From assembly GCF_000959445.1 (NCBI RefSeq), contig NZ_CP009630.1, positions 1,922,001 to 1,986,000 of the forward strand: a DNA stretch of 64,000 bases. Reading direction: 5' to 3'. Under the pieces are notes generated by a model, which did no database searches, had not been told where the DNA came from, and was given only the letters and a program-made list of their open reading frames with translations. Positions within the stretch are counted from its first letter, which is position 1; the number at the start of each line of letters is the position of its first letter. Positions 1-64,000 of the stretch are shown here, piece after piece. The stretch is from Burkholderia vietnamiensis LMG 10929 (GTDB lineage Bacteria > Pseudomonadota > Gammaproteobacteria > Burkholderiales > Burkholderiaceae). The translations under genes and the position numbers were made by a program.

Positions 1-312
1 CAGGTCGAGGCCCTGCTGCGAGCCGGTCGTGACGAGCAGCTCGGCCGGCGTGCAGGCCACGTTGCGGCGCGCCATCAATGCGATCAGCTGCTGCTTCAGT
101 TCGGCGAGGCCGTCGGTCGGGCCGTATTGCAGGCAGCGGACCGGCTGCGCGTATGCACGCTCGGCGGCCGCGTTCAGGCCGTCGACGTCGAACAGCTCGC
201 TGGCCGGGTAGCCGCCCGCGAACGAGATCATTCCCGGCTCGGACAGGTATTTGAACAGCTCGCGGATCGGCGAACCGGCGGGATTCTGGAAGGAAGGCGT
301 GAACGCGTACAT
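1..312 (-). CDS. PLP-dependent aminotransferase, N-terminal part (runs off left edge)
   Basis: The visible 104 residues start MYAFTPSFQNPAGSPIRE and include ISFAGGYPASELF, LQYGPTDGLAELKQ and LLVTTGSQQGLDL. This is the fold-type I class I/II aminotransferase pattern seen in 2-aminoadipate or valine-pyruvate type enzymes and in MocR effector domains. The SQQGLDL stretch packs against the cofactor in the family; the catalytic lysine lies outside the window. The ATG at 310-312 has only a weak ribosome-binding site, but no better in-frame start was seen. The gene points away from the polyyne genes and is separated from them by about 380 bases, so I treat it as an independent gene. The substrate cannot be told from this fragment. 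Confidence 0.8.
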   Translation of the reverse strand, partial: MYAFTPSFQNPAGSPIRELFKYLSEPGMISFAGGYPASELFDVDGLNAAAERAYAQPVRCLQYGPTDGLAELKQQLIALMARRNVACTPAELLVTTGSQQGLDL

Positions 313-692
313 GTCGTCGTGAGCTGGATGGCGGCGACGGCCGGGATAGCCGCCGGGGCCGCGCGCCGCGGCGCGCCTGGCGCACGCTGCGCACGCCGCG
401 GGGAATTCGAGCCACGATTGTCGACAGTCATTAACGCTGCGGCAAACGATATCTACGCACTAGGTCTTGCGGTTTGGTCATCAATTGGCGCGCGGGGAAC
501 GCGCGCCTTGCGGCGTTGCGAAGCAAGGCCCGGCCGCTCTGACGGACGTGTGCGGCCGGCCGTCGGGCAAGCTGCCACCGGCGACGCCACGGCCGGCCGG
601 GCCACGGCGCGAGCTCGCCGCATCGTCAGCGGTACGCACCACGACGCAGCATCGGCAAGGCGCGCCGTGCCCCGGCCGCCGGCAAGCGTGCG
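313..692. other. intergenic region between aminotransferase and polyyne cluster
   Basis: I see no convincing gene in these 380 bases; the open frames here are arginine- and alanine-rich shadows. A hairpin with an 8-base stem (GGCGCGCG/CGCGCGCC, loop GGGAA) lies at 487-507 and could end the minus-strand polyyne transcript, but no T-run follows it. The right end should also carry the aminotransferase promoter. Confidence 0.5.
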
Positions 693-881
693 CTATCCGT
701 GCGGCGGCGCTATGCCGTCGCGGACATAGCAGGCAATCGCCTCGAGCATGCCGAGGTCGAGGTCCTGCACGCGGTCGGCCCCGAAATGGGCCAACCATTT
801 GCGCGCAAGCTCGGCATGCGCCGTCGTATGCCCGGTCGCGGCAAGGGCACTCAGGTCTTCCAGTGCTGAACGCTCGTCCAT
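693..881 (-). CDS. 62-residue hypothetical protein at the end of the polyyne operon
   Basis: This is a small acidic, helical protein with no signal peptide or membrane segment. Motifs visible are LEDLSALAATGHTTAHAELARKWLAHF and DLGMLEAIACYVRDGIAPP, here described by their ends only. A clear Shine-Dalgarno (GGAGAAG) precedes the ATG at 879-881. It lies 60 bases after the thiolase stop on the same strand and is probably the last gene of the same transcript. I do not recognise the family. The good ribosome-binding site and the orientation favour a real gene. Confidence 0.55.
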   Translation of the reverse strand: MDERSALEDLSALAATGHTTAHAELARKWLAHFGADRVQDLDLGMLEAIACYVRDGIAPPHG

Positions 882-941
882 GTCTTCTCCGTGATCCTGA
901 TGGTGCGGACGCGGCCGGCCGTCGTCGCGGCCGGGCTGCCG

Positions 942-2126
942 TCAGACGGCTTCGAGCGCGAGAGCGATGCCCTGCCCGCCGCCGATGCACAAGGTCACGA
1001 TGCCGCGCTTGATGCCGTCGCGGCGCATCGAATGCGCGAGCCGGGTGGTCAGGACGGCACCGGTCGCGCCGATCGCGTGACCGTGCGCGATCGCGCCGCC
1101 TTCGACGTTGATCCGCTCTTCGTCGATGCCGAGCTCGCGCGCGACCGCGATCGGCACGGCGGCAAAGGCCTCGTTGATCTCGAACCGCTCCACGTCGTTC
1201 ATCGACCACCCGGCACGCGCGAGCGCCATCTTCACTGCCGGCACCGGCCCGAGTCCGAACAGGCCCGGCTCGACCGCCCCCACGCCGTACGAGACGAGCG
1301 TGGCGATCGGCTCGATGCCGCGCGTCTCGGCATAACGCCGCTCGGCCACGATCATCGCCGCCGCACCGCTGTTCAGGCCGGGCGCATTGCCGGCGGTGAT
1401 GGTGCCGTCAGCGCGAAATGCGGGCTTCAGCCTCGCAAGCGACTCGAAGTTCGTGTCCGGGCGCGGCTGCTCGTCGCGCTCGAATCGGACGGTCTGCTTG
1501 CGCCCCGCGACCTCGACCGCCACCAGTTCGGCGTCGAATGCCCCACGCGCCTGCGCGTCGGCGAAGCGCCGTTGCGAACGTTCCGCCCAGCGGTCCTGCT
1601 GCTCGCGCGTGATCCCCTTCATCGCGACGAGGTCTTCCGTGTGCCATCCCGAATGCAGGTTGGAGAACGCATCGACGAGGCCATCCACGAGCATGCTGTC
1701 GGCGATCTCGGCATTGCCCATCCGATAGCCCCAACGGCCGCCGCCGAGCAGATACGGCGCGCCGTCCATGTTCTCCATTCCGCCTGCCGCCGCAACCTCG
1801 CCGAAGCCGAGCCAGATGTCCTGCGCCGCATTCGCGATGGCCTGCGCACCGGAGCCGCACACGCGATTGACCGTCAGCGCGGGCACGGTCACGGGAATGC
1901 CGCCCGCGACGGCCGCCTGACGCGCGGGATTCATCTTGTTGCCGGCCTGCACGACGTTGCCCATCACGACCGACGCCAGCTCCGCCGGATCGATCTCGCT
2001 GCGACGCACCGCTTCGCGCAACGCGGCCGCGCCGAGCGCCGTCGCCGTAACGTCCTTCAACGTGCCGCCGAACGCGCCGATTGGCGTCCGGACGGGACTG
2101 CAGATCACTACCTGTCGAGCAACCAT
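942..2126 (-). CDS. thiolase (acetyl-CoA C-acyltransferase family)
   Basis: This 394-residue protein has the full thiolase signature: the nucleophilic cysteine in [11 protein letters not shown] (C90), the [14 protein letters not shown] histidine motif and the C-terminal [13 protein letters not shown] motif. Thiolases make or cleave 3-ketoacyl-CoA. In this setting it may adjust chain length of the fatty acid precursor or recycle degraded chains; that is inference. The start at ATG 2124-2126 ([10 protein letters not shown]) follows GGAG with about 8 bases spacing; longer in-frame extensions upstream are not protein-like. It is co-directional with the polyyne genes but separated from the rubredoxin by 167 bases holding a strong hairpin, so it may be expressed at a different level. 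Confidence 0.9.
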
Positions 2127-2263
2127 TTCAACACTCCATTCAAAGCCCGCTTCATGCGGGACGGATGCCGCCGCAACTCGACGCGGCGCTTGCGGGAAAG
2201 GAACGCATGCATTCGCATGCCCGGCACGTTCGTAAAGCGCTCTCGTGTGCCGACGCACGCACC

Positions 2264-2290
2264 GATGGCGGGGCGACGCGCCCCGCCATC
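2264..2290 (-). terminator. strong hairpin just after rubredoxin stop
   Basis: A perfect 12-base stem (GATGGCGGGGCG/CGCCCCGCCATC) with a 3-base loop starts 3 bases after the rubredoxin stop codon. No T-run follows on the minus strand, so it may be a weak terminator or an mRNA-stabilising or processing structure between the core polyyne genes and the thiolase. Confidence 0.55.
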
Positions 2291-2293
2291 GCG

Positions 2294-2479
2294 TCAGATC
2301 GAGACCATTTCGAAATCCTCCTTGCCGACGCCGCACTCGGGACACTTCCATTTGGCCGGAATGTCTTCCCAGCGCGTGCCCGGTGCAATGCCGTCTTCCG
2401 GCGCACCGTGCCGTTCCGAATAAATCCAGCCGCACACCAGACACATCAGCGTGCGCATCTCTACCGCCGTCGTGCTCAT
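2294..2479 (-). CDS. rubredoxin
   Basis: This 61-residue protein has the two CxxC iron-binding knuckles of rubredoxin (LMCLVCGWIY near residues 13-16 and KCPECGVGKEDF near 46-49) and the conserved DGIAPGTRWEDIP segment between them. Rubredoxins pass single electrons to non-haem diiron enzymes such as membrane desaturases, so this is the likely electron donor for the four desaturases of the cluster. Its ATG overlaps the stop of the hydrolase gene (ATGA), a sign of translational coupling. A rubredoxin at this place is a constant feature of known bacterial polyyne clusters. Confidence 0.93.
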   Translation of the reverse strand: MSTTAVEMRTLMCLVCGWIYSERHGAPEDGIAPGTRWEDIPAKWKCPECGVGKEDFEMVSI

Positions 2480-3399
2480 CTCGCCATCTCTCCCAGGTTC
2501 GACGTCTGTCGCGTCACGAATTCGCGCACCTGCTCGCGCACCCTCGCATCCGACAGGATGCGGCCGTGCCCCGCGCCCGGCGCCGGCCACAGCGTCGCGT
2601 CCGGCAGCCCGGCCACGACGCGCTGCGCCTCGCAGTACGGCACCACCGAATCGGCCGGGTCGTGCACCACCAATACCGGGACGTCGAGCGACGCGCCGCG
2701 CGCGAGCAGATCCCAGTGACTGACCGGCACGCCGTTGCGCAGCTGCAGCTCCGCATAGATGCGCTCGACCACCGGGCGCGGAAATGCCATGTCGCGGCTG
2801 GCCCAGCGCTCCAGCACCTCGGTCAGCCCGCTGGTCGGGGCGATCAGCACGAGGCAGCGCAACGACGCGCGGCGCGAGCGCTCGGCCAGCGCCGAGACGG
2901 CCGCGATCGAGCCGAGCGAATGCGCGATCACCACCTGCGCGCCTTCGATCGCATCCAGCACCGCACCCGTCGCGCGGGTGAACTGCGTCATCGTCGTATG
3001 CTTGCCCGGCGAACGGCCATGCGCGGGCGCGTCGAACGCGGCCACCGAGAAGCCGAGCGACTGCATCGGCTTCACGAAGCTCAGCATGCTGCTGCTGTCG
3101 GTGCCCCAGCCATGCACGAGCAGCACGCGCGATGCGCCGCCCTCCCAGTGATAGGCGCGGTCGATGTCCGCGTTGCCGTCGATGGACGCCTCCTTCGCAC
3201 CGAGCGGCACGCGGTCGCTGACGGGCAGCCCGTAGCCGCGCGTGAAGCCGAACGTGTCGGCCGCCCGGCGCCCCGCGGCGTGCGGCGCGAAGGTCGTCAG
3301 CACGCGCAGCGCGCGACGGCCGAGCCGAACGCGCCACGACGGCTTCCGGGCCTTGCGCCGCGCGAGCGGCGAGACGTCGGTAGGGTTCGCTGCCGCCAT
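2476..3399 (-). CDS. alpha/beta hydrolase, polyyne thioesterase type
   Basis: The 307-residue protein has an alpha/beta-hydrolase fold: oxyanion region LLVHGWGTDSSS, nucleophile elbow AHSLGS (serine), acid VHDPADSVVP (aspartate) and a late histidine in APGAGHGRI. In polyyne clusters the equivalent hydrolase is thought to release the finished acyl chain from the carrier protein. It could also take part in lactone formation; that is inference. The start ATG overlaps the desaturase stop by one base (TGATG) and its own stop overlaps the rubredoxin start, so three genes are tightly coupled. The first 60 residues are a basic extension before the fold proper. Confidence 0.88.
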   Translation of the reverse strand: MAAANPTDVSPLARRKARKPSWRVRLGRRALRVLTTFAPHAAGRRAADTFGFTRGYGLPVSDRVPLGAKEASIDGNADIDRAYHWEGGASRVLLVHGWGTDSSSMLSFVKPMQSLGFSVAAFDAPAHGRSPGKHTTMTQFTRATGAVLDAIEGAQVVIAHSLGSIAAVSALAERSRRASLRCLVLIAPTSGLTEVLERWASRDMAFPRPVVERIYAELQLRNGVPVSHWDLLARGASLDVPVLVVHDPADSVVPYCEAQRVVAGLPDATLWPAPGAGHGRILSDARVREQVREFVTRQTSNLGEMAR

Positions 3400-4496
3400 C
3401 ACCGGCCCTCCGCCGCCGCACGCGCGCCGACCGGCACGGCCTCCCGGGACAGGCTGCGGTAGTAACCCGACTCGGTGTCGTAGAAATGGCAGTGACCGAT
3501 CACGTGCCACAGATCGCCGAAGGAGAAATCCTTTTCGCGGATCATTCCCGGAAACGCCTGCTTGAGCGCCGCCTGCGCCTTCGGCAGGTTGTAGAACGGC
3601 ACGATCGGTGCGACGTGGTGCGCCGTATGCACCGAGATGTTGTGCGTCATGAAGTGCAGCCACTTCGGATACCGGTAGTCGGTCGTCACCAGCAGGCGGC
3701 TGGCGTTCGGCGTCCAGTGCTGCGACGGCAGGAACGGGATCTCGTCCGACGTGTGATGCATCAGCGTCGTGGCGCTGAACCACGCATGAATCATCAACCA
3801 GGGCACGACGAAGTACAGGAACAGGCCGGTGATGCCGGTGAAGTAGATGAGCGCCGGGAAATAGAGCGCGGACGCGAACAGGACGAACGCGATCGAGCGT
3901 TTCACGTCGCGCCGCATCTCGCGCTTCGGATAGAAGCCCGGACGGAAGCCCGATTCCTTCCAGTAGCTCACCGTGCCGGCCCAGAACAGCCACTTGCGGG
4001 TGCCGGCGTACTCGAGCCGCTTCAACAGCGGCATGCGATCGTAAAGCGGCGCGGGAATCGGCCGCCAGTCGGTATCGAGCTCGAGGTTGTTGGTATTCGC
4101 GTGGTGCAGGTTGTGCGTGTGGCGCCACGCGTGAAACGGATACAGCAGCGGCAGAAGCGACAGGTGCCCGATCGCCAGGTTGAACCATCGGACGCGCGAA
4201 AACGAGTTGTGCCCGCAATCGTGCGCGATGCAATGCAGCCCCCAGCCGCCCAGGCCGGCCAGCAGCCACAGCGGAACGTAGAACAGCCAGTGCGGCGCGT
4301 AAGCGATGCCGACGAGCGCGCCGATATACGCCGCATAGCTCACCACGAAACCGAGAATGCCGCGCCATACGCGCGGCTCGTAGAGGGATTTCGGAATCGC
4401 ATCGGTCAGCCGCACGCCCTCGAGCGACTTCGACTTCTGCATGAATTCGTCGAAACGCGCCGGCGGCGCGCTGGGGACCGTGTAGGTTTTCGCCAT
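3399..4496 (-). CDS. membrane fatty acid desaturase (core polyyne enzyme, third)
   Basis: This 365-residue integral membrane protein carries the three histidine boxes of the membrane fatty acid desaturase/hydroxylase family: HDCGH (92-96), HAWRHTHNLHH (122-132) and a late HTAHH. Hydrophobic segments lie around residues 45-90 and 190-230. The HDCGH type resembles delta-12 desaturases and acetylenases, so it may convert an alkene to an alkyne on an ACP-bound chain. It follows the ACP gene by 13 bases and has GGGAG before its ATG. The gene order ACP-desaturase-hydrolase-rubredoxin matches caryoynencin-type clusters. Confidence 0.92.
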   Translation of the reverse strand: MAKTYTVPSAPPARFDEFMQKSKSLEGVRLTDAIPKSLYEPRVWRGILGFVVSYAAYIGALVGIAYAPHWLFYVPLWLLAGLGGWGLHCIAHDCGHNSFSRVRWFNLAIGHLSLLPLLYPFHAWRHTHNLHHANTNNLELDTDWRPIPAPLYDRMPLLKRLEYAGTRKWLFWAGTVSYWKESGFRPGFYPKREMRRDVKRSIAFVLFASALYFPALIYFTGITGLFLYFVVPWLMIHAWFSATTLMHHTSDEIPFLPSQHWTPNASRLLVTTDYRYPKWLHFMTHNISVHTAHHVAPIVPFYNLPKAQAALKQAFPGMIREKDFSFGDLWHVIGHCHFYDTESGYYRSLSREAVPVGARAAAEGR

Positions 4497-4509
4497 GTCG
4501 ATCTCCCGC

Positions 4510-4830
4510 TTACGCCGCTTGCAGACCGAGCTCGGTCGACAGGTGGCGCGCCAGCTCGTCGATGCTGTTGTGTTCGAACAGCAGCGCCGGGGACAGCCGC
4601 TGCTCGACCACCTTCTCCAGATCGCCCGACACCTGCACGGCGACGATCGAATCGAGCCCGTACTCGTCGAAGCGCTTGGCGGGATCGATCGCGGCGCGCT
4701 CGAGCTTCAGCTGCTTGGCGAGCCGGTCGATCAACCAGTTGCGGATCGACGCTTCGGTGAGCGGCCCGACATCGGCGGCCACCGCCTTCTTGCGGCCGAA
4801 CAGGCCGCCCAGGATTCCAGCTTGAGACAT
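4510..4830 (-). CDS. acyl carrier protein for polyyne assembly
   Basis: The 106-residue protein is a phosphopantetheine carrier: YGLDSIVAVQ holds the attachment serine (S61) in the DS(L/I) motif, followed by helix II and III segments. A basic N-terminal extension (about 25 residues, with GRKK) precedes the carrier fold and is longer than in housekeeping AcpP. It should receive a fatty acyl chain from the neighbouring fatty acyl-AMP ligase and present it to the desaturases. It lies between the second and third core desaturase genes, and GGAAGG precedes the ATG. Confidence 0.92.
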   Translation of the reverse strand: MSQAGILGGLFGRKKAVAADVGPLTEASIRNWLIDRLAKQLKLERAAIDPAKRFDEYGLDSIVAVQVSGDLEKVVEQRLSPALLFEHNSIDELARHLSTELGLQAA

Positions 4831-4885
4831 GATGATTAATCCTTCCGTACGAGGGAGATGAACTGAATGACGACGGCAACTAGCT

Positions 4886-5869
4886 TCAATACGGCTGCTT
4901 GGCGAGCTTGCGGATCGCCGCCGGCGTCGGCTGACGCAGGTCGCGCACGATGCCGACCTTGCCGAGCGTCCACAGCACCCAGGCGCTCAGATCCGGCTCG
5001 TACCACTTCACCGAATGGCGGTATGACGCGGGGAATGCGTGGTGGTTGTTCTGCAGGCCTTCGCCGAACGTGAATACGGCGACCGTCCAGTTGTTCGCGC
5101 TGTTGTCCCCGGTCTTGAACGGCCGGCCGCCGAACATGTGGCACACGGACCCCACGCACCACGCGGCCTGGTTGGCCACGAAGATGCGCGCCAATCCGCC
5201 GAACAGCAGGCCGTTCCATGCGCCGAGCCACGAGCCGGCGACGGCGCCGCCGATCGCGGCCGGCAGCACGAGGCCGAGCACGATCCACCAGGCGTAGGTG
5301 CGGTGATAGAAGAACAGGCGGCGATCGCGCAGCACGTCGGGCGCGAAGAAGGTCCAGCCCGAGACGTCGGGGGCCAGCATCCACGGCATGTGCGCATACC
5401 AGAGGCCGCGCAGCTTCGCGAACAGGCCCTTGCCGGCCAGATTCGGCGAATGCGGATCGCCTTGCTGATCGCTGTACAGGTGATGTCGGCGGTGCGTCGT
5501 CACCCAGAACATGATCGGTCCTTGCGCGGCCATCGACCCGCAGATCAGCAGCAGCCCTTCGAACCACTTCGACGTGCGGAACGTCTTGTGCGCGAGATAC
5601 CGATGGAAGCCCATCGTGATCCCGCCCATGTGCAGAAAATAGAACACCGCGAACAGCACGAGATCGGTGGCGGCGAACTCGCCCAGCACGAGCTGGCGTA
5701 CCGCCAGCGCGAAGCCGGCCAGCGGCACCAGCATCACGGCCAGGGCGGTCAGGCGTTTGACGCGCGCCCCGCTGCCCAGCAGCGGCGAAACACCGGGGAT
5801 CTGCCCGTCGGCGGCCGACAGCCCGCCTGCGGCAGTCACGCCGGGTGCAACCTGAATCGACGAATTCAT
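4886..5869 (-). CDS. membrane acyl desaturase (core polyyne enzyme, second)
   Basis: The 327-residue membrane protein has histidine boxes of the stearoyl-CoA desaturase-like group: HRYLAH (89-94), HRRHH in TTHRRHHLYS and NNHHAFP near the C terminus. Four hydrophobic spans are visible (about 42-62, 66-86, 185-205 and 208-228). Members act on acyl-CoA or acyl-ACP with electrons from a rubredoxin or ferredoxin. A GGAGATT ribosome site precedes ATG 5867-5869. It is a clear paralogue of the next gene upstream, with the same box pattern and length, suggesting a tandem duplication that set up successive desaturation steps. Confidence 0.92.
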   Translation of the reverse strand: MNSSIQVAPGVTAAGGLSAADGQIPGVSPLLGSGARVKRLTALAVMLVPLAGFALAVRQLVLGEFAATDLVLFAVFYFLHMGGITMGFHRYLAHKTFRTSKWFEGLLLICGSMAAQGPIMFWVTTHRRHHLYSDQQGDPHSPNLAGKGLFAKLRGLWYAHMPWMLAPDVSGWTFFAPDVLRDRRLFFYHRTYAWWIVLGLVLPAAIGGAVAGSWLGAWNGLLFGGLARIFVANQAAWCVGSVCHMFGGRPFKTGDNSANNWTVAVFTFGEGLQNNHHAFPASYRHSVKWYEPDLSAWVLWTLGKVGIVRDLRQPTPAAIRKLAKQPY

Positions 5870-5894
5870 AGGAATCTCCAGACGCTAAACAGGA

Positions 5895-6854
5895 TTACGG
5901 CGAAATTGAAGGAGCCGTCGCGCGGCGCTTGGGCGCATAGCGCACCTCCGTGACGAGCCCCAGCGCGTCGAGCAGGCGGATGACCCAGGCGGAAGGATCG
6001 AGCTGCCAGAACGCGTGATCGTTGTTGGCGAAGGCCGGCTGTGCGTGATGGTTGTTGTGCCACGCGCCGCCCACCGAGACGATCGCGAGCAGGCCCAGAT
6101 TGCGGCTGTGGTCGCGCGTCGCGTGCGGGCGGGTGCCGATGGTGTGGCACAGCGAATTGACGGCCCAGGTCGACTGATCGAGCAGGAAGATCCGTGCGAG
6201 CCCGCCCCACAGGAAACCGCCGACGGCGCCGGTCAAGGCCTGCCCGGCCGGCGCGAGCAACGCGCCCGCCAGCGCGGGCAGCGCAAGGCCGAGCAGCACC
6301 CACCACCCATAGCGCAGATTGAGATTGACGATCAGGCGGTCGCGCAGCAGGTCCGCGGCATACGCGCTCCAGTTCTCGCGGCGCACGCTGAACAGCCAGC
6401 CCACGTGACCGTGCCAAAGGCCCGCGAGCCGGCTCGGTTGGCCGTGGCGGTTCGCGCGCGGCAGCGGCGAATGAGGATCGCCGTCCTGATCGGTGAACGC
6501 GTGGTGCATGCGGTGCGTCGCGGCCCAGAACAGGATCGGCCCCTGGGCGGCCATGCTGCCGAATACGCCGAGCATCACGGTGACGATCGGCCGTCCCTTG
6601 AACGCACGGTGTGAGAAGTAACGGTGCATGCCGGTTTCGACGCCGATCGCGGTCGAGAAATACATCACCGCGAGCAGGATGAAGTCGGTGGCGCGCACGC
6701 CGTATGTCCACGTGTAGGCAATCGCGAGCACGAAACCGAGCGCGGGAACGCCGACGGTCAGATAAGCGAGCCGGCGCGCGCGCGAGTCGGTGTCGGCGTC
6801 GGCCGCACCGGCGGCCGCGGGTGTTCGCGACGACGAGAGATCTGCTTCAGCCAT
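5895..6854 (-). CDS. membrane acyl desaturase (core polyyne enzyme, first)
   Basis: The 319-residue membrane protein has HRYFSH (77-82), HRMHH and HNNHHAQP boxes, the same arrangement as its downstream neighbour 25 bases away. Conserved phrases shared with it include SMAAQGPI(L/M)FW before box two and GGLARIF before the last third. The pair probably carries out successive double-bond to triple-bond conversions on the ACP-bound chain; the exact positions cannot be read from sequence. The start follows CGGAG with good spacing. Confidence 0.92.
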   Translation of the reverse strand: MAEADLSSSRTPAAAGAADADTDSRARRLAYLTVGVPALGFVLAIAYTWTYGVRATDFILLAVMYFSTAIGVETGMHRYFSHRAFKGRPIVTVMLGVFGSMAAQGPILFWAATHRMHHAFTDQDGDPHSPLPRANRHGQPSRLAGLWHGHVGWLFSVRRENWSAYAADLLRDRLIVNLNLRYGWWVLLGLALPALAGALLAPAGQALTGAVGGFLWGGLARIFLLDQSTWAVNSLCHTIGTRPHATRDHSRNLGLLAIVSVGGAWHNNHHAQPAFANNDHAFWQLDPSAWVIRLLDALGLVTEVRYAPKRRATAPSISP

Positions 6855-6914
6855 GACTGGCTCCGAAGAAAGACAGCGACAATGGAAATCGGGAATGCGG
6901 CAGCGGCGAACGGC

Positions 6915-8711
6915 TCAGGCGCGGGCCTCGAGCGTGCTCAGGCTGCCTTGCTGAAACGCCTGCTTGCACGCTTGCCTGCGCACCTTGCCGCTGGTCGTGA
7001 GCGGAATCGCGCCCATCGGCCCCAGGTGCACGACCGCCGGCGCCACGCCGTGATCGCGCGTGACCGCCAGCGTGATCGCCGCCCGCACCTCGCCCATTTG
7101 CTCGGGGCTCAGACGGCGCGAGCGCTTGAGCTCCGCAACGATGACGAGCGACTCCCGCGGGCCGCCGTCGATCGAAAACGCCACCACGCCGTTGGTTCGG
7201 ATCGCATCGTGCGCGGCCTGCACCGATCCTTCGATGTCGGTCGGATAGAGGTTGCGCCCGGCGACGATCACGACGTCCTTGATCCGGCCCGTGACGAACA
7301 GCTCGCCGTGGTTCAGAAAGCCGAGATCGCCGGTGCGGAGGTAGCGCGCCGAATCGGCGTCGCCGCGTTCGTCGCAGACCGCCGCCGCGAACACGTCGTC
7401 GCTGTCCGCGCGGCCGAGATAGCCGGCAGCGACGTTCGGACCGCTGAACCAGATTTCGCCGATGCTGCGCTCCGGCAGCGCGCGCTTCGTCGCAGGATCG
7501 ACGATCAGCAGCCGATGGCCGGCCGCCACGGGCCCGCAGCCCACCAGCGTCGTGCGCCCGAGCAGGTCGGATTGCGCGTCGTACGGCACGCACTGGCCGC
7601 GGGCGAGCGCCTCCTTGTCGACGTCGATCAGCGTGATCGGCGAACGGCCGGGCTTGCCGGACACGTAGAGCGTCGCCTCCGCCATTCCGTAGCACGGCAC
7701 CACGGCGCGGCGCTCGAAGCCATGCCGGCCGAAGCGCGCGGCGAAGCGCTCGAGCGTCGCGTGGCTCACCGGCTCCGCGCCGCAGAACACGTGCTGCAGC
7801 GAGCCGAGATCGAGCGTGGCGGCTTCTTCGTCGCTGATGTGGTCGACGCATAGGTCGAACGCGAAATTCGGCGCGACGCTGGTGGTCACGCGGTAGTCGC
7901 TGATCGCCTTGAGCCAGCGATACGGACGCTGAACGAAATGCTGCGGCGACAGGATCACGAGCGGAAAGCCGCTGAACACCGCGAGCAGCAGCGCGCCCAT
8001 CAGGCCCATGTCGTGATACGGCGGCAGCCACGTGCAGCCGACGCGCTCCGGATCGGCGCCGAGCCGCTCGGCGATCACCGCGCAGTTGCTGACGAGATTC
8101 CGGTGCGTGACGACGACGCCCTTCGGCTCGCCCGTCGATCCCGACGTGTACTGCAGCAGCGCCGGCCGCTCCAGATCGAGGCCCTGCTCCAGCACGCGCC
8201 CGAAGTCGTGCGCCGATGCGTCGATGGCGTCGAAAGCATGCTCGTCGATCGTCAGCAACGCCGGCGCGACGCGCGCGCCGTCGTGCAGCCGGTCGAGCTC
8301 CTGTTGCAGCGAGCGATGCTGCTTGCCGGCGATCACCACGTCGGGACGGGCGTCGCGGCAGATCGACGCGAAACGCGCCACGGCGCGGGAGCCGGCCGGC
8401 GGAAACGAAGGCACCGCGGTGGCGCCCGCCAGCAGGATTCCGAACAGCGCCGCGACGTAACCGAGACCGGGTTCCAGCACCAGCAATACGCGGCGTTCGT
8501 GCAGCGCGTGCTGCACGAGCAGATCGCGCACGTGGGCCGCAGCGGCGGCGAACTGGCCGTAGGACCAGCTCGCGACGTCGTCCTCGCCGTCGCGCAGAAA
8601 ATGGAACGCGACACGCTCCGGCGTGTGCTCGGCACGCTCGCGAAGCACATGGAGCAGCGACGAGGTCGTGCGCTCCGCCAGCAGAGCGGAGGGAGGAATG
8701 CTACCGGCCAT
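6915..8711 (-). CDS. fatty acyl-AMP ligase (polyyne chain loading)
   Basis: The protein (598 residues from this start) is an ANL-superfamily adenylating enzyme of the FAAL type. The P-loop motif LLQYTSGSTGEPKG is at 185-198, a GMAEATLYVSG segment lies in the middle, and the catalytic hinge TGDLGFLNHGELFVTGR lies in the C-terminal third. It would activate a free fatty acid as acyl-AMP and load it on the cluster ACP. The start chosen is the second of two adjacent ATGs, 7 bases after GAGGG; ATG 8712-8714 and a TTG at 8751-8753 are alternatives. The gene heads the conserved polyyne core block. Confidence 0.92.
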   Translation of the reverse strand: MAGSIPPSALLAERTTSSLLHVLRERAEHTPERVAFHFLRDGEDDVASWSYGQFAAAAAHVRDLLVQHALHERRVLLVLEPGLGYVAALFGILLAGATAVPSFPPAGSRAVARFASICRDARPDVVIAGKQHRSLQQELDRLHDGARVAPALLTIDEHAFDAIDASAHDFGRVLEQGLDLERPALLQYTSGSTGEPKGVVVTHRNLVSNCAVIAERLGADPERVGCTWLPPYHDMGLMGALLLAVFSGFPLVILSPQHFVQRPYRWLKAISDYRVTTSVAPNFAFDLCVDHISDEEAATLDLGSLQHVFCGAEPVSHATLERFAARFGRHGFERRAVVPCYGMAEATLYVSGKPGRSPITLIDVDKEALARGQCVPYDAQSDLLGRTTLVGCGPVAAGHRLLIVDPATKRALPERSIGEIWFSGPNVAAGYLGRADSDDVFAAAVCDERGDADSARYLRTGDLGFLNHGELFVTGRIKDVVIVAGRNLYPTDIEGSVQAAHDAIRTNGVVAFSIDGGPRESLVIVAELKRSRRLSPEQMGEVRAAITLAVTRDHGVAPAVVHLGPMGAIPLTTSGKVRRQACKQAFQQGSLSTLEARA

Positions 8712-8792
8712 CATGAGACCCTCGGATAATCGGTTTCGTATTGTTTCGATCAAATCGTCATGCCCGGCGCCGGGCCGAACGCGGCGCCGCCC

Positions 8793-10211
8793 TCAACGCG
8801 CCGCCGCGGAGGCGAGCACGCGCGGTCGCGTATCCACCGGCGCGCACAGGATCGCCGTCGCCAGCGCGAGCGCAATCTGCAGGTAGCAGAGCGTGTGGAA
8901 TTCGGCGAGCCGCGTGATCGCATTGCCGGTGATGGCGACCGTCAGCGCCACGCCGAACACCGATCCCATCTGGCGTATCGCCTGATTCACGGCCGAGCCG
9001 ACGCCGAACCGCGCGGGCGGCAGATGCGCAACCGCGGCAGCCGACAATGAAGGCATGACCATCCCGACGCCCAGCCCGGTCAGCAGCGCGCCCGGCAGCC
9101 AGGCATGCAGATAGTCGGGCGTGACGCCGGGCACCAGCGCGAACCACAGGCTTGCCGCCATGGAGATCAGGCTTCCCGTCACCAGCAGAAGCCGGTGCCC
9201 CGCGCGCGCCGCGAACCGGCCGCAGACGATCGCCGTCGGCACGACGAGCAGCGGCCCTGGGGTGCCGGCCAGCCCGGCGCGCGTCAGCGAGTACGACCAG
9301 ACGCCCGTGGTGAACAGAAACGTCTGGAAGAACATCATCGCGAAGCCGATCGCGAAGCACAGCGACGCCAGATTGATGTAGCGGTAAGTGCGATCCTGGA
9401 ACAACGACAGATCGATCGCCGGCGCACGGGCCGTGCGCGCCCACGCGACGAACGCGGCCAGCATCGCGAGCCCGCCCGCGATCGCGAGCGCCACCTTCGG
9501 CGACGCCCAGCCAAGCGCTTCCGATTGCACCAGCCCGAACGCGATCGCGCCGACGCCGACGATCAGCAGGACGACGCCGACCAGATCGAGCGGCGCGCCC
9601 CGCTCGGGGTCACGCGACTCGTCGAGCACGCGCCATCCTTGCCAGAGCGCGAGCGCGCCGAGCGGCAGATTGAGAAAGAACGCCCACGGCCAGCCGAAGC
9701 GATCGACCAGGAACGAGCCGACGCTCGGCCCCAATGCGCCGGCCACGCCGCTGACCGCGCCCCACAGGCTCACGGCGATCGCCCGTTTGGTGACGGGGAA
9801 CGCCGCCAGCAGGATCGACAGCGAGGCAGGCAGCAACAGCGCCGCGCCCGCGCCCTGCACCGCGCGCATCATCCACAGCATCTCGATGCGCGAGGCGATC
9901 CCGCAGCCGAACGATCCGCCGACGAACATCGCGAGCCCGAGCAGGAACATCCGCTTGCGCCCGCACAGGTCGGCCAGGCGGCCGGCCGGCACGAGCAACG
10001 CGGCGAACACCAGCGTGTAGGCGTTCAGCACCCACGACAGGCCGCCCGAATCAGCGCCGGGAAACGCCCGTCGCAACGCGGGAAACGCCGCGTAGAGCAC
10101 GGTGACGTCGATCGAAACCAGAAACACCGCCACGCTCGCGATCCAGAAAACCGGCCACGGCGAAATCGAATTCGGCTGCGCCTGCGAAGCGGGCACGCTG
10201 GGTGCGCTCAT
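8793..10211 (-). CDS. MFS drug exporter, 14-helix DHA2 (EmrB/QacA) type
   Basis: The 472-residue protein has about 14 hydrophobic segments and the motif-A loop GRLADLCGRKRMF near residue 80, plus the motif-C type GVAGALGPSVGSF. This is the DHA2 drug:proton antiporter pattern. Inside a toxic polyyne cluster it most likely exports the product or protects the producer. It starts 5 bases after the stop of the NTF2-like gene and is probably translated from the same transcript. The substrate is inferred from context only. Confidence 0.9.
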   Translation of the reverse strand: MSAPSVPASQAQPNSISPWPVFWIASVAVFLVSIDVTVLYAAFPALRRAFPGADSGGLSWVLNAYTLVFAALLVPAGRLADLCGRKRMFLLGLAMFVGGSFGCGIASRIEMLWMMRAVQGAGAALLLPASLSILLAAFPVTKRAIAVSLWGAVSGVAGALGPSVGSFLVDRFGWPWAFFLNLPLGALALWQGWRVLDESRDPERGAPLDLVGVVLLIVGVGAIAFGLVQSEALGWASPKVALAIAGGLAMLAAFVAWARTARAPAIDLSLFQDRTYRYINLASLCFAIGFAMMFFQTFLFTTGVWSYSLTRAGLAGTPGPLLVVPTAIVCGRFAARAGHRLLLVTGSLISMAASLWFALVPGVTPDYLHAWLPGALLTGLGVGMVMPSLSAAAVAHLPPARFGVGSAVNQAIRQMGSVFGVALTVAITGNAITRLAEFHTLCYLQIALALATAILCAPVDTRPRVLASAAAR

Positions 10212-10215
10212 GGCC

Positions 10216-11133
10216 TTATACCTCGCGAAGCTGGGCGCGCGTCACGCCGTCGCCCGATGCGGATTCGGGTTCGGCGTCCGCTTCGAAATACGACGGGTCG
10301 AGAAACGGCAGCGTCCGTGCCCGCATCCGCGCCTGGAACAGCGCGACGACCGGCCACGGGCGCATCGCCATTGCCATGCTCCTGACGTTGCGCTCGTCTT
10401 CCCAGCAGATGACATTGGCTACTTCCAACGGCAGCCCGCCGACCTCGCCGGTCCACAGGCTCAGCGTCGTCGCACCTGCCGACAGACGCGGCCCGCTCGC
10501 GCGCCCGCCATAGACCGCGATCGAATGGCCGCACACGCGCTCGACATCGGCGCGCCCGCGTATCGGCTTGCAGGCCACCGGGCTGGTCAGAAACATCTCG
10601 TCGGTGATGCCGAACGGCAGCTTGGCATCCAGCACTTCGTCGTCGGGAATCGGCGGCAACGCGGTGTTGACCTCGGCGGGCAATACCCACGCATCGACGT
10701 CGACCAGATCCCGGCTCGCGTCATACAGCGCGCGCCGGACCGGCGCCGGAAACGAGCCGAGGAAAATGTCGACCTCGATGCGCGTGCCGGATCTGCGCGC
10801 CACCGTCACGCCGCGAATCTGGCGGTCCTCGAAGCGGCCGTGCCATTCGCGCCCGCCGATGTCCGCGCCACGCCACGCGTGTTGCGGCTCGATCCCGGCA
10901 AAGACGCCCGCGGCGACCGCCGCGAGTTGCTCGACCCGCTCGCGACCGAGGATTTCGCCGAACATCATCGGATGATGCAAGGCGACCTCGTCCTGCGCCG
11001 ACATCCCGAGTTCCTGCAGCAACTCGCCCACATAGAGCGTCCGTCCCGGCTCGTTCATCGTCGCGCCCGCCTCTGCCGTCATCGTGGTTTGTTCGGGTGC
11101 GCCCGGCAGGCGCGCCGTTGCCGCGGCCGTCAT
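10216..11133 (-). CDS. tandem NTF2/SnoaL-like protein, unknown role in polyyne tailoring
   Basis: The 305-residue protein appears to be an internal duplication. The first half has HHPMMFGEILGRERVEQ, then GVTVARRSGTRIEVDIFLGSFP and VRRALYD. The second half has LTSPVACKPIRGRADVERV, then ANVICWEDERNVRSMAMAMR and PVVALFQARM. Each half follows the NTF2-like pattern of ligand pocket, GR-x-x-V helix and a final strand ending before a proline helix. This fold includes SnoaL cyclases, ketosteroid isomerase and limonene epoxide hydrolase, so a cyclase, isomerase or epoxide-acting role is possible. The assignment is pattern-based and the function is inference. Its start overlaps the Rieske stop by 4 bases; a later ATG at 11056-11058 is an alternative start. 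Confidence 0.55.
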   Translation of the reverse strand: MTAAATARLPGAPEQTTMTAEAGATMNEPGRTLYVGELLQELGMSAQDEVALHHPMMFGEILGRERVEQLAAVAAGVFAGIEPQHAWRGADIGGREWHGRFEDRQIRGVTVARRSGTRIEVDIFLGSFPAPVRRALYDASRDLVDVDAWVLPAEVNTALPPIPDDEVLDAKLPFGITDEMFLTSPVACKPIRGRADVERVCGHSIAVYGGRASGPRLSAGATTLSLWTGEVGGLPLEVANVICWEDERNVRSMAMAMRPWPVVALFQARMRARTLPFLDPSYFEADAEPESASGDGVTRAQLREV

Positions 11134-12134
11134 ACCGTCGCTCGAATGGATGCGCGCGCACCCATTCGCTCCAGGATCCGTCGTGCGGCGAATGCCGGCC
11201 GGTCGAGCTGGATGTCGATCATCGGCGCCGTGGGGCTCCAGTTCGCCTGCAGGCTCTCCGCGACGTCCTTGTCCTCCATCACGGTCGCGAACACCTCCTT
11301 CGCGGTGAACTCGGTAAACCGCTCGTTGTCGACGTCGAAGTCGCGGTGCATGCCCACGAACACGTGGGTGGTGGTGTCGGTGGCGGGCGTGAAGATCGTC
11401 GTCGTATAGACGTGGAAGATCCGGCCGCTGGCATCGTCGCAGGCGTGCGCTCGCGTTTCGACCCGCGTGTTGCCGATGGGCCAGTAGAGCACTTCCTGGA
11501 AGCGATCGATGTAGTCGAGCTTCAGGATATGGGTATAGAGCGGCGGCGTCTTCTCGCGGCGCAAGTAGCGGCGCACGCGGACTTCGTCCTCGCCGATCAC
11601 GATTTCAGGCGGCGTCTCGACGATGTCGAGCGAGCCGAGCGTCTTCGCGTGCACGAACGCGGCGTGTGAAATATCGAGGATGTTGTCGATCCCGAACAGG
11701 TAGCTGCACGCGATCGTGCAATAGCTCATCGTTCCGGCGAGCTCGGGCGCCGAGCAGACCCAATGGTTCGGAATCGCCGCCTCGTCGGCCTGGTCGGGGT
11801 CGCCGGTCCACAGCCAGATGAAGCCGTATTTCTCGACGGCGGGGAACGCGCGCACGCGCGCGCCCTTCGGGATCGTGCTCTGACTCGGAATGCCGACGCA
11901 CGCGCCGGAACAGTCGTACCTGAGCCCGTGGTACCAGCACTGGAGTTCGTCGCCGACCACGCGCCCGCGGGACAACGGAACCTGTCGGTGCGGGCATCGA
12001 TCCTCGAGCGCGACGACCTGGTCCGCCAGGGTTCGATACATGACGACCTTATGGTTCAGGATCGTCCGGGCAAAGGGCTCGCGCTGGACTTCCGCGGAGA
12101 GTGCTGCTGCATACCACGCATTCTCGATAAACAT
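11130..12134 (-). CDS. Rieske non-haem iron oxygenase
   Basis: The 334-residue protein has a Rieske [2Fe-2S] site, CPHR (C47, H49) and CWYHG (C66, H69), followed by the mononuclear iron motif IDNILDISHAAFVH of vanillate O-demethylase/KshA-type oxygenases. Such enzymes hydroxylate, demethylate or desaturate using a separate reductase. No dedicated reductase gene is visible in the cluster, so a housekeeping partner or the rubredoxin would be needed. It probably installs oxygen on the polyyne chain; the position is unknown. The ATG follows AGAGAGG. Its stop overlaps the next start by four bases (ATGA). Confidence 0.93.
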   Translation of the reverse strand: MFIENAWYAAALSAEVQREPFARTILNHKVVMYRTLADQVVALEDRCPHRQVPLSRGRVVGDELQCWYHGLRYDCSGACVGIPSQSTIPKGARVRAFPAVEKYGFIWLWTGDPDQADEAAIPNHWVCSAPELAGTMSYCTIACSYLFGIDNILDISHAAFVHAKTLGSLDIVETPPEIVIGEDEVRVRRYLRREKTPPLYTHILKLDYIDRFQEVLYWPIGNTRVETRAHACDDASGRIFHVYTTTIFTPATDTTTHVFVGMHRDFDVDNERFTEFTAKEVFATVMEDKDVAESLQANWSPTAPMIDIQLDRPAFAARRILERMGARASIRATV

Positions 12135-12214
12135 GATTCCTCTCTTTGCTACATGGGCGACGTGGCGGCACACCCGACCCGCGTGCGGGTCGGTGTGCGG
12201 CTTGCGGATCGTTG

Positions 12215-13297
12215 CTACTTGCGCATGACGGCGATCAACGCATCGGCGTCCGGCGCGTCCATCGATGCCGCCTCGCGGTCGAGATGCCCCTGCGCCATCC
12301 GCTCGAGGAATTCGTCGGTCGACGACTGCAGATTGACGCAGGGATACTGGAAACGGCCCGTCGTATACCGAAGCGCGCCGAAGAAGGACGGCTCGACCGG
12401 CGCGCGTGCCGCGGCGAGCAGCCCCTGCGACATCAGATACTTGTGGAGCGCCGGCAGCCGGTAGCACGGCACAGCCGGATACTGATGGTGTTCGAGATGG
12501 AAGTTGCTGCCGAAGAACAGCGCGGTGTAGATCGGCGACGTATAGCTGCGGCTGTCGCGATAACGCCCCGGCACGGTATCCGTGTGCTCGATGTACGCGC
12601 GGATGGTGCTGAACACGTAGACGCCGATATACGGAATCAGCATGACCGTGAAGCCGAGCCACAACGACCGATGCCAGATGAACCCGTAGGCCGTCACCGC
12701 ACCCAGGTTCAGTGCAATGTTGATCCGCGAGATCCAGCGCATTTCGCGCTCGCTGAACGGCAGCCGCGTGTTCTCCGGCCACGGAAGGCCAGCGGCCATG
12801 CGTACGGCGTTCTTCGTATAGATCCGTACGCCCCGGGAGCGCGCGAGAAAGAAGCGCGACCAGAAGGTGCGGTACTGCGAATAGATCTGGACATCGGGGT
12901 CGATGTCCTGACCGGTGTAGCGATGGTGCTTCCAGTGAGTCATGCTGAAACCCACGATCAGGAAGCCCGGCACCAGCGACGAGCAGATGAGCGCCAGCGC
13001 GGCGCTCACGTACTTGTTGCGATGCAGGTTGGTGTGCATGCCCTCGTGGCCGACGAAGGTCAGCAGATGCATGCCGTGGCCCGCGATCACGCCGAGGACG
13101 AGCGCCATCGCCACACGGGCCGGCGCCGACGCCGGGATATCGACGACGGCGAACGCCACCGCAGCCGGAATCAGGAAGAATGCGAGCGCGTGCGCCACAT
13201 AGAGGATCGTCGCGACGGAGCTGATCTGGTGGAAGTGTCGCGGCAGCTTGAGCCGCGAAAATGCAGCATTGCCGTCCAACGTGGCTTCGATGGTCAT
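12215..13297 (-). CDS. membrane fatty acid desaturase/hydroxylase (accessory, fourth)
   Basis: The 360-residue membrane protein has histidine boxes GHEGMH (83-88), HWKHHRYTG and HLEHHQYP and about four hydrophobic spans. The HLEHH third box is of the FA_desaturase type and differs from the three core desaturases downstream, so this one may act on a different bond or make the terminal modification. The start ATG 13295-13297 follows GAGGAG; a longer frame starting at 13324 lacks such a site. It is placed in the upstream tailoring half of the operon between an FAD enzyme and a Rieske oxygenase. Confidence 0.9.
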   Translation of the reverse strand: MTIEATLDGNAAFSRLKLPRHFHQISSVATILYVAHALAFFLIPAAVAFAVVDIPASAPARVAMALVLGVIAGHGMHLLTFVGHEGMHTNLHRNKYVSAALALICSSLVPGFLIVGFSMTHWKHHRYTGQDIDPDVQIYSQYRTFWSRFFLARSRGVRIYTKNAVRMAAGLPWPENTRLPFSEREMRWISRINIALNLGAVTAYGFIWHRSLWLGFTVMLIPYIGVYVFSTIRAYIEHTDTVPGRYRDSRSYTSPIYTALFFGSNFHLEHHQYPAVPCYRLPALHKYLMSQGLLAAARAPVEPSFFGALRYTTGRFQYPCVNLQSSTDEFLERMAQGHLDREAASMDAPDADALIAVMRK

Positions 13298-13405
13298 GGA
13301 ATGGCTCCTCGGCTTACTCGACATGGGACCGGTGACAGGCAGAACTGCCCCGCCACGGCTTGCATACGCGTGATCGAAACGACCACGCGCCGTCGTTCCG
13401 TGCGC

Positions 13406-14791
13406 TCATATCGACGCTCTCGCGCAAACGTCGCGATCGCCACCGGCGGTCACCGGCGCGAGATCGTCCGACTCGCATGCCTGCGCCCACCTCGCGTGCG
13501 CCTCGTCGGCGAGACGCTGGCGCAACGCCATCTCGGCGCGGATCGTCTCGCCTCGCGTCGACATGTCGATCAGCGGCTGAATGACGCCGGTTTCGCCGCC
13601 GGCAATGGCCTCGTCCGCCCATTTCTTGATATCGCTGGGATCGAACACCGCAAACGGCGAACATCGGCGATTCTGCGAAGCCAGCAAGCGCGCCTGCAGC
13701 ACCGGGTCGGCCGTCAGCTTGCCGAACAGGATCCGGCTGAGCGGATTGTTGTGGCCGAGTGCGCCGCGGCCGCGCGAGTATTCGAACAGGTCGATCGACG
13801 TCGCGTCGCGCTGGCGCCAGTAGCATTCCAGCGCGCGGTCGTCGTCCTCGACGATGGCCTGGCCGAGTGCGCGCGCATCGCGAAGTGCGTCGGTGATGCC
13901 GAATCCGGGGGACGGATCCATGAACAGGCCCGCGTCGCCCACCAATGCCCAGCCGGGTCCGGCAGCCTGACGGAAGAAGAAGCGCAGCTTCAATGCGCCG
14001 AGCACCTTGCTCACCGGCTCACCGGTAATCAGCGGCGCCGTATGGCGGTTGCCCTTCAGCGTTTCGGTCAGCTTCTCGAGCGCGCGGCCCTTCCACTGCG
14101 GCAACTGCGTTTTCGGGAACGCCACCCCGATCAGCAGAAGATCGCGGTTGGTCGGAAACACGAAGACGATGTCGTCGCCGAACGTGCAGTTCATCGCCCC
14201 GCCCAGATAGCGCGGATCCGTGTCGAACCAGTCGGGACGCGGCCAGTACGCCCAGTACATCGCGCGCGGGCAGTCATAGCCGTGGTACTCCTCCGCGCCG
14301 ACCAGCTCGGCCGTCGTCGAGTGCGGGCCGTCCGCGCCCACCACGATCCGCGCGCGGATCTCCTCGCGCACGCCGTCATGTTCGACCACGGCGCCCGTCA
14401 CGCGCTCGCCGTCGCACAACAGGCCGACCAGCCGGGTCCGGGCCCGCACCTCGGCCCCCGACGCGCGGGCCTCCTCCAGCAACAGGGCATCGAGATCCAT
14501 GCGGCGCGGGCACGAGCAGCGCTCGCCGACCGGGTACTCGACGCGGCCCGTCACGTCGTCGTTTCCGTACATCATGCTGGGCACCGGGGGCGCGAAGCGG
14601 CGCACCTTGTCGCCGAGCTCGAGCTCGTCCAGCAACGCCATGCCGTAGGGAGAAATCCAGTGGGTGGACAACGGTTGATCGCTCGGCAGATGGTTCGCAT
14701 CGATCGCCAGCACGCGCTTGCCGGCGCGCGCCAGATGAATCGCGAGCGTGGCGCCCGCACAGCGGGCGCCTATGATGAGGGTGTCTAGCAC
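13406..14791 (-). CDS. FAD-dependent monooxygenase/oxidoreductase
   Basis: The 461-residue protein begins with a Rossmann FAD motif (LIIGARCAGATLAIHLARAG), then has GADGPHST (the DG motif) and LVGDAGLFMDPSPGFGITDAL (the GD motif). These three together mark the class A flavoprotein group that includes PHBH-type monooxygenases, geranylgeranyl reductases and flavin halogenases. No halogenase WxWxIP motif is evident. An epoxidation or hydroxylation role on the polyyne is plausible. The start codon is GTG at 14789-14791, preceded by AAGGGAA. About 108 bases separate it from the next gene. Confidence 0.87.
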   Translation of the reverse strand: MLDTLIIGARCAGATLAIHLARAGKRVLAIDANHLPSDQPLSTHWISPYGMALLDELELGDKVRRFAPPVPSMMYGNDDVTGRVEYPVGERCSCPRRMDLDALLLEEARASGAEVRARTRLVGLLCDGERVTGAVVEHDGVREEIRARIVVGADGPHSTTAELVGAEEYHGYDCPRAMYWAYWPRPDWFDTDPRYLGGAMNCTFGDDIVFVFPTNRDLLLIGVAFPKTQLPQWKGRALEKLTETLKGNRHTAPLITGEPVSKVLGALKLRFFFRQAAGPGWALVGDAGLFMDPSPGFGITDALRDARALGQAIVEDDDRALECYWRQRDATSIDLFEYSRGRGALGHNNPLSRILFGKLTADPVLQARLLASQNRRCSPFAVFDPSDIKKWADEAIAGGETGVIQPLIDMSTRGETIRAEMALRQRLADEAHARWAQACESDDLAPVTAGGDRDVCARASI

Positions 14792-14963
14792 GGAAAATTC
14801 CCTTTGGATAACGACCGGAGTCCGAACTGCACGGGACGCAACCTCGCCGTCGCCGGCGCCATCGGTCAGATGGAGAGCCGGCGAACGGCGGCGCAGCGCC
14901 GAATGATTACGGTTTGACGTACTGACGAAATCAGCGGTACTGCGGGACCCGCGTGCCCATCGC

Positions 14964-16256
14964 TCAATGCGCCTCGGCGGACCGATCCGACGGATATCGC
15001 CTGAACAGCACCGACGCGTTCACGCCTCCGAACCCGAACCCGTTGGACAGCGCGATCTCGACCGGCACGTGCCGCGCGGCAGGCCCGATCAGATCCAGCC
15101 CGTCGGCTGCCGGGTCGGGGTGCTCGAGATTCAGCGTGCCGGGCAGCACGCCATCGCGCAGAGCCAGAATGGAGAACGCCGCTTCGATGGCGCCCGCCGC
15201 TCCGAGCAGATGCCCGGTTGCCGACTTGGTCGACGAAATCGCCGGGCCGGCGCCCACACCGAACACCGTCTTCAGCGCCTCGATCTCGCCGGCGTCGCCG
15301 ACCGGCGTCGACGTCGCATGGGCGTTGACGTAGTCGACCTGCTCCGGAGCGACGTCGCCCATCCGCAGGGCCAGCTTCATCGCCCGCATCGCGCCGGATC
15401 CGTCGTCGGGTCCGGCGGTCATGTGATAAGCGTCGGCCGTGGTGCCGTAGCCGATGATTTCCGCGATCGGCCGGGCGCCGCGCGCCAGGGCATGATCCAG
15501 CGACTCGACCACCACCATGGCGGCGCCCTCGCCCATGACGAATCCGTCACGATCGCGATCGAACGGACGCGACGCCCGCACCGGCTCCTCGCTGAAGCCG
15601 GTCGACAGCGCGCGAGCCGCCGCGAAGCCCCCGAGGCTGACCTTGTCGAACGCCGCTTCGGCGCCGCCGGCGAGGACGACATCCGCCTCGCCGGTCCTGA
15701 TCATGCGCATCGCATCGCCGATCGCCTGCACACTCGCGGCACAGGCCGTCACGGGACAGCCGAGCGGCCCGCGGAACCGGTGCTTGATCGAAATCTGGCC
15801 GGCTGCCAGGTTCGACAGGAAGAACGGAATGGTGAACGGCGACAAGCGCCGCACGCCGCGCGTCTCGCCGATTCTCACCGCCTCCGCCAGGCCGGGAAAT
15901 CCGCCGATGCCCGAGGCCACGACGGTGGCGGTCCGCTCGCGCTGCTGCTCCGCTTCCGGCGCCCACCCTGCTTCGGCGAGCGCCTCGTCCGCGGCGACCA
16001 TCGCCATCTGGATGAAGCGGTCCATCTTCCGCAGTTCCTTGTGCGGCACCGAGCGCTCGGGATCGAAGCCGCCTTCCGGATCTTCGGCCACGTCCTGGAC
16101 GGTCCCGCCGACCTTGGCGGACAGCTCACCGGCGATATCGTCGCCGAGGCGGCGAAGCCCGGAGCCCCCGCCGATCAGGCGCTGCCACACCAATTCCTTC
16201 CCACAACCCAGTGGAGACACAATGCCAATACCGGTTACCACCACTCGAAGCGTCAT
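14964..16256 (-). CDS. beta-ketoacyl-ACP synthase II-like ketosynthase
   Basis: The 430-residue protein is FabF-like, with a Cys-His-His catalytic set: ACAASVQAIGD (C172), NAHATSTPVGD (H313) and GHLLGAAG (H349). The ending GFGFGGVNASVLFR is typical of the family. A dedicated ketosynthase could extend or shape the acyl precursor before desaturation, which would suit a product with an unusual chain length or oxygenated end. It is not required in the minimal polyyne core, so it probably belongs to the tailoring set. GAGAGGA lies upstream of the ATG. It sits 155 bases after luxI. Confidence 0.93.
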   Translation of the reverse strand: MTLRVVVTGIGIVSPLGCGKELVWQRLIGGGSGLRRLGDDIAGELSAKVGGTVQDVAEDPEGGFDPERSVPHKELRKMDRFIQMAMVAADEALAEAGWAPEAEQQRERTATVVASGIGGFPGLAEAVRIGETRGVRRLSPFTIPFFLSNLAAGQISIKHRFRGPLGCPVTACAASVQAIGDAMRMIRTGEADVVLAGGAEAAFDKVSLGGFAAARALSTGFSEEPVRASRPFDRDRDGFVMGEGAAMVVVESLDHALARGARPIAEIIGYGTTADAYHMTAGPDDGSGAMRAMKLALRMGDVAPEQVDYVNAHATSTPVGDAGEIEALKTVFGVGAGPAISSTKSATGHLLGAAGAIEAAFSILALRDGVLPGTLNLEHPDPAADGLDLIGPAARHVPVEIALSNGFGFGGVNASVLFRRYPSDRSAEAH

Positions 16257-16411
16257 CTCACATTCCTCTCGCTGACCGGGACTAGCCGAGCCACATCGTT
16301 AAAGCCGTTCATCTTCAGGCACACCTGTTGAAATACCGCATTGCGCGCGCCGCGCCGGGCCGCGCCGCCGGGCGGCGGCGCACGCGAACCTTCACGGCGC
16401 GCATCGCCCGC

Positions 16412-17071
16412 TCATACCGATTGCTCGAGCGCGCGCGACGCATCCGGCCTGCGCAACGTCTTGGGCGGCACGCCGCCGACGCGCTCCAGCCCGTCGAGGT
16501 TCAGCGCCGCACGCGTCTGTTCGTCGATCTCGATCCAGAACGGCAAGGTCGGCTTGCCTTCGATCATCTGGGGCGGTGCGGCGCGGTGCACATTGACGCC
16601 CATGCGCTTCAGGAGCCGTTCGTTGCCGAGCACGGAGAACGCAATGAGGCGATTGGCGCCATGGGCGTGCGCGACGCGAACGATTTCGGACATCATGGCG
16701 CGCGTGTTTTGCCACGACTCTTCGGCGGTCAACGACTCGCCGCGCGGCATGCTCATCGCGAAGCGGGACAGTTCCCACACGTCGGGGGCATGAGGAAGCG
16801 CGGCGTCGCCCATCAAGGTCGGGAACACGTCGCCGAGCAAATAAGGCTCGTCGGTCGGCAGCAAGCGGCCGCAACCGACGATTTCGCCATTGCGATCGCG
16901 GGCGATGACGTAAAGGGTATCTGCGTGATCGAAATTGTCGAATTCGATGCCATTATCGGTAGGCAAAGTCCATCCGAGTTCTTGTATGAAGACCTTATGC
17001 CGATACTTTGCGAGTTGATACATCGTTTCGCGATTCAAATCAGCGCTTCTTCCCGACAATAACGTCAGCAT
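16412..17071 (-). CDS. LuxI-type acyl-homoserine lactone synthase
   Basis: The protein (219 residues from ATG 17069-17071) carries the conserved LuxI positions at near-canonical numbering: R24, F28, W34, E43, D45, D48, R69, F83, E100 and R103, in phrases such as YRHKVFIQELGW, CGRLLPT and WELSRFAM. It makes an N-acyl-homoserine lactone from acyl-ACP and S-adenosylmethionine. GAGGG lies 7 bases before this ATG, so I prefer it over the in-frame ATG at 17089. A lux box lies 67 bases upstream. Being the first gene of the leftward polyyne transcript, it couples signal production to polyyne production. Confidence 0.95.
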   Translation of the reverse strand: MLTLLSGRSADLNRETMYQLAKYRHKVFIQELGWTLPTDNGIEFDNFDHADTLYVIARDRNGEIVGCGRLLPTDEPYLLGDVFPTLMGDAALPHAPDVWELSRFAMSMPRGESLTAEESWQNTRAMMSEIVRVAHAHGANRLIAFSVLGNERLLKRMGVNVHRAAPPQMIEGKPTLPFWIEIDEQTRAALNLDGLERVGGVPPKTLRRPDASRALEQSV

Positions 17072-17137
17072 CTGAATGCCCTCTCTCATCTCAGAATTGT
17101 TGACGCGATTGAACCCGAAATTGCAGCGGCAAAATAG

Positions 17138-17153
17138 CTGCCCGAATGGACAG
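17138..17153 (-). promoter_or_regulatory. lux box upstream of luxI
   Basis: On the minus strand this reads CTGTCCATTCGGGCAG, matching the CTG-N10-CAG lux/cep-box dyad with arms CTGTCC and GGGCAG. The plus-strand reading matches the CTGTCAGATTTGACAG consensus at 12 of 16 positions by eye. It lies 67 bases before the luxI start, as expected for a LuxR-activated promoter. Confidence 0.75.
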
Positions 17154-17463
17154 GTCGTACGTCGCAGACGCGATGGATCGCGCCGATTACGACGAAACGC
17201 GGTGCCGGGATAGCGAATTCAGGATTAACGGACGATCGTTCGAAAATCAGCGAAACGGAGCGCCGAAGCAGAGCGTGGGATCGGAAATTGGGGGCCGGGT
17301 ATCTCGGGCGCCGCATCACGGGATCGATGATTGCGATCGCGATCGAATCGGCGCCGCGCCGCTCAGGAAACTCGGACCCGAGATTTCCGTTTCACGGCAC
17401 GCGCGGTTCAGCGGATAAATCCGTGGCTTTTTGATGAAATAATCATCGGGATCGAACAAAAAA

Positions 17464-17847
17464 TCAGTGATCGGCGACGACGGCCGATTCAAGTGCGCGT
17501 TGCCGCGCCCCCGAACATAGCCAGTTCTGGATTAATGCCCGGCTGTATTGCGCGCCATAATCGTCGCCGTCCGTATCGAGAAGCATTACGTTGCTGCTGA
17601 CGTCGCCTCGCCCGACCTGCACGTCGGGCTGGCCCACCGCCACGTACCACGCGCAGCCGACGCTCGCGCTCGGCTGCGTGTCGGTGCAGACCAGCTCGTA
17701 GTAGCCGGCATTGACGGCGCTGATCCCCTCGCCCCAAAGATCATGCAGCAGTTCCGAATCGGGCTGACACATATGCTGACGGAAACGCAACGCGTAAAAT
17801 GCGGGCAAAGTCAATCGTATGTATCCATCGTTCCATTTTTTTTGCAT
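17464..17847 (-). CDS. small conserved-looking protein between luxI and luxR (possibly DUF4902)
   Basis: The protein has 127 residues from ATG 17845-17847 (MQKKWNDGYIRLTLPAFYAL). It contains PDSELLHDLWGEGISAVNAG, GCAWYVAVGQPDV and VMLLDTDGDDYG. It is acidic, with no signal peptide or membrane span. I recall a DUF4902 protein placed between luxR and luxI genes in other Burkholderia quorum-sensing loci, and this gene has the right place and size, but I could not compare sequences. The ribosome-binding site is weak, and a GTG at 17905-17907 is an alternative start. A regulatory or signal-tuning role is inference from position. Confidence 0.6.
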   Translation of the reverse strand: MQKKWNDGYIRLTLPAFYALRFRQHMCQPDSELLHDLWGEGISAVNAGYYELVCTDTQPSASVGCAWYVAVGQPDVQVGRGDVSSNVMLLDTDGDDYGAQYSRALIQNWLCSGARQRALESAVVADH

Positions 17848-18274
17848 ATCGGTTATCTCGACGTGACACCTGTTAAAATCGCTTCCGAATAGGCCGGCAA
17901 GATTCACGGTGGTCGGCCAGACGAGGGCTATTGCAACGCTCGTAGCGCGCCCGCGTTGTGATTCTTGATAGCCGGTTCGATCGCGCGCATGTGATTCAGG
18001 ATTATTGCAGATCGTCTGATGAATGACATCGCATTATCAGCCCGTGAAAAGGGGGCACGCCTGCGTGAAATTGAGCGTTTCGAGCGTCTCATCGTCAGTG
18101 CGGATGCTCCGCGAAATCCGTCGTCAAGCAAAAAATATCACCGGCGCCATGCTTTCTGCCTGATACCCGGAAAATTCAACCCCACCCTGGAATATCGTTT
18201 AATAAGAATCGACCGATGTGTCGACTACACGATATAGCTGCCTCATGGGTAAGATTGACCGAAAAGGTAATGAT
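17848..18274. promoter_or_regulatory. divergent promoter region of luxR and the small gene
   Basis: These 427 bases hold no convincing gene and are noticeably more AT-rich than the surroundings. They must contain the luxR promoter on the plus strand and the promoter of the small gene on the minus strand. The element ACACCTGTTAAAAT at 17866-17879 recurs with one change at 16321-16334. No second lux box was found here. Confidence 0.5.
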
Positions 18275-18988
18275 ATGCAGGCTTGGAGAGAAAAGTATCT
18301 GAATGGATTCGCCACCGCAAAATCCGAGGCCGACGTGTTTCTGGAGTTTTCGGCGGATGTGCGGGCGCTCGGATTCGACCACTGTTCATTCGGTCTGCGC
18401 ATACCGTTGCCGATCAGCAAGCCGCAGTTCATGCTGCAGTCCAACTATCCGCAGACGTGGGTCGAACGCTATGTGAGCCAGAACTATTTCGCCGTGGACC
18501 CGACGGTCCGGCACGGGTTGAGCCGGATGAGCCCGCTGATCTGGCGCGCCGACAGCCAGACGCAGTGCGTCCAGTTTTGGGAGGAGGCGGACCAACACGG
18601 CCTGCGGCACGGCTGGTGCATGCCGTCCGTCAGCCGCACCGGCGCGATCGGGCTCATCACGATGGTCCGGTCCGGCGAACCGATCGAGGAACGCGAGCTC
18701 GCGGAAAAGGGATACCAGATGTCATGGCTCGCCAACACGGCCAACTATGCGATGAGCATGCATCTGCTCCAGCGGCTCGTGCCCGAATACACCGTCGAGC
18801 TGACCGTACGCGAGCGCGAGGCGCTGCAATGGTCCGCTGCGGGGAAAACCTACGCGGAGATCGGCAAGATCATGCATGTCGACGACCGCACCGTCAAATT
18901 CCACCTCGTCAATGCGATGCGCAAGCTGAACGCGGCCAACAAGACCGAAGCCGCGGTCAAGGCCACCATGCTAGGGCTTTTGTTCTGA
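18275..18988 (+). CDS. LuxR-type quorum-sensing transcription regulator
   Basis: The 237-residue protein has an N-terminal autoinducer-binding domain with the conserved W62, Y66, D75, P76 and W90 (in TWVERYVSQNYFAVDP and PLIW) and a C-terminal GerE/LuxR helix-turn-helix (LTVREREALQWSAAGKTYAEIGKIM, followed by RTVKFHL). The start ATG 18275 follows AAAAGG; earlier in-frame ATGs lack such a site. It is divergent from luxI and the polyyne operon and is the obvious partner for the lux box upstream of luxI. Distance and order suggest it controls the whole polyyne transcript. Confidence 0.95.
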   Translation: MQAWREKYLNGFATAKSEADVFLEFSADVRALGFDHCSFGLRIPLPISKPQFMLQSNYPQTWVERYVSQNYFAVDPTVRHGLSRMSPLIWRADSQTQCVQFWEEADQHGLRHGWCMPSVSRTGAIGLITMVRSGEPIEERELAEKGYQMSWLANTANYAMSMHLLQRLVPEYTVELTVREREALQWSAAGKTYAEIGKIMHVDDRTVKFHLVNAMRKLNAANKTEAAVKATMLGLLF

Positions 18989-19084
18989 CGATTCGATTCA
19001 TCGAGCCTCGGCCGGCGTTCGGCACACCGGCCTCATGGCTCAAGGTCACGCAACCGTCCGGGCGGACATTCGCAGCCGCCCTCG

Positions 19085-19123
19085 ATTACCTAGGTAATTG
19101 ACACCTATCGACCTAGGTAATTG
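19085..19123. promoter_or_regulatory. paired palindromic operator upstream of MHS transporter
   Basis: The 13-base sequence ACCTAGGTAATTG occurs twice, at 19088-19100 and 19111-19123, with 23 bases between starts (about two helical turns). The first copy sits in a perfect 14-base palindrome, ATTACCTAGGTAAT (19085-19098). The pair lies about 60 bases before the transporter start and looks like a regulator-binding site. Confidence 0.6.
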
Positions 19124-19182
19124 GCGTCCCTACCATGGTTTTCGGCGCGAACCCAAGCGCCACACCTAGAGAGGACACGACC

Positions 19183-20529
19183 ATGACCACCCAGGACGTC
19201 GATACCCGCACGCTACGGCGTGTGATCGCCGCAGCGTCGATCGGCAATTTCGTCGAATGGTTCGATTTCGCCGCCTACGGCTTCCTCGCGACGATCCTGA
19301 CGCGCGAGTTTTTCCCGAGCGGCGATCCGACGATCGGGCTGCTGAAGACGTTCGCCGTGTTTGCGGTGGCGTTCGCGTTCCGTCCGCTCGGCGGCCTGGT
19401 GTTCGGCGTGATCGGCGACCGGATCGGCCGCAAGCGCACGCTCGCGCTGACGATCCTGATGATGGCCGGGTCGACGACGCTGATCGGCCTGCTGCCCACT
19501 TACGCGAGCATCGGCTACTGGGCGCCGCTGCTGCTCACGATCATTCGCTGCGTGCAGGGCTTTTCGGCCGGCGGCGAATATGCGGGTGCCTGCGCGTACG
19601 TGATGGAACACGCGCCGCGCCGCCGCCGCGCGTTCTTCGGCAGCTTCGTGCCGGTCTCGACGTTCTCGTCGTTCGCGTGCGCGGCCGTGGTCGCGTATCT
19701 GCTCGAATCGTCGCTGTCGTCGCAGGCGATGATCGACTGGGGCTGGCGCGTGCCGTTCCTCATCGCGGCGCCGGTCGGGTTGATCGGCGTCTATCTGCGC
19801 GTGAACCTGAACGAAACGCCTGCGTTCCAGGCGCTCGAGGGCAAGCACGACGTCGCGCATGCGCCGCTGATGGAAACGCTGCGCTCGCAATCGTGGAACA
19901 TCCTGAAGCTCGGTGCGTTCGTGTCGGTCACCGCGCTGTCGTTCTATACGTTCACGACGTACTTCTCGACCTACCTCCAGGTCGCCGGCCACCTGTCGCG
20001 CGGCACGTCGCTGCTCGTGACGGTGCTTGCGCTGTTCTTCGCCGCGGCACTGTGTCCGGTCGCCGGCTTCTTCTCCGACCTCGTCGGCCGCCGCGCGACG
20101 ATCGCGACCACCGGCCTGTTCATCATCGTGTCGGTGTATCCGGCGTTCTCGCTCGGCGGCTCGGGCGTGTTGTCGCAATCGCTGCTCGGCGTCGCTCTGC
20201 TGGCGATCGGCGCGGTGTTCTCCGGCGTGGTGACGGCACCGCTGATGTCCGAAGTGTTCGCGACGAAGACCCGCTATACGGCCTCCGCGATCACCTACAA
20301 CCTCGCCTACACGATCTTCGGCGGCACCGCGCCGCTCGTCGCGACGTGGCTGATCTCCGCGACCGGCACCAACCTGTCGCCCGCGTACTACCTGATCGCC
20401 GTGGCGATCTTCGCGATGATCGGCGGGCTGGCGCTGCCGGAAACGTCGAAGACGGCGCTCGAGGACGCCGGCCCGGCGACGGGCCGAGCGGCCCGCAACG
20501 CGGAGCGCAGCGTCGAAGGCGCCGTGTGA
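19183..20529 (+). CDS. MHS-family MFS transporter
   Basis: The 448-residue protein has 12 hydrophobic spans and typical metabolite:H+ symporter phrases: ASIGNFVEWFDFAAYGFLA at the first helix, GVIGDRIGRKRTL in loop 2-3 and RCVQGFSAGGEYAGA at helix 4. Family members carry dicarboxylates, 2-oxoglutarate, proline/betaine or shikimate. The start is ATG 19183 with GAGAGGAC upstream; an ATG at 19135 in frame is less likely. The next gene, a PAS-LuxR regulator, follows after 16 bases and is probably co-transcribed. Paired palindromes lie in the promoter. Confidence 0.92.
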   Translation: MTTQDVDTRTLRRVIAAASIGNFVEWFDFAAYGFLATILTREFFPSGDPTIGLLKTFAVFAVAFAFRPLGGLVFGVIGDRIGRKRTLALTILMMAGSTTLIGLLPTYASIGYWAPLLLTIIRCVQGFSAGGEYAGACAYVMEHAPRRRRAFFGSFVPVSTFSSFACAAVVAYLLESSLSSQAMIDWGWRVPFLIAAPVGLIGVYLRVNLNETPAFQALEGKHDVAHAPLMETLRSQSWNILKLGAFVSVTALSFYTFTTYFSTYLQVAGHLSRGTSLLVTVLALFFAAALCPVAGFFSDLVGRRATIATTGLFIIVSVYPAFSLGGSGVLSQSLLGVALLAIGAVFSGVVTAPLMSEVFATKTRYTASAITYNLAYTIFGGTAPLVATWLISATGTNLSPAYYLIAVAIFAMIGGLALPETSKTALEDAGPATGRAARNAERSVEGAV

Positions 20530-20545
20530 GCGGCGGGCGGATATC

Positions 20546-21190
20546 ATGAACGGTCTTCACGATTCCGCCCTTGTCACCGACCGCCCGGTTCGAACGTCGT
20601 TCGGGCCGGGCGACGGGATGCCGACCATCACCGACACGATGTCCAGCCTCGACTACGAAGATCTCTTCAGGCACCTGCCCGTCGCGGCGATCGTGGCGAA
20701 AGAGCGGATCATGGTCGAGTGCAACGAGAAGGCGCTGCAGCTGTTCAGGGCGACCCGCGACGACATCATCGACCAGTCGTTCGCGAAGCTCTATCCGCAA
20801 CAGAAGGACTTCGCGACGACCGGCCGCCGCCTAGCGCCGCTGCTCGCGAAGCATGCCGGCTTCAGCGACGACCGCATCATGCGGCGGGTCGACGGCAGTC
20901 ATTTCTGGGTCACCGTCCGCGGCTTCGGATACAACCCGAAGCGGCCGTTCGAGCTGGCCGTGTGGACCTTCACCGATCTGTCGGAAAACTCCAAGCATCC
21001 CGATGTCACCGGCACGCTGACCGATCGCGAGCGCGACGTCGCCGCGCTGCTGGTGCATGGCCTGACGAGCAAGGAAATCGGCAAGGAGTTGAGCATCAGC
21101 CCGCGCACCGTCGATATTCATCGTGCGAGTTTGTTGAGGAAGTATGAGGTGCGCACGACGCATGACCTGATTGCGTGCTTGCTGGCTTGA
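20546..21190 (+). CDS. PAS domain LuxR-family regulator
   Basis: The 214-residue protein has one PAS domain (about 35-135, with YEDLFRHLPVAAIVAKERI and FWVTVRGFGYNPKRPFELAVW) and a C-terminal LuxR helix-turn-helix (LTDRERDVAALLVHGLTSKEIGKELS then RTVDIHRASLLRKY). It has no AHL-binding domain or receiver domain, so it probably senses a small ligand or redox state through PAS. It may regulate the transporter upstream through the paired palindromes; that is inference. The first ATG is used, 16 bases after the transporter stop; internal ATGs at 20620 and 20641 are possible. Confidence 0.87.
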   Translation: MNGLHDSALVTDRPVRTSFGPGDGMPTITDTMSSLDYEDLFRHLPVAAIVAKERIMVECNEKALQLFRATRDDIIDQSFAKLYPQQKDFATTGRRLAPLLAKHAGFSDDRIMRRVDGSHFWVTVRGFGYNPKRPFELAVWTFTDLSENSKHPDVTGTLTDRERDVAALLVHGLTSKEIGKELSISPRTVDIHRASLLRKYEVRTTHDLIACLLA

Positions 21191-21236
21191 GCGTCCCGCC
21201 CGGCCCCCACTGCGCGCTGCACGGCCGCCGCGGACG

Positions 21237-21260
21237 AAAAAAAGCCCGGCAAAGCCGGGC
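21237..21260 (-). terminator. Rho-independent terminator for the DAO-type gene
   Basis: A 7-base stem GCCCGGC/GCCGGGC with a 3-base loop is followed on the minus strand by a run of seven T. It lies about 60 bases after the minus-strand oxidase stop and between convergent genes. Confidence 0.8.
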
Positions 21261-21319
21261 AAATCAGATCGAGATCCGAGGAGAACCCCGCCCGGACCAC
21301 GCCAGGCGAGCGCGCCGCA

Positions 21320-22492
21320 CTACACGACGTTCTTTTCGACGATCGGCCGGTTTTCCAGCACACGCTCCCAGCCGAGCGGCGACAGGTCGAGCGATTCGTA
21401 CCGCCCGCCCAGAATCAGTTCACTCACGCCACGCCCCGTGGCAGGCCCTTGCTGCAGCCCGTGCCCGCTATATCCGTTCGCGAACACGACGTTGTCGAGC
21501 TCGGGGTGATACCCGATGATCGCGTTGTGGTCGAACACGTTGTACTCGTAGTACCCGGACCAGCAATTCTCCACGCGCAGCGCCTCGAACTCCGGCACGC
21601 GGTTCGCGAGCGTCGGCCAGATCACCTCGTCGAACAGATCGTGATCGACCTCGTCGAGCGGCAGATCGTCGGGATCGCGATCGGGGCTCGGCGACGTCCC
21701 GCAGATATACGTGCGCCCTTCCGGCCGGAAATACACCCCGGTCGGATCGATCAGCAGCGGGCAATCGGCGAGCTTCGCCGGCGACGACACGTTGAAGATG
21801 CTGCGGCGCCGCGCATACACCGGAATGTCGATGCCCATCATCGACGACAGCGTGCGCGTCCACGCGCCGGCCGCATTGACGAGCGTGTCGCATGCATGGC
21901 GCTCGCCGTCGTTCGTCACCACGTGCGTGATCTTGCGGCCGTCGCGCACGACGCCGGTCACGTCGGCCGCCACATAGCGCGCGCCGAGCGCCTGCGCCTT
22001 CTTGCGCAGCGCCTGCACGAGCCCGTAGCCGTCGAACCATCCTTCGCCGCTCGCGCCATAAGCGCCCGACACGAGATCGTCGACGTTCAGCCACGGGAAC
22101 TTCGCACGCAGCGCGTCGAGGTCCAGCAGATGGATATCGGCGCCGAGCCGCGTCTGCAGCGCGTGGTTTTCGCGCAGCGTCGCATCGCCGGCCGGCGTCG
22201 CGAGGAACAGGTAACCGCCTTCATGCAGATCGATCGACGGCTGCGTTCCGTCGACTTCGAGCCGTTCGCCGATATTGCGCAGGAACGCGATGCCGAACAG
22301 CGACATCTCGATCGACAGCGGCGTCGAGAACTGCTGGCGGATCGACGCGGCCGACAGCGCCGACGACGACTTCGCATAGGTGGGATCGCGCTCGATGACG
22401 GTCACGGAAACCGTCGGATCGGTGGCGCGCAGGAAATAGGCGATCGAGCTGCCGATCACACCACCGCCGACGATGACGACTTGAGAACTCAC
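21320..22492 (-). CDS. FAD-dependent oxidoreductase, DAO (sarcosine/glycine oxidase-like) family
   Basis: The protein has a dinucleotide-binding motif at the start (QVVIVGGGVIGSSIAYFL) and DAO-family features: SSALSAASIRQQFSTP after the second strand, TLVNAAGAWT in the middle and GYSGHGLQQGPATGRGVSELI at the end. Such enzymes oxidise glycine, sarcosine, D-amino acids or related amines. The preferred start is GTG 22490-22492, 6 bases after GGAG; a GTG at 22510 is in frame but less well placed. A binding-protein gene lies just upstream on the same strand, suggesting uptake and oxidation of an amino compound. The substrate is unknown. Confidence 0.9.
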   Translation of the reverse strand: MSSQVVIVGGGVIGSSIAYFLRATDPTVSVTVIERDPTYAKSSSALSAASIRQQFSTPLSIEMSLFGIAFLRNIGERLEVDGTQPSIDLHEGGYLFLATPAGDATLRENHALQTRLGADIHLLDLDALRAKFPWLNVDDLVSGAYGASGEGWFDGYGLVQALRKKAQALGARYVAADVTGVVRDGRKITHVVTNDGERHACDTLVNAAGAWTRTLSSMMGIDIPVYARRRSIFNVSSPAKLADCPLLIDPTGVYFRPEGRTYICGTSPSPDRDPDDLPLDEVDHDLFDEVIWPTLANRVPEFEALRVENCWSGYYEYNVFDHNAIIGYHPELDNVVFANGYSGHGLQQGPATGRGVSELILGGRYESLDLSPLGWERVLENRPIVEKNVV

Positions 22493-22516
22493 GACTGACT
22501 CCAGTTGCACATGAAA

Positions 22517-22538
22517 GGCGCGGCCAGCCGGCCGCGCC
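22517..22538 (-). terminator. hairpin between binding protein and oxidase genes
   Basis: A perfect 9-base stem GGCGCGGCC/GGCCGCGCC with a 4-base loop is followed on the minus strand by TTTCAT. It sits after the binding-protein gene and about 25 bases before the oxidase start, so it may end most transcripts from upstream or act as an attenuator. Confidence 0.6.
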
Positions 22539-22636
22539 CGAAGGTTGTTCGTGCCGCGTCGCGCGCATGGTGCGCGCCCGATCGTTGCGGCTATTTCAGC
22601 ACGTCACGCCGCGCCGCGAAAGAGCGCGTGCGGCGC

Positions 22637-23788
22637 TCAATCGGCCGTCTGCGTGGTGACCGGCTGCCACGCGGCGTTCTTCACTTCATACAGCGTCGAG
22701 CTCGGGTTCTTCAGGTCGCCCGTGGTCGTGAACGCGATCGTGCCGGTGATGCCGTCGTAGCGCGTGCTCTTGAGCGCGCCGTTGAAGTCGGCCGGCTTCG
22801 CCGAATTCGCCTTCTGCATCGCATTGATCGCGATCCAGGTCGCGTCGTAGGCGAACGGCGCATAGGCAAGCATGTCGACGCCGTACTTCTGCCTGAACTT
22901 CGTCTCGAACTGCTTGCCCTTCGCGAGCCGTGCGAGCGGCTGCCCGTACTCCCACACGGCCGCGCCTTCGGCCGCATTGCCGGCGAGCCTGATGAAGTTG
23001 GCGTTCATCACGCCGCCGCCCGCGAGGAACTGCGCGCGCACGCCGAGCTGGCGCATCCGCTTGACCAGCATCGCGGACTGCGCATCGAGCCCGCCGAAGA
23101 ACACGAGGTCCGCGTTCGCGCTCTTGATCTTGGTGAGCTGCGCGCTGAAGTCGACGGCCTTGTCGTTCGTGAATTCGCGCGCGACGATCGTGCCGCCCGC
23201 CGCCTTCACCGCCTTCTCGAACTCGTCGGCTTCGCCCTGCCCGAACGCGGTACGGTCGTCGATGATCGCGATGCGCTTCGCCTTGGTCACGCCCGCCGCA
23301 TACGCGCCGGCATTGCCGGCGTTCTGCGCGTCGGTGGCGATCACGCGATACACGGTGCCGAGCCCGGCGCGCGTGATGTCGGGATTGGTGGCCGACGGCG
23401 TGATCATCGGAATGCCGGCCTTCGCGTAGATCTTCGAAGCCGGCAGCGTCGTGCCCGAATTGAAATGGCCGATCACGACCGCGACCTGCGCGTCGGTCAG
23501 CTGCTGCGCCGCCTGGACGCCGATGCGCGGATCGCTCTGGTCGTCCTGCGACGCGACGACGAACTTCACCGGCTTGCCGCCGAGTGTGGGCCGCGCCGCG
23601 TTCGCCTCGTCGACGGCCATCCGCACGCCGTTCTCGATGTCCTTGCCGTAGGCGGCGCCGCTGCCGGTCAGCGGCACGGCCACGCCGACCTTGACGACCG
23701 CTTCCTGCGCGTGAGCCGCGCCGGTCTGGAACGCGAGAAGCGCGGCGGCCAGCGCCATGCCGGAAAGCGAGCGAGTGCGGAACGTCAT
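22637..23788 (-). CDS. ABC transporter substrate-binding protein, branched-chain amino acid (LivJ) type
   Basis: The 383-residue protein has a signal peptide (positively charged start, hydrophobic core, cleavage near AAHAQE) and the periplasmic binding protein type 1 fold: VKVGVAVPLTGSGAAYG at the mature N terminus and SGTTLPASKIYAKAGIPMI near residue 125. It binds a small amino compound for an ABC importer, but no permease or ATPase genes are near it, so it may serve a transporter encoded elsewhere. AAAGGA precedes the ATG at 23786-23788. The neighbouring oxidase suggests a shared substrate. Confidence 0.92.
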   Translation of the reverse strand: MTFRTRSLSGMALAAALLAFQTGAAHAQEAVVKVGVAVPLTGSGAAYGKDIENGVRMAVDEANAARPTLGGKPVKFVVASQDDQSDPRIGVQAAQQLTDAQVAVVIGHFNSGTTLPASKIYAKAGIPMITPSATNPDITRAGLGTVYRVIATDAQNAGNAGAYAAGVTKAKRIAIIDDRTAFGQGEADEFEKAVKAAGGTIVAREFTNDKAVDFSAQLTKIKSANADLVFFGGLDAQSAMLVKRMRQLGVRAQFLAGGGVMNANFIRLAGNAAEGAAVWEYGQPLARLAKGKQFETKFRQKYGVDMLAYAPFAYDATWIAINAMQKANSAKPADFNGALKSTRYDGITGTIAFTTTGDLKNPSSTLYEVKNAAWQPVTTQTAD

Positions 23789-24098
23789 CGGCGAATCCTT
23801 TCTTTTATGGGTCGGGGCACGGTGCGCGGCTATCGCGCGCGCAACAGGTGAGCCGATTGTGGGTAGCCAATACGCGTGCCGCAAACGAAATATCGGAACT
23901 ACGTTGTGAGGAATTGTCATCACCCGACGCCAGGTCGACGACGCGCCGGCCCGCGCATGGACGGGCCGGCAACGAAGTACGTCGGGTCGAACGCGCGCCG
24001 GTACGGTGACGAGCCGCGGCGCGCGGTGATGCCGTGGAAGAATCATCACCGGCCGAGGGGCGATGAGGCGCGCCGCGACGCTGCCGCCGGCGCAGCGC
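23789..24098. other. intergenic region upstream of the binding-protein gene
   Basis: No gene is apparent in these 310 bases. The right part has arginine-rich shadow frames only. The left part should hold the promoter of the leftward binding-protein gene; an AT-richer patch occurs around 23875-23915. Confidence 0.4.
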
Positions 24099-24302
24099 TC
24101 AGTGCCGGTCGATATGCGTATCGATGCCCGTATGCCTGCGCACCGCGTCGGCCGCCTCGCCGGCTTGCTCCTGGAGCTTCCCGGCCCGCTGTTCGGCGAC
24201 GCCCTCCGCTTCCGTCTCGCGGTCGCCGGTCACCTTGCCGAGCGCTTCCTTGACCGAACCCTTCACCTGTTTGAGCTTGCCTTCGATGCGATTTCTATCC
24301 AT
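24099..24302 (-). CDS. CsbD family stress protein
   Basis: The 67-residue hydrophilic protein starts MDRNRIEGKLKQVKGSVKEA and continues with GKVTGDRETEAEGVAEQRAGKLQ, the pattern of CsbD/YjbJ proteins. These are small, abundant general-stress proteins of unknown biochemical role. It ends in a His-rich tail (HTGIDTHIDRH). It lies downstream of the PAS-LuxR regulator gene on the same strand, 153 bases away. A second CsbD gene lies on the other side of the regulator at 27.0 kb. Confidence 0.9.
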   Translation of the reverse strand: MDRNRIEGKLKQVKGSVKEALGKVTGDRETEAEGVAEQRAGKLQEQAGEAADAVRRHTGIDTHIDRH

Positions 24303-24455
24303 GGTCGTCTCCTGCGATGAGTTGAGGGAGAGTCGGCCGCACGGCCAGCGCGCCGTGCCGCCGAGGGGACAGGATCGCAGCCGCGCGCAATGCGCGGCAG
24401 ATGCGGATGCATCATCGTGGCTGGTGCATTCGCACCGATCGCATACGGGACGGCG

Positions 24456-25976
24456 TCAGTCGCCGCCCTTGTCGGTGCGCGCGACGTTCGGATCGGCCGC
24501 GCCGACGACGCCGCGCTCGCGCGCCCATACGATGGCCTCGCCGCGGCTGTGCACGTCGAGTTTCGCGTAGATCGTCGCGACGTGATTGCGGACCGTGTTC
24601 GGCGCGAGGCCGAGGCGGCCGGCGATCTCCTTGTCGGCGAGGCCCTGACACAGCAGGTCGAACACGTCGCGCTCGCGCGCGGTGAGATCCGACAGCTGCG
24701 GCCCCGCGTCCGGCGCATTCGCGCGCCGCACGTTCGCGAGCTTCTCGATCAGTGTGCGGCTGAACCACGACGCATCCTGCATCGCCGTCTCGATCGCATA
24801 GACGAGCTCCATCTCGGTGCGCTTGCGGTCGCTGATGTCGAGCAGCGCGATCAGCACGCAGTCCTGGCCGTGAATCGCGACCGGGTCGGCCGACACCACG
24901 CAATCGCGCAGGTCGCCTTCGCGCGTGCGGATCTGCACGTCTGCGTTGCGCACGCCGCCATCGCGCGCGAGCTGGCCGTCGAGCTGCTCGCGCGCGCCGC
25001 GCTCGGCCCACAGGCCAATTTCGTCGGCGGACTTGCCGAGCAGGTCGTCGCGCGGATGGCCCGTCATCGCGACGAAGGCGTCGTTCACGTCGAGCAGCAC
25101 GAAGCCGTCGGCCGTGACGATCGCGGTGGCCACCGGCGCCATCCGGAACGCCTTCGCGAAGCGCTCCTCGCTCTGCCGCAGCGCAAGCTCGGCCTGCCGG
25201 CGCGGCTCGAGGTCCATGAAGGTGAACAGCATGCATGCTTCGCCGTTCATGTCGATCGGCTGCCCGGCAACGACGACCGCATTCGGGCTGCCGTCCGCGC
25301 GTTTGACCACGGCCTCCATCTGCGGAATGGTCGCGCGCTCGGCGAGCCGCTCGATCGCCAGTTCGCGCCGCTCGGCCTGTTCGAGCACGTCCACTTCATA
25401 GACGGAGCGGCCGAGTACTTCGTCGCGGGCGTAGCCCGTCATGTCGAGAAAGCCCTGATTGACCTTCACATAGCGCAGATCGTCGAGCCGGCAGATCGCG
25501 GCCGGCGCGGGGTTCGTGTTGAAGGTGCGCTCGAAGCGGTCCTCGGCGCTCGCCCATTCGGTTGCGTCGTGCAACACGAGCGCGAGGCAATCGGGCTCGC
25601 CGGCCGCATTCGTCAACACGAGGCTGCGGATCCGGTGGACCCAGCTCACGTTCGCGTCGGCGGCCGATTCGACTTCGACGGTCACGTCGCTGAACTGCTC
25701 GCCCGCGATCACGCGGTCCATCGGATAGTGGCCGTGACGCACCGGACGATTGTTCCGGTAGCGCAGCCGGAAGCGCGCGCGATACTCGGTGACGTCCGCG
25801 CCCAGTTCGGCGAGCTCGGTCACGCCGTGCATCGCGAGCGCGGCCTCGTTCGCCCACACGATGCGCTGGTCCGGTTCGATGAGGATCACGCCCTCGGTAA
25901 GCCCCGCGATGATCTGATGTAGTTGGCGCCGATCGGTATGCGACTTGAGCGCCTGTTCGTTCACTCGTTCGTCCAT
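24456..25976 (-). CDS. triple-PAS LuxR-family regulator
   Basis: The 506-residue protein carries three PAS domains (about 20-140, 145-265 and 270-400, the boundaries marked by WANEAALAMHGV, VKVNQGFLDMTGYARDEVLG and LDVNDAFVAMTGHPRDDLLG) and a C-terminal LuxR helix-turn-helix (LTARERDVFDLLCQGLADKEIAGRL, then NTVRNHVATIYAKL). No kinase or receiver domain is seen, so it is likely a one-component sensor regulator. A clear ribosome-binding site is not visible before the ATG at 25974-25976. Placed between stress-type genes, it may control them; this is inference from position. Confidence 0.87.
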   Translation of the reverse strand: MDERVNEQALKSHTDRRQLHQIIAGLTEGVILIEPDQRIVWANEAALAMHGVTELAELGADVTEYRARFRLRYRNNRPVRHGHYPMDRVIAGEQFSDVTVEVESAADANVSWVHRIRSLVLTNAAGEPDCLALVLHDATEWASAEDRFERTFNTNPAPAAICRLDDLRYVKVNQGFLDMTGYARDEVLGRSVYEVDVLEQAERRELAIERLAERATIPQMEAVVKRADGSPNAVVVAGQPIDMNGEACMLFTFMDLEPRRQAELALRQSEERFAKAFRMAPVATAIVTADGFVLLDVNDAFVAMTGHPRDDLLGKSADEIGLWAERGAREQLDGQLARDGGVRNADVQIRTREGDLRDCVVSADPVAIHGQDCVLIALLDISDRKRTEMELVYAIETAMQDASWFSRTLIEKLANVRRANAPDAGPQLSDLTARERDVFDLLCQGLADKEIAGRLGLAPNTVRNHVATIYAKLDVHSRGEAIVWARERGVVGAADPNVARTDKGGD

Positions 25977-26359
25977 TGAATGATGGTCCACGTGGTCTGC
26001 ATGGTTGCCGGCCGCGTCGCGCCCGCACGGGCATGCGCCGGGCCGGTGGATGCCGCGAGGAGCCGGCGCCGTCGCTACGCTCGACGTGCGCCGATGCACC
26101 CCGCGCAATAGTACATTCGCGCCGCGCCACCGCTGCGTGCGCGTGCACGCCACGCGCGCAGCCGCGCTGCGCCGCGTGCAGCGGGCACTTGCGCAGGGTA
26201 CGAAGCACGCGTCGTTCCTGCCCCGCCGTTCCGTCCCCATGCAAACGCACTAGCGCATCCGGTGAATTTGCGCGATGTGCGCGTGCGTTCTCGTCGGTAC
26301 GCTGGTAACACATCGGCGCTCCCGCGCTGCCCAGCAACACCGCAGAGGAGGACATCCTG
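25977..26359. promoter_or_regulatory. divergent promoter region between PAS-LuxR and small stress genes
   Basis: This 383-base gap lies between divergent genes and should hold both promoters. I found no convincing gene or operator in it. Only the last 20 bases, a strong GAGGAGGAC ribosome-binding site before the proline-rich gene, can be assigned. Confidence 0.45.
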
Positions 26360-26524
26360 ATGAAGCTGCATCAGACACCCGATCCGACGCGGCCCGAACC
26401 GGCCCCGGACAATCCGCCCGAACCGGCGCCGGGCACCGACCCGCCGGTGCCGTTGCCGCCCGACGTGCCGCGGCCGGACATGCCGCCGCGCGAGCCCGGC
26501 TACGACACGCCGATCGCACGTTGA
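26360..26524 (+). CDS. 54-residue proline-rich protein
   Basis: This short frame encodes a protein in which about four in ten residues are proline (for example PDPTRPEPAPDNPPEPAPG near the start and PPVPLPPDVPRPDMPPREPG later), starting MKLHQ and ending DTPIAR. A strong ribosome-binding site (GAGGAGGAC) lies 7 bases before the ATG. There is no signal peptide or membrane span; the chain is likely extended or polyproline-helical. It heads a run of small plus-strand genes (BON, CsbD, membrane peptide). I do not know its function. Confidence 0.65.
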   Translation: MKLHQTPDPTRPEPAPDNPPEPAPGTDPPVPLPPDVPRPDMPPREPGYDTPIAR

Positions 26525-26609
26525 CGGCGAGCCGTCGCGCGATCCCGATCGACCGTACGACCGTACGACCGCAGCATTTTTTCAACCATAAGATCGAAGG
26601 AGAACATCG

Positions 26610-26960
26610 ATGAACAAGACCTCGCATCTCTCGACCGTCCTCGCGATCAGCGCGTCCTTCCTGCTCTGCGCTGCGCCGCTCACGCATGCCCAGACCCAGG
26701 CGTCGTCGACCGACAGCAGCATGACCAGCGAGTCGAATCAGCCGGTGACCGACACGTGGATCACAACCAAGGTGAAGAGCGAACTCGCCGCCACCGACGG
26801 TGTGAAGAGCACCGACATCAGCGTGAAGACCGTCGACGGCGTCGTCACGCTGACCGGCGTACTGCCGACCCGCACCGCAGTGAAGAAGGCCGTCGCCGTC
26901 ACGCGTTCGATCAAGGGCGTGAAGCACGTCGACGCGGCGGGACTGAAACCGAAGGCGTGA
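26610..26960 (+). CDS. periplasmic BON-domain protein (OsmY-like)
   Basis: The 116-residue protein has a signal peptide (MNKTSHLSTVLAISASFLLC, cleavage near THAQ), a Ser/Thr-rich linker and one BON domain (about 48-114: DTWITTKVKSELAATDGVK, GVVTLTGVLPTRTAVKKAV and IKGVKHVD). BON proteins of this size resemble half of OsmY and bind membranes or respond to osmotic stress. GAAGGAG precedes the ATG. It belongs to the small stress-type gene run ending in a terminator at 27.4 kb. Confidence 0.9.
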   Translation: MNKTSHLSTVLAISASFLLCAAPLTHAQTQASSTDSSMTSESNQPVTDTWITTKVKSELAATDGVKSTDISVKTVDGVVTLTGVLPTRTAVKKAVAVTRSIKGVKHVDAAGLKPKA

Positions 26961-27010
26961 ACCGTTGCGCGCCCGAGCGCCGCACTTTTTTCCCCTAACT
27001 CGAGGAGCAA

Positions 27011-27211
27011 ATGATGAACGAAGACAAGATCAAGGGCCAATGGAAGCAGCTCACCGGCAAGGTCAAGGCGAAGTGGGGCAAGCTGACCGATGACGACCTG
27101 GCCGTCGCCGAAGGCAACCGCGACTATCTGGTCGGCAAGATCCAGGAGCGTTACGGGATCGCCCGCGACGAAGCCGAGCGACAACTGAAGGACTTCGATA
27201 GCGGGCTGTAA
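27011..27211 (+). CDS. CsbD family stress protein
   Basis: The 66-residue protein starts MMNEDKIKGQWKQLTGKVKA, then has KWGKLTDDDLAVAEGNRDYL and KIQERYGIARDEAERQL, a full-length CsbD/YjbJ-like sequence closer to the family norm than the one at 24.1 kb. GAGGAGC is placed 5 bases before the first ATG; the second ATG (27014) is also possible. It follows the BON gene by 50 bases and probably shares its transcript. Confidence 0.92.
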   Translation: MMNEDKIKGQWKQLTGKVKAKWGKLTDDDLAVAEGNRDYLVGKIQERYGIARDEAERQLKDFDSGL

Positions 27212-27274
27212 CGAACCGGTCGTCATACCCCGCCGCGACGCGCTGCGCGTCGCGGCCACGTGGAGGACAACGAC

Positions 27275-27358
27275 ATGGGCAAGTACCTGATTGCATGGCT
27301 GCTCGGCGTGCCACTGGGCGTGCTGGTGCTGTTCTACCTCGTCATGCACCTGTTCTGA
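27275..27358 (+). CDS. 27-residue single-span membrane peptide
   Basis: The frame encodes MGKYLIAWLLGVPLGVLVLF followed by YLVMHLF, a single hydrophobic helix with one lysine at the N-terminal end. A strong ribosome-binding site (GGAGGACAACGAC) precedes the ATG and a strong terminator follows 25 bases after the stop, so it reads as the last gene of the small stress operon. It is shorter than usual gene-calling limits. The function is unknown; a membrane-stress or regulatory role is possible. Confidence 0.65.
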   Translation: MGKYLIAWLLGVPLGVLVLFYLVMHLF

Positions 27359-27383
27359 CCGATTGCGCAGTCCATTCAACGCC

Positions 27384-27419
27384 AACGGGCCGGCGGCTGT
27401 CTTCAGCCGCCGGCCCGTT
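27384..27419 (+). terminator. Rho-independent terminator of the stress-gene run
   Basis: A perfect 16-base stem (AACGGGCCGGCGGCTG/CAGCCGCCGGCCCGTT) with loop TCTT is followed by TTCTTC. It lies between convergent genes and could serve both strands. Confidence 0.85.
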
Positions 27420-27437
27420 CTTCGATGAGTAGCGCTC

Positions 27438-28472
27438 TTATGCCTGCTTCGCCGCGTTCGCCGTCATCTTGAAGATGCCCTGCGCGTTGCCCGCATCGAA
27501 ACGCAGGTCGGTCACCCAGCGGCGCGTCGCCTGGTCGAACGTGCGACGGCGCGTGATGAACTCGTAGAACGAGCCCGGCACGTTGCGCTTGACCGTGCCG
27601 CCGTCGCGCGTGCGGAACTCGCGCTCGACGACGTCCGCGCGGTAGGCCGTCTGGAACACGCGGCCCGAGCGCGAACGCTCGACTTCCGGCTTCATCGGCC
27701 GGCCCTTCGCCTTCTCGTCATCGGACAGCTTGAACACGTCGGCCACGCGGTCGGTCGCATGGTTGAACGCGTTGCCCTCGGTCGCGATCCAGGCCATCTC
27801 GGCGGATTCGAGCAGCAGCGTGTCGTAGTCGAGCTCGCTCGGCACATCGTGCTGGCGCGCGAACGCGCCGACGATCTCGGGCAGCAGCGCGTGCGCCGCA
27901 TCGATCGGCAGCCAGCCTTCGCGCTCGATCTCCCACAGCAGCGCGACGGCCGCCGGCGACAGCGGATCGCGCGACGAGCTCACCACGTTCGTCACCGCCT
28001 GCTGGAATTCCTTCGAGAAACGCTCCGGATGCAATTCGCTGACGAAGAACTGGGCGATCTCGTCGGGCGCGTCTTCGTGCGCATAGGCGCGGCCGGTCAT
28101 GCCTAGCTTGTCGAGCGGATAGCGGCCGTTCAGCCGGAAGCCGAGCGGACGCAGGATGCGCGTGAACGCCGCCTCGCCCGGCGGCAGCGCGCCCGTATGC
28201 GGCCAGCGCACCGTGCGCAGCGCGCCATGATCGAAGTAGACCGAGCCGCCGCCCTCGACCGCGTCGGCCGTGTACGCGCGCCCGTTCGCTGAACGCTCGA
28301 GCAGCCCTTCGAACAGCGCCATGTTCATCGCCTGCGCGATTTCCGCGCGCGTGACGACGTCGGTTTCCCATTCTTCGAGGATGGACGGCATGTTCAACGT
28401 CGCGAACAGGGCGTCGGTCTTTGCCTGTCCCAGCAGCCGGGTCAGCAGGCTTTCGATATTCGGATTGCGCAT
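27438..28472 (-). CDS. 2-oxoadipate dioxygenase/decarboxylase-like protein (DUF1338, HglS family)
   Basis: This 344-residue protein resembles the DUF1338 family, whose Pseudomonas putida member HglS turns 2-oxoadipate into D-2-hydroxyglutarate in lysine catabolism. Visible family-like stretches are NPNIESLLTRLLGQAKTDAL at the start, GSVYFDHGALRTVRWP (likely metal histidine), GFRLNGRYPLDKLGMTGRAYAH and a late GSFYEFITRRR. The fold is related to the VOC superfamily with Fe(II). The start at 28472 (MRNPN) is preferred over longer frames. It is divergent from a LysR regulator gene 221 bases away, which probably controls it. The family assignment is good, the exact substrate is by homology. Confidence 0.85.
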   Translation of the reverse strand: MRNPNIESLLTRLLGQAKTDALFATLNMPSILEEWETDVVTRAEIAQAMNMALFEGLLERSANGRAYTADAVEGGGSVYFDHGALRTVRWPHTGALPPGEAAFTRILRPLGFRLNGRYPLDKLGMTGRAYAHEDAPDEIAQFFVSELHPERFSKEFQQAVTNVVSSSRDPLSPAAVALLWEIEREGWLPIDAAHALLPEIVGAFARQHDVPSELDYDTLLLESAEMAWIATEGNAFNHATDRVADVFKLSDDEKAKGRPMKPEVERSRSGRVFQTAYRADVVEREFRTRDGGTVKRNVPGSFYEFITRRRTFDQATRRWVTDLRFDAGNAQGIFKMTANAAKQA

Positions 28473-28693
28473 CGGGTTTCTCGGTTCGGGGCATCGCCGG
28501 CAAACGCGCCGGCCACTCGGCGGCCAGGCGCCCCACTGGCGCGCCTGGCCTTGCGTGGGATGCATTATTCAAAGGCTTGCAGCCGCCCGTAAAGCGAGAT
28601 TAAATTGAGATGTGATGAGTTTTTGGAATCAGTCGGCGTTCTCGCCGCTGTGGGCCGCCCCTGCGGCCCCGTTCGTCGGACACAACGAGCATC

Positions 28694-29638
28694 ATGCGCA
28701 AATTCAAGATTCCCAACATGGGGGCGCTCGTGGCTTTCGAAGCCGCAGCGCGCCACGAGAGCTTCACGCACGCGGCGAAAGAGCTGTTCCTCACCGAAAG
28801 CGCGGTATCGCGGCAGATCGCGACGCTCGAAGCGAGCCTCGGCGTGCGGCTGTTCGCGCGCGTGAAGCAGCGCGTGGTGCTCACGCGCGCCGGCAAGCTG
28901 TACGGCACGCAGGTGCGGCGTGCGCTCGAAGCGCTCGATCGCGACACGCTGTCGATCATCGCGCACGGCAGCGGCGGCGGCTACCTGGAGCTCGCGGTGC
29001 TGCCGACCTTCGCGTCGCACTGGCTGATTCCGCGCATCAAGAGCTTCTACGACCACACGCCTGACGTGCGCGTCAACATGGGCAGCCGCACCGATCTGTT
29101 CTCGTTCGAGGACACACATTTCGAAGCGGCGATCCACTACGGCAAGCCGACCTGGCCCGGCACGTCGTCCGACTACCTGTTCGGCGAAGAAGTCGTGCCG
29201 ATCTGCGCGCCCGCGCTGCTCGAGCGCCCGGTCGAACGCGTGGAGGATCTGCTCGCCTATCCGCTGCTGCACTCGACGACGCGCCCCGGCGCGTGGGCGC
29301 AGTGGTTCGAGACGCATGGCGTCGAGGACATCCGCACGATGCAGGGCGTGCGCTACGAGCTGCATACGATGCTGATCAGCGCGGCGGCGGCCGGGCTCGG
29401 GATCGCGCTGGTGCCGAAGTTCTTCGTCGAGCAGCAGTTGCACCAGCTCGGGCTGGTCGTGCCGTGCGATGCCGCGACGGTCGGCGATTCCGCGTACTAC
29501 CTCGTGTATCCGACGGAGTTCAGTCACAGCAAGCCGCTCGAGTCGTTCCGCGCGTGGTTGCTGGAGCAGGCGAGCGCGTATGCGGCGCCCGGGCGCGACG
29601 CGCTCGGCGACGCGGAGGATGACGAAGACGTGGCGTGA
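28694..29638 (+). CDS. LysR-family transcription regulator
   Basis: The 314-residue protein has an N-terminal winged helix (PNMGALVAFEAAARHESFTHA, then ESAVSRQIATLEASLGVRLF) and a C-terminal effector domain with IAVLP-like, LPTFASHWLIPRI and GLGIALVPKFFVEQQL stretches, as in GcvA/AmpR-type regulators. It is divergent from the HglS-like gene and precedes the aldehyde dehydrogenase gene, so it may control one or both. A TTGCGC-N11-GCGCAA dyad lies downstream, before the dehydrogenase. The last 25 residues are an acidic tail (DAEDDEDVA). Confidence 0.93.
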   Translation: MRKFKIPNMGALVAFEAAARHESFTHAAKELFLTESAVSRQIATLEASLGVRLFARVKQRVVLTRAGKLYGTQVRRALEALDRDTLSIIAHGSGGGYLELAVLPTFASHWLIPRIKSFYDHTPDVRVNMGSRTDLFSFEDTHFEAAIHYGKPTWPGTSSDYLFGEEVVPICAPALLERPVERVEDLLAYPLLHSTTRPGAWAQWFETHGVEDIRTMQGVRYELHTMLISAAAAGLGIALVPKFFVEQQLHQLGLVVPCDAATVGDSAYYLVYPTEFSHSKPLESFRAWLLEQASAYAAPGRDALGDAEDDEDVA

Positions 29639-29835
29639 CGGCGCCGTGGCGCGGCAGGACCCGGTGCGCGCCGGGCGGGCAACCCCACCCCGGCGCTCCG
29701 GGCAGCCGATCTTGCTTCGGCAACGCGACGGACCTTGCTTCGCTCGTTGACTTCGTGTGTTTTCTCTCAGGTTCCGGGCATTTTTGCTTCGTCGCGTCGG
29801 GCCATTATCCGCCCAAAGCGGCCGAAGTGAAACGT

Positions 29836-29858
29836 TTGCGCATGCGGCGAACGCGCAA
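29836..29858. promoter_or_regulatory. LysR-type dyad in the 460-base gap before the aldehyde dehydrogenase
   Basis: The gap 29639-30098 holds no gene. It contains TTGCGC, 11 bases, then GCGCAA, a perfect inverted repeat of the 6-N11-6 form typical of LysR sites, 241 bases before the dehydrogenase start. A weaker GGAAC-TG-GTTCC dyad lies at 29952-29963. Confidence 0.45.
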
Positions 29859-30098
29859 TTCCGCGGATTCCGAAACATTCCTACAAAGCGCTTACGCTCG
29901 AGACGCCTGCGTTCTGCACTGGTTGCAATCGGCGCGGCATTCGCTTTTAATGGAACTGGTTCCAATCCGCGTTTCGGTGGTCGATCTGCATGACGCCTCG
30001 TCGTGCGCGCGTCATGATGGCGGTTCAGGATCGCCTCCATTCGGCCCAGGATTGCGCATCGCTCCCGTCCTTCCGGACACCTGTCAAACGAGACCGTC

Positions 30099-31727
30099 AT
30101 GCCCGACTCCGCTTCGCTGCAGCAGCTGTTTCCCGCTCATCAGGACATTCCCGCCGAGTTCCGTCTCGCCGCGCCGATCCATCAGCGCGTATCGTTGGTC
30201 GACGGCGAACTGCGCGCGTGGGACGGCGCGACCAAGACCGTGCTGTCGCCCGTGTGCGTGCGCGAAGCCGACGGCAGCGTCGCGCAGCTGGAGATCGGCA
30301 GCTATCCGGTGATGGGCGAGACGGAAAGCGACGCGGCGCTCGACGCCGCGGTGCGCGCGTACGATTCGGGCCGCGGCGAATGGCCGACGATGAAGGTCGA
30401 GCAGCGCATCGCGTGCATGCAGGACTTCATCCGGCGGATGGTCGCGCAGCGCGAGCGGGTCGTGAACCTGATCATGTGGGAGATCGGCAAGAGCCTTGCC
30501 GATTCGCAGAAGGAGTTCGATCGCACCGTCACCTACATGACGCAGACGATCGATGCGCTGAAGGAGCTCGACAACGCGAACTCGCGTTTCGTGATCGCCG
30601 AAGGCACGATCGGGCAGATTCGCCGCACGCCGCTCGGCGTCGTGCTGTGCATGGGCCCGTACAACTATCCGTTGAATGAGACCTTCGCGACGTTGATCCC
30701 CGCGCTGCTGATGGGCAACACCGTCGTGTTCAAGCCGCCTCAGTACGGCACGCTGCTGTTCGAGCCGCTGCTCGACGCGTTCCGCGCCGCGTTTCCGAAA
30801 GGCGTGATCAACACCATCTACGCGCCGGGCGCGGTCGTCGTGCCGCACATGCTGGCCTCGGGCAAGATCAACGTGCTTGCGCTGATCGGTTCGAGCAAGG
30901 TCGCCGATCACCTGAAGAAGCAGCATCCGAAGTCGCACCGGCTGCGCGCGATTCTGGGCCTCGATGCGAAGAACGCGGCGATCGTGCTGCCCGATGCCGA
31001 CCTCGACCTCACCGTCAAGGAATGCCTGCTCGGCGCGCTGTCGTTCAACGGGCAGCGCTGCACAGCGCTGAAGATGCTGCTCGTGCATCGGTCGATCGTC
31101 GACGAATTCCTGAAGCGTTTCACCGCCGCGCTCGAGCAGTTGAAGATCGGCATGCCGTGGGAGAAAGGCGTCGGCATCACGCCGCTGCCGGGCATGCATC
31201 GCACCGCGTACATGACCGACGCGATCGACGACGCGAAGGCGAAGGGCGCGCAGGTCGTCAATGCGTCGGGCGGCGAATTCAGCAAGACGCTGTTCTATCC
31301 GGCCGTCGTGTATCCGGTGTCGGAAGGGATGAGGCTGTATCGCGAAGAGCAGTTCGGGCCGATCATTCCGGTCGCGCCGTTCGACGACGTGGAGACCGCG
31401 CTCGACTACGTGACGACGTCGGAGCATGGCCAGCAGGTGAGCATCTTCGGTTCAGATCCGGCGCAGATCGGCGCGCTCGTCGACCCGCTCGTGAACCAGG
31501 TGTGCCGCGTGAACATCAATTGCCAGTGTCAGCGCGGGCCGGACGTGTTCCCGTTCGCGGGGCGCAAGGACTCCGCGGAAGGCACGCTGTCGGTGACCGA
31601 TGCGCTGCGTGCGTTCTCGATCCGCTCGATGGTCGCGGCCAAGCAGACCGACGGCAGCAAGCAATTGCTCGACTCGATCGTGTCGGATCACCACTCGAAG
31701 TTCATCAACACGGGCTTCATTTTCTGA
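30099..31727 (+). CDS. aldehyde dehydrogenase, NADP-dependent GAPDH-like subgroup
   Basis: The 542-residue protein is an aldehyde dehydrogenase superfamily member with the cofactor and oxyanion asparagine in GPYNYP (186-191) and the catalytic cysteine in FNGQRCTALK (C321). It resembles non-phosphorylating glyceraldehyde-3-phosphate dehydrogenase annotations, but the usual ELGGK segment reads GLDAK (287-291), so the general-base glutamate seems absent. The first 60 residues are an extra N-terminal stretch. It is downstream of a LysR regulator and may act in the same pathway as the HglS-like enzyme, such as lysine or C5/C6 dicarboxylate semialdehyde oxidation; this is inference. Confidence 0.9.
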   Translation: MPDSASLQQLFPAHQDIPAEFRLAAPIHQRVSLVDGELRAWDGATKTVLSPVCVREADGSVAQLEIGSYPVMGETESDAALDAAVRAYDSGRGEWPTMKVEQRIACMQDFIRRMVAQRERVVNLIMWEIGKSLADSQKEFDRTVTYMTQTIDALKELDNANSRFVIAEGTIGQIRRTPLGVVLCMGPYNYPLNETFATLIPALLMGNTVVFKPPQYGTLLFEPLLDAFRAAFPKGVINTIYAPGAVVVPHMLASGKINVLALIGSSKVADHLKKQHPKSHRLRAILGLDAKNAAIVLPDADLDLTVKECLLGALSFNGQRCTALKMLLVHRSIVDEFLKRFTAALEQLKIGMPWEKGVGITPLPGMHRTAYMTDAIDDAKAKGAQVVNASGGEFSKTLFYPAVVYPVSEGMRLYREEQFGPIIPVAPFDDVETALDYVTTSEHGQQVSIFGSDPAQIGALVDPLVNQVCRVNINCQCQRGPDVFPFAGRKDSAEGTLSVTDALRAFSIRSMVAAKQTDGSKQLLDSIVSDHHSKFINTGFIF

Positions 31728-31836
31728 CGTGCGGTTGGAGTGGTGCGGTGGGCGCTCGCGCGTGGGACGTGCGCGGCGCGAGCGCTACCGCGAGATGCCC
31801 GTCGGGCGCTGGAGTACGCCTGCCAGGGTTGCCGGT

Positions 31837-32073
31837 CTACGAAGCCAGCACGACGCCCGTAGTCAGCGCGGCAAGCCCCGCGGGCCAACATTGAATCAAC
31901 ACGCGCCCCGCACGCTCGCGCCGCGCGTACGCCCACAGATAGAACGGCACGAACATTCCCACGATTCCCTTGACAGGGTTGGTGAGAAAAACATGAATCC
32001 CGATTCCGATCTGCGAAAGAATGATCGACGCCAAGCCGACAATGATCAGAATCGATCCCAGTGAATGCGTCAT
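31837..32073 (-). CDS. small two-span membrane protein
   Basis: The 78-residue protein has two to three hydrophobic segments (about 4-30, 37-50 and 60-77) with basic residues YARRERAGR between the last two. GGAG lies upstream of the ATG at 32071-32073. I recognise no specific family. It is the last of a series of minus-strand envelope genes and is separated from the lipoprotein gene upstream by a terminator, so it probably has its own promoter. Confidence 0.65.
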   Translation of the reverse strand: MTHSLGSILIIVGLASIILSQIGIGIHVFLTNPVKGIVGMFVPFYLWAYARRERAGRVLIQCWPAGLAALTTGVVLAS

Positions 32074-32095
32074 CGCACGTCTTCTCCAGTGAAGA

Positions 32096-32115
32096 ACGCC
32101 CGCTTGCGCGGGCGT
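32096..32115 (-). terminator. Rho-independent terminator after the DUF2846-like lipoprotein gene
   Basis: An 8-base stem ACGCCCGC/GCGGGCGT with a 4-base loop is followed on the minus strand by TTCTTC. It lies 28 bases after the lipoprotein stop. Confidence 0.7.
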
Positions 32116-32143
32116 GGTTGCAAGCACTAGCAGCAATACGCGG

Positions 32144-32608
32144 TCACTTGGCAGTATCAGGCTGATCGGACTTCAGAACCGTCAGCTTCGATTCTTTCAC
32201 GCCGGTTTGTCCAGTGACGTCGTCGACGAGTTGGAGCTTGTTGCGGGCGTACATGACGCCCATCTTGACCTCCTGCCATACGTAATAAATCTTCCCTGCG
32301 ACCGTATCCACGTCCAGCGTCGAGTCGTTTTCAGCCATCGACACCAATTGATGGTGACCGGGGTCGACCTCGCTATACAGGTAAGTCCTCGCGCCCGTCG
32401 TGCCGAGAATCTTCCCGTCGAGCGTCACCGGCATCTTGACGGCCCCGCCCATGCTCTCGTTTCGATACACGTAAATCGCGGCCTTATCGTGCGGAGCGTT
32501 GAAGGTCTTCAGCTCGGCATCGCGCTGCGGATCCCCCATCGGTACCGACGCACAACCGGCCAGAATCGACAGTGAAACGCCGATCGCGAACAATTTCTTC
32601 AATTTCAT
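32144..32608 (-). CDS. lipoprotein, DUF2846-like
   Basis: The 154-residue protein has a lipoprotein signal (MKLKKLFAIGVSLSILAGCA, lipobox LAGC). The rest, with KAAIYVYRNESMGGAVKMPV, LDGKILGTTGARTYLYSEVDPG and YYVWQEVKMG, has the look of DUF2846 lipoproteins. It is likely an outer-membrane or periplasmic-face lipoprotein of unknown role. The start at 32608 gives a compact signal peptide. It lies downstream of the TPR-like lipoprotein gene, 153 bases away. Confidence 0.82.
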   Translation of the reverse strand: MKLKKLFAIGVSLSILAGCASVPMGDPQRDAELKTFNAPHDKAAIYVYRNESMGGAVKMPVTLDGKILGTTGARTYLYSEVDPGHHQLVSMAENDSTLDVDTVAGKIYYVWQEVKMGVMYARNKLQLVDDVTGQTGVKESKLTVLKSDQPDTAK

Positions 32609-32761
32609 TTTTAATGGTCCTCGTTTTTTAACAGCTAACCCCGAATCATTTTTATGCGCTGGTCGATCCATGCGTATGCCGGCTACCGCTCAGTGCCTGT
32701 TGGCGTTTGCGACGCATTATGCACGACATCTTTTTAAAGCCGTCTTTACGTCCACCGCGCC

Positions 32762-34192
32762 TTATTGAAGGACGCGTTTGCCGTACACCCATTCGATACT
32801 GCCGTAAGGCGCAATCCCATCGAGGATACGCAGCCTGCTGCGCGCGGCGTCGGCATCGCCTTTGACGAACTTCGCATAAGCGCCGAGATAGAACTGCTCT
32901 TCGGCTTCCGCCTCCTGCCGCTCCTCGCCGGACAACCCGGCATTGACGATCGAAAGCGCCTTCAGCGCGTCCTCGCCCTGCCATATGCGCAACAAGACTC
33001 CGTATTGGTTCTTGTCGTTCGCGGCGTAGTAAGTCGCGTCCCGTTCGAGCCGCGGATTCGCCAACGCGGGATCGTGGGCACGAGCCATGATGTAGCGGTA
33101 GACCAGCGCACGGTACGCATAGAAGCTCGGCCCTTCCAGCGGAGCCTCGGCATCGGCCAATGTATCGATTGCCGCCTTCCATTGCTGCAACTGAATATGC
33201 GCGAAAGTGGCCGTGACGAATCCTTCGGTATAGGTACCCAGTACACCGACGCGTGCAAGTTGTGGGTTGCGCGCCGCGAACTCGCGCGTCTTTTCTATTT
33301 CCGGAGCCAGAACCGAGAGCGCCTGCTGCGGATCGTTCAGCGAGAACAATATGCCGGCTTTCGTGGCGATCAAATCCTTGCTTTTGGCGGGATCGGCCAA
33401 TTGCAACGCCTCGTTGATTCGCGCAAGTGCTGCGTCGGATTCGCCGAGGGAATCGAGCGCGGCGGCCTCGTCCTGCAACGCCAGCGCCTTGTCGAATGCC
33501 GAATTTGCAGCCGCCTCGTGTATCCGTGCAGCCGCAAGCGCCTGTTCGTGCTTCGCTCGGAGCGGATTACCGCCCATCGAAGCTCTGAGATCTCGCAGTG
33601 AGCAATGAAGCGGACGCCCCACGGAAACCGGATGGTCGCGGACCGTAATATCCGTCATGCTCTGCGAACAGCTCTGCGTGCCATCGAACGCAAAATTGAC
33701 GTGATACACGTGCCCCTTTTCCGGCACCAAAGCGGTGACGAACGGTCCGCACGAATCCGAACGGCGGTCCATATCGTCGCCGTAGAGACCCTTGACCTGG
33801 ATTTGTACGCCGGGCTTCACGTTTACTGCGCGCGACGTCTCGGTTCTGAGGACAGCCTTGTTGAGCTTCTCGGTCAAGCTCGCAATCGACGGCAGTAGTG
33901 CTCCCCGCCCGCTATCGAAGACGGCTCCGACCGATTGGAATCCGGTGCATGCCTGATCCGACGTGCTTGTCGAAAAGCCCACCGCCATGGGCATGCCGCT
34001 CGTCGTAAAGACGATTCTTGCACCATCCTTCGGAGCGTCAACGGCGAGGTTCGTCGGTATAGAAGTATTTCTGCCTTCCTGCACCGCGGTCCTGCGTGAT
34101 GCTGCGTGCTTGGTCGCACACCCCGTGATCAAGAGAATTGACGCTAATGCCGCGCAAACGGATCGCGTCAAGGTTGTTTTGGTCGTTCGCAT
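32762..34192 (-). CDS. TPR-like lipoprotein
   Basis: The 476-residue protein has a lipoprotein signal (MRTTKTTLTRSVCAALASIL, lipobox ITGC). The first half is a beta-type domain with cysteine pairs (SDQACTGF, SDSCGPF, TQSCSQS). The second half is alanine-rich helical repeats of TPR type (EAAALDSLGESDAALARINE, IQLQQWKAAIDTLADAEAPL). It is likely a periplasmic lipoprotein and may serve as a scaffold. No Shine-Dalgarno is clear before the ATG at 34190-34192. I do not recognise a named family. Confidence 0.75.
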   Translation of the reverse strand: MRTTKTTLTRSVCAALASILLITGCATKHAASRRTAVQEGRNTSIPTNLAVDAPKDGARIVFTTSGMPMAVGFSTSTSDQACTGFQSVGAVFDSGRGALLPSIASLTEKLNKAVLRTETSRAVNVKPGVQIQVKGLYGDDMDRRSDSCGPFVTALVPEKGHVYHVNFAFDGTQSCSQSMTDITVRDHPVSVGRPLHCSLRDLRASMGGNPLRAKHEQALAAARIHEAAANSAFDKALALQDEAAALDSLGESDAALARINEALQLADPAKSKDLIATKAGILFSLNDPQQALSVLAPEIEKTREFAARNPQLARVGVLGTYTEGFVTATFAHIQLQQWKAAIDTLADAEAPLEGPSFYAYRALVYRYIMARAHDPALANPRLERDATYYAANDKNQYGVLLRIWQGEDALKALSIVNAGLSGEERQEAEAEEQFYLGAYAKFVKGDADAARSRLRILDGIAPYGSIEWVYGKRVLQ

Positions 34193-34408
34193 GAGTTTGG
34201 TTTGGTGATTTATGTCTGAATTTCGATTCACCCAATGTGCGAGTCGAATCGTATCAAAGTTCGCCAATATCCTCATCACGCGATTTGCGACGACAAGCGG
34301 CACCTCGGTTGATGTCCGAGTTGCGTTGGCGATTTTCAAACTTGCGTGATGGCGGAGCGCCACCACGCAAGCCAATACCTCGACCGTCAGGTCATCAGAA
34401 ACGTGTTG

Positions 34409-34993
34409 TCACTTCGTCAGTCGAACGACGTACAAACCGGAATCCTGCGCATTCGCGCTCAGACTGTAGTTCGGTGCAGTCGCGTACGATGCGCCCTGGG
34501 TCAGCTGCTTATAGACTACGGTCGAGCCGGACACGTCGGCGAACTCGACAACCGGCGGATTCGGATTCGGAACGGTATTGGTCGTGAAATTCAGCGTCAG
34601 TGTCGACGATGCCATCGCGTGGAGATCGCCCGAAGATTTCACCTCGTAGATGTAGTTTGCGGTTACGCCGGCCGGCGCCGGATCAGGCTTGCCCAGACAG
34701 ATGGTCAGGTCTCCGGTCTGGCCACTCGCAGGTGTCTTGACCGTCAGCGTCGCAATGCCGTCATCGGTCGTCAGGTTGAGGTTGGCGTTCGCGATGACGC
34801 TGTTGTTCGACAAACTGAGTTTCTTGTAGGTCGCCGGGCAGGAAAACGCCGCGGTCGTCGTTGTCGTAGTTTGCGACGTCGAGCCGGCCGAATTTCCCGA
34901 CGCCGCGCTGCCGCCACCGTCGCCACCGCCACCACATGCAGCAAGCACGACCACGGTGCTCATAAGACCAATCAATGCTGACTTGTTATTCAT
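34409..34993 (-). CDS. lipoprotein of unknown function
   Basis: The 194-residue protein has a lipobox (STVVVLAAC), then a low-complexity linker (GGGGDGGGSAAS, then a run of Thr) and a beta-rich domain with one cysteine pair (FSCPATYKK and TICLGKPD). GGAGAGG precedes the ATG at 34991-34993. It is probably anchored in the outer membrane with the domain displayed at the surface or in the periplasm. The long Ser/Thr/Gly linker suggests a spacer. It lies downstream of the CDI locus on the same strand. The family is not recognised. Confidence 0.7.
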   Translation of the reverse strand: MNNKSALIGLMSTVVVLAACGGGGDGGGSAASGNSAGSTSQTTTTTTAAFSCPATYKKLSLSNNSVIANANLNLTTDDGIATLTVKTPASGQTGDLTICLGKPDPAPAGVTANYIYEVKSSGDLHAMASSTLTLNFTTNTVPNPNPPVVEFADVSGSTVVYKQLTQGASYATAPNYSLSANAQDSGLYVVRLTK

Positions 34994-35266
34994 CGCCTCT
35001 CCGCAATTGTTAAACAGTTCTAAATACAACACCTACACTTCACCTGTCCGATTTTCCCTAACTCGCACAGCGTGATTCACGCATAAAAAGCGCGTGGCGA
35101 TGTTGATGCCACGCAAGGCGCCCAGGCTCAAAATGAGCGCGCAGACGCAATCAATCAGCGGCGAAACGTCAATCAAATACCGTGTGTCGCTCTTGCTTCA
35201 CGGTAATTCTCGATTCGACGCAAAGTACGTGCATACGCTCGACTGTGACCTGCAAGGGCTGCTCGC

Positions 35267-37021
35267 TCAAAACTGCGAAGTCAGCTGGAATCCAAACGTG
35301 ACGCGCGCAGTGGGAAAGCCCGAGGGTTTATAGATCGGCGTACCGGCAAACAGGTCATACGCGTAGGCGCCGAAGCGCGTCCCGATGCTTCCCTTCACGC
35401 CGATAACAGCGCCGGCCAACTGCGTGCCGACGAGCGCGATCGGCTGTGGCCCCCATACGCGGCCGTAGTCCAACCCTGCGTAAATCGCTTGACCCGTCTG
35501 GCCGATCGGCATCTGCAACTCGTTACGCCAGTAGAAACCGCGCGACGAGGCGAGCATCGTTTCTCCGTCGAAGCCGCGCACCGTGTATCGGCTACCGATC
35601 GTCATGTCGTCGAGGTAGTACAGGGTGTTCCCCGTGTACTGGCCGTGGAACGTACCGACATAACGGAACGGCTGTTTGCTAATCACGAACGGCACCGACA
35701 GGTTCGCGTCAAGCACTGCCATCTTGAAGCGATACGTTGGGCCAGCTGCGAGCATGTCATCCTGCGCGCCGAAACCGCCGATGCCCTGCCGATAGGCGGT
35801 CGAGCCGTCGAACTGCGCGCCATCGAAATAGTGACGATCTGTCACGCCGAGTTCGATGATCGTGTTGTTGCGGCGTTGTTGAGAAATCTCGGTGTCCTCA
35901 ATGAAACTCTGACCAAAACGACGCGACAACCGGAAGTACCCACCGAACACGTCATTCTGGCTGCGTGCCAGGACTCGGGCCAGTTTGAAATCGACTGTCT
36001 TCGAGTTGCCGCTCGCGATGAATGTCTGATTCACGCCCGCGATCTGCTGGTAGTACGTGTTCGTGCTGGCGGACAGCGTAGCCGCCCAGTAGCCCCACGG
36101 AATCGTATAGAAACCGTTCCAGCCGTGCGAGCCGAGGCGCTTGTCGCCGAACTCGAGGTCTTGGCTGACGCCGACGTTGAGCATGTCGTTCAGCCCGAGC
36201 GGGTTGTCGATGCCGACCGACAGATTGCCTTGCAGCTTGCCGGTGGCGCGGGTGCCCGAGTTGTCGATCGATGCAACGACGGTCCACGGCTTGCTGCGCT
36301 TCACGTCGAGCACTACGTCGCTTTCGCCGGGCAAATCGCCCGGAACGATTTGCATCGAGACGTCCTGACTCGACACGCGCTTCATTTGCTCGAGACCTTG
36401 CTCGAGATCACGAAGGTTCAGCACTTCGCCGTCGCGCGTTGGGAAGGCGGTTTTCCACGTGCCCCGCAGTTTTTCATCGGCGAAGCGCACGTGACGAATC
36501 GTGCCGGGAATCAGCGAGAGTTTGAGCGTGCCGGTCGATAGGTCTTGCTCGGGAACGAGCACGCGCGTCGTGACGTAGCCGCGGGCCAGAATCGCTTGGG
36601 ACAGGCCCTTGATGAGCCCGTCGATGCCTTGCTTACCAACGCATTGGCCTTCGTAGTGGTTCAACCATTCCCGGGCGAACGCAAAGCGATCCATCGGCAA
36701 GGCTGATGCCCCTTGGGCCTTCGCTGCATCAGGCAACGAGGCAGGAACGTCAAGTGTGAAGCGGTCGATGCGGAAACACGGCGTTTCGGTAGGAAGCGCC
36801 GGATATGCTTCGACCTTCGGCACCTCCGAACGCACGGAAGGCGCACGCACGGTTGCGTCGCGCTGCTGTGCGTCCCGTTGCTGCTGCGCCTGCCGATCCT
36901 GTTCGGCGTTCGCCTTCGCGGCAGCCGCTTGGTCGGCAGGGGACGGTGCCTGCTGTGTATATCCTGTCAATGGCACGAGGGAGGCAATCGACAGTAGGAC
37001 GGCGGACGAACGAATTCTCAT
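35267..37021 (-). CDS. bcpB: BcpB/CdiB two-partner secretion outer-membrane transporter
   Basis: The 584-residue protein has a signal peptide (MRIRSSAVLLSIASLVPLTG), a Gln/Ala-rich linker, a POTRA_2 domain (PCFRIDRFTLDVPAS to about 155) and a TpsB/FhaC beta-barrel that ends in the aromatic GFQLTSQF typical of outer-membrane barrels. RVWGPQPIALVG near the end lies in the last strands. It exports the large BcpA protein through its TPS domain. The gene is the last of the bcpA-I-O-B order that is specific to Burkholderia-type CDI loci. No strong ribosome site is seen; the start at 37021 was chosen because it gives a clean signal peptide. Confidence 0.93.
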   Translation of the reverse strand: MRIRSSAVLLSIASLVPLTGYTQQAPSPADQAAAAKANAEQDRQAQQQRDAQQRDATVRAPSVRSEVPKVEAYPALPTETPCFRIDRFTLDVPASLPDAAKAQGASALPMDRFAFAREWLNHYEGQCVGKQGIDGLIKGLSQAILARGYVTTRVLVPEQDLSTGTLKLSLIPGTIRHVRFADEKLRGTWKTAFPTRDGEVLNLRDLEQGLEQMKRVSSQDVSMQIVPGDLPGESDVVLDVKRSKPWTVVASIDNSGTRATGKLQGNLSVGIDNPLGLNDMLNVGVSQDLEFGDKRLGSHGWNGFYTIPWGYWAATLSASTNTYYQQIAGVNQTFIASGNSKTVDFKLARVLARSQNDVFGGYFRLSRRFGQSFIEDTEISQQRRNNTIIELGVTDRHYFDGAQFDGSTAYRQGIGGFGAQDDMLAAGPTYRFKMAVLDANLSVPFVISKQPFRYVGTFHGQYTGNTLYYLDDMTIGSRYTVRGFDGETMLASSRGFYWRNELQMPIGQTGQAIYAGLDYGRVWGPQPIALVGTQLAGAVIGVKGSIGTRFGAYAYDLFAGTPIYKPSGFPTARVTFGFQLTSQF

Positions 37022-37046
37022 TCGGATGCGTGTGTTGAAGATTGTT

Positions 37047-37271
37047 TTAAGGCTTGGGGGCAAGGTGGCCGGGAATCCAGACCCATTCCGTACCGCTCCA
37101 TTTCCAGAAGCCCATCACCCACGTCATGGTCGACCATGAGGGAAGTATTGGAGCCATTTCTGGTTTGGCTGGCGGGCGCGGTGGCGCGTCAGGGGGCACC
37201 GTCTCGCATGCCGCAAGCGACACCACCACCGCGAACGACACTACCGACAGTCTTCGCTTCCATATCGCCAT
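37047..37271 (-). CDS. bcpO: BcpO-like small lipoprotein
   Basis: The 74-residue protein has a lipoprotein signal (lipobox SLAAC), a proline-rich stretch (PPDAPPRPPAKP) and a short C-terminal part rich in tryptophan (TWVMGFWKWSGTEWVWIPG). A small lipoprotein placed between the immunity and transporter genes is the bcpO gene of Burkholderia CDI loci, reported to aid CDI in some species. The start is the second of two adjacent ATGs, after GGGGAAA; it begins 12 bases after the immunity gene. It ends 25 bases before the transporter start. Confidence 0.82.
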   Translation of the reverse strand: MAIWKRRLSVVSFAVVVSLAACETVPPDAPPRPPAKPEMAPILPSWSTMTWVMGFWKWSGTEWVWIPGHLAPKP

Positions 37272-37282
37272 CATTTTCCCCG

Positions 37283-37636
37283 TCACGGGATAAATTTAAG
37301 AATTCTCAAATCATGCTTGAACAAGTCGGCCTCATCGGTCGGCACGTCTTGCAAGATATTATCCAATCCATTCGATGAAATCTGGTCGGAAATAGCTTTA
37401 TGAATTCCCTTTTCAACATGTGGGTGCATACCACCAGAAAGAACAAGGAGAATTACATTCCACATCAAATTCTCGACATCCCGATCAAGCCCATCCTCGA
37501 ATGCGGCCGATACGTACCCCATAACCTGATCGTGAGTCCATCCTTGCCCGATTGCTAAGTCGCGGCATCCTTCGAAATAAATTTGCAAAGCCCAAGATTT
37601 CAGCGTTTCGTATGGAACTCGCTCATCGTGCAACAT
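37283..37636 (-). CDS. bcpI: CDI immunity protein (BcpI/CdiI)
   Basis: The 117-residue acidic protein immediately follows the toxin gene and should bind and neutralise its C-terminal domain. It is helical, with no signal peptide or membrane span, so it acts in the cytoplasm. Phrases include YETLKSWALQIYFEGCRDL and VENLMWNVILLVLSGG. The ribosome site AGGAG overlaps the toxin stop codon, which couples immunity translation to toxin translation; hence ATG 37634-37636 is preferred over GTG 37642. Its AT-richer composition relative to the core genes fits exchange of toxin-immunity pairs. Confidence 0.87.
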   Translation of the reverse strand: MLHDERVPYETLKSWALQIYFEGCRDLAIGQGWTHDQVMGYVSAAFEDGLDRDVENLMWNVILLVLSGGMHPHVEKGIHKAISDQISSNGLDNILQDVPTDEADLFKHDLRILKFIP

Positions 37637-37644
37637 ACTCACTC

Positions 37645-38712
37645 CTATTTAGACGGCTTCAATACACCATTGCTATCCATGACATTGATTTTTATGTTCT
37701 GGTATTTACTTTGAAATTGCCGAATCACATCTGAACAGCTTGTGCACGGTGGACGCTCCGTAAATAAATTGATCACCCCGCTCGCAGACGTATTGTCTCC
37801 GAGCTGAGCGGCAACATTGTTCAAAATTTTTGCTTCCGAGTCCACATTCCGCAATAGCTGATATCCATTTGGCAGCGGAACAACAGTGCTAGTAAAAATA
37901 TCCGGCCCCATTCCAACAAAGCCAAGGGCTTGCTGCTCAGCAGTTGGTTGACTAATTTGGCTCGACGCCGCCATTTCGGACTGAACCCCGGGAATACTAA
38001 TTTGCGCCACCCCAATATTCCCCATTGTTCGCGGGCCACCCGTTAGTGACGCTCTCAAATCCGCAACCTGCTGCATCAAATCGTTCTTGATGCCGGCTTG
38101 AATCGACTCAATCGACTGCGGCACACCTTTCGCCGCTGCTTGTGCCGCCGAATTGTTTGCGGCTACGCTGCCAATTGCTGCACCGAGACCCAAGCCAGCA
38201 TACGCCAACGCCGCACCGCCCCGACTCATTCCCAAGCTCTGCAATGCCAGTTCGCCATAGGTCAGCGTCGGGTTGCCGTTCACAAGTTGCGTGAAACCAG
38301 CCTTCGCGTAATCGAAGCTCACCCCCGCAACTGCCGCGCCAGCAATACACGCTACGAGCGTATAGCAGCCGCCCGTTGCAGCCCCGATCCCCGCTGCGGT
38401 ACTCCCGACGCCCTGCACTGCGCCGACAAGACGATTGGAAACTTGGTTCCGGTCGTAGGCATCCGACAACAAATCGAGCTTGCCGTACCCGTCGAACGCG
38501 CCAGCCTTCTTCAGAACCCCTTGCTCGTAGGTGAACTGCGCGCCGTCATTCTGCATCTTTTGCAGTACGGCCTTGTCCCGATCGCTGTCCGGGATGTTGT
38601 CGGCACAATGCACAAGCGAGCACTCCGCAGCCGCAAGGCGATATTGTTCCTCCGGAGTCTGATTCTTTTGAAGCTGCTGAAGCTTCTGCGCCTCGCTCTC
38701 GTGCAATCGCCG
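37645..38712 (-). other. variable C-terminal toxin region of BcpA (deaminase-like)
   Basis: The region after ELYN (residues 2796-3150) has a helical, alanine/glycine-rich entry segment with likely membrane-crossing helices (VGSTAAGIGAATGGCYTLVA, GAALAYAGLGLGAAIGSVAA) and a final domain with VDSEAKIL (E3088) and ERPPCTSCSDVIRQF (C3118, C3121). That pattern fits the toxin-deaminase family seen in Burkholderia CDI (BURPS668_1122 type, PF14424), so the likely activity is nucleic acid or nucleotide deamination. The assignment is by motif only. Confidence 0.7.
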
Positions 38713-41700
38713 GTTGTAAAGTTCGTTGTTCGCCGCCGCGCCTGCACCCGCGAGCGTGCCCGACGAACCGCCGGCCAGTGCGCCACCCGCCGCACCGCCG
38801 GCCGTCGCGACGACCTCGTTCAGCGCCTTGCGTGCAGGCGTCTGGGCGTCCAGCGGCAACTGGCTAACGGCCTGATCGATGATCGGCCGCGCCAGCGATT
38901 GCAGCGCATCGCCCGCCAGCGAACCCGCCACCGCGCCGCCGATGTTACCGCCCGACAACGCCGCGCCGATCGCCGCCACCGCCGCGTGCAGCGCATCGCG
39001 GCCCGCGCCGCCTTCGCCGAACAACGCCTTCATCTGCGGGCTACTGTTCTCAAGCTGCGTGGCCACTTCCGCGACAGCGAACGTCGCCGCCTTGCCGAAC
39101 GCCTGCGCAAAGGCCAGATCGTTCTGTGTCTGCTGCAAATTGAACGTGTTCTTAACGGTCTGGTTCGCATTTGCAGTATCGCGCGACAAGCCTGCAGTGC
39201 TGTCCGTGCCATTCTGTTGATCGGACTTGACTGTAATCGTTGCCGGACTCACCGCTGCCTTTGTCACGCCGCTCGCACTGTCACCCGTGTGTGCAAAGCT
39301 CGGTCCGCTTGAAGTCGAAAACCCTTCCGTCGAAGCCGAGTACGACATCGAATTCTGGATGTCCTTGAACCCGAGGCTGCCCGTCGTCAACGTATTGCTT
39401 GCGGCGGGGGCGCCGCTCGCGATCTCCGCGCCGTTGAGCTGCGTATGGTTCGCAACGCTCACGTCGAACCCGCCCTTGCCGGCCACGATGCCGGTCTGTT
39501 GGTTCACCGACGCGTAGTTTGCATCGATGCCGGTATGCCCGATCGACACGTCGGCACCACCGCCATACCCGAACGTAAAGCTGCCGCTCGCACCTGCGCT
39601 ATGCTGGTTGCTCGCGTAGTTCGACGTATCCTGAACACTGGTCATCGTGAGGTTGCCGCCCACGTCGGCCGTCACCTTGTCGCCCGACACCTGCGCGCCG
39701 GTCAGCGTCGTATCGCCTCCCGATTTCATCGTCAGCGTGTCACCCGCTGCGATGGTCGTGTTGGTCTGCGTCACGACACTGCCGTTGCCTTGGCCGTGCG
39801 AGTTCGTGCCGTTCGCAAAAATGCTGATCCCGGTCTGCTTGCCGACGCCGATCCCGACGCCCGCGTTCCAGCCCGACGAACTGTTCGAGCTCGTGTCTTG
39901 CTCGGTACTTTGCGCGCTTTGCAGCGTGATCGCATTGTTCGCGTCCAGCGCCACGTTCTTACCCAGCACCTTCGCGCCGGTCATCGTGATATCGCCGGTT
40001 CCAGCTTGTGCGTGGCCGTTCGCGTCGGGCGTGCCCGTCGCTGTCACGTGCACGTTGCCGTCACCAATCAGCGATGAATTCTTTGCCTCCGTGATGGATG
40101 TAGTTTCATTGCTGCTGCTGTGGCTCGATCCGATACTGAGCTGAACCTGAACACCATTCGTGGCTTCGCTGACGTTGCCGTTCGACAGGGCAGTCGCCGC
40201 GTTCTTCAATCCATCACGGCTCTGATAAGCCTGCTCGGCTGCCGCCCCCCCTTGCACGGCTGCCAAGCGCGAATCGCCGGACTGTACGCCCTGACGAACC
40301 GTGCTCGCCATCGACCGAGCGAGCCCCACCACACCGCCGTTCACGCCGACGCTCAGGCCCGATTGGCTGAAGTGCTGCGATTGCGCGTCGTTGTACGTGT
40401 CATAGGCCGAATTCACGACGACGTTCTGGCCGATCACGTCGAGGTTTTGGCCGGCGACCACAGTACTACCGGTAATCGTCGCGTCCTTGCCCGCGTTGAT
40501 CGACACGCTGCCGGACGATGCGCCGACGACGCTTGCGTTGTTCGTCACCTGCTTGGTCTGGTCGGTGTTGCTCATCGCGCGGCTACCGAACGTCACGGAC
40601 AGCCCGCCATTGGTCAGCAAGCCACTTTCTTTCTTGTCGTAATACGACGACGATTGCACCGTGTCCTGCGTCGTGGTGATATTTACGTTGCGCGCCGCGT
40701 CAAGGCTCACGTTGTCCGTGCCGACAATGTTGCTGCCAGCAACGTTGATGTCCCGGCCACTTCCGATCGTCACCCCGTCTGCTGAGATCGTGCTGCCTTG
40801 GCTATAGGTCGCCGTCTGGTCCGTACCGCTTGCAACCTTCACGCCGCTAACCACGTTGCTATGGCTATGCGTCTCGTGCGAGTCGAACGTATGCGTTTCG
40901 GTCGCCGCGCCGACATTCACATCCCCCTTTGCCAGTAGGTTCGCATTACCTTTGTCGAGGCTGATCGAACTACCGATCACATTGATATCCTTGCCGGAGG
41001 CAACCGTAAGCGTATCGCCACTATGCACAGACGTGCCAAGCAGCGTATCGTCGGCGCTGTGTTGCTGCTCTGCATAGCTGCCGTGGCGATCGCTGCCGGA
41101 GCTGTTGCTGTTGACGGTCGATGTCGCGCTCGCCGCGCCGAGCATCACATTGCCCTTGGCTGCAATCGTGCCACCCTGGCCAAGATCGATCTGCGCTCCC
41201 TTCGCGGTAAGATCCCCACCGATCCCGATACTCGATTGCCCACCGACCTTCACCGAGCTGCCGGCCACGTTGTTGATGTCGGTGTTCGACACACCGTTCG
41301 CGCGCTGCACGATCTTGTGCTCGCCCGTTTGAACCGCACCGAGATCCCAGTTACCCCCGACATTCATACCGAGATTGCCGCCAACCGTCAGGTTGCCCGC
41401 GTTCTGCTCGAAGTTGCCGCCCGTCCTGATCGCCGCATTGCCTGTGACGTCGAGCTGCGCAATCGGCCCGAGCGTCGTCGTCACACTCGTCGCGCCATCG
41501 CGACTTACCCGGGTGTCGGTCTTCACCGCGCTATTGAGAATGAGGTCACCGCCTGCGTCCAGGTTCAGGCTGCCCGCCCTGACCTTCGCGGAAGTGAGAT
41601 CGACGTTGCCGTCCGTCTTCAACGACATGAGCCCACCACTCTGCAACGCGCCGAACGCGTTATCGATCTGCTTGCCCTGAATCGACAGCGTGTTGTCCGC

Positions 41701-44700
41701 CTTCACCGTCCCGCTGTTCGTGAAGTTCTGCGCGTCCTTCAGATCGATGTCCGTCGCGGTAATCAGCGGGCCGTTGACGTTCTGCTGGTTCGCCTGCGCG
41801 AGGTACACGACCGGCACGAGCACCGATTGGCCGTCGACCACTCGCGTTTCCATCATGATCACGTTGTTCGTGAGCTGCGATACCTGCTCGGCCGACAGGC
41901 TCGCGCCCAGCGAGAGATTAAGCGTCTTCTCCAACGATGCACCCGCCGCCATCAACTGCTGATACATCGTCTGAAGATCCGTGTACGGACCCAATACCGC
42001 ACGGCCGGTCAGCGAAGTGACCTGATTGCGTACGAGTTGCTGCTCGTAGAATCCATCACCCAGACGCTTCGGAATATGCGTGAGGTCGACGCCGATCTGA
42101 CTGAAGAAGTAGTCGCTGGAGATGAAGCGCTTCTGGTTCGTGAATGCCGGGTTCGTCTCGATCGCATAGCTCGCGTTCGGCGACGGATTCGGTCTGTACA
42201 GACCGCCCTGCGGGATCGTCAGATTGTTCAGGACGTTCTGCGCCGTCGCGCTGGCGATGACCGGCGAGACCGTGATCACCCCACCATGCACGGCCGAAGC
42301 GCCCGACTTCGTGCCGCTCGCGCTTCCGCTCAGCCCACCAATCATCAGACCGGGGACGGATTGACCGGGCAGCAGACCGAGCGACGGAATCGACGCGTTT
42401 GCGGCCGTGTTATTGATGCTGACACCCGTGCCGGAGATCGTGCCGTTCGAACCCAACGTCGAATCGTAGCTCGGCAGACTGTAGGTCTTGACGTCCGCTG
42501 GCGCGACTTGGGTATAGCCGCCCGGACGGCTCGTCACGAACGGGGCGTTGCCGAACGGCAATTGCCAGTTGTATTCGCTGCTGTCGTAGTTGTTGTAGTG
42601 GTACTGGCCCGAGTACGTCACCGTCACGGTCGGCGCCTGCTGGCCCGTCGCCGCCCAACCGTTGCCGTCATAGTTTTGCGGCAAGTCGAGGTTGCCAACG
42701 GCCGTGATGCTGCTCCAGTAGTTTTGCAGGGTACCGGTCGATGTTGCATTGAGACTGCCGCCCGACACGATTTGCGCAGTCGGGCTCAATGCCGTGACCG
42801 TGTTCGCCACAGCCGTTCCAGTATAGGTCGTGTAGAAGTACCCGCTGTTCCACTGGCCGCCGTGAGGCGGCTCAATGTACATGCCGCCCGGCTGTTTGAT
42901 CAACGCGGCCGTTTCGGCCGGTGTGATGTTGTCGGACCGGAGACCGGCGATCATCTGTCCCCCTCCCGCGCAATTCACCGCGAAGTACGATGCGCAACCT
43001 GACAGGCTAATGCCGTATTGCGCGAGGGCCGCCGGATCGACGTTACTCGTGCTTCCCGAGGTGCTCATCACACGACGCGTGCTCGTCACCTTATCGGCGT
43101 GCAACTCCATATCGCCGCCGGACTGGATCAACGCCGACGAGTTGTTGACGAGTGCCGCATTCGTGTAATTGCCGCTCGCGTCCTTACCACCCGCGAGTAC
43201 GACCTTACCCATCCCGAAAATCGCCGTCGTCGGCATCGAATCCGTCGCCGTCGTGTCGTCACGGTTTTCGATATCGTGCGCGAGAATTTCAAGCGTGCCG
43301 TTGCTATCCGATGCACCAATCAAGGCCGTCGGCCCGACGTTCGACACCGTGCCCGTTGCGTTGAGCGAGACGCTGCCGCCCACCAGCGACCCGGTATTGG
43401 TGAGGTTGCCCGATTGCGTATGCAGCAAACCGCCGGCTGACAGTGCGCCGGAGTTGACGATGTTGCCGGCATTGACGCTCAGATCGTTGACCGACTGCAC
43501 GTTGCCGCTGTTGTCGAACGTACCGGGCAACGCAAACGCAAGATCATGGCCGACGTTGAACTGATAGTCGGGCGTCACCGAGAAATCGCCCTGCAAATTG
43601 ACGCTCGCATCGTGGGCCGCGCTATAGGTACCGCCACCTTGCAGCGTCGGCGCTGTCACCGTCAGGTCGTGCGTCGAACTGATCTGCCCGTTCGTGTTCG
43701 TGATCGCGCCGCTGGTCGTCACGGCCACATCGCCGCTCGAATTCGCGACGTTACCAATCTGCCCGCCGCTGTTGTCCAAGGTCGTCCCCTGAACATGCAG
43801 CGAGGCGCCGCTCAGCTGGCCACCTTGCGTGTTGGAAATCGACGCAGCGTTCACCATCACGTCACCGTTACCGGTGATCGCACCCATCCCCGACACACCA
43901 CCGGCGTTGCTGTTGGTGATCTGACTGCCGCCCTGCACGGTCATTTGGCCGGCGCCAAGGTCGGCGATCGACCCGTCGGCGTTGTCGATCGACGCGGACT
44001 GGATGCGCAGCGTGCTCGTGTCGCCTGCCACGGTCTGGCCGGCCTGAATATGCCCGCCCTGGTTCACCAGCGCGCCGCCGTTCGTCAACGACAAGGACGT
44101 TCCTGCGCGCACCAGGCCTTGCGCGTTGTTCACGTCGCCCGCGATCGTCGCGGCGATGTCGCCCTGTGCCGCGAAGATGCCGCTCGTATTGTCCCAGCCG
44201 CTCGCGCCGACGACTGCATTGCCCTTGGTGACAACGGTGCCGCCCGCGTTGTTCACTGCACCTGCACCGCTGCCTGGTTCAATCGTCAGCGTACCCGCGC
44301 CGGCATGCGTAATCGTTCCGCCAGCGTTGTTCAATTGCGCGGGAGCGAGCGTCAGGTCCGTACTGTTCGTCTGGATCACACCGCCAGCGGAATTGTCGAG
44401 CGTGCCGCTCACATTGACGCCCATCGCCGACGACCCATACTGCGTGATCGTGCCGCCGTGGTTCGTCAGATTCGGCGTGCTCAGTGCGAGCTGATTGGCT
44501 GTGAGCTGTCCACCGCTATTGTCGAGCGTCGAATCGGCTGTGACCGACAGATTCGGGGCAACGATCGCGCCGCCCTGATTCGTCATCGAACCCGTGTGAA
44601 TCGTCGCATTCGTGCTCGCGCCGATTTGGCCGCCATCGTTCGTCAACGTGCCGCTCGTCGAGCCGAGCTCCGTGTTGGACAGCAGCTTGCCGTTGGTATT

Positions 44701-47097
44701 GTTCAGCGTGCCGCCAACCACCGCGATCAGCCCGCTTTGCGCGTTGATGGAACCCGAGGTGTTGTTCAGCGAGCCGCTTTGCGCCGCGATATGTCCATTG
44801 CTGGCAATCGCGCCGCCGACGTTCGACACCGAACCCGCACCGTTGCCCAACGTCAGCGTACCCGTGCCGGCGTGGACGATCGTGCCACCATCGTTGACCA
44901 GCGCAGCAGGGGCCAGCGTGACGTCTGTGCCGTTCGTCTGCAGCGTGCCGCCACTCGAATTGTCGAGCGTGCCCGATACATTGACGGCCATCGTGCCGGT
45001 GCCGATCTGCGTGATCGTGCCGCCGCGATTGACGAGACTGGTACCGGTCAACGCGACCTGTTGGGCTTGCACGGTGCCTGAGCTGTTGTCGAGCGTAGTG
45101 CCGTTCAACGCGGCGGTTTGGCCCATGATCGTGCCGCCGCTGTTGGCCAGGTGCGCAGCGGCGTCGACCGCCACGTTCTGCGCGGCCTGCAAGGACCCGC
45201 TGCCGTTGTCGATCGACTGGCCGGCCACGTGCAAATTCGTATTGGACGTGATCGTCGCGTGGTTGGCGATCGCCCCGCCTTGCACCGTCACGTCGCCGTT
45301 GCCGCCGATCACGCCACCTTGCGCGCCGGCCGCCGTCGTACCTGCCGCATTCGTGAGTTGGCCCGTCGCGGTCAACACCATCCCGTCGCTATTGAGCGAC
45401 GTAATGCGGCCGGCCGTATTGTCGAGCGTGATTGCATCGACCGTGGCACGACCAGCACTCTGGACCGTACCTTGGTTGTTCGCGACCGTGCTGCCACGCA
45501 GCGCCATCGTGCTCTGCGAAACGAATACGCCGGACCGGTTCGCGATGTGGTTGGCGGCCGTCACCGACAGCGGCCCTTGCGACGACACTGCGCCGCTCTG
45601 GTTCGACACGTCGTTGCCCGTCAGGCTCGTTGCACCGCCGCTCGTCAGATTGCCTCGATCATTGATGACCGTGCCTGCGGCATTCGCCGTGATGGCCCCT
45701 TGGGCGCTGGTCGTCGCGTTCGTGAAGTTGACGTCGCCGACCGTGGCCGTGAGCGACAGATCGCCGTTCGCGGCCGTCGTGCTGCCCGCGAGGTTTACGC
45801 CGGAGCCTTTCGCGCTCACGTTGCCGCCCGCAACGTTTTTGCCGGTCGCATTGAGCTGGCCCGTCGTCGCGAGTTGCAGGTCGCCGGTTTGCGTCACGGA
45901 ACCGTCGCTGTTCACGCCTGCGCCGAGCAACCCGGTCGAATTCAGCGAGCCCGCGGTCACGCCGACGTGATGTTGCGCAGCCAGCGTACCGGTATTGACG
46001 ACGTCCGCACCGGTATTCACCGACACCGACTGCTGGCCGTAGGTGGTGCCGCTGTTCTCGACTCCGCCTGCAGCAGAAATGGCGGCGTTCCCGGCCGACG
46101 AAACCTTGCCCGACTGAATCAGCCGTCCGTCGGTAGTCAACGTCAGCCCCATCGCGTCCGCCGCGATCGTCCCGGCGTTTCGGACTCCGACGCCGCCCTC
46201 GGTGCCGACCAACAGGATGCGATTGCTGTACATGCCGCCCAATTGCGCAACGTCGATCGCAACCGCAGGCGCCGCACCATCGCCCTGAATGCGGGTCGCC
46301 TCGAGGGTGTCGTGATTGACCCGATTCGCACCGGCGATCACGTTCAGGTTCGTCGCATAGATGGCGGCGTTCGCCTGTACGGCTCTGGAAATGAGGTCGA
46401 CCTGATCCACGTTGGTGGCATTCAGGCCCGCGCCCTGTACCGCGATGAGGCCGCGCGTCACACTGAAACCCGCCAGTGATCCGTCCGGATTCAGGTTCGG
46501 CGTGCCGGTGGTCAGGATTGCACGCGAGGTATTGATGAAGCCGCCACCATCCACGACCAGTCCCGACGGATTGGAAATGATCATCTCCGCACGCTGGCCG
46601 GCGATCTCGACGAAACCCCTCAGTTGCGACGGGTTCGGGCTGTTGACCTGATTGATGATGATCCTGGCCGAACCGTTCGGGCCGAGATTCGGGTTGCCGT
46701 TGATGTACCCGGCCTGCTGCGTATTCGTCAGCGTAGGCGAGTTGTTGACGATCACGCCGGGTTTGGGCACATCGAACTGCGAATAGGTATTCAACGACAC
46801 GCCCGCACCGGACGGCTTCGTGATGTTGACCTGTTGGAGACCGTTTTGCGTCTGGATGACCGACGGCGCGTTCGCGCCCGCGCCCACGACCTGCGCATTT
46901 GCCCACATCGGCGTGACCCCGGCCGCGACCAGCACCGCGAATGCAGCATGGCGCAAGGCAAAGCTCGCCATGCGATCGCCAACGGCGCGCGACGCTTCAC
47001 CCTTGGTGACTTTCCCCGTCGCGTGAGCCGTTTCCTCGACTGCAACGAGCATGCCGCGCACGCGGCTGAATACCAGACGATATTGGTTCTTGTTCAT
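37645..47097 (-). CDS. bcpA: BcpA/CdiA contact-dependent growth inhibition exoprotein
   Basis: The 3150-residue protein has an extended signal peptide (MNKNQYRLVFSRVRGMLVAV, then a second signal ending near MWANAQ), a TPS secretion domain (about 75-330, with NPNLGPNGSARIIINQV and SNPSGLVVDGGGFINT) and a long series of filamentous haemagglutinin repeats (about 350-2550) with many LDNSGG/GGTI units. Then follow a pretoxin segment, the ELYN motif (2792-2795) and a 355-residue variable C terminus. It is the toxin-carrying stalk that is exported by BcpB and delivered to neighbours on contact. The gene begins the bcpA-I-O-B operon. Confidence 0.95.
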   Translation of the reverse strand: MNKNQYRLVFSRVRGMLVAVEETAHATGKVTKGEASRAVGDRMASFALRHAAFAVLVAAGVTPMWANAQVVGAGANAPSVIQTQNGLQQVNITKPSGAGVSLNTYSQFDVPKPGVIVNNSPTLTNTQQAGYINGNPNLGPNGSARIIINQVNSPNPSQLRGFVEIAGQRAEMIISNPSGLVVDGGGFINTSRAILTTGTPNLNPDGSLAGFSVTRGLIAVQGAGLNATNVDQVDLISRAVQANAAIYATNLNVIAGANRVNHDTLEATRIQGDGAAPAVAIDVAQLGGMYSNRILLVGTEGGVGVRNAGTIAADAMGLTLTTDGRLIQSGKVSSAGNAAISAAGGVENSGTTYGQQSVSVNTGADVVNTGTLAAQHHVGVTAGSLNSTGLLGAGVNSDGSVTQTGDLQLATTGQLNATGKNVAGGNVSAKGSGVNLAGSTTAANGDLSLTATVGDVNFTNATTSAQGAITANAAGTVINDRGNLTSGGATSLTGNDVSNQSGAVSSQGPLSVTAANHIANRSGVFVSQSTMALRGSTVANNQGTVQSAGRATVDAITLDNTAGRITSLNSDGMVLTATGQLTNAAGTTAAGAQGGVIGGNGDVTVQGGAIANHATITSNTNLHVAGQSIDNGSGSLQAAQNVAVDAAAHLANSGGTIMGQTAALNGTTLDNSSGTVQAQQVALTGTSLVNRGGTITQIGTGTMAVNVSGTLDNSSGGTLQTNGTDVTLAPAALVNDGGTIVHAGTGTLTLGNGAGSVSNVGGAIASNGHIAAQSGSLNNTSGSINAQSGLIAVVGGTLNNTNGKLLSNTELGSTSGTLTNDGGQIGASTNATIHTGSMTNQGGAIVAPNLSVTADSTLDNSGGQLTANQLALSTPNLTNHGGTITQYGSSAMGVNVSGTLDNSAGGVIQTNSTDLTLAPAQLNNAGGTITHAGAGTLTIEPGSGAGAVNNAGGTVVTKGNAVVGASGWDNTSGIFAAQGDIAATIAGDVNNAQGLVRAGTSLSLTNGGALVNQGGHIQAGQTVAGDTSTLRIQSASIDNADGSIADLGAGQMTVQGGSQITNSNAGGVSGMGAITGNGDVMVNAASISNTQGGQLSGASLHVQGTTLDNSGGQIGNVANSSGDVAVTTSGAITNTNGQISSTHDLTVTAPTLQGGGTYSAAHDASVNLQGDFSVTPDYQFNVGHDLAFALPGTFDNSGNVQSVNDLSVNAGNIVNSGALSAGGLLHTQSGNLTNTGSLVGGSVSLNATGTVSNVGPTALIGASDSNGTLEILAHDIENRDDTTATDSMPTTAIFGMGKVVLAGGKDASGNYTNAALVNNSSALIQSGGDMELHADKVTSTRRVMSTSGSTSNVDPAALAQYGISLSGCASYFAVNCAGGGQMIAGLRSDNITPAETAALIKQPGGMYIEPPHGGQWNSGYFYTTYTGTAVANTVTALSPTAQIVSGGSLNATSTGTLQNYWSSITAVGNLDLPQNYDGNGWAATGQQAPTVTVTYSGQYHYNNYDSSEYNWQLPFGNAPFVTSRPGGYTQVAPADVKTYSLPSYDSTLGSNGTISGTGVSINNTAANASIPSLGLLPGQSVPGLMIGGLSGSASGTKSGASAVHGGVITVSPVIASATAQNVLNNLTIPQGGLYRPNPSPNASYAIETNPAFTNQKRFISSDYFFSQIGVDLTHIPKRLGDGFYEQQLVRNQVTSLTGRAVLGPYTDLQTMYQQLMAAGASLEKTLNLSLGASLSAEQVSQLTNNVIMMETRVVDGQSVLVPVVYLAQANQQNVNGPLITATDIDLKDAQNFTNSGTVKADNTLSIQGKQIDNAFGALQSGGLMSLKTDGNVDLTSAKVRAGSLNLDAGGDLILNSAVKTDTRVSRDGATSVTTTLGPIAQLDVTGNAAIRTGGNFEQNAGNLTVGGNLGMNVGGNWDLGAVQTGEHKIVQRANGVSNTDINNVAGSSVKVGGQSSIGIGGDLTAKGAQIDLGQGGTIAAKGNVMLGAASATSTVNSNSSGSDRHGSYAEQQHSADDTLLGTSVHSGDTLTVASGKDINVIGSSISLDKGNANLLAKGDVNVGAATETHTFDSHETHSHSNVVSGVKVASGTDQTATYSQGSTISADGVTIGSGRDINVAGSNIVGTDNVSLDAARNVNITTTQDTVQSSSYYDKKESGLLTNGGLSVTFGSRAMSNTDQTKQVTNNASVVGASSGSVSINAGKDATITGSTVVAGQNLDVIGQNVVVNSAYDTYNDAQSQHFSQSGLSVGVNGGVVGLARSMASTVRQGVQSGDSRLAAVQGGAAAEQAYQSRDGLKNAATALSNGNVSEATNGVQVQLSIGSSHSSSNETTSITEAKNSSLIGDGNVHVTATGTPDANGHAQAGTGDITMTGAKVLGKNVALDANNAITLQSAQSTEQDTSSNSSSGWNAGVGIGVGKQTGISIFANGTNSHGQGNGSVVTQTNTTIAAGDTLTMKSGGDTTLTGAQVSGDKVTADVGGNLTMTSVQDTSNYASNQHSAGASGSFTFGYGGGADVSIGHTGIDANYASVNQQTGIVAGKGGFDVSVANHTQLNGAEIASGAPAASNTLTTGSLGFKDIQNSMSYSASTEGFSTSSGPSFAHTGDSASGVTKAAVSPATITVKSDQQNGTDSTAGLSRDTANANQTVKNTFNLQQTQNDLAFAQAFGKAATFAVAEVATQLENSSPQMKALFGEGGAGRDALHAAVAAIGAALSGGNIGGAVAGSLAGDALQSLARPIIDQAVSQLPLDAQTPARKALNEVVATAGGAAGGALAGGSSGTLAGAGAAANNELYNRRLHESEAQKLQQLQKNQTPEEQYRLAAAECSLVHCADNIPDSDRDKAVLQKMQNDGAQFTYEQGVLKKAGAFDGYGKLDLLSDAYDRNQVSNRLVGAVQGVGSTAAGIGAATGGCYTLVACIAGAAVAGVSFDYAKAGFTQLVNGNPTLTYGELALQSLGMSRGGAALAYAGLGLGAAIGSVAANNSAAQAAAKGVPQSIESIQAGIKNDLMQQVADLRASLTGGPRTMGNIGVAQISIPGVQSEMAASSQISQPTAEQQALGFVGMGPDIFTSTVVPLPNGYQLLRNVDSEAKILNNVAAQLGDNTSASGVINLFTERPPCTSCSDVIRQFQSKYQNIKINVMDSNGVLKPSK

Positions 47098-47522
47098 GGA
47101 TACGGCAAACGCTTCTAGACGTGGAGCAAATCGATCGGGAAGCCCCCACGAGTACAGAGACGCTCTCCGATTTCGAAAGCAACGCTGTCTAAGTTTGTCT
47201 GCACGTCGCAACGTGTGATCGCGATCGAATGGCGGCCCTTCACGCCGAAATCTATCGAAAGGTGCGCATTCACAGTGTCAGAGATTGCAAGTCACCGACT
47301 AATAAATTGCACGCCGCCGCGCGCGTGATCGTCGACAGCGTGGAAGATGGCGTGCGGGACGCACCATATCGACCGCCTTCCGCTCGAAACGCGGATGCGG
47401 AATTGACATTCAGAAATATTTTTATAATCGACCAGCGATTGATATAAATCCGTATCGAGTGGCCGGCACTCACCACTGACTCAATCTGAATCGTCACCCG
47501 ATCCGACTCAACGGAATATTTT

Positions 47523-47578
47523 CAATGGTCGCTCACTCGTACAACGTTACTCGCGAGTAGTCGCGTGACCATTGAATC
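47523..47578. promoter_or_regulatory. inverted repeat in the 1.5-kb gap upstream of bcpA
   Basis: Arms TTCAATGGTC (47523-47532) and GACCATTGAA (47569-47578) are perfect complements, 36 bases apart, and a perfect 10-base palindrome ACTCGCGAGT (47551-47560) lies between them. This is 426 bases or more upstream of the bcpA start in an AT-richer stretch, a plausible control site. The remaining gap 47098-48567 holds no gene I can support; arginine-rich frames at 47.7-48.5 kb look like shadows. A -10-like TATAAT is at 47423-47428, with TTGACA 14 bases before it. Confidence 0.5.
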
Positions 47579-48567
47579 GCCACCATCTCAAAATAAGCCA
47601 ATTGACATTTAAAACAACTAGCAAGTCCGATCGCGAATTGCGATGGCCGCTTCAGCTTGCTCTACGACTCGCGTCTCCAATTCGCAACAGCGCATCGATA
47701 TGAAGAAACCAGGCACTGCATGGTGATCGCGTGTCGAATTGGGACGCGTGGCTGATATGCGTGTGCGCGCGGGCAAAGGATTTCCGGTTTCCCGGCTGAA
47801 GGTATACGGTGTCGAGGCATCGCCAGCCGCTGAACGCGACGCGCTCGCGGCCATCGAGCGGCGGCGCAAGCAGCGCGACAAGGTCGGCACCCGGACAGTT
47901 GCTTACGGTCGGACGTCGCTGCGTTGAAGCGGATGCGAGCCGCCCCGCGCAACATCGTTGGGAAGCGCACCGCATCCCGGCACGCTTGGAGTGCGCGATG
48001 ACGCAGGCCGCGCTGTTTTCTCCCGAGCGGTCGAACGTCGGCCAGCAGCCGGAGGCCCGAGGTTCGCCGCATGTCAGACACGAACTCGCGGGCAACGGCA
48101 GGACGTCTCACCGATGAAACGTCCGGTGCGCGCCGCGCGCGATCGCGTGCTTCGACCGACGCCCGTATCGAGCACCCCACGCAACCGCTCCCGTCGCGCG
48201 CACCCCAGCCCGGCGCACCTCCCGGGCGCACGCCTCGACACCACCGCATCCGCGCCCGAAAATGCGACTGACGTCACCACGGCGTTACGTTACATCGGTG
48301 AAGCATTTCATCGGTCCGGACGAGTTTTCCGTGCCGCACGCCACCATACACGACCGTCCGCCGGACGCCGCGACATCCCGCGCGAGCCAGTCCCGACGCG
48401 CCACAGCAGCCATCGCGGCGCGCCGCGCGCGACCGGCCGGGCAAGTGGATCGCGTTGCTGGTACGGAACCTGCATTCGTTGCAACAACTGCCGCGCCGCC
48501 GAGCGGCGCATATACGAACCCGGTTCAGGCCAAGCCCGAACGATCCACGCCAGTTGCGAGGCACTTC

Positions 48568-48888
48568 ATGGATACGCTGCCCAACTCGTCCGATACGTCG
48601 TTCCAGATCTTTCTCGCGAAGCTGCTCGAACAGCCGCAGCCGGAATGGACCGAAAAGCAGCAGATGGAACTCGAGATGGCCCGCTCGCTGTCGACCGAGA
48701 TGGTGCGCTACGCCGAGGACATGCGCGGCCGCGCCGACCTCGCGCGCTGCCTCGTGCTGCTGCGCTACGCGAAAGTCCTCGACTTCATGCTGACATCGCT
48801 CGCCGCGCACCGCGACATTCACCCGCAAACGCTGCGCACGCTGTTCCGCCTCGCCAACCTCAAAGTCGACGATGCGTATCCGGTGTGA
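48568..48888 (+). CDS. 106-residue hypothetical protein
   Basis: The protein starts MDTLPNSSDTSFQIFLAKLL and contains EKQQMELEMARSLSTEMVRY and LVLLRYAKVLDFMLTSLAAH. It is helical and soluble, with no signal peptide. GCGAGG precedes the ATG. A longer frame reaching 48262 is possible but its first part is Ala/Arg/Pro-rich and unlike protein. I recognise no family. It stands alone between the CDI promoter region and the gene at 49.2 kb. Confidence 0.6.
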   Translation: MDTLPNSSDTSFQIFLAKLLEQPQPEWTEKQQMELEMARSLSTEMVRYAEDMRGRADLARCLVLLRYAKVLDFMLTSLAAHRDIHPQTLRTLFRLANLKVDDAYPV

Positions 48889-49210
48889 GCGGTGTGAGCG
48901 CACCCGAGCGACACACCGTCGGCGCTATTAGCGCGCCGCCCGCCATCCCCTTCCGGTAACGCCGCGCTCAACATCGCGCGGCGATCTGCTACACCGCCAG
49001 CGGCTGCACCACCCGCGCGGCCCGCGACCATCGTCGCCAGCGGCCCATTCCACACCCGATCCGGCGCCGCCACCGGTGCGCCAGCGCGCGTGAACGCATC
49101 GCATACAGCCGCGCAGATTTGCTTACGTCGCAGGTAATCGACGCGCGTCGCGCGCGTGCCGATCATGGCGTCATCGATCAACGCATCGCATCGACGCCAA
49201 GGAGCCCGAC
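48889..49210. other. gap with a coding-like minus-strand fragment
   Basis: No complete gene is seen in these 322 bases. On the minus strand, a frame from 49166 down to about 48989 reads MIGTRATRVDYLRRKQICAA and then APVAAPDRVWNGPLATMVAG, which looks more protein-like than background and faintly like the C terminus of a ketopantoate reductase. It may be a decayed gene end. Otherwise this is unassigned sequence. Confidence 0.25.
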
Positions 49211-49531
49211 ATGACCGCCTACGCCATCGCCCACCTGCACGACGTTCAAATCTGCGACGACATCGTCGAATACCTCGAACGCATCGACGGCACGCTTGCG
49301 CCGTTCGACGGCCACTTCGCGATCCATGGCGCACGGCCCGACGTGCGCGAAGGCGAGTGGCACGGCGATCTGATCGCGATCGCGTTTCCCGATCTCGCCG
49401 CCGCGCGCGCGTGGTACGACTCCGACGCTTACCGGCAGATCCAGCCGCTGCGCACGCGGCACGCGAGCGGCCCGCTGATCCTGATCGACGGCGTGGATGC
49501 GTCGCACAAGGCGACGGACATCCTGCGCTGA
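49211..49531 (+). CDS. DUF1330-like protein
   Basis: The 106-residue protein has a dimeric alpha/beta-barrel pattern: YAIAHLHDVQICDDIVEYLE, FDGHFAIHGARPDVREGEW and AFPDLAAARAWYDSDAYRQIQ, with the WYDSDAYR motif typical of DUF1330. These are small soluble proteins of unknown role. GGAG lies a few bases before the ATG. The gene converges with the uronate dehydrogenase gene. Confidence 0.88.
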   Translation: MTAYAIAHLHDVQICDDIVEYLERIDGTLAPFDGHFAIHGARPDVREGEWHGDLIAIAFPDLAAARAWYDSDAYRQIQPLRTRHASGPLILIDGVDASHKATDILR

Positions 49532-49551
49532 ACCCGCCGCCGCCGCGGCGT

Positions 49552-50388
49552 CTAGTTCGCGCCGCGCTCCAGCGGCTCGCCGACGACGAAGCCGCCGCCC
49601 TGGTAACGCTGCGCCGGATCGTCGTATTCGGCGCTCGGCGCGGTCACCGGAAACAGCCCGGCGAACTGCGCGGAGCTGTCCTGCGGCCGGAACCCGAGGA
49701 AGCCGGCCTTCGTGTTGTCCCACCACTTCACCGGGTTGTCCGACACGCCGTACACGATCGCATGCCCGACGCGGTTCGTCAGCAGCGCGCATCGCACCAG
49801 CTCGATGAAGTCGCGATAGCTGAGGAAGGTCACCAGCATGCGCGGGTTCTTCGGAACCTCGAACGACGAGCCGATCCGCAGGCACACGGTCTCGATCCCG
49901 AAGCGGTCGAAGTAGTACCGCGACAGCGCTTCGCCGAAGCACTTCGTCACGCCATAGAGGCTGTCCGGACGCAGCGGCGCGTCGACGTCGAGCACTTCCG
50001 TGACCGGATGAAAACCGATCGCATGGTTCGAGCTCGCGAACACGACGCGCTTCACGCCGTGCTTGCGCGCGGCTTCGTACAGGTTGTACGTGCCGGTGAT
50101 GTTCGCATCGACGAGATCGTCGAACGGCGCATCGACCGAAATTCCGCCGAGATGGACGATCGCGTCGACGCCGTCGACGAGGTCCATCACCGCCGGCCGA
50201 TCGGACAGGTCGACGACCCGGGTTTCCTCGTGCTGCGCCGCGTCGCCGAGCGCGGCGACGTCGCTCACGCGCACGATGTCGGCCCAGTTCGCGAGCGCGC
50301 CGCGCAGCTGGCGACCGAGATTGCCGGCCGCGCCGGTCAGCAGCAGGCGCGCAAACGGCTTGCGGGCGCCGGTGGAAGTGGCGTTCAT
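49552..50388 (-). CDS. udh: uronate dehydrogenase (NAD-dependent)
   Basis: The 278-residue protein is an extended SDR with LLLTGAAGNLGRQL (NAD motif), VHLGG and the YGVTK (YxxxK) active site. The phrases SSNHAIGFHP and LRIGSSFEVPKNPRML are as in uronate dehydrogenases, which oxidise galacturonate or glucuronate to the aldarolactone. AAGGAGAC precedes ATG 50386-50388. A perfect 14-base palindrome (50460-50473) lies upstream, the LacI regulator gene is divergent and a hexuronate-type transporter gene with a similar operator is nearby, so the three form a uronate module. The substrate is by homology. Confidence 0.85.
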   Translation of the reverse strand: MNATSTGARKPFARLLLTGAAGNLGRQLRGALANWADIVRVSDVAALGDAAQHEETRVVDLSDRPAVMDLVDGVDAIVHLGGISVDAPFDDLVDANITGTYNLYEAARKHGVKRVVFASSNHAIGFHPVTEVLDVDAPLRPDSLYGVTKCFGEALSRYYFDRFGIETVCLRIGSSFEVPKNPRMLVTFLSYRDFIELVRCALLTNRVGHAIVYGVSDNPVKWWDNTKAGFLGFRPQDSSAQFAGLFPVTAPSAEYDDPAQRYQGGGFVVGEPLERGAN

Positions 50389-50459
50389 CGAGTCTCCTTG
50401 GATCTGTGCTGAAGGTATGCGGATGCGCCCGACCTCCAATCGCTTGCAACGATTTGGCC

Positions 50460-50473
50460 GGAAAACGTTTTCC
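50460..50473. promoter_or_regulatory. LacI-type operator upstream of uronate dehydrogenase
   Basis: The perfect palindrome GGAAAACGTTTTCC with central CG is a typical LacI/GalR-family site. A near copy precedes the transporter gene at 53243. Confidence 0.8.
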
Positions 50474-50591
50474 AACTATACGCGGCGGCGAAGGCGAACG
50501 TCAACGGTCGGCCACCCTCTCGGCCATCCGCACTTTCCCGATGTCGGCCGATGGCCGGCCGCCTCGGTTTTCTGCCACAATCGCGGACAAC

Positions 50592-50608
50592 GGAACGTAA
50601 ACGTTACC
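50592..50608. promoter_or_regulatory. possible LacI autoregulatory site
   Basis: The sequence GGAACGTAAACGTTACC is an imperfect dyad just 7 bases before the LacI-family gene start. It resembles the palindromes at 50460 and 53243 loosely. Confidence 0.4.
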
Positions 50609-50614
50609 CTTGCG

Positions 50615-51607
50615 ATGAAAAAAGTTTCCCCGACGATCCGCGACGTGGCGGCCCAGGCCGGCGTGTCGGTTGCGACGGTCTCCAAGTTCGTGAACGGCAC
50701 GCAGCGCTTCTCGCCGACCGTCGAGGCGCGGCTCAAGGAGGCGATCGAGCGCCTCGGCTATCGTTCGAATCCGCTCGCGCGCTCGATGATCACCGGGCGC
50801 ACGCGCACGATCGGCCTCGTGATCCTCGACATCAGCAACCCGTATTTCACGAGCGTCGTCAAAGGCGCGAACCGCGTCGCGCTCCAGCACGACTACACGC
50901 TGCTGCTCGTCGATACCGAAGAAAGCCAGGCGCGCGAACGCTCGCTGGTCGAGGCGCTCGCGCAGCGCGTGGATGGCTTGATCGTCAGCACGCGGATGCC
51001 CGACGACGAAGCGGGCTGGATGCTCGATCTGCACAAGCCGCTCGTGCTGCTGCGACGCAGCCCCGGCCTGCCGATCCCGAGCGTCGGCATCGACAACCGG
51101 CTCGCCACCTACATGCTCGCGCGCCATCTGCTCAACCTGGGCCACACGCGCATCGCGTATCTCGGCTTCGGCACCGCGCGCGTGAACGACGAACGGATCC
51201 AGGGGGCGCGCGACTGTCTCGCGGAAGCGGGGCTCACGCTCGACGTGCACGACGCGCATGCGCCAACCGCCGAAGCCGGCGAGCGCGCCTGCTCGCGCGT
51301 GATGCTCGGGCCGCAGCGCCCGCAGGCGGTGATCTGCTACAACGACCTGATCGCGCTCGGCTTCATGAAGGAAGCCGCGTCGCTCGGCTTCCGGTTGCCG
51401 CAGGACGTTTCCGTCGCCGGCATCGACAATGTGCCGTACGGTCAATACGCGGCGCCCGCGCTGACCACCATCGACATCCAGAGCGAAAACATGGGCGAGC
51501 TCGCGATGCAGAAGCTGATCGACGCGCTCGCCGGACGCACCGACGCGAGCTATTCGACGTTCGAGCCGCGGTTGATCATGCGGGCATCGACGGCGGCGGT
51601 GGGGTGA
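50615..51607 (+). CDS. LacI-family transcription regulator
   Basis: The 330-residue protein has a LacI helix-turn-helix (TIRDVAAQAGVSVATVSKFV) and hinge (RSNPLARSMITGRTRTIGLV), followed by a periplasmic-binding-protein-like effector domain (ISNPYFTSVVKGANRVAL, VSVAGIDNVPYGQYAAPAL). It is divergent from uronate dehydrogenase and probably represses that gene and the transporter gene in the absence of uronate. Matching palindromes lie upstream of both. The start is ATG 50615. Confidence 0.93.
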   Translation: MKKVSPTIRDVAAQAGVSVATVSKFVNGTQRFSPTVEARLKEAIERLGYRSNPLARSMITGRTRTIGLVILDISNPYFTSVVKGANRVALQHDYTLLLVDTEESQARERSLVEALAQRVDGLIVSTRMPDDEAGWMLDLHKPLVLLRRSPGLPIPSVGIDNRLATYMLARHLLNLGHTRIAYLGFGTARVNDERIQGARDCLAEAGLTLDVHDAHAPTAEAGERACSRVMLGPQRPQAVICYNDLIALGFMKEAASLGFRLPQDVSVAGIDNVPYGQYAAPALTTIDIQSENMGELAMQKLIDALAGRTDASYSTFEPRLIMRASTAAVG

Positions 51608-51670
51608 GTGGCGGGCGGGCTGTGCGGCGGTTGCGGTAGCCTGCGGTTGCAGTTGCTGTCGTAGTCGACA

Positions 51671-51718
51671 TCGCCATCGCAGTCGCAGTCGCAATCGCAA
51701 TCGCAATCGCAGCCGCCA
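51671..51718. repeat. short hexanucleotide tandem repeat
   Basis: About eight units of a TCGCAR-type hexamer (TCGCAG and TCGCAA, with TCGCCA and CCGCCA at the ends) lie in the gap between convergent regulator and transporter genes. Such repeats may vary in number between strains. Confidence 0.8.
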
Positions 51719-51782
51719 TCCCAAACTCAACCGCCGCAGCCCCGCATCGCTTCGCATGCGCGCCCCGCCCACCCCAAACGAA

Positions 51783-51809
51783 AACGCGCCGCGTCCAGCG
51801 CGGCGCGTT
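51783..51809 (-). terminator. terminator of the uronate transporter gene
   Basis: An 11-base stem AACGCGCCGCG/CGCGGCGCGTT with a 5-base loop is followed on the minus strand by TTCGTTT. It lies 15 bases after the transporter stop. Confidence 0.75.
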
Positions 51810-51824
51810 CGCGTGTCGCGGCGC

Positions 51825-53117
51825 TTACGCGCCGAGTCGGGCCGGCTTCATCTTCGGCGTGAGCGCGTGCATGATCGCGAGCGCGAGCAGGTACGCCAGC
51901 GCGCCGATCGCGAACAGCACCCAGTAGTGGCCCGTGCGCTGCAGCACCTGCCCGATCACTTCCGAGAACAGCACGCCGCCGATCGAACCGGCCATCCCGC
52001 CGATGCCCACCACCGACGCGACCGCGCGGCGCGGAAACAGATCGGATGCCGTCGTGAACAGGTTCGCCGACCAGCCCTGATGCGCGGCCGCGGCAAGCCC
52101 GACGATCGTCACCGCGATCCACAGGCTCTGCACCTGCGACACGAACGCGATCGGCAGCACGCAGCACGCGCAGACGAGCATCGCCGTCTTGCGCGCGCCG
52201 TTCACGCTCCAGCCCGCGCGCAGCAGCGCCGACGACAGCCAGCCGCCGCCCACGCTGCCCACCGTGGTCAGCGCATAGATGCACACGAGCGGCAGGCCGA
52301 TGTGCTGCATGTCCATCCCGCGCGACTCGTTGAGCCACTTCGGCAGCCAGAACAGATAGAACCACCACACCGGGTCGGTCAGGAACTTGCCGATCAGGAA
52401 TGCCCAGGTTTCGCGCTTGCGGATCAGCTCGCCCCAGCGCGGCGCGCCGGCATCCGCGTTGGCCGCGTCGAGCGCTTCCGCTTCGTCGCGCGGCTCGTCG
52501 TATTCGGCGGCGAGCGCGCGCGTGTCGGCCGTGCGGTACAGCACCAGCCACACCGCGAGCCACACGATGCCGATCGCGCCGATGATCACGAATGCCGCGC
52601 GCCATCCGTAGGCCAGCGCGATCGCCGGGATGATCGCCGGCGCGAACACCGCGCCGATGTTCGCGCCCGAGTTGAAGATGCCGGTCGCGAGCGCGCGTTC
52701 GCGGCGCGGAAACCATTCGGCCGTCGTCTTGATCGCGGCCGGGAAGTTGCCGCCCTCGCCGATCCCCAGCAACGCGCGCACCGCGGCGAAGCCCATCACG
52801 GAGCCGACCGCCGCATGCAGCATCGCCGCAATGCTCCACATCAGCATCGCGGCCGCGTACGAGATGCGCGTGCCGAGCCAGTCGACGATGCGCCCGAAGC
52901 CCAGCAGGCCGATCGCATAGAACGCGGTGAACGCCATCACGATGCGGCCGTACTGCACCTGGGTCCAGCCGATGTCGTGCTGCAGCATCGGCGCGAGCAG
53001 GCCGAGGATCTGCCGGTCCATGTAGTTGATGACCGTCGCGAAGAACAGCAGCGCACAGACGGTCCAGCGGTAGCGGCTGGCGACGGCGCGCACCGCGCCG
53101 ACAACGGCAGATTGCAT
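51825..53117 (-). CDS. MFS transporter, hexuronate/ExuT-like (ACS family)
   Basis: The 430-residue protein has 12 hydrophobic spans with anion:cation symporter (ACS) family phrases: VINYMDRQILGLLAPMLQ in helix 1, FGRIVDWLGTRISYAAAM, RALLGIGEGGNFPAAIKT in helix 4 and WLPKWLNESRG. Family members carry hexuronates, glucarate or tartrate. GGAGACACTC precedes ATG 53115-53117, and a LacI-like operator (53243-53259) lies about 126 bases upstream. The pairing with uronate dehydrogenase and LacI regulator points to galacturonate or glucuronate uptake. Confidence 0.9.
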   Translation of the reverse strand: MQSAVVGAVRAVASRYRWTVCALLFFATVINYMDRQILGLLAPMLQHDIGWTQVQYGRIVMAFTAFYAIGLLGFGRIVDWLGTRISYAAAMLMWSIAAMLHAAVGSVMGFAAVRALLGIGEGGNFPAAIKTTAEWFPRRERALATGIFNSGANIGAVFAPAIIPAIALAYGWRAAFVIIGAIGIVWLAVWLVLYRTADTRALAAEYDEPRDEAEALDAANADAGAPRWGELIRKRETWAFLIGKFLTDPVWWFYLFWLPKWLNESRGMDMQHIGLPLVCIYALTTVGSVGGGWLSSALLRAGWSVNGARKTAMLVCACCVLPIAFVSQVQSLWIAVTIVGLAAAAHQGWSANLFTTASDLFPRRAVASVVGIGGMAGSIGGVLFSEVIGQVLQRTGHYWVLFAIGALAYLLALAIMHALTPKMKPARLGA

Positions 53118-53242
53118 GAGTGTCTCCGATGCGCGGCCGCGCCCGTCGCGCCGACTGTCGATACGTAGTCCGTAACCGGCGACGGGCGCCGCGGCGAACC
53201 GCAACTGCGCAGGCCTCGCGCAGCCGCTATTTCACCGATGGG

Positions 53243-53259
53243 TGGAAAACGTTTTTCCA
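53243..53259. promoter_or_regulatory. LacI-type operator upstream of transporter
   Basis: The sequence TGGAAAACGTTTTTCCA is a near-perfect palindrome sharing the GGAAAACGTTTTCC core seen before uronate dehydrogenase, and points to a common LacI-family regulator. Confidence 0.75.
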
Positions 53260-53695
53260 AGCATAGGCCGCCGGTCGGGGCGATGTCAGTCCGGGATTTC
53301 GATGAGTCATCTCAAATTCGATCGCGCAAAAAGAGATGACCGTTTCGCAAAGTGCACATCAATCGTTTTCCGCGATGCGTGTGCGGTGAAACGGGGTCGT
53401 GACGGAGCCCGTGCGCGCGGATGCGCAAGTCAGCGTTCGGCCGGAAACTGCGCTGCGGATCGTTTAAAGTCATCGGATGTATGCCGATCCCGCTCCGCTG
53501 TCTGCTACGACACGATGCCTTCGCGCAATCGCTGCCTCAACGGCGGGTTCGGATGTGCGTATCGTCGCCCTAGGTGGAGCGCCGCATGGTCCGCTGCGTA
53601 AACGCGCCGAATGCGTTCGCTGCCGGCGCTGCGGCGCGCAATAGCGTGCATATGCCGCGCTACGCGAGCCAACGCCCTCAAGGAGAAACTTCGCG
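53260..53695. other. intergenic region upstream of ogt
   Basis: I find no gene in these 436 bases. The right end holds the ogt ribosome-binding site (AAGGAGAAAC). The stretch 53300-53520 is less GC-rich and may carry promoters for the divergent genes. Confidence 0.45.
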
Positions 53696-54232
53696 ATGAC
53701 TCCCGCGCTTCTGATCCCGAGCCCGCTCGGCGACATCGCCGTCCGTATCGAGCACGATGCGCTGACCGGCCTGTTCTTCGTCGGCCAGAAATACTATCCG
53801 TCGCTCGCGATCGCCGCGGATGAGCACGCGCACGTCGGCGCTTCATCGCTCGCGCGGCACATCGCCGACGAGGTCGCCGAATACTTCAGCGGCACGCGCC
53901 ACACCTTCTCCGTACCGCTTCAGCTGAACGGCACCGCGTTCCAGCGTGGCGTCTGGCAGCAACTGCTCGCGATCCCGTTCGGCGAACTCGTGTCGTACGG
54001 CGACGTCACCGAGCGCCTGGGGTTGCCGATGAGTGCGGCGCGCGCCGTCGGCGGCGCGATCGGCCGCAATCCGGTCGCGATCATGGTGCCGTGCCATCGC
54101 GTGATCGGCGCGTCCGGCAGCCTCACCGGCTATGCAGGCGGGATCGAACGCAAGCGCGCGTTGTTGTCGCTCGAAGGCGCGCGCTTCGTGCGCGGTGACC
54201 GACACGCGGCGCAGCAGGCGTTCGCGTTCTGA
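53696..54232 (+). CDS. ogt: methylated-DNA--protein-cysteine methyltransferase
   Basis: The 178-residue protein has the active-site PCHRV motif (C133), preceded by AVGGAIGRNPVAIM and the RAVG arginine finger region, and the VSYGDVTERLGLP helix-turn-helix. It repairs O6-alkylguanine and O4-alkylthymine by moving the alkyl group to its own cysteine. The length fits Ogt rather than Ada. AAGGAG precedes the ATG. It converges with the Lrp-type gene, whose stop lies 35 bases away. Confidence 0.95.
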   Translation: MTPALLIPSPLGDIAVRIEHDALTGLFFVGQKYYPSLAIAADEHAHVGASSLARHIADEVAEYFSGTRHTFSVPLQLNGTAFQRGVWQQLLAIPFGELVSYGDVTERLGLPMSAARAVGGAIGRNPVAIMVPCHRVIGASGSLTGYAGGIERKRALLSLEGARFVRGDRHAAQQAFAF

Positions 54233-54266
54233 AGGCGTCGGATCGCGTGCGACGCGCCGCCGTGGG

Positions 54267-54764
54267 TCAATCGTCGCGACGCTTGCGCATTGCGTGCGCG
54301 ACGCGCGCGTTCGCGTCGAATTTCGCGCGATGCGTCGAGAAGAACGTCCGCACGTTGCGCACGTTCGATGCGCCAGTGAAGAGGCGCCGCGCGAACGCGT
54401 CGTATTCGGCGACGTCGGCCAGATCGGCCACCACGATGAAATCCGGCCCCGGCGACACGCGGTAGCACTGCGTGACCGACGGCTCCGCGCACACGTAGGC
54501 CTCGAATGCGTCGTAGTCTTCGGCCGTCTGCCGGTCGAGGCTGATCTCGATCAGCGCGGTGACGGCCGTGCCGATCGCGACCGGATCGAGCACCGCGATC
54601 TGCCGGCGGATCACGCCGGCCTCCGTCAGCCGCCGCACACGGCGCATGCAGGTCGGCGGCGACGACAGCGCGCGCTCGGCCAGTTGCAGGTTCGACACCG
54701 ACGCGTCGTCCTGCAGGATCGCGAGAATGCGCAGGTCGAGATCGTCGAGCGTGATGCCGGCCAT
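54267..54764 (-). CDS. Lrp/AsnC-family transcription regulator
   Basis: The 165-residue protein has an N-terminal winged helix-turn-helix (LDDLDLRILAILQDDASVSN, then SPPTCMRRVRRLTEAGVIRR) and a C-terminal RAM domain (VSPGPDFIVVADLADVAEYD), as in Lrp/AsnC regulators that respond to amino acids. It is divergent from glmS, with related AT-rich boxes in the 156-base gap, so it probably regulates glmS and itself. The start ATG 54762-54764 follows AAGGAG. Confidence 0.93.
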   Translation of the reverse strand: MAGITLDDLDLRILAILQDDASVSNLQLAERALSSPPTCMRRVRRLTEAGVIRRQIAVLDPVAIGTAVTALIEISLDRQTAEDYDAFEAYVCAEPSVTQCYRVSPGPDFIVVADLADVAEYDAFARRLFTGASNVRNVRTFFSTHRAKFDANARVAHAMRKRRDD

Positions 54765-54789
54765 CGGCAGCTCCTTGCGAGATGGATGT

Positions 54790-54861
54790 GGAATTTAATT
54801 TCATCATCCTACCGCATTGCCGCATCGTTTCAGGATTACGCCAATTTTGAAATTTAATTCC
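54790..54861. promoter_or_regulatory. Lrp-type AT-rich boxes between Lrp gene and glmS
   Basis: GGAATTTAATTTCA (54790-54803) and TGAAATTTAATTCC (54848-54861) are nearly inverted copies of each other, 58 bases apart, in the shared promoter region. They resemble Lrp-family sites. Confidence 0.55.
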
Positions 54862-54920
54862 ATTTTGCTGCCTCTACTATCGCGGTCACGGACTCAGACA
54901 ACGTATTCAGGGAGCGCGAT

Positions 54921-56750
54921 ATGTGTGGAATTGTCGGGGCGGTGGCTCAGCGGGACATCGTGCCCAATCTCGTCGACGGGCTGAAGCGGCTCGAATACCG
55001 CGGCTACGATTCGTGCGGGGTCGTGGCCTATCGCGACCGTGCGCTCGCTCGCGCGCGTAGCGTCGATCGCGTCGCGAACCTGCAGCGCGAGATCGCGGCG
55101 CAGGGGCTGTCGGGCTATACCGGCATCGCGCACACGCGCTGGGCCACGCACGGCGCGCCCGTCACGCTCAACGCGCATCCGCATTTTTCGCCGCGCGACG
55201 ACAACGCGCGCATCGCGCTGTCGCACAACGGGATCATCGAGAACTGCGATCAATTGCGTGCGGAGCTGCAGGCGCACGGCTACGTGTTTGCCAGCCAGAC
55301 GGATAGCGAGGCGATCGCGCATCTGATCGATCATCTGTACGACGGCGACTTGTTCGACGCGGTGCGCGGCGCCGTCGCGCGCTTGCGCGGCAGCTACGCG
55401 ATCGCGGTGATGTGCCGCGACGAGCCGCATCGCATCGTCGGTGCGCGCGACGGGATGCCGCTCGTCGTGGGCGTCGGCGACGGCGAGAACTTTCTCGCGT
55501 CGGATGCGATCGCGCTGTCGGGCGTGACCGACCGCATCGCGTACCTCGAGAACGGCGACGTCGCGGACATTCAACTGCATCGCTACTGGATCGTCGATGC
55601 GGCCGGCCAGCGTGTCGAGCGCGCGGTACAGCGGGTCGCCGCGCACAGCGGCGCGGCCGATCTCGGCGCGTACCGCTACTACATGCAGAAAGAGATCTTC
55701 GAGCAGCCGCAGGCGGTGGCCGATACGCTGCTCGATGTCGCGTCGATCATGCCGGAGCTGTTCGGCGATGGCGCGTGGCGCGTGTTCAACGACGTCGACT
55801 CGGTGTTGCTGCTCGCGTGTGGCGGCAGCTATCACGCGGCGCTGACGGCGAAGTACTGGATCGAGAGCATCGCGAAGCTGCCGACGAACGTCGAGATCGC
55901 CAGCGAGTTCCGCTATCGCGACGGCGTGGCGAACCCGCGCACGCTGGTCGTCGCGGTGTCGCAGAGCGGCGAGACGGCCGACGTGCTCGGCGCCGTGCAG
56001 GTCGCGAAGCAGCGCGGGATGATGCATACGCTGGCGATCTGCAACGTCGCGTCGAGCGCGCTGATGCGCGAGTGTGCGCTGCAGTTCGTCACGCGCGCGG
56101 GGATCGAGATTGGCGTCGCGTCGACGAAGGCGTTCACGACGCAGCTCGTCGCGTTGTTCCTGCTGACGCTGTCGCTCGCGCAGGTTCGCGGCCGGCTGAG
56201 CGACGACGACGAGAAGGCGCATCTGCGCGCGCTGCGGCATCTGCCCGATGCGATGGCGAAAGTGCTCGCGCTGGAGCCGCAGATCATGGGCTGGTCGGAG
56301 CTGCTCGCGCGACGCGACAACATGCTGTTCCTCGGCCGCGGGATGCATTACCCGATCGCATTGGAAGGCGCACTGAAGATGAAGGAGATTTCGTATATCC
56401 ATGCCGAGGCGTATCCGGCGGGCGAACTGAAGCATGGGCCGCTGGCGCTGGTCAGCAACGAGATGCCGGTGATCGCGGTCGCGCCGAACGACATGCTGTT
56501 GGAGAAGCTCAAGTCGAACATGCACGAGGTGAGCGCGCGCAACGGCAGGCTGTTCGTGTTCGCGGACGTGGATTGCGGGTTGACGTCGGGCGAAGGGATC
56601 GACGTGATTCGGCTCAACGAGTACTACGGGCCGCTTTCGCCGATCCTGCATACCGTGCCGATGCAGCTGCTGGCTTATCACGCGGCGCTGGCGCGGGGGA
56701 CGGATATTGATAAGCCGAGGAATCTGGCGAAGTCGGTGACGGTGGAGTGA
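54921..56750 (+). CDS. glmS: glutamine--fructose-6-phosphate transaminase (isomerizing)
   Basis: The 609-residue protein begins MCGIVGAV, giving the N-terminal nucleophile cysteine, with HTRWATHG and HNGIIENC in the glutaminase domain, and has two SIS domains ([35 protein letters not shown]). The C-terminal KSVTVE is the family end. It makes glucosamine-6-phosphate for peptidoglycan and lipopolysaccharide. The length is standard. On a second replicon it may be a paralogue of a housekeeping copy; the adjacent Lrp gene suggests amino-acid control. Confidence 0.96.
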
Positions 56751-56950
56751 GGTTGGGGGCGGGGTTTGGGCGGTCACAATCGGTGAACGTGCGCTCCCGT
56801 GTCGCGTTCCTCCTGCCTGTCGCGGCGGACATCCATCCGAAGTCGACACGCAAGGCCGGGCTGCCCCCCCATTGACGCAAATCAAGCCCGTCATACGCGA
56901 GCCGCTTAGCATCGTTTCAGCAGACACAACCGGCCGTAAGGGGGCAGGAC

Positions 56951-57592
56951 ATGCAACGCTTTTCGACTTTTCGTGCCGCGTGTCTTGCGGTGTTGATGAC
57001 GGCCTGCATCGTGATGCTGTCCGGATGCGGCTACAACGCCATACAGGCCCAAGACGAGCAGGTGAAGGCCAACTGGTCCGAAGTGCTCAATCAGTACCAG
57101 CGACGTGCCGATCTGGTGCCGAATCTCGTGAACACCGTGAAGGGATATGCGAACCAGGAAAAAGACGTTCTAACGCGGGTGACCGAAGCCAGGGCGCAAG
57201 TGGGCGCCATGCGCGCCACGCCGGAACTGCTGGCGGACCCCGCCGCGTTCGCAAAGTTCGAGGCGGCCCAGGGACAACTGACGTCGTCTCTTTCCCGGCT
57301 GCTCGTGGTTTCCGAAAACTACCCGCAGCTGAAGTCCGACGCGAATTTTCGTGACCTCCAGGCCCAGCTCGAGGGTACCGAAAACAGAATCGCCGTAGCC
57401 CGGAACCGCTACATCCGCTCGGTTCAGGACTACAACATCACGGTTCGCTCGTTCCCGAACAATCTGACCGCGATGGCGTTCGGCTACAAGGAAAAGCCGA
57501 ACTTTGCCGTCACGAACGAAGCGGAAATCGCCAAGCCGCCGCGGGTGGACTTTGGTGCCGCGCCGGGGCCGGCGAGCGGAGCCGCAAATTGA
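56951..57592 (+). CDS. LemA family lipoprotein
   Basis: The 213-residue protein has a lipoprotein-type signal (MQRFSTFRAACLAVLMTACI, lipobox LSGC), then the LemA pattern: VKANWSEVLNQYQRRADLVP, NLVNTVKGYANQEKDVLTRV and VARNRYIRSVQDYNITVRSF. LemA proteins are helical-bundle membrane-associated proteins that occur with TPM-domain genes. It overlaps the next gene's start, forming a LemA-TPM-TPM operon. The function is not established. Confidence 0.93.
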   Translation: MQRFSTFRAACLAVLMTACIVMLSGCGYNAIQAQDEQVKANWSEVLNQYQRRADLVPNLVNTVKGYANQEKDVLTRVTEARAQVGAMRATPELLADPAAFAKFEAAQGQLTSSLSRLLVVSENYPQLKSDANFRDLQAQLEGTENRIAVARNRYIRSVQDYNITVRSFPNNLTAMAFGYKEKPNFAVTNEAEIAKPPRVDFGAAPGPASGAAN

Positions 57593-58434
57593 AGATGGTT
57601 CGCGCGGCGCTGGTCGCCTTGGCCGTGCTGTTTTGGTGGAGCAACGCCGTCGGTCAGACGGCGCAGCCTGTACCGGCGCTCTCCGCGCGCGTGACCGACG
57701 CGACGGGCACGCTGTCCGATGAACAGCGCAGCACGCTGGAGCAATCGCTGAAGGATTACGAAGCACGCAAGGGAAGCCAGATTGCGGTGCTCATCGTACC
57801 GACGACGCAACCCGAGACCATCGAGCAGTACTCGATCCGCGTCGTCGAACAATGGAAGCTCGGGCGGACGCGCGTGGACGACGGCGTTCTGCTCATCATC
57901 GCCAAAAACGACCGGACGCTGCGTATCGAAGTCGGCTATGGCCTGGAGGGTGTGCTCACGGACGCCACGAGCAACCGCATCATCGAGGACATCATCGTCC
58001 CACGATTCCGGCAGGGCGATTTCTACGGCGGCGTATCGGCCGGCGTGGACGGCATCATGCGCGTGGTGGATGGGGAACCACTTCCGGCTCCCCGCCAATC
58101 TCCGGGGCCAGGCGCCGGCAGTCTATTGCCGGTGTTGTTCGTGCTGACGATTGTGGCGGGCGGTGTGCTGAGAACCCTCTTCGGCAGACTGGCCGGAGCC
58201 GTCATCACCGGAGGCGCAGTTGGATTCGTCGCGTGGCTATTGTCGGGCGCGGTTCTCGTCGCCATCGTCGCCGGCGCCATTTCCCTTGTATTCACGTTGA
58301 TTGGCGCCGGGATGGGGATGCGCGTCGGCGGCCCCTACATCGGCGGACATTCAGGGGGGCAAGGTTCTGGAAGAGACATCTTTCGCGGCGGCGGCGGTGG
58401 CTTTGGCGGCGGTGGCGCGTCGGGGAGATGGTAA
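57589..58434 (+). CDS. TPM domain protein with glycine-rich C terminus
   Basis: The 281-residue protein has a signal peptide (ALVALAVLFWWSNAVG), a TPM domain (about 25-145: RVTDATGTLSDEQRSTLEQS, VDDGVLLIIAKNDRTLRIEV), three hydrophobic segments (about 170-235) and a glycine-rich tail. This is the YgcG type, placed in the membrane with the TPM domain outside the cytoplasm. The TTG at 57589 has GGAG 7 bases upstream; the ATG at 57595 is a good alternative. It overlaps lemA. Confidence 0.9.
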   Translation: MKMVRAALVALAVLFWWSNAVGQTAQPVPALSARVTDATGTLSDEQRSTLEQSLKDYEARKGSQIAVLIVPTTQPETIEQYSIRVVEQWKLGRTRVDDGVLLIIAKNDRTLRIEVGYGLEGVLTDATSNRIIEDIIVPRFRQGDFYGGVSAGVDGIMRVVDGEPLPAPRQSPGPGAGSLLPVLFVLTIVAGGVLRTLFGRLAGAVITGGAVGFVAWLLSGAVLVAIVAGAISLVFTLIGAGMGMRVGGPYIGGHSGGQGSGRDIFRGGGGGFGGGGASGRW

Positions 58435-58436
58435 TC

Positions 58437-58934
58437 ATGGATTTCCGACGCGTTATCCGGCACCTGCTCATGACGAAATGGCGGGTCAACGCCGCCTTCC
58501 CGAAACCGACGCTGGCGAAGATCGAGGCAGCGGTAAAGGCGAGCCACGTCGCGCACGCGGGCCAGCTGCGCTTCGCGGTAGAGGGCGCATTGCATAGCGC
58601 CGCGTTGCTTCGAGGACAGACCGCGCGCGAGCGCGCGATTGACGTGTTCTCGGAGCTTCGGGTCTGGGACACCGAGCACAACAACGGCGTGCTCATCTAC
58701 TTGCTGCTGGCCGACCGGGACGTCGAGATTGTCGCGGACCGAGGCATCCATTCGCGCGTCACAAGTGAAGAATGGGAAGTGGTCTGCCGCACCATGGAAA
58801 CCGCATTCAAGGCTGGCAGCTTCGAGTCTGGCTCGATACACGGGATTGAGCTCGTCACCGAACTGCTCAAGAAACATTACCCGTCTCGCCGTCCTCCTCA
58901 GGACGAGTTATCCAGTAAGCCCGTCGTGATGTGA
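58437..58934 (+). CDS. second TPM domain protein
   Basis: The 165-residue protein is a TPM-domain protein without a signal peptide: KWRVNAAFPKPTLAKIEAAV, FSELRVWDTEHNNGVLIYLL and VEIVADRGIHSRVTSEEWEV. It is probably cytoplasmic or membrane-peripheral. It begins 2 bases after the first TPM gene stop; GGGGAG before it overlaps that gene's end. It completes the LemA-TPM-TPM operon. Confidence 0.88.
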   Translation: MDFRRVIRHLLMTKWRVNAAFPKPTLAKIEAAVKASHVAHAGQLRFAVEGALHSAALLRGQTARERAIDVFSELRVWDTEHNNGVLIYLLLADRDVEIVADRGIHSRVTSEEWEVVCRTMETAFKAGSFESGSIHGIELVTELLKKHYPSRRPPQDELSSKPVVM

Positions 58935-59090
58935 CCTGCCGCCAATTCGATAACGCGGCGCGACCTGTGACCGGCTAAGGAAGCGCATGCCGCTCCCGCC
59001 GGCGACGACATGTCGGTTCGCGGATGCCGCTACGCGTCGTCACGATGACGACATCGCAACGCGCGTCACGTCATGCTAGACTTTTGCCCC

Positions 59091-59495
59091 ATGTCGTACT
59101 GGCGCAAACTCTTCCTCGTTCTGTTCCTCGCACTGAGCCTTCCGGTTCAGTCGTTCGCTGCGATTGCAATGCAGTGCGCGGCGGCACATGCGGACGAAGA
59201 CGTCGAGTTCGCCACTGGCGCCGGACACCCGCTTGCCGAGCAGCACCACGAAGCGGCCGACGTACACGCGGCAGCTGACCACGGCACGCACCAGCACAGT
59301 CTGGGAGATACCCACCACGCGCACTCGTGCTCGACCTGCGTGTCGTGTTGCGTCGGCGCTGGATTGCCAACCGCGCCGTCGGTCGCGCGGTCGTTCGATT
59401 CCGCACTCACCGCTGTCTTCCCTTCCTCTTCTACCGCAGCCGCGTCATTTCTGACCGCTGGCATCGAGCGGCCTCCCCGAATCCTTCTCGTCTGA
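59091..59495 (+). CDS. His/Cys-rich exported protein, CzcI-like
   Basis: The 134-residue protein has a signal peptide (MSYWRKLFLVLFLALSLPVQ, cleavage near SFAA) and a central stretch with many histidines and cysteines (HHEAADVHAAADHGTHQHSL, HHAHSCSTCVSCC). It is likely a periplasmic metal-binding protein like CzcI, which precedes czcC in related operons. It heads the copper gene run. The start at 59091 gives a normal signal peptide. The gene probably responds to metal, but no operator was recognised. Confidence 0.75.
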   Translation: MSYWRKLFLVLFLALSLPVQSFAAIAMQCAAAHADEDVEFATGAGHPLAEQHHEAADVHAAADHGTHQHSLGDTHHAHSCSTCVSCCVGAGLPTAPSVARSFDSALTAVFPSSSTAAASFLTAGIERPPRILLV

Positions 59496-59583
59496 GCTTC
59501 GCGTCGCAGCGTGTGTGCTGCGGCGTTCATCTCGCTTTGGCGGCGCGTTCCGGCCGCCCGGCTGACATTCGACGAGAAAAACC

Positions 59584-59871
59584 ATGCGAATCCTATCTGC
59601 AGCGCTGGTCGGCGCGGCGGCAGCATTGCCGACGCTCGTCCTCGCTACGACGTCCGTTCCCGACCCGTCAGACGCGGCAGCGTCGGTCCCGGCCGTTGCC
59701 GCCCCGTCGGCATTTAACGATTACCAGCCGTACGAAGACGGTGAGGCGCCCACCTGGCAACAGGTAAATCGGGCCGTCACGCCGGCACGCCCCAGCTCGA
59801 AGCGCGAGGCAACCTCCAGCAGCCCCTCGAACACGAGTCATCACTCGACACACGAGAGGGACGGCCAATGA
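59584..59871 (+). CDS. small exported protein in the copper operon
   Basis: The 95-residue protein has a signal peptide (MRILSAALVGAAAALPTLVL, cleavage near ATTS). A conserved-looking stretch, FNDYQPYEDGEAPTWQQVNR, is followed by a Ser/His-rich disordered tail (HHSTHERDGQ). Its stop overlaps the TolC-type start (ATGA), so they are translationally coupled. I do not recognise a named family, but such proteins often precede outer-membrane factors of metal efflux systems. Confidence 0.7.
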   Translation: MRILSAALVGAAAALPTLVLATTSVPDPSDAAASVPAVAAPSAFNDYQPYEDGEAPTWQQVNRAVTPARPSSKREATSSSPSNTSHHSTHERDGQ

Positions 59872-61325
59872 TCGAGCGACGCATTTCCATTCGGTTGATT
59901 GCCGGTGCCGTCGCGCTGGTCGTGCTCGCCGGCTGTACGACGTTTTCCAGGGATGGCGGTTTCAATACCGTCTCGACCACCGCATCGGAGCGGCTCGGGA
60001 AAGAGGCGCTGTTCGTCCGTACCGAGCAGGACCGTGACGCGGTCGCGCAACGCACGCGCGAACTGCTCGGAAAACCGCTTGCCATGGATGACGCCGTCCA
60101 GGTCGCCTTGCTCAATAACGCGGGACTGCAGGCGTCCTACGCCGAGCTGGGAATCTCGGAAGCGGACCTTGTCCAGGCGGGTCGCCTCCCCAATCCGGGC
60201 TTCAGTTTCAGCCGCACGCACTGGAGCGACAACTTCGGCATCACGCGCACGTTTTCCGCGAACGTGCTGGCCATCCTGACTCTGCCGCTGGCCACGCGCA
60301 TCGAAAGCCGCCGCTTCGAGCAGACCAAACTCGAGACGGCCGATGCGATGCTCAAAGTGGCCGCTGACGCCCGCCGCGCATACGTGAGCGCCGTGGCAGC
60401 GGAGCAGTCCGCGAAGTATGCGGAACAGGTCAAGGACTCCGCCGGTGCCGGAGCAGAACTGGCGCACCGGATGCAGCAGGCCGGCAACGCCAGCCGGCTC
60501 GACTACGCGCGCGAGCAGGCGTTTTACGCCGACGCGGCGACTCAGGTTGCGAAGGCGCGGCAACAGGCCTTTGCAGCGCGAGAAAAGCTGACTCGCGTGA
60601 TGGGCGTTTGGGGCGCGGCGACGCAATACAGCTTGCCGGAGCGGCTGCCGGACTTGCCCAAGGAGCGGCCGGAACTGAAGGACCTTGAGGTCTTCGCGAT
60701 GCAGAACCGGCTCGACATCCAGGCCGCCAGGTTGCGCACGCAAGGTGTCGCGACGTCCCTCGGCCTGAGCAAGGCGACGCGTTTCGTCAATGCGCTGGAG
60801 GTCGGTTACCTCAACAACTTCGAGACGGACAAAGGGCACGAGCGCGGCTACGAAATCAGCGTCGAGATTCCGATTTTCGACTGGGGCAGTGCCAAGGTTG
60901 CGCGGGCGGAAGCGCTGTACATGCAATCGGCGAGCAAGCTGGCACAGACGGCCGTCGACGCACGCTCCGAGGTCCGCGAATCGTACGTCGCCTACGTAAC
61001 GAACTACGACATCGCCAGGCATTACCGCGACGAGGTGGTGCCGCTGCGCAAGACCATCTCCGACGAGATGCTGCTGCGCTACAACGGCATGCTCGCCAGC
61101 GCGTTCGACCTGCTTGCCGATTCGCGAGAACAGGTCAATGCGGTCAATGGCTATATCGACGCGCTGAAGGACTACTGGCTCGCGGAGACCGACCTGCAAC
61201 TTGCACTGGGTGGACGCCTCCCTCCGCCCGACCGTCCAGTAGACGCTTTTGCCCGTTCAACCCAGCAATCAGCGACGGCCGCAGCCACGCTCGCGGCGCC
61301 GCACACGCAGTCCGAAGGTAATTGA
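59868..61325 (+). CDS. TolC-family outer-membrane factor (lipoprotein)
   Basis: The 485-residue protein has a lipobox (VVLAGC) and the coiled-coil repeats of TolC/CusC/CzcC proteins: LNNAGLQASYAELGISEADL with RLPNPGFSF in the first half and the same layout in the second (QNRLDIQAARLRTQGVAT). It forms the outer-membrane channel of an efflux pump. No RND pump or membrane fusion gene lies next to it in the window. The gene is followed after one base by a multicopper oxidase gene. Confidence 0.9.
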   Translation: MIERRISIRLIAGAVALVVLAGCTTFSRDGGFNTVSTTASERLGKEALFVRTEQDRDAVAQRTRELLGKPLAMDDAVQVALLNNAGLQASYAELGISEADLVQAGRLPNPGFSFSRTHWSDNFGITRTFSANVLAILTLPLATRIESRRFEQTKLETADAMLKVAADARRAYVSAVAAEQSAKYAEQVKDSAGAGAELAHRMQQAGNASRLDYAREQAFYADAATQVAKARQQAFAAREKLTRVMGVWGAATQYSLPERLPDLPKERPELKDLEVFAMQNRLDIQAARLRTQGVATSLGLSKATRFVNALEVGYLNNFETDKGHERGYEISVEIPIFDWGSAKVARAEALYMQSASKLAQTAVDARSEVRESYVAYVTNYDIARHYRDEVVPLRKTISDEMLLRYNGMLASAFDLLADSREQVNAVNGYIDALKDYWLAETDLQLALGGRLPPPDRPVDAFARSTQQSATAAATLAAPHTQSEGN

Positions 61326-61326
61326 G

Positions 61327-62622
61327 ATGGTGTCACGACGAACATTCCTGAGCGGCTCGGGTGCCGCATTGCTGGGTGCCGCGATGGTCAGCAAGGCTGG
61401 CGCGGCGTCGCTGCCCGAAGCGCCGACGATGGCGCATCCCGCAACGCAGCCGCCGCTTCAGCCGCCCAACGGGCGGCCCTACACGCCAGTGACGACGCTG
61501 AACGGCTGGTCATTGCCGTGGCGCATGAAAAACGGCTGGAAAGAATTCCACCTCACTGCGGAGCCGGTCGTTCGCGAAATGGCGCCCGGCATGAAGGCCA
61601 ATCTCTGGGGCTACAACGGCCAGTCGCCCGGCCCGACGATCGAGGCGGTCGAGGGCGACAAGGTGCGCATCTTCGTGACCAACAAGCTGCCGGAGCACAC
61701 CACGGTCCACTGGCACGGGATGCTGCTGCCCTGCGGAATGGACGGCGTCGGAGGGCTCACGCAGCCTCAGATTCCGCCCGGCAAGACCTATGTGTACGAA
61801 TTCCAGCTCGAGCGGCACGGCACGTTCATGTACCACCCACATGCCGACGAGATGGTGCAGATGGCGATGGGGATGATGGGCACGTTCATCGTGCATCCGA
61901 AGGACCGGGCGGTGATGCCGGTAGACCGCGACTTCGTGTTCCTGATGTCCGCATATGACATCGACCCTGGCAGTTACACGCCGCGCGTCAACACGATGAC
62001 CGAATTCAACATGTGGACGTGGAATTCGCGCGTATTCCCGGGGATCGACTCGCTGCCTGTGCGCGCGGGCGATCGCGTCCGCATCCGGTTCGGCAATCTG
62101 ACGATGACGAACCATCCGATTCACCTGCATGGCTACAGCTTCGAAGTCGTCGGCACCGATGGGGGATGGATACCGCCGTCGGCGCGCTGGCCTGAAGTGA
62201 CGGCCGACGTCGCCGTGGGACAGATGCGCGCCATCGAATTCACGGCAAACCGGCCGGGCGACTGGGCGTTCCATTGCCACAAGTCGCACCACACGATGAA
62301 TGCGATGGGACACCAGGTGCCCAATCTCATCGGTGTTCCGCAGAAAGACCTCGCGAAGCGCATCAACAAGCTGGTGCCGGATTACATGGCGATGGGAAGC
62401 ACGGGCGGTGCGATGGGCGCAATGGAGATGCCGCTGCCCGACAACACGCTGCCGATGATGACCGGCACCGGACCGTTCGGCCCGCTGGAAATGGGCGGCA
62501 TGTTCACGGTCGTCAAAGTGCGACAGGGCCTCGGCCGAAACGACTACCGCGACCCGGGCTGGTTCAAGCACCCGAAGGGAACCGTGGCCTACGAATACAC
62601 CGGCGAGTTGCCGGACAGCTGA
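61327..62622 (+). CDS. multicopper oxidase
   Basis: The 431-residue protein has a Tat signal (SRRTFLSG) and four copper-binding motifs: HWHG (128-131), HPH (170-172), HPIHLHG (263-269) and HCHKSHHTMNAM (316-327, with the type 1 His, Cys, His and Met). It may oxidise Cu(I) or other substrates in the periplasm. The methionine-rich stretches (MAMGMMGTF, MGAMEMP) fit copper detoxification. It begins one base after the outer-membrane factor stop, so it is co-transcribed with it. Confidence 0.93.
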   Translation: MVSRRTFLSGSGAALLGAAMVSKAGAASLPEAPTMAHPATQPPLQPPNGRPYTPVTTLNGWSLPWRMKNGWKEFHLTAEPVVREMAPGMKANLWGYNGQSPGPTIEAVEGDKVRIFVTNKLPEHTTVHWHGMLLPCGMDGVGGLTQPQIPPGKTYVYEFQLERHGTFMYHPHADEMVQMAMGMMGTFIVHPKDRAVMPVDRDFVFLMSAYDIDPGSYTPRVNTMTEFNMWTWNSRVFPGIDSLPVRAGDRVRIRFGNLTMTNHPIHLHGYSFEVVGTDGGWIPPSARWPEVTADVAVGQMRAIEFTANRPGDWAFHCHKSHHTMNAMGHQVPNLIGVPQKDLAKRINKLVPDYMAMGSTGGAMGAMEMPLPDNTLPMMTGTGPFGPLEMGGMFTVVKVRQGLGRNDYRDPGWFKHPKGTVAYEYTGELPDS

Positions 62623-62688
62623 ACAACACAACAAGGCCGGGCATGACCCAGCCGTCGATTTCCTCACCTCAACTCTGGAGAACACACG

Positions 62689-63036
62689 ATGAAAACTGCA
62701 TTCGTTTCGATTGCGATGGGCTGTGCGCTGACCTTCGCTGCTGCAACGTACGCGGCCAGCGACATGGGCAACATGAGCATGGGCAGTGGAACCATGCAAT
62801 CCGCCGACATGAAGGACAGCATGTCGCACGGCGAAATCAGGAAGGTCGACCTGGCCGCCGGCAAGCTCACCATCAAGCACGGTCCGCTCGAGAACCTCGG
62901 CATGGAAGCGATGACGATGGTCTTCAAGGTCAAGGACCCAGCCATGCTGTCTCAAGTGAAGGTCGGCGACAAGATCGACTTCGTCGCCGAAGAAGTGAAT
63001 GGCGCACTGACCGTGGTGAAGCTGCAGAAGCAATAA
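62689..63036 (+). CDS. CusF-like periplasmic copper-binding protein
   Basis: The 115-residue protein has a signal peptide (MKTAFVSIAMGCALTFAAAT) and a CusF/CopZ-like beta barrel (GEIRKVDLAAGKLTIKHGPL, MEAMTMVFKVKDP and KVGDKIDFVAEEV). The histidine and MxM copper ligands appear to be present; the tryptophan seen near the E. coli CusF ligands is not evident. The Met-rich N-terminal linker (MGNMSMGSGTMQSADMKDSM) may bind Cu(I). It sits 66 bases after the multicopper oxidase stop. Confidence 0.88.
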   Translation: MKTAFVSIAMGCALTFAAATYAASDMGNMSMGSGTMQSADMKDSMSHGEIRKVDLAAGKLTIKHGPLENLGMEAMTMVFKVKDPAMLSQVKVGDKIDFVAEEVNGALTVVKLQKQ

Positions 63037-63045
63037 GGACATCCA

Positions 63046-63070
63046 GCGGGGCGCCTGTATCGCGCCCCGC
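63046..63070 (+). other. hairpin between CusF-like and copC genes
   Basis: A 9-base stem GCGGGGCGC/GCGCCCCGC with a 7-base loop lies 9 bases after the CusF-like stop and 26 bases before copC. It lacks a T-run, so it may modulate expression of the downstream genes rather than end transcription. Confidence 0.45.
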
Positions 63071-63096
63071 CCTCACCATTCGAGACGAGCAAGAAC

Positions 63097-63471
63097 ATGA
63101 AGACTCTCACATTCAGGCAGTTTGCCGGCCTTGCTGCGGCTGGCGCTATCGCAGTCGTGCCTGTCGCAGCATTGGCGCACGGAAAGCTGGAAAGTGCCGT
63201 TCCGGCGTCGGGCGCTGTCGTCGACGCCGCACCGGAAGCGTTGCGGCTTACTTTCAACGAGGACCTGGAGCCGACCTTCAGCACGATAAAGGTCACTGAC
63301 GCGAGCGGCACCTCCATCGGAAAGGAAAGAGCGAAGGTCGATGCTGCCAATCCACGCGTCATGACCGTTGCCGTGCCGAAGCTCGCGTCGGGTGTCTACG
63401 CCGTGCAATGGGCGGTGATGACCTCCGACTCGCACAGGACCAAGGGCACATACGCGTTCAAGGTGAAGTGA
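63097..63471 (+). CDS. copC: CopC copper-binding periplasmic protein
   Basis: The 124-residue protein has a signal peptide ending ALAHG, so the mature protein starts with histidine, as copper-binding CopC/YobA proteins do. The rest (LESAVPASGAVVDAAPEALR, LRLTFNEDLEPTFSTIKV, WAVMTSDSHRTKGTYAFKV) is the CopC fold with the conserved late DSH. It stores or passes Cu(II) in the periplasm. The stop overlaps the copD start by one base. Confidence 0.94.
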   Translation: MKTLTFRQFAGLAAAGAIAVVPVAALAHGKLESAVPASGAVVDAAPEALRLTFNEDLEPTFSTIKVTDASGTSIGKERAKVDAANPRVMTVAVPKLASGVYAVQWAVMTSDSHRTKGTYAFKVK

Positions 63472-64000
63472 TGAACGACGGGTTCCTCGGCATCCTGCGG
63501 CTGGTATCGGTGGCCATCCAGAACGTCGGCTTCGCCGTCATCGTCGGTGCCCTGCTCAGCAGCCAATGGCTTGCGCGCGGTGAGTCGACCTGGCAACAGC
63601 GCGTCGGCCGGCGTCTGGTCGTCACGCTTCGAGCGGCGTCCATCGTCTCGCTGCTGGCAAGCGCGCTGTCGTTCTGGGCGCATTGCGCGCTGATGAGCGA
63701 GTCGTCGTTAGTCGAGGCGGGCCCGGCCGTGTGGTCGATGCTTGCGGCAACCGGGTTCGGACATGCATGGCTGGTTGGCGCGTTTTTCACGCTTTGCATA
63801 GCCGTACTGGCATTCCTGCGGTCGGGAAACGAAACCCGCTTGCCGTTCGCCATATGGGGTGCGTTAGCGGGCGTCGCGCTGGCGCGCAGTAACGCCGGAC
63901 ATCCCGTCGACGCAGGGCTGTTCAGTCTGCCCGTATGGGTGGACTGGCTGCATCTGCTTGCCATCAGCGCGTGGGTCGGACTGGTGCTGGTTACGACTTA
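63471..64000 (+). CDS. copD: CopD copper resistance membrane protein, N-terminal part (runs off right edge)
   Basis: The visible 176 residues have about four to five hydrophobic spans, starting MNDGFLGILRLVSVAIQNVG, and then NAGHPVDAGLFSLPVWVDWL and HLLAISAWVGLVLV, whose histidines are the conserved CopD positions. It is an inner-membrane copper transport protein partnered with CopC. The ATG overlaps the copC stop (TGATG). The C-terminal part is outside the window. Confidence 0.9.
   Translation, partial: MNDGFLGILRLVSVAIQNVGFAVIVGALLSSQWLARGESTWQQRVGRRLVVTLRAASIVSLLASALSFWAHCALMSESSLVEAGPAVWSMLAATGFGHAWLVGAFFTLCIAVLAFLRSGNETRLPFAIWGALAGVALARSNAGHPVDAGLFSLPVWVDWLHLLAISAWVGLVLVTT

Follow-up and report, generated by a model that had tools for sequence, protein, structure and literature searches.

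The 64,000-nucleotide stretch of Burkholderia vietnamiensis LMG 10929 DNA analysed here (the window) carries polyyne biosynthesis genes together with genes for quorum sensing, raising the question of which polyyne is encoded and how its genes are controlled.

An intact polyyne cluster of 18 genes

Domain search and cluster comparison identified the complete core, in the order fatty acyl-AMP ligase (FAAL), two desaturases, acyl carrier protein (ACP), desaturase, hydrolase and rubredoxin, within an intact polyyne cluster of 18 genes spanning positions 693-18988 (Table 1). All 18 reading frames are open, and catalytic motifs were present in the genes checked. The 13 minus-strand genes D to P form a predicted operon, with luxI and the divergent luxR upstream. 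The description of a complete cluster in an earlier, sequence-only reading was confirmed by 18 collinear genes in related genomes. Its count of 16 proteins was raised to 18, with the acetyl-CoA acetyltransferase and the RsaM-type regulator missing from its text.

Table 1. Features of the polyyne locus in the window, with strand and supporting matches.
Gene	Feature	Position	Strand	Support
	ORF, 62 aa, after thiolase	693..881	-	no Pfam match at E<=5
Q (by position)	acetyl-CoA acetyltransferase, MasL counterpart, proposed self-resistance	942..2126	-	Thiolase_N 4.6e-81
P	rubredoxin	2294..2479	-	Rubredoxin 9.1e-22; two CxxC motifs
O	alpha/beta hydrolase/thioesterase	2476..3399	-	Hydrolase_4 5e-16
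N	desaturase/acetylenase	3399..4496	-	FA_desaturase 1e-36; His boxes
M	acyl carrier protein	4510..4830	-	PP-binding 1.5e-15; DSI motif
L	desaturase	4886..5869	-	FA_desaturase 3e-22
K	desaturase, JamB-type by position	5895..6854	-	FA_desaturase 2.8e-15
J	fatty acyl-AMP ligase	6915..8714	-	AMP-binding 9.8e-69
I	MFS (DHA2-type) exporter	8793..10211	-	MFS_1 4.5e-44
H	NTF2-like protein, masC counterpart by order	10216..11133	-	predicted structure, fold matches
G	Rieske oxygenase, MasB counterpart by order, proposed chain hydroxylase	11130..12134	-	Rieske 5e-22, VanA_C 1.6e-34
F	membrane di-iron desaturase/hydroxylase, masA counterpart by order	12215..13324	-	FA_desaturase 2.8e-31; His boxes
E	FAD-dependent oxidoreductase/monooxygenase	13406..14791	-	FAD_binding_3 3.1e-25
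D	FabF-type ketosynthase with Cys-His-His	14964..16256	-	TIGR03150; TACA, NAH, KSATGH motifs
C	LuxI-type acyl-homoserine lactone synthase	16412..17089	-	Autoind_synth 1.5e-23
	putative lux-type box CTGCCCGAATGGACAG	17138..17153	+	48 bp before luxI
B	DUF4902/RsaM-type regulator	17464..17847	-	DUF4902 4.9e-20; PDB 4o2h BCAM1869 2.6e-7
A	LuxR-type receptor, divergent	18218..18988	+	Autoind_bind 7.5e-36, GerE 3.4e-16

Ketosynthase D scored 522 bits against the fabF model TIGR03150 (cut-off 494) and exporter I 227.6 bits against TIGR00711 (cut-off 230.2). FAAL J, whose start was taken at the ATG in an ORF that opens at 8753, matched the NCBIfam fatty-acid--AMP ligase models below their cut-offs. 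The 62-aa ORF was 80-100% identical in all four other Burkholderia full clusters, with a dN/dS of about 0.24-0.39 in four pairs, the stop position being unchecked in three relatives.

The structure model of H (pLDDT 86) displayed two repeated alpha-beta units, and the best matches of its alpha+beta fold among solved structures were NTF2-like/ketosteroid isomerase (SnoaL) folds, indicating that H is probably a tandem NTF2-like protein. Alignment of its N- and C-terminal halves by hhalign gave a probability of 2.8% (E 0.016). An assignment to DUF3445, suggested by one source name (P0028), was dropped, as both profile and fold indicated NTF2; a Pfam scan of 34 H relatives matched just two other families, each in one member (best E 0.026).

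The quorum-sensing module

Between luxI and luxR lies a DUF4902 domain gene, which encodes a regulator of the RsaM type. A first scan for lux boxes 18-20 bases long returned no lux-like match. Aligning five clusters revealed a 16-base palindromic lux-type box, 48 bp ahead of luxI in the window and present in each of the six ccn-type clusters; the Caballeronia occurrence is independent of this discovery and the other five are not. The window and the five other clusters contain the box with 0-1 mismatch, the window copy differing from a perfect palindrome by one. Moreover, the box was unique in its own genome (one match at <=1 mismatch, against none for the reversed control).

Match to cepacin clusters

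All 18 genes were found in the same order in Nafp2/4-1b, B. latens LMG 24064 and Bp9142 (77-98% identical) and in a sister genome, G064 (98-100%). The B. latens cluster (L010/L121) is collinear throughout and 84-98% identical, a divergence of between-species order. Strains of B. latens, B. vietnamiensis and B. diffusa are reported to produce cepacin by HPLC (PMC10485841); the B. latens strain tested there is given as LMG 24264, and the B. latens genome used here is that of LMG 24064.

The published ccn cluster is described as a 13-gene operon with luxRI upstream (PMC9518984), and its locus tags run from RS03890 to RS03965, giving 16 tags at steps of five (PMC8406139). When luxR is lettered A, the FAAL becomes J, the first desaturase K and the third N, in agreement with ccnJ, CcnK and CcnN as named in these sources (PMC8406139, PMC9518984). 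By description, the ccn cluster of B. ambifaria BCC0191, assembly GCF_902829465.1, resembles the window in gene count, operon layout, upstream luxRI and thiolase, and no difference was found in the descriptions compared. The sequence-only view that the locus is quorum-sensing-linked and cepacin-like is thus supported by the gene-for-gene match to B. latens and by the fit to the 13 published operon genes plus luxRI. The full-cluster comparison that it had proposed found its match in a cepacin-reported species (B. latens, 18 of 18 genes), with the published ccn compared by description. Taken together, the sequence comparisons make it highly probable that the window cluster is the biosynthetic (ccn) cluster for the antifungal polyyne cepacin, the BCC0191 counterpart having entered through its published description.

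Searching the plasmid collection with the DNA of the entire cluster detected no ccn cluster (12 records, the best covering 5% of the query), and tblastn with the FAAL in the same collection gave no match of 60% or more (1586 records). The genome contig scan showed no B. ambifaria among the best 80 matches listed.

An acetyl-CoA acetyltransferase gene is named for ccn, and self-protection by MasL has been demonstrated (both PMC9098870). The best PDB sequence match of thiolase Q was MasL itself (7ei3, 6.4e-144), and the MasL catalytic and polyyne-contact residues C90, H350, C380, R135 and H158 are all kept, indicating that Q is likely the self-resistance gene.

Alternative products

Tailoring genes D-I are present in the same order, at 67-89% identity, in two Collimonas clusters of collimonin (col) type (Collimonas sp. 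PA-H2, L185; G071), which also share the order of the core. The characterised polyynes of Collimonas are collimonins. In two massilin (mas) type clusters ([Empedobacter] haloabium, L184; G777, L183), F, G, H, the core and thiolase Q (60% identical) have counterparts, the L184 thiolase being nearly identical to MasL 7ei3, and MasB is described as hydroxylating massilin C, an ene-triyne (PMC9098870). A cluster of this kind, in which the same C16 tailoring enzymes would act on an ene-triyne core to give dihydroxylated polyynes, is nevertheless very improbable here. The seven core genes were just 46-72% identical to Collimonas, compared with 89-98% to B. latens, and 51-73% identical to the mas type; the window lacks the col-type core feature, its core being separated from the Collimonas core by a long branch. 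Furthermore, luxI, rsaM and luxR had no match in the stretches compared from either Collimonas (two) or Massilia (two), the thiolase none in the two Collimonas stretches, and D, E and I none in the mas type. The window is thus set apart from the Collimonas clusters by its core, its lux and rsaM genes and its thiolase. The shared block also weakens the earlier argument that the tailoring genes could account for the epoxide, allene and lactone of cepacin: because the same six genes sit in the two Collimonas clusters, D-I alone cannot explain these groups, nor can they tell cepacin from collimonin.

A caryoynencin-type C18 cluster would have an identical seven-gene core order, but is contradicted by the sequence and retains next to no probability. 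The core was just 43-67% identical to four Burkholderia clusters inferred to be of caryoynencin type. The caryoynencin cluster includes a cytochrome P450 gene, and none was detected among the 19 ORFs scanned. The published caryoynencin cluster is described without a LuxRI regulator (PMC9518984). A variant of the cepacin reading, compatible with it, is that the cluster looks intact but is silent or altered, yielding a cepacin congener or no product when grown in the usual way. Cepacin was detected on both media in 15 of 18 ccn strains and on one medium in one more, and was undetected in two cluster-bearing strains, one B. ambifaria and one B. vietnamiensis (PMC10485841). This variant is unlikely, given that all frames are open, that motifs are present in the genes checked and that the lux box is kept at one mismatch from the perfect palindrome.

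Two blocks of genes and their genomic setting

A ccn-type cluster of Caballeronia peredens (L182) contains A and C-P (72-87% identical) and the lux box; the stretch compared gave no thiolase, rsaM or 62-aa ORF match. Tailoring genes D-I were about equally distant from Collimonas and from Caballeronia, whereas all seven core genes were 2.6-3.9 times farther from Collimonas than from Caballeronia. The histories of the tailoring and core blocks therefore seem to differ. Both the cluster type and its product are already known from the literature; new from the comparison are two cluster halves that seem, by their sequences, to have separate ancestries. We consider it fairly probable that the C16 polyyne clusters of bacteria are chimeras of two modules, with the D-I block placed on two anciently different cores by core replacement or block transfer at the I/J junction (near 8714-8793). 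One core would be that of Burkholderia and Caballeronia (diynyl allene, cepacin) and the other that of Collimonas and Massilia (triyne, collimonin and massilin C).

Compared with G064, the window from 1 to 21 kb was 98.8-99.9% identical per kb, and the ten 1-kb bins directly before it were 77-94% identical. Recent spread of the whole cluster was rejected, because other 12-kb genome stretches also vary against G064 (94, 89 and 98% identical in three, out of seven fetched stretches of which three were searched); mosaics of this sort occur generally and do not set the cluster apart. A B. arboris stretch that extends 12 kb beyond the match contained nothing matching the window past base 488 among matches over 200 bases, and therefore the two flanks are not neighbours there. 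The nifH gene scored above cut-off in the LMG 10929 genome (G000) and G064, and not in G045 or G020, which points to B. vietnamiensis as the host.

Proposed pathway and implications

In the proposed pathway, LuxI would make an acyl-homoserine lactone, and LuxR with this signal would bind the box and switch on luxI and the minus-strand operon, a switch that the RsaM-type protein may damp. FAAL J would activate a C16 fatty acid and load it onto ACP M. The chain would be dehydrogenated repeatedly by desaturases K, L and N, which rubredoxin P would feed, and released by hydrolase O. These core functions have been demonstrated by others in related clusters, and masD-masJ have been expressed in laboratory E. 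coli. Rieske oxygenase G would hydroxylate the chain, as demonstrated for MasB, to which it corresponds in gene order; it shares 84-85% identity with the gene at the masB position in two Massilia-type clusters. Oxygenation and ring closure would be finished by F, E and D with NTF2-like H, and MFS pump I may export the product. Thiolase Q would protect the acetyl-CoA acetyltransferase step of the cell, by analogy with the protection demonstrated for MasL.

In practical terms, a biocontrol antibiotic pathway gains a firm annotation that includes a regulator and a gene likely to confer self-resistance, and the lux box, present once in the genome, offers a single site for testing control of the cluster. 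If the chimera reading is true, the shape of the polyyne head would be set by the core, and the tailoring block would be the portable part that accepts different heads. If this block serves two cores, the search for the origin of the cepacin allene narrows from thirteen genes to the seven of the core, and module exchange would directly test which genes set the structure.

Gene content and relatives of the cluster

A complete cepacin-like polyyne cluster had been proposed from the sequence alone, and the analysis bore this out: window positions 693–18988 hold 18 genes, with luxR on the plus strand and the other 17 opposite to it. Reading frames are open in all 18, and catalytic motifs were found in those genes that were checked. 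The genes listed in the sequence-only reading stood as observed, but its text omitted the thiolase and the DUF4902 gene.

Genes of the cluster and other features of the window; letters A–Q are position-based labels of this analysis, counted from luxR
Label	Feature	Position	Strand
A	luxR		+
B	DUF4902 regulator		−
C	luxI		−
D	Ketosynthase		−
E	FAD oxidoreductase		−
F	Desaturase/hydroxylase		−
G	Rieske oxygenase		−
H	NTF2-like protein	10216–11133	−
I	MFS pump		−
J	FAAL		−
K	Desaturase		−
L	Desaturase		−
M	ACP		−
N	Desaturase		−
O	Hydrolase		−
P	Rubredoxin		−
Q	Thiolase		−
	62-aa ORF, after Q		−
	lux-type box, CTGCCCGAATGGACAG	17138–17153	
	Two-partner secretion pair	35267–47211	

According to the available text of the sources, the published cepacin (ccn) cluster comprises 13 operon genes plus luxRI, with ccnJ as the FAAL gene (PMC9518984), and its locus tags number 16 if they run in steps of five (PMC8406139, where the names CcnK and CcnN are used); the letters of the FAAL, CcnK and CcnN coincide with those obtained by counting positions in the window. 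The cepacin cluster has already been reported from B. vietnamiensis (PMC8406139), and cepacin production from strains including LMG 10929 (PMC10485841). The cluster is of a known kind and was rightly recognised.

A search with the window FAAL revealed relatives of at least 72% identity in 9 of 65 Burkholderia genomes, and of 49–53% in four more. Five of the nine, the source genome included, carry all 18 genes in the same order; the others are the sister genome G064 (98–100% identical to the window genes), Nafp2/4-1b (84–96%), B. latens (84–98%) and Bp9142 (77–97%). The remaining four share the core (genes J–P) with the window at 71–93% and have only distant Rieske relatives (40–52%). In B. stagnalis and SRS-46, the core is 80–93% identical to ccn and has different neighbours, namely a Rieske oxygenase (40%), a distant thiolase (35%) and a short H-like piece; no lux matches were found in these two stretches. 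An acyl-CoA thioesterase also adjoins the core in B. stagnalis, the one stretch of the two covered by the Pfam scan. Their product is possibly an undescribed polyyne, and a limited literature search on B. stagnalis polyynes turned up no mention of it in the text consulted. In B. singularis and G043, the ccn-type core (71–86%) is followed by a Rieske gene (51–52%) after the rubredoxin gene, and the other tailoring genes are without match.

In a nifH family search of four genomes, the source genome (6.93 Mb, four contigs) and G064 scored above the cut-off, and Nafp2/4-1b and B. latens did not. Among members of the B. cepacia complex, the ability to fix nitrogen suggests B. vietnamiensis, and the title of that species' description, cited in PMC10485841, is in keeping with this; the source genome is therefore probably of this species. 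Across window positions 1000–21000, the source genome and G064 are 98.8–99.9% identical per kb; elsewhere in this pair, identity varies between 77 and 99.9% among the remaining 1-kb bins and is 89–98% in three distant stretches. These comparisons point to frequent exchange between the two nifH-bearing sisters. Farther along the window, the secretion pair combines a transporter of the ShlB type with a haemagglutinin-repeat protein of 3188 aa that has a deaminase toxin domain at its end, an arrangement like that of contact-dependent inhibition systems.

Histories of the core and the tailoring block

Mean identity to the window was 81.4% for the core and 80.5% for the tailoring block (genes D–I) in the ccn-type cluster of Caballeronia peredens, 61.0% and 80.4% in Collimonas G071, 59.6% and 80.2% in Collimonas PA-H2, and 61% and 74% in two Massilia types, the last value covering three tailoring genes only. 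The compared sequences are local tblastn stretches, with 84–100% coverage for the main pairs. For each gene, the tree distance to Collimonas was divided by that to Caballeronia. The ratio was 2.64–3.91 in seven core genes versus 0.82–1.27 in six tailoring genes, with disjoint ranges (exact rank test, p = 0.0012, which overstates certainty because genes of one block are not independent). For the Massilia-type genome G777, the contrast was smaller (2.74–4.09 in the core versus 1.39–1.72 in F, G and H).

Moreover, in trees built on one set of taxa, the branch parting Collimonas and Massilia from Burkholderia and Caballeronia measured 0.86 for the core versus 0.07 for F, G and H together. This two-module pattern could also be mimicked if the seven core genes all evolved faster along a single branch, and the trees are unrooted and hold few taxa, with low support (34–59) within the Burkholderia group in the small core trees. 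In a wider, likewise unrooted core tree, Xenorhabdus grouped with Collimonas. The sequences of B. stagnalis and B. singularis fell among the Burkholderia cores; D, E, F and I had no match in the stretches of these two species. The Xenorhabdus contig stops shortly before its FAAL, so D–I genes, if present, could lie beyond its end. Taken together, identity averages, distance ratios and tree branches indicate that a single tailoring block occurs with what appear to be two old core types.

Protein H had 50 relatives among 8000 scored candidates, with hosts including Burkholderia, Caballeronia, Trinickia, Collimonas, [Empedobacter] haloabium and one MAG labelled Saccharimonadales. Matches to H of at least 66% identity occur in 6 of 398 genomes of the family (weaker matches in 18 more) and in 4 of 343 Collimonas-family genomes (weaker matches in 5 more). 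H could perhaps serve to mark C16 polyyne clusters.

A lux-type box upstream of luxI

When five clusters were aligned, a conserved block appeared between luxI and the DUF4902 gene. It contains the palindrome CTGCCC-GAAT-GGGCAG, and the window copy lies 48 bp before luxI. Each of the six ccn-type clusters under comparison has the box ahead of luxI with no or one mismatch; these are the five with all 18 genes and that of Caballeronia, the latter from outside the discovery alignment. Scanning the window with up to three mismatches gave three matches versus 1.05 expected (three or more in 10 of 100 shuffles), none of them upstream of gene D; at one mismatch, the box before luxI was the sole match. 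In addition, a whole-genome scan with R at one position and at most one mismatch gave one match versus none for the reversed control.

Discussion

In the available text of PMC9098870, the ccn, massilin (mas) and collimonin (col) clusters are classed together as C16 clusters and deletion after transfer is proposed. That of PMC8406139 discusses whole-cassette transfer and attributes to the core the triyne of collimonin and the diynyl allene of cepacin. To this picture, the present analysis adds the module history of the cluster, the lux-type box, and the links of G to MasB, by gene order, and of the thiolase Q to MasL.
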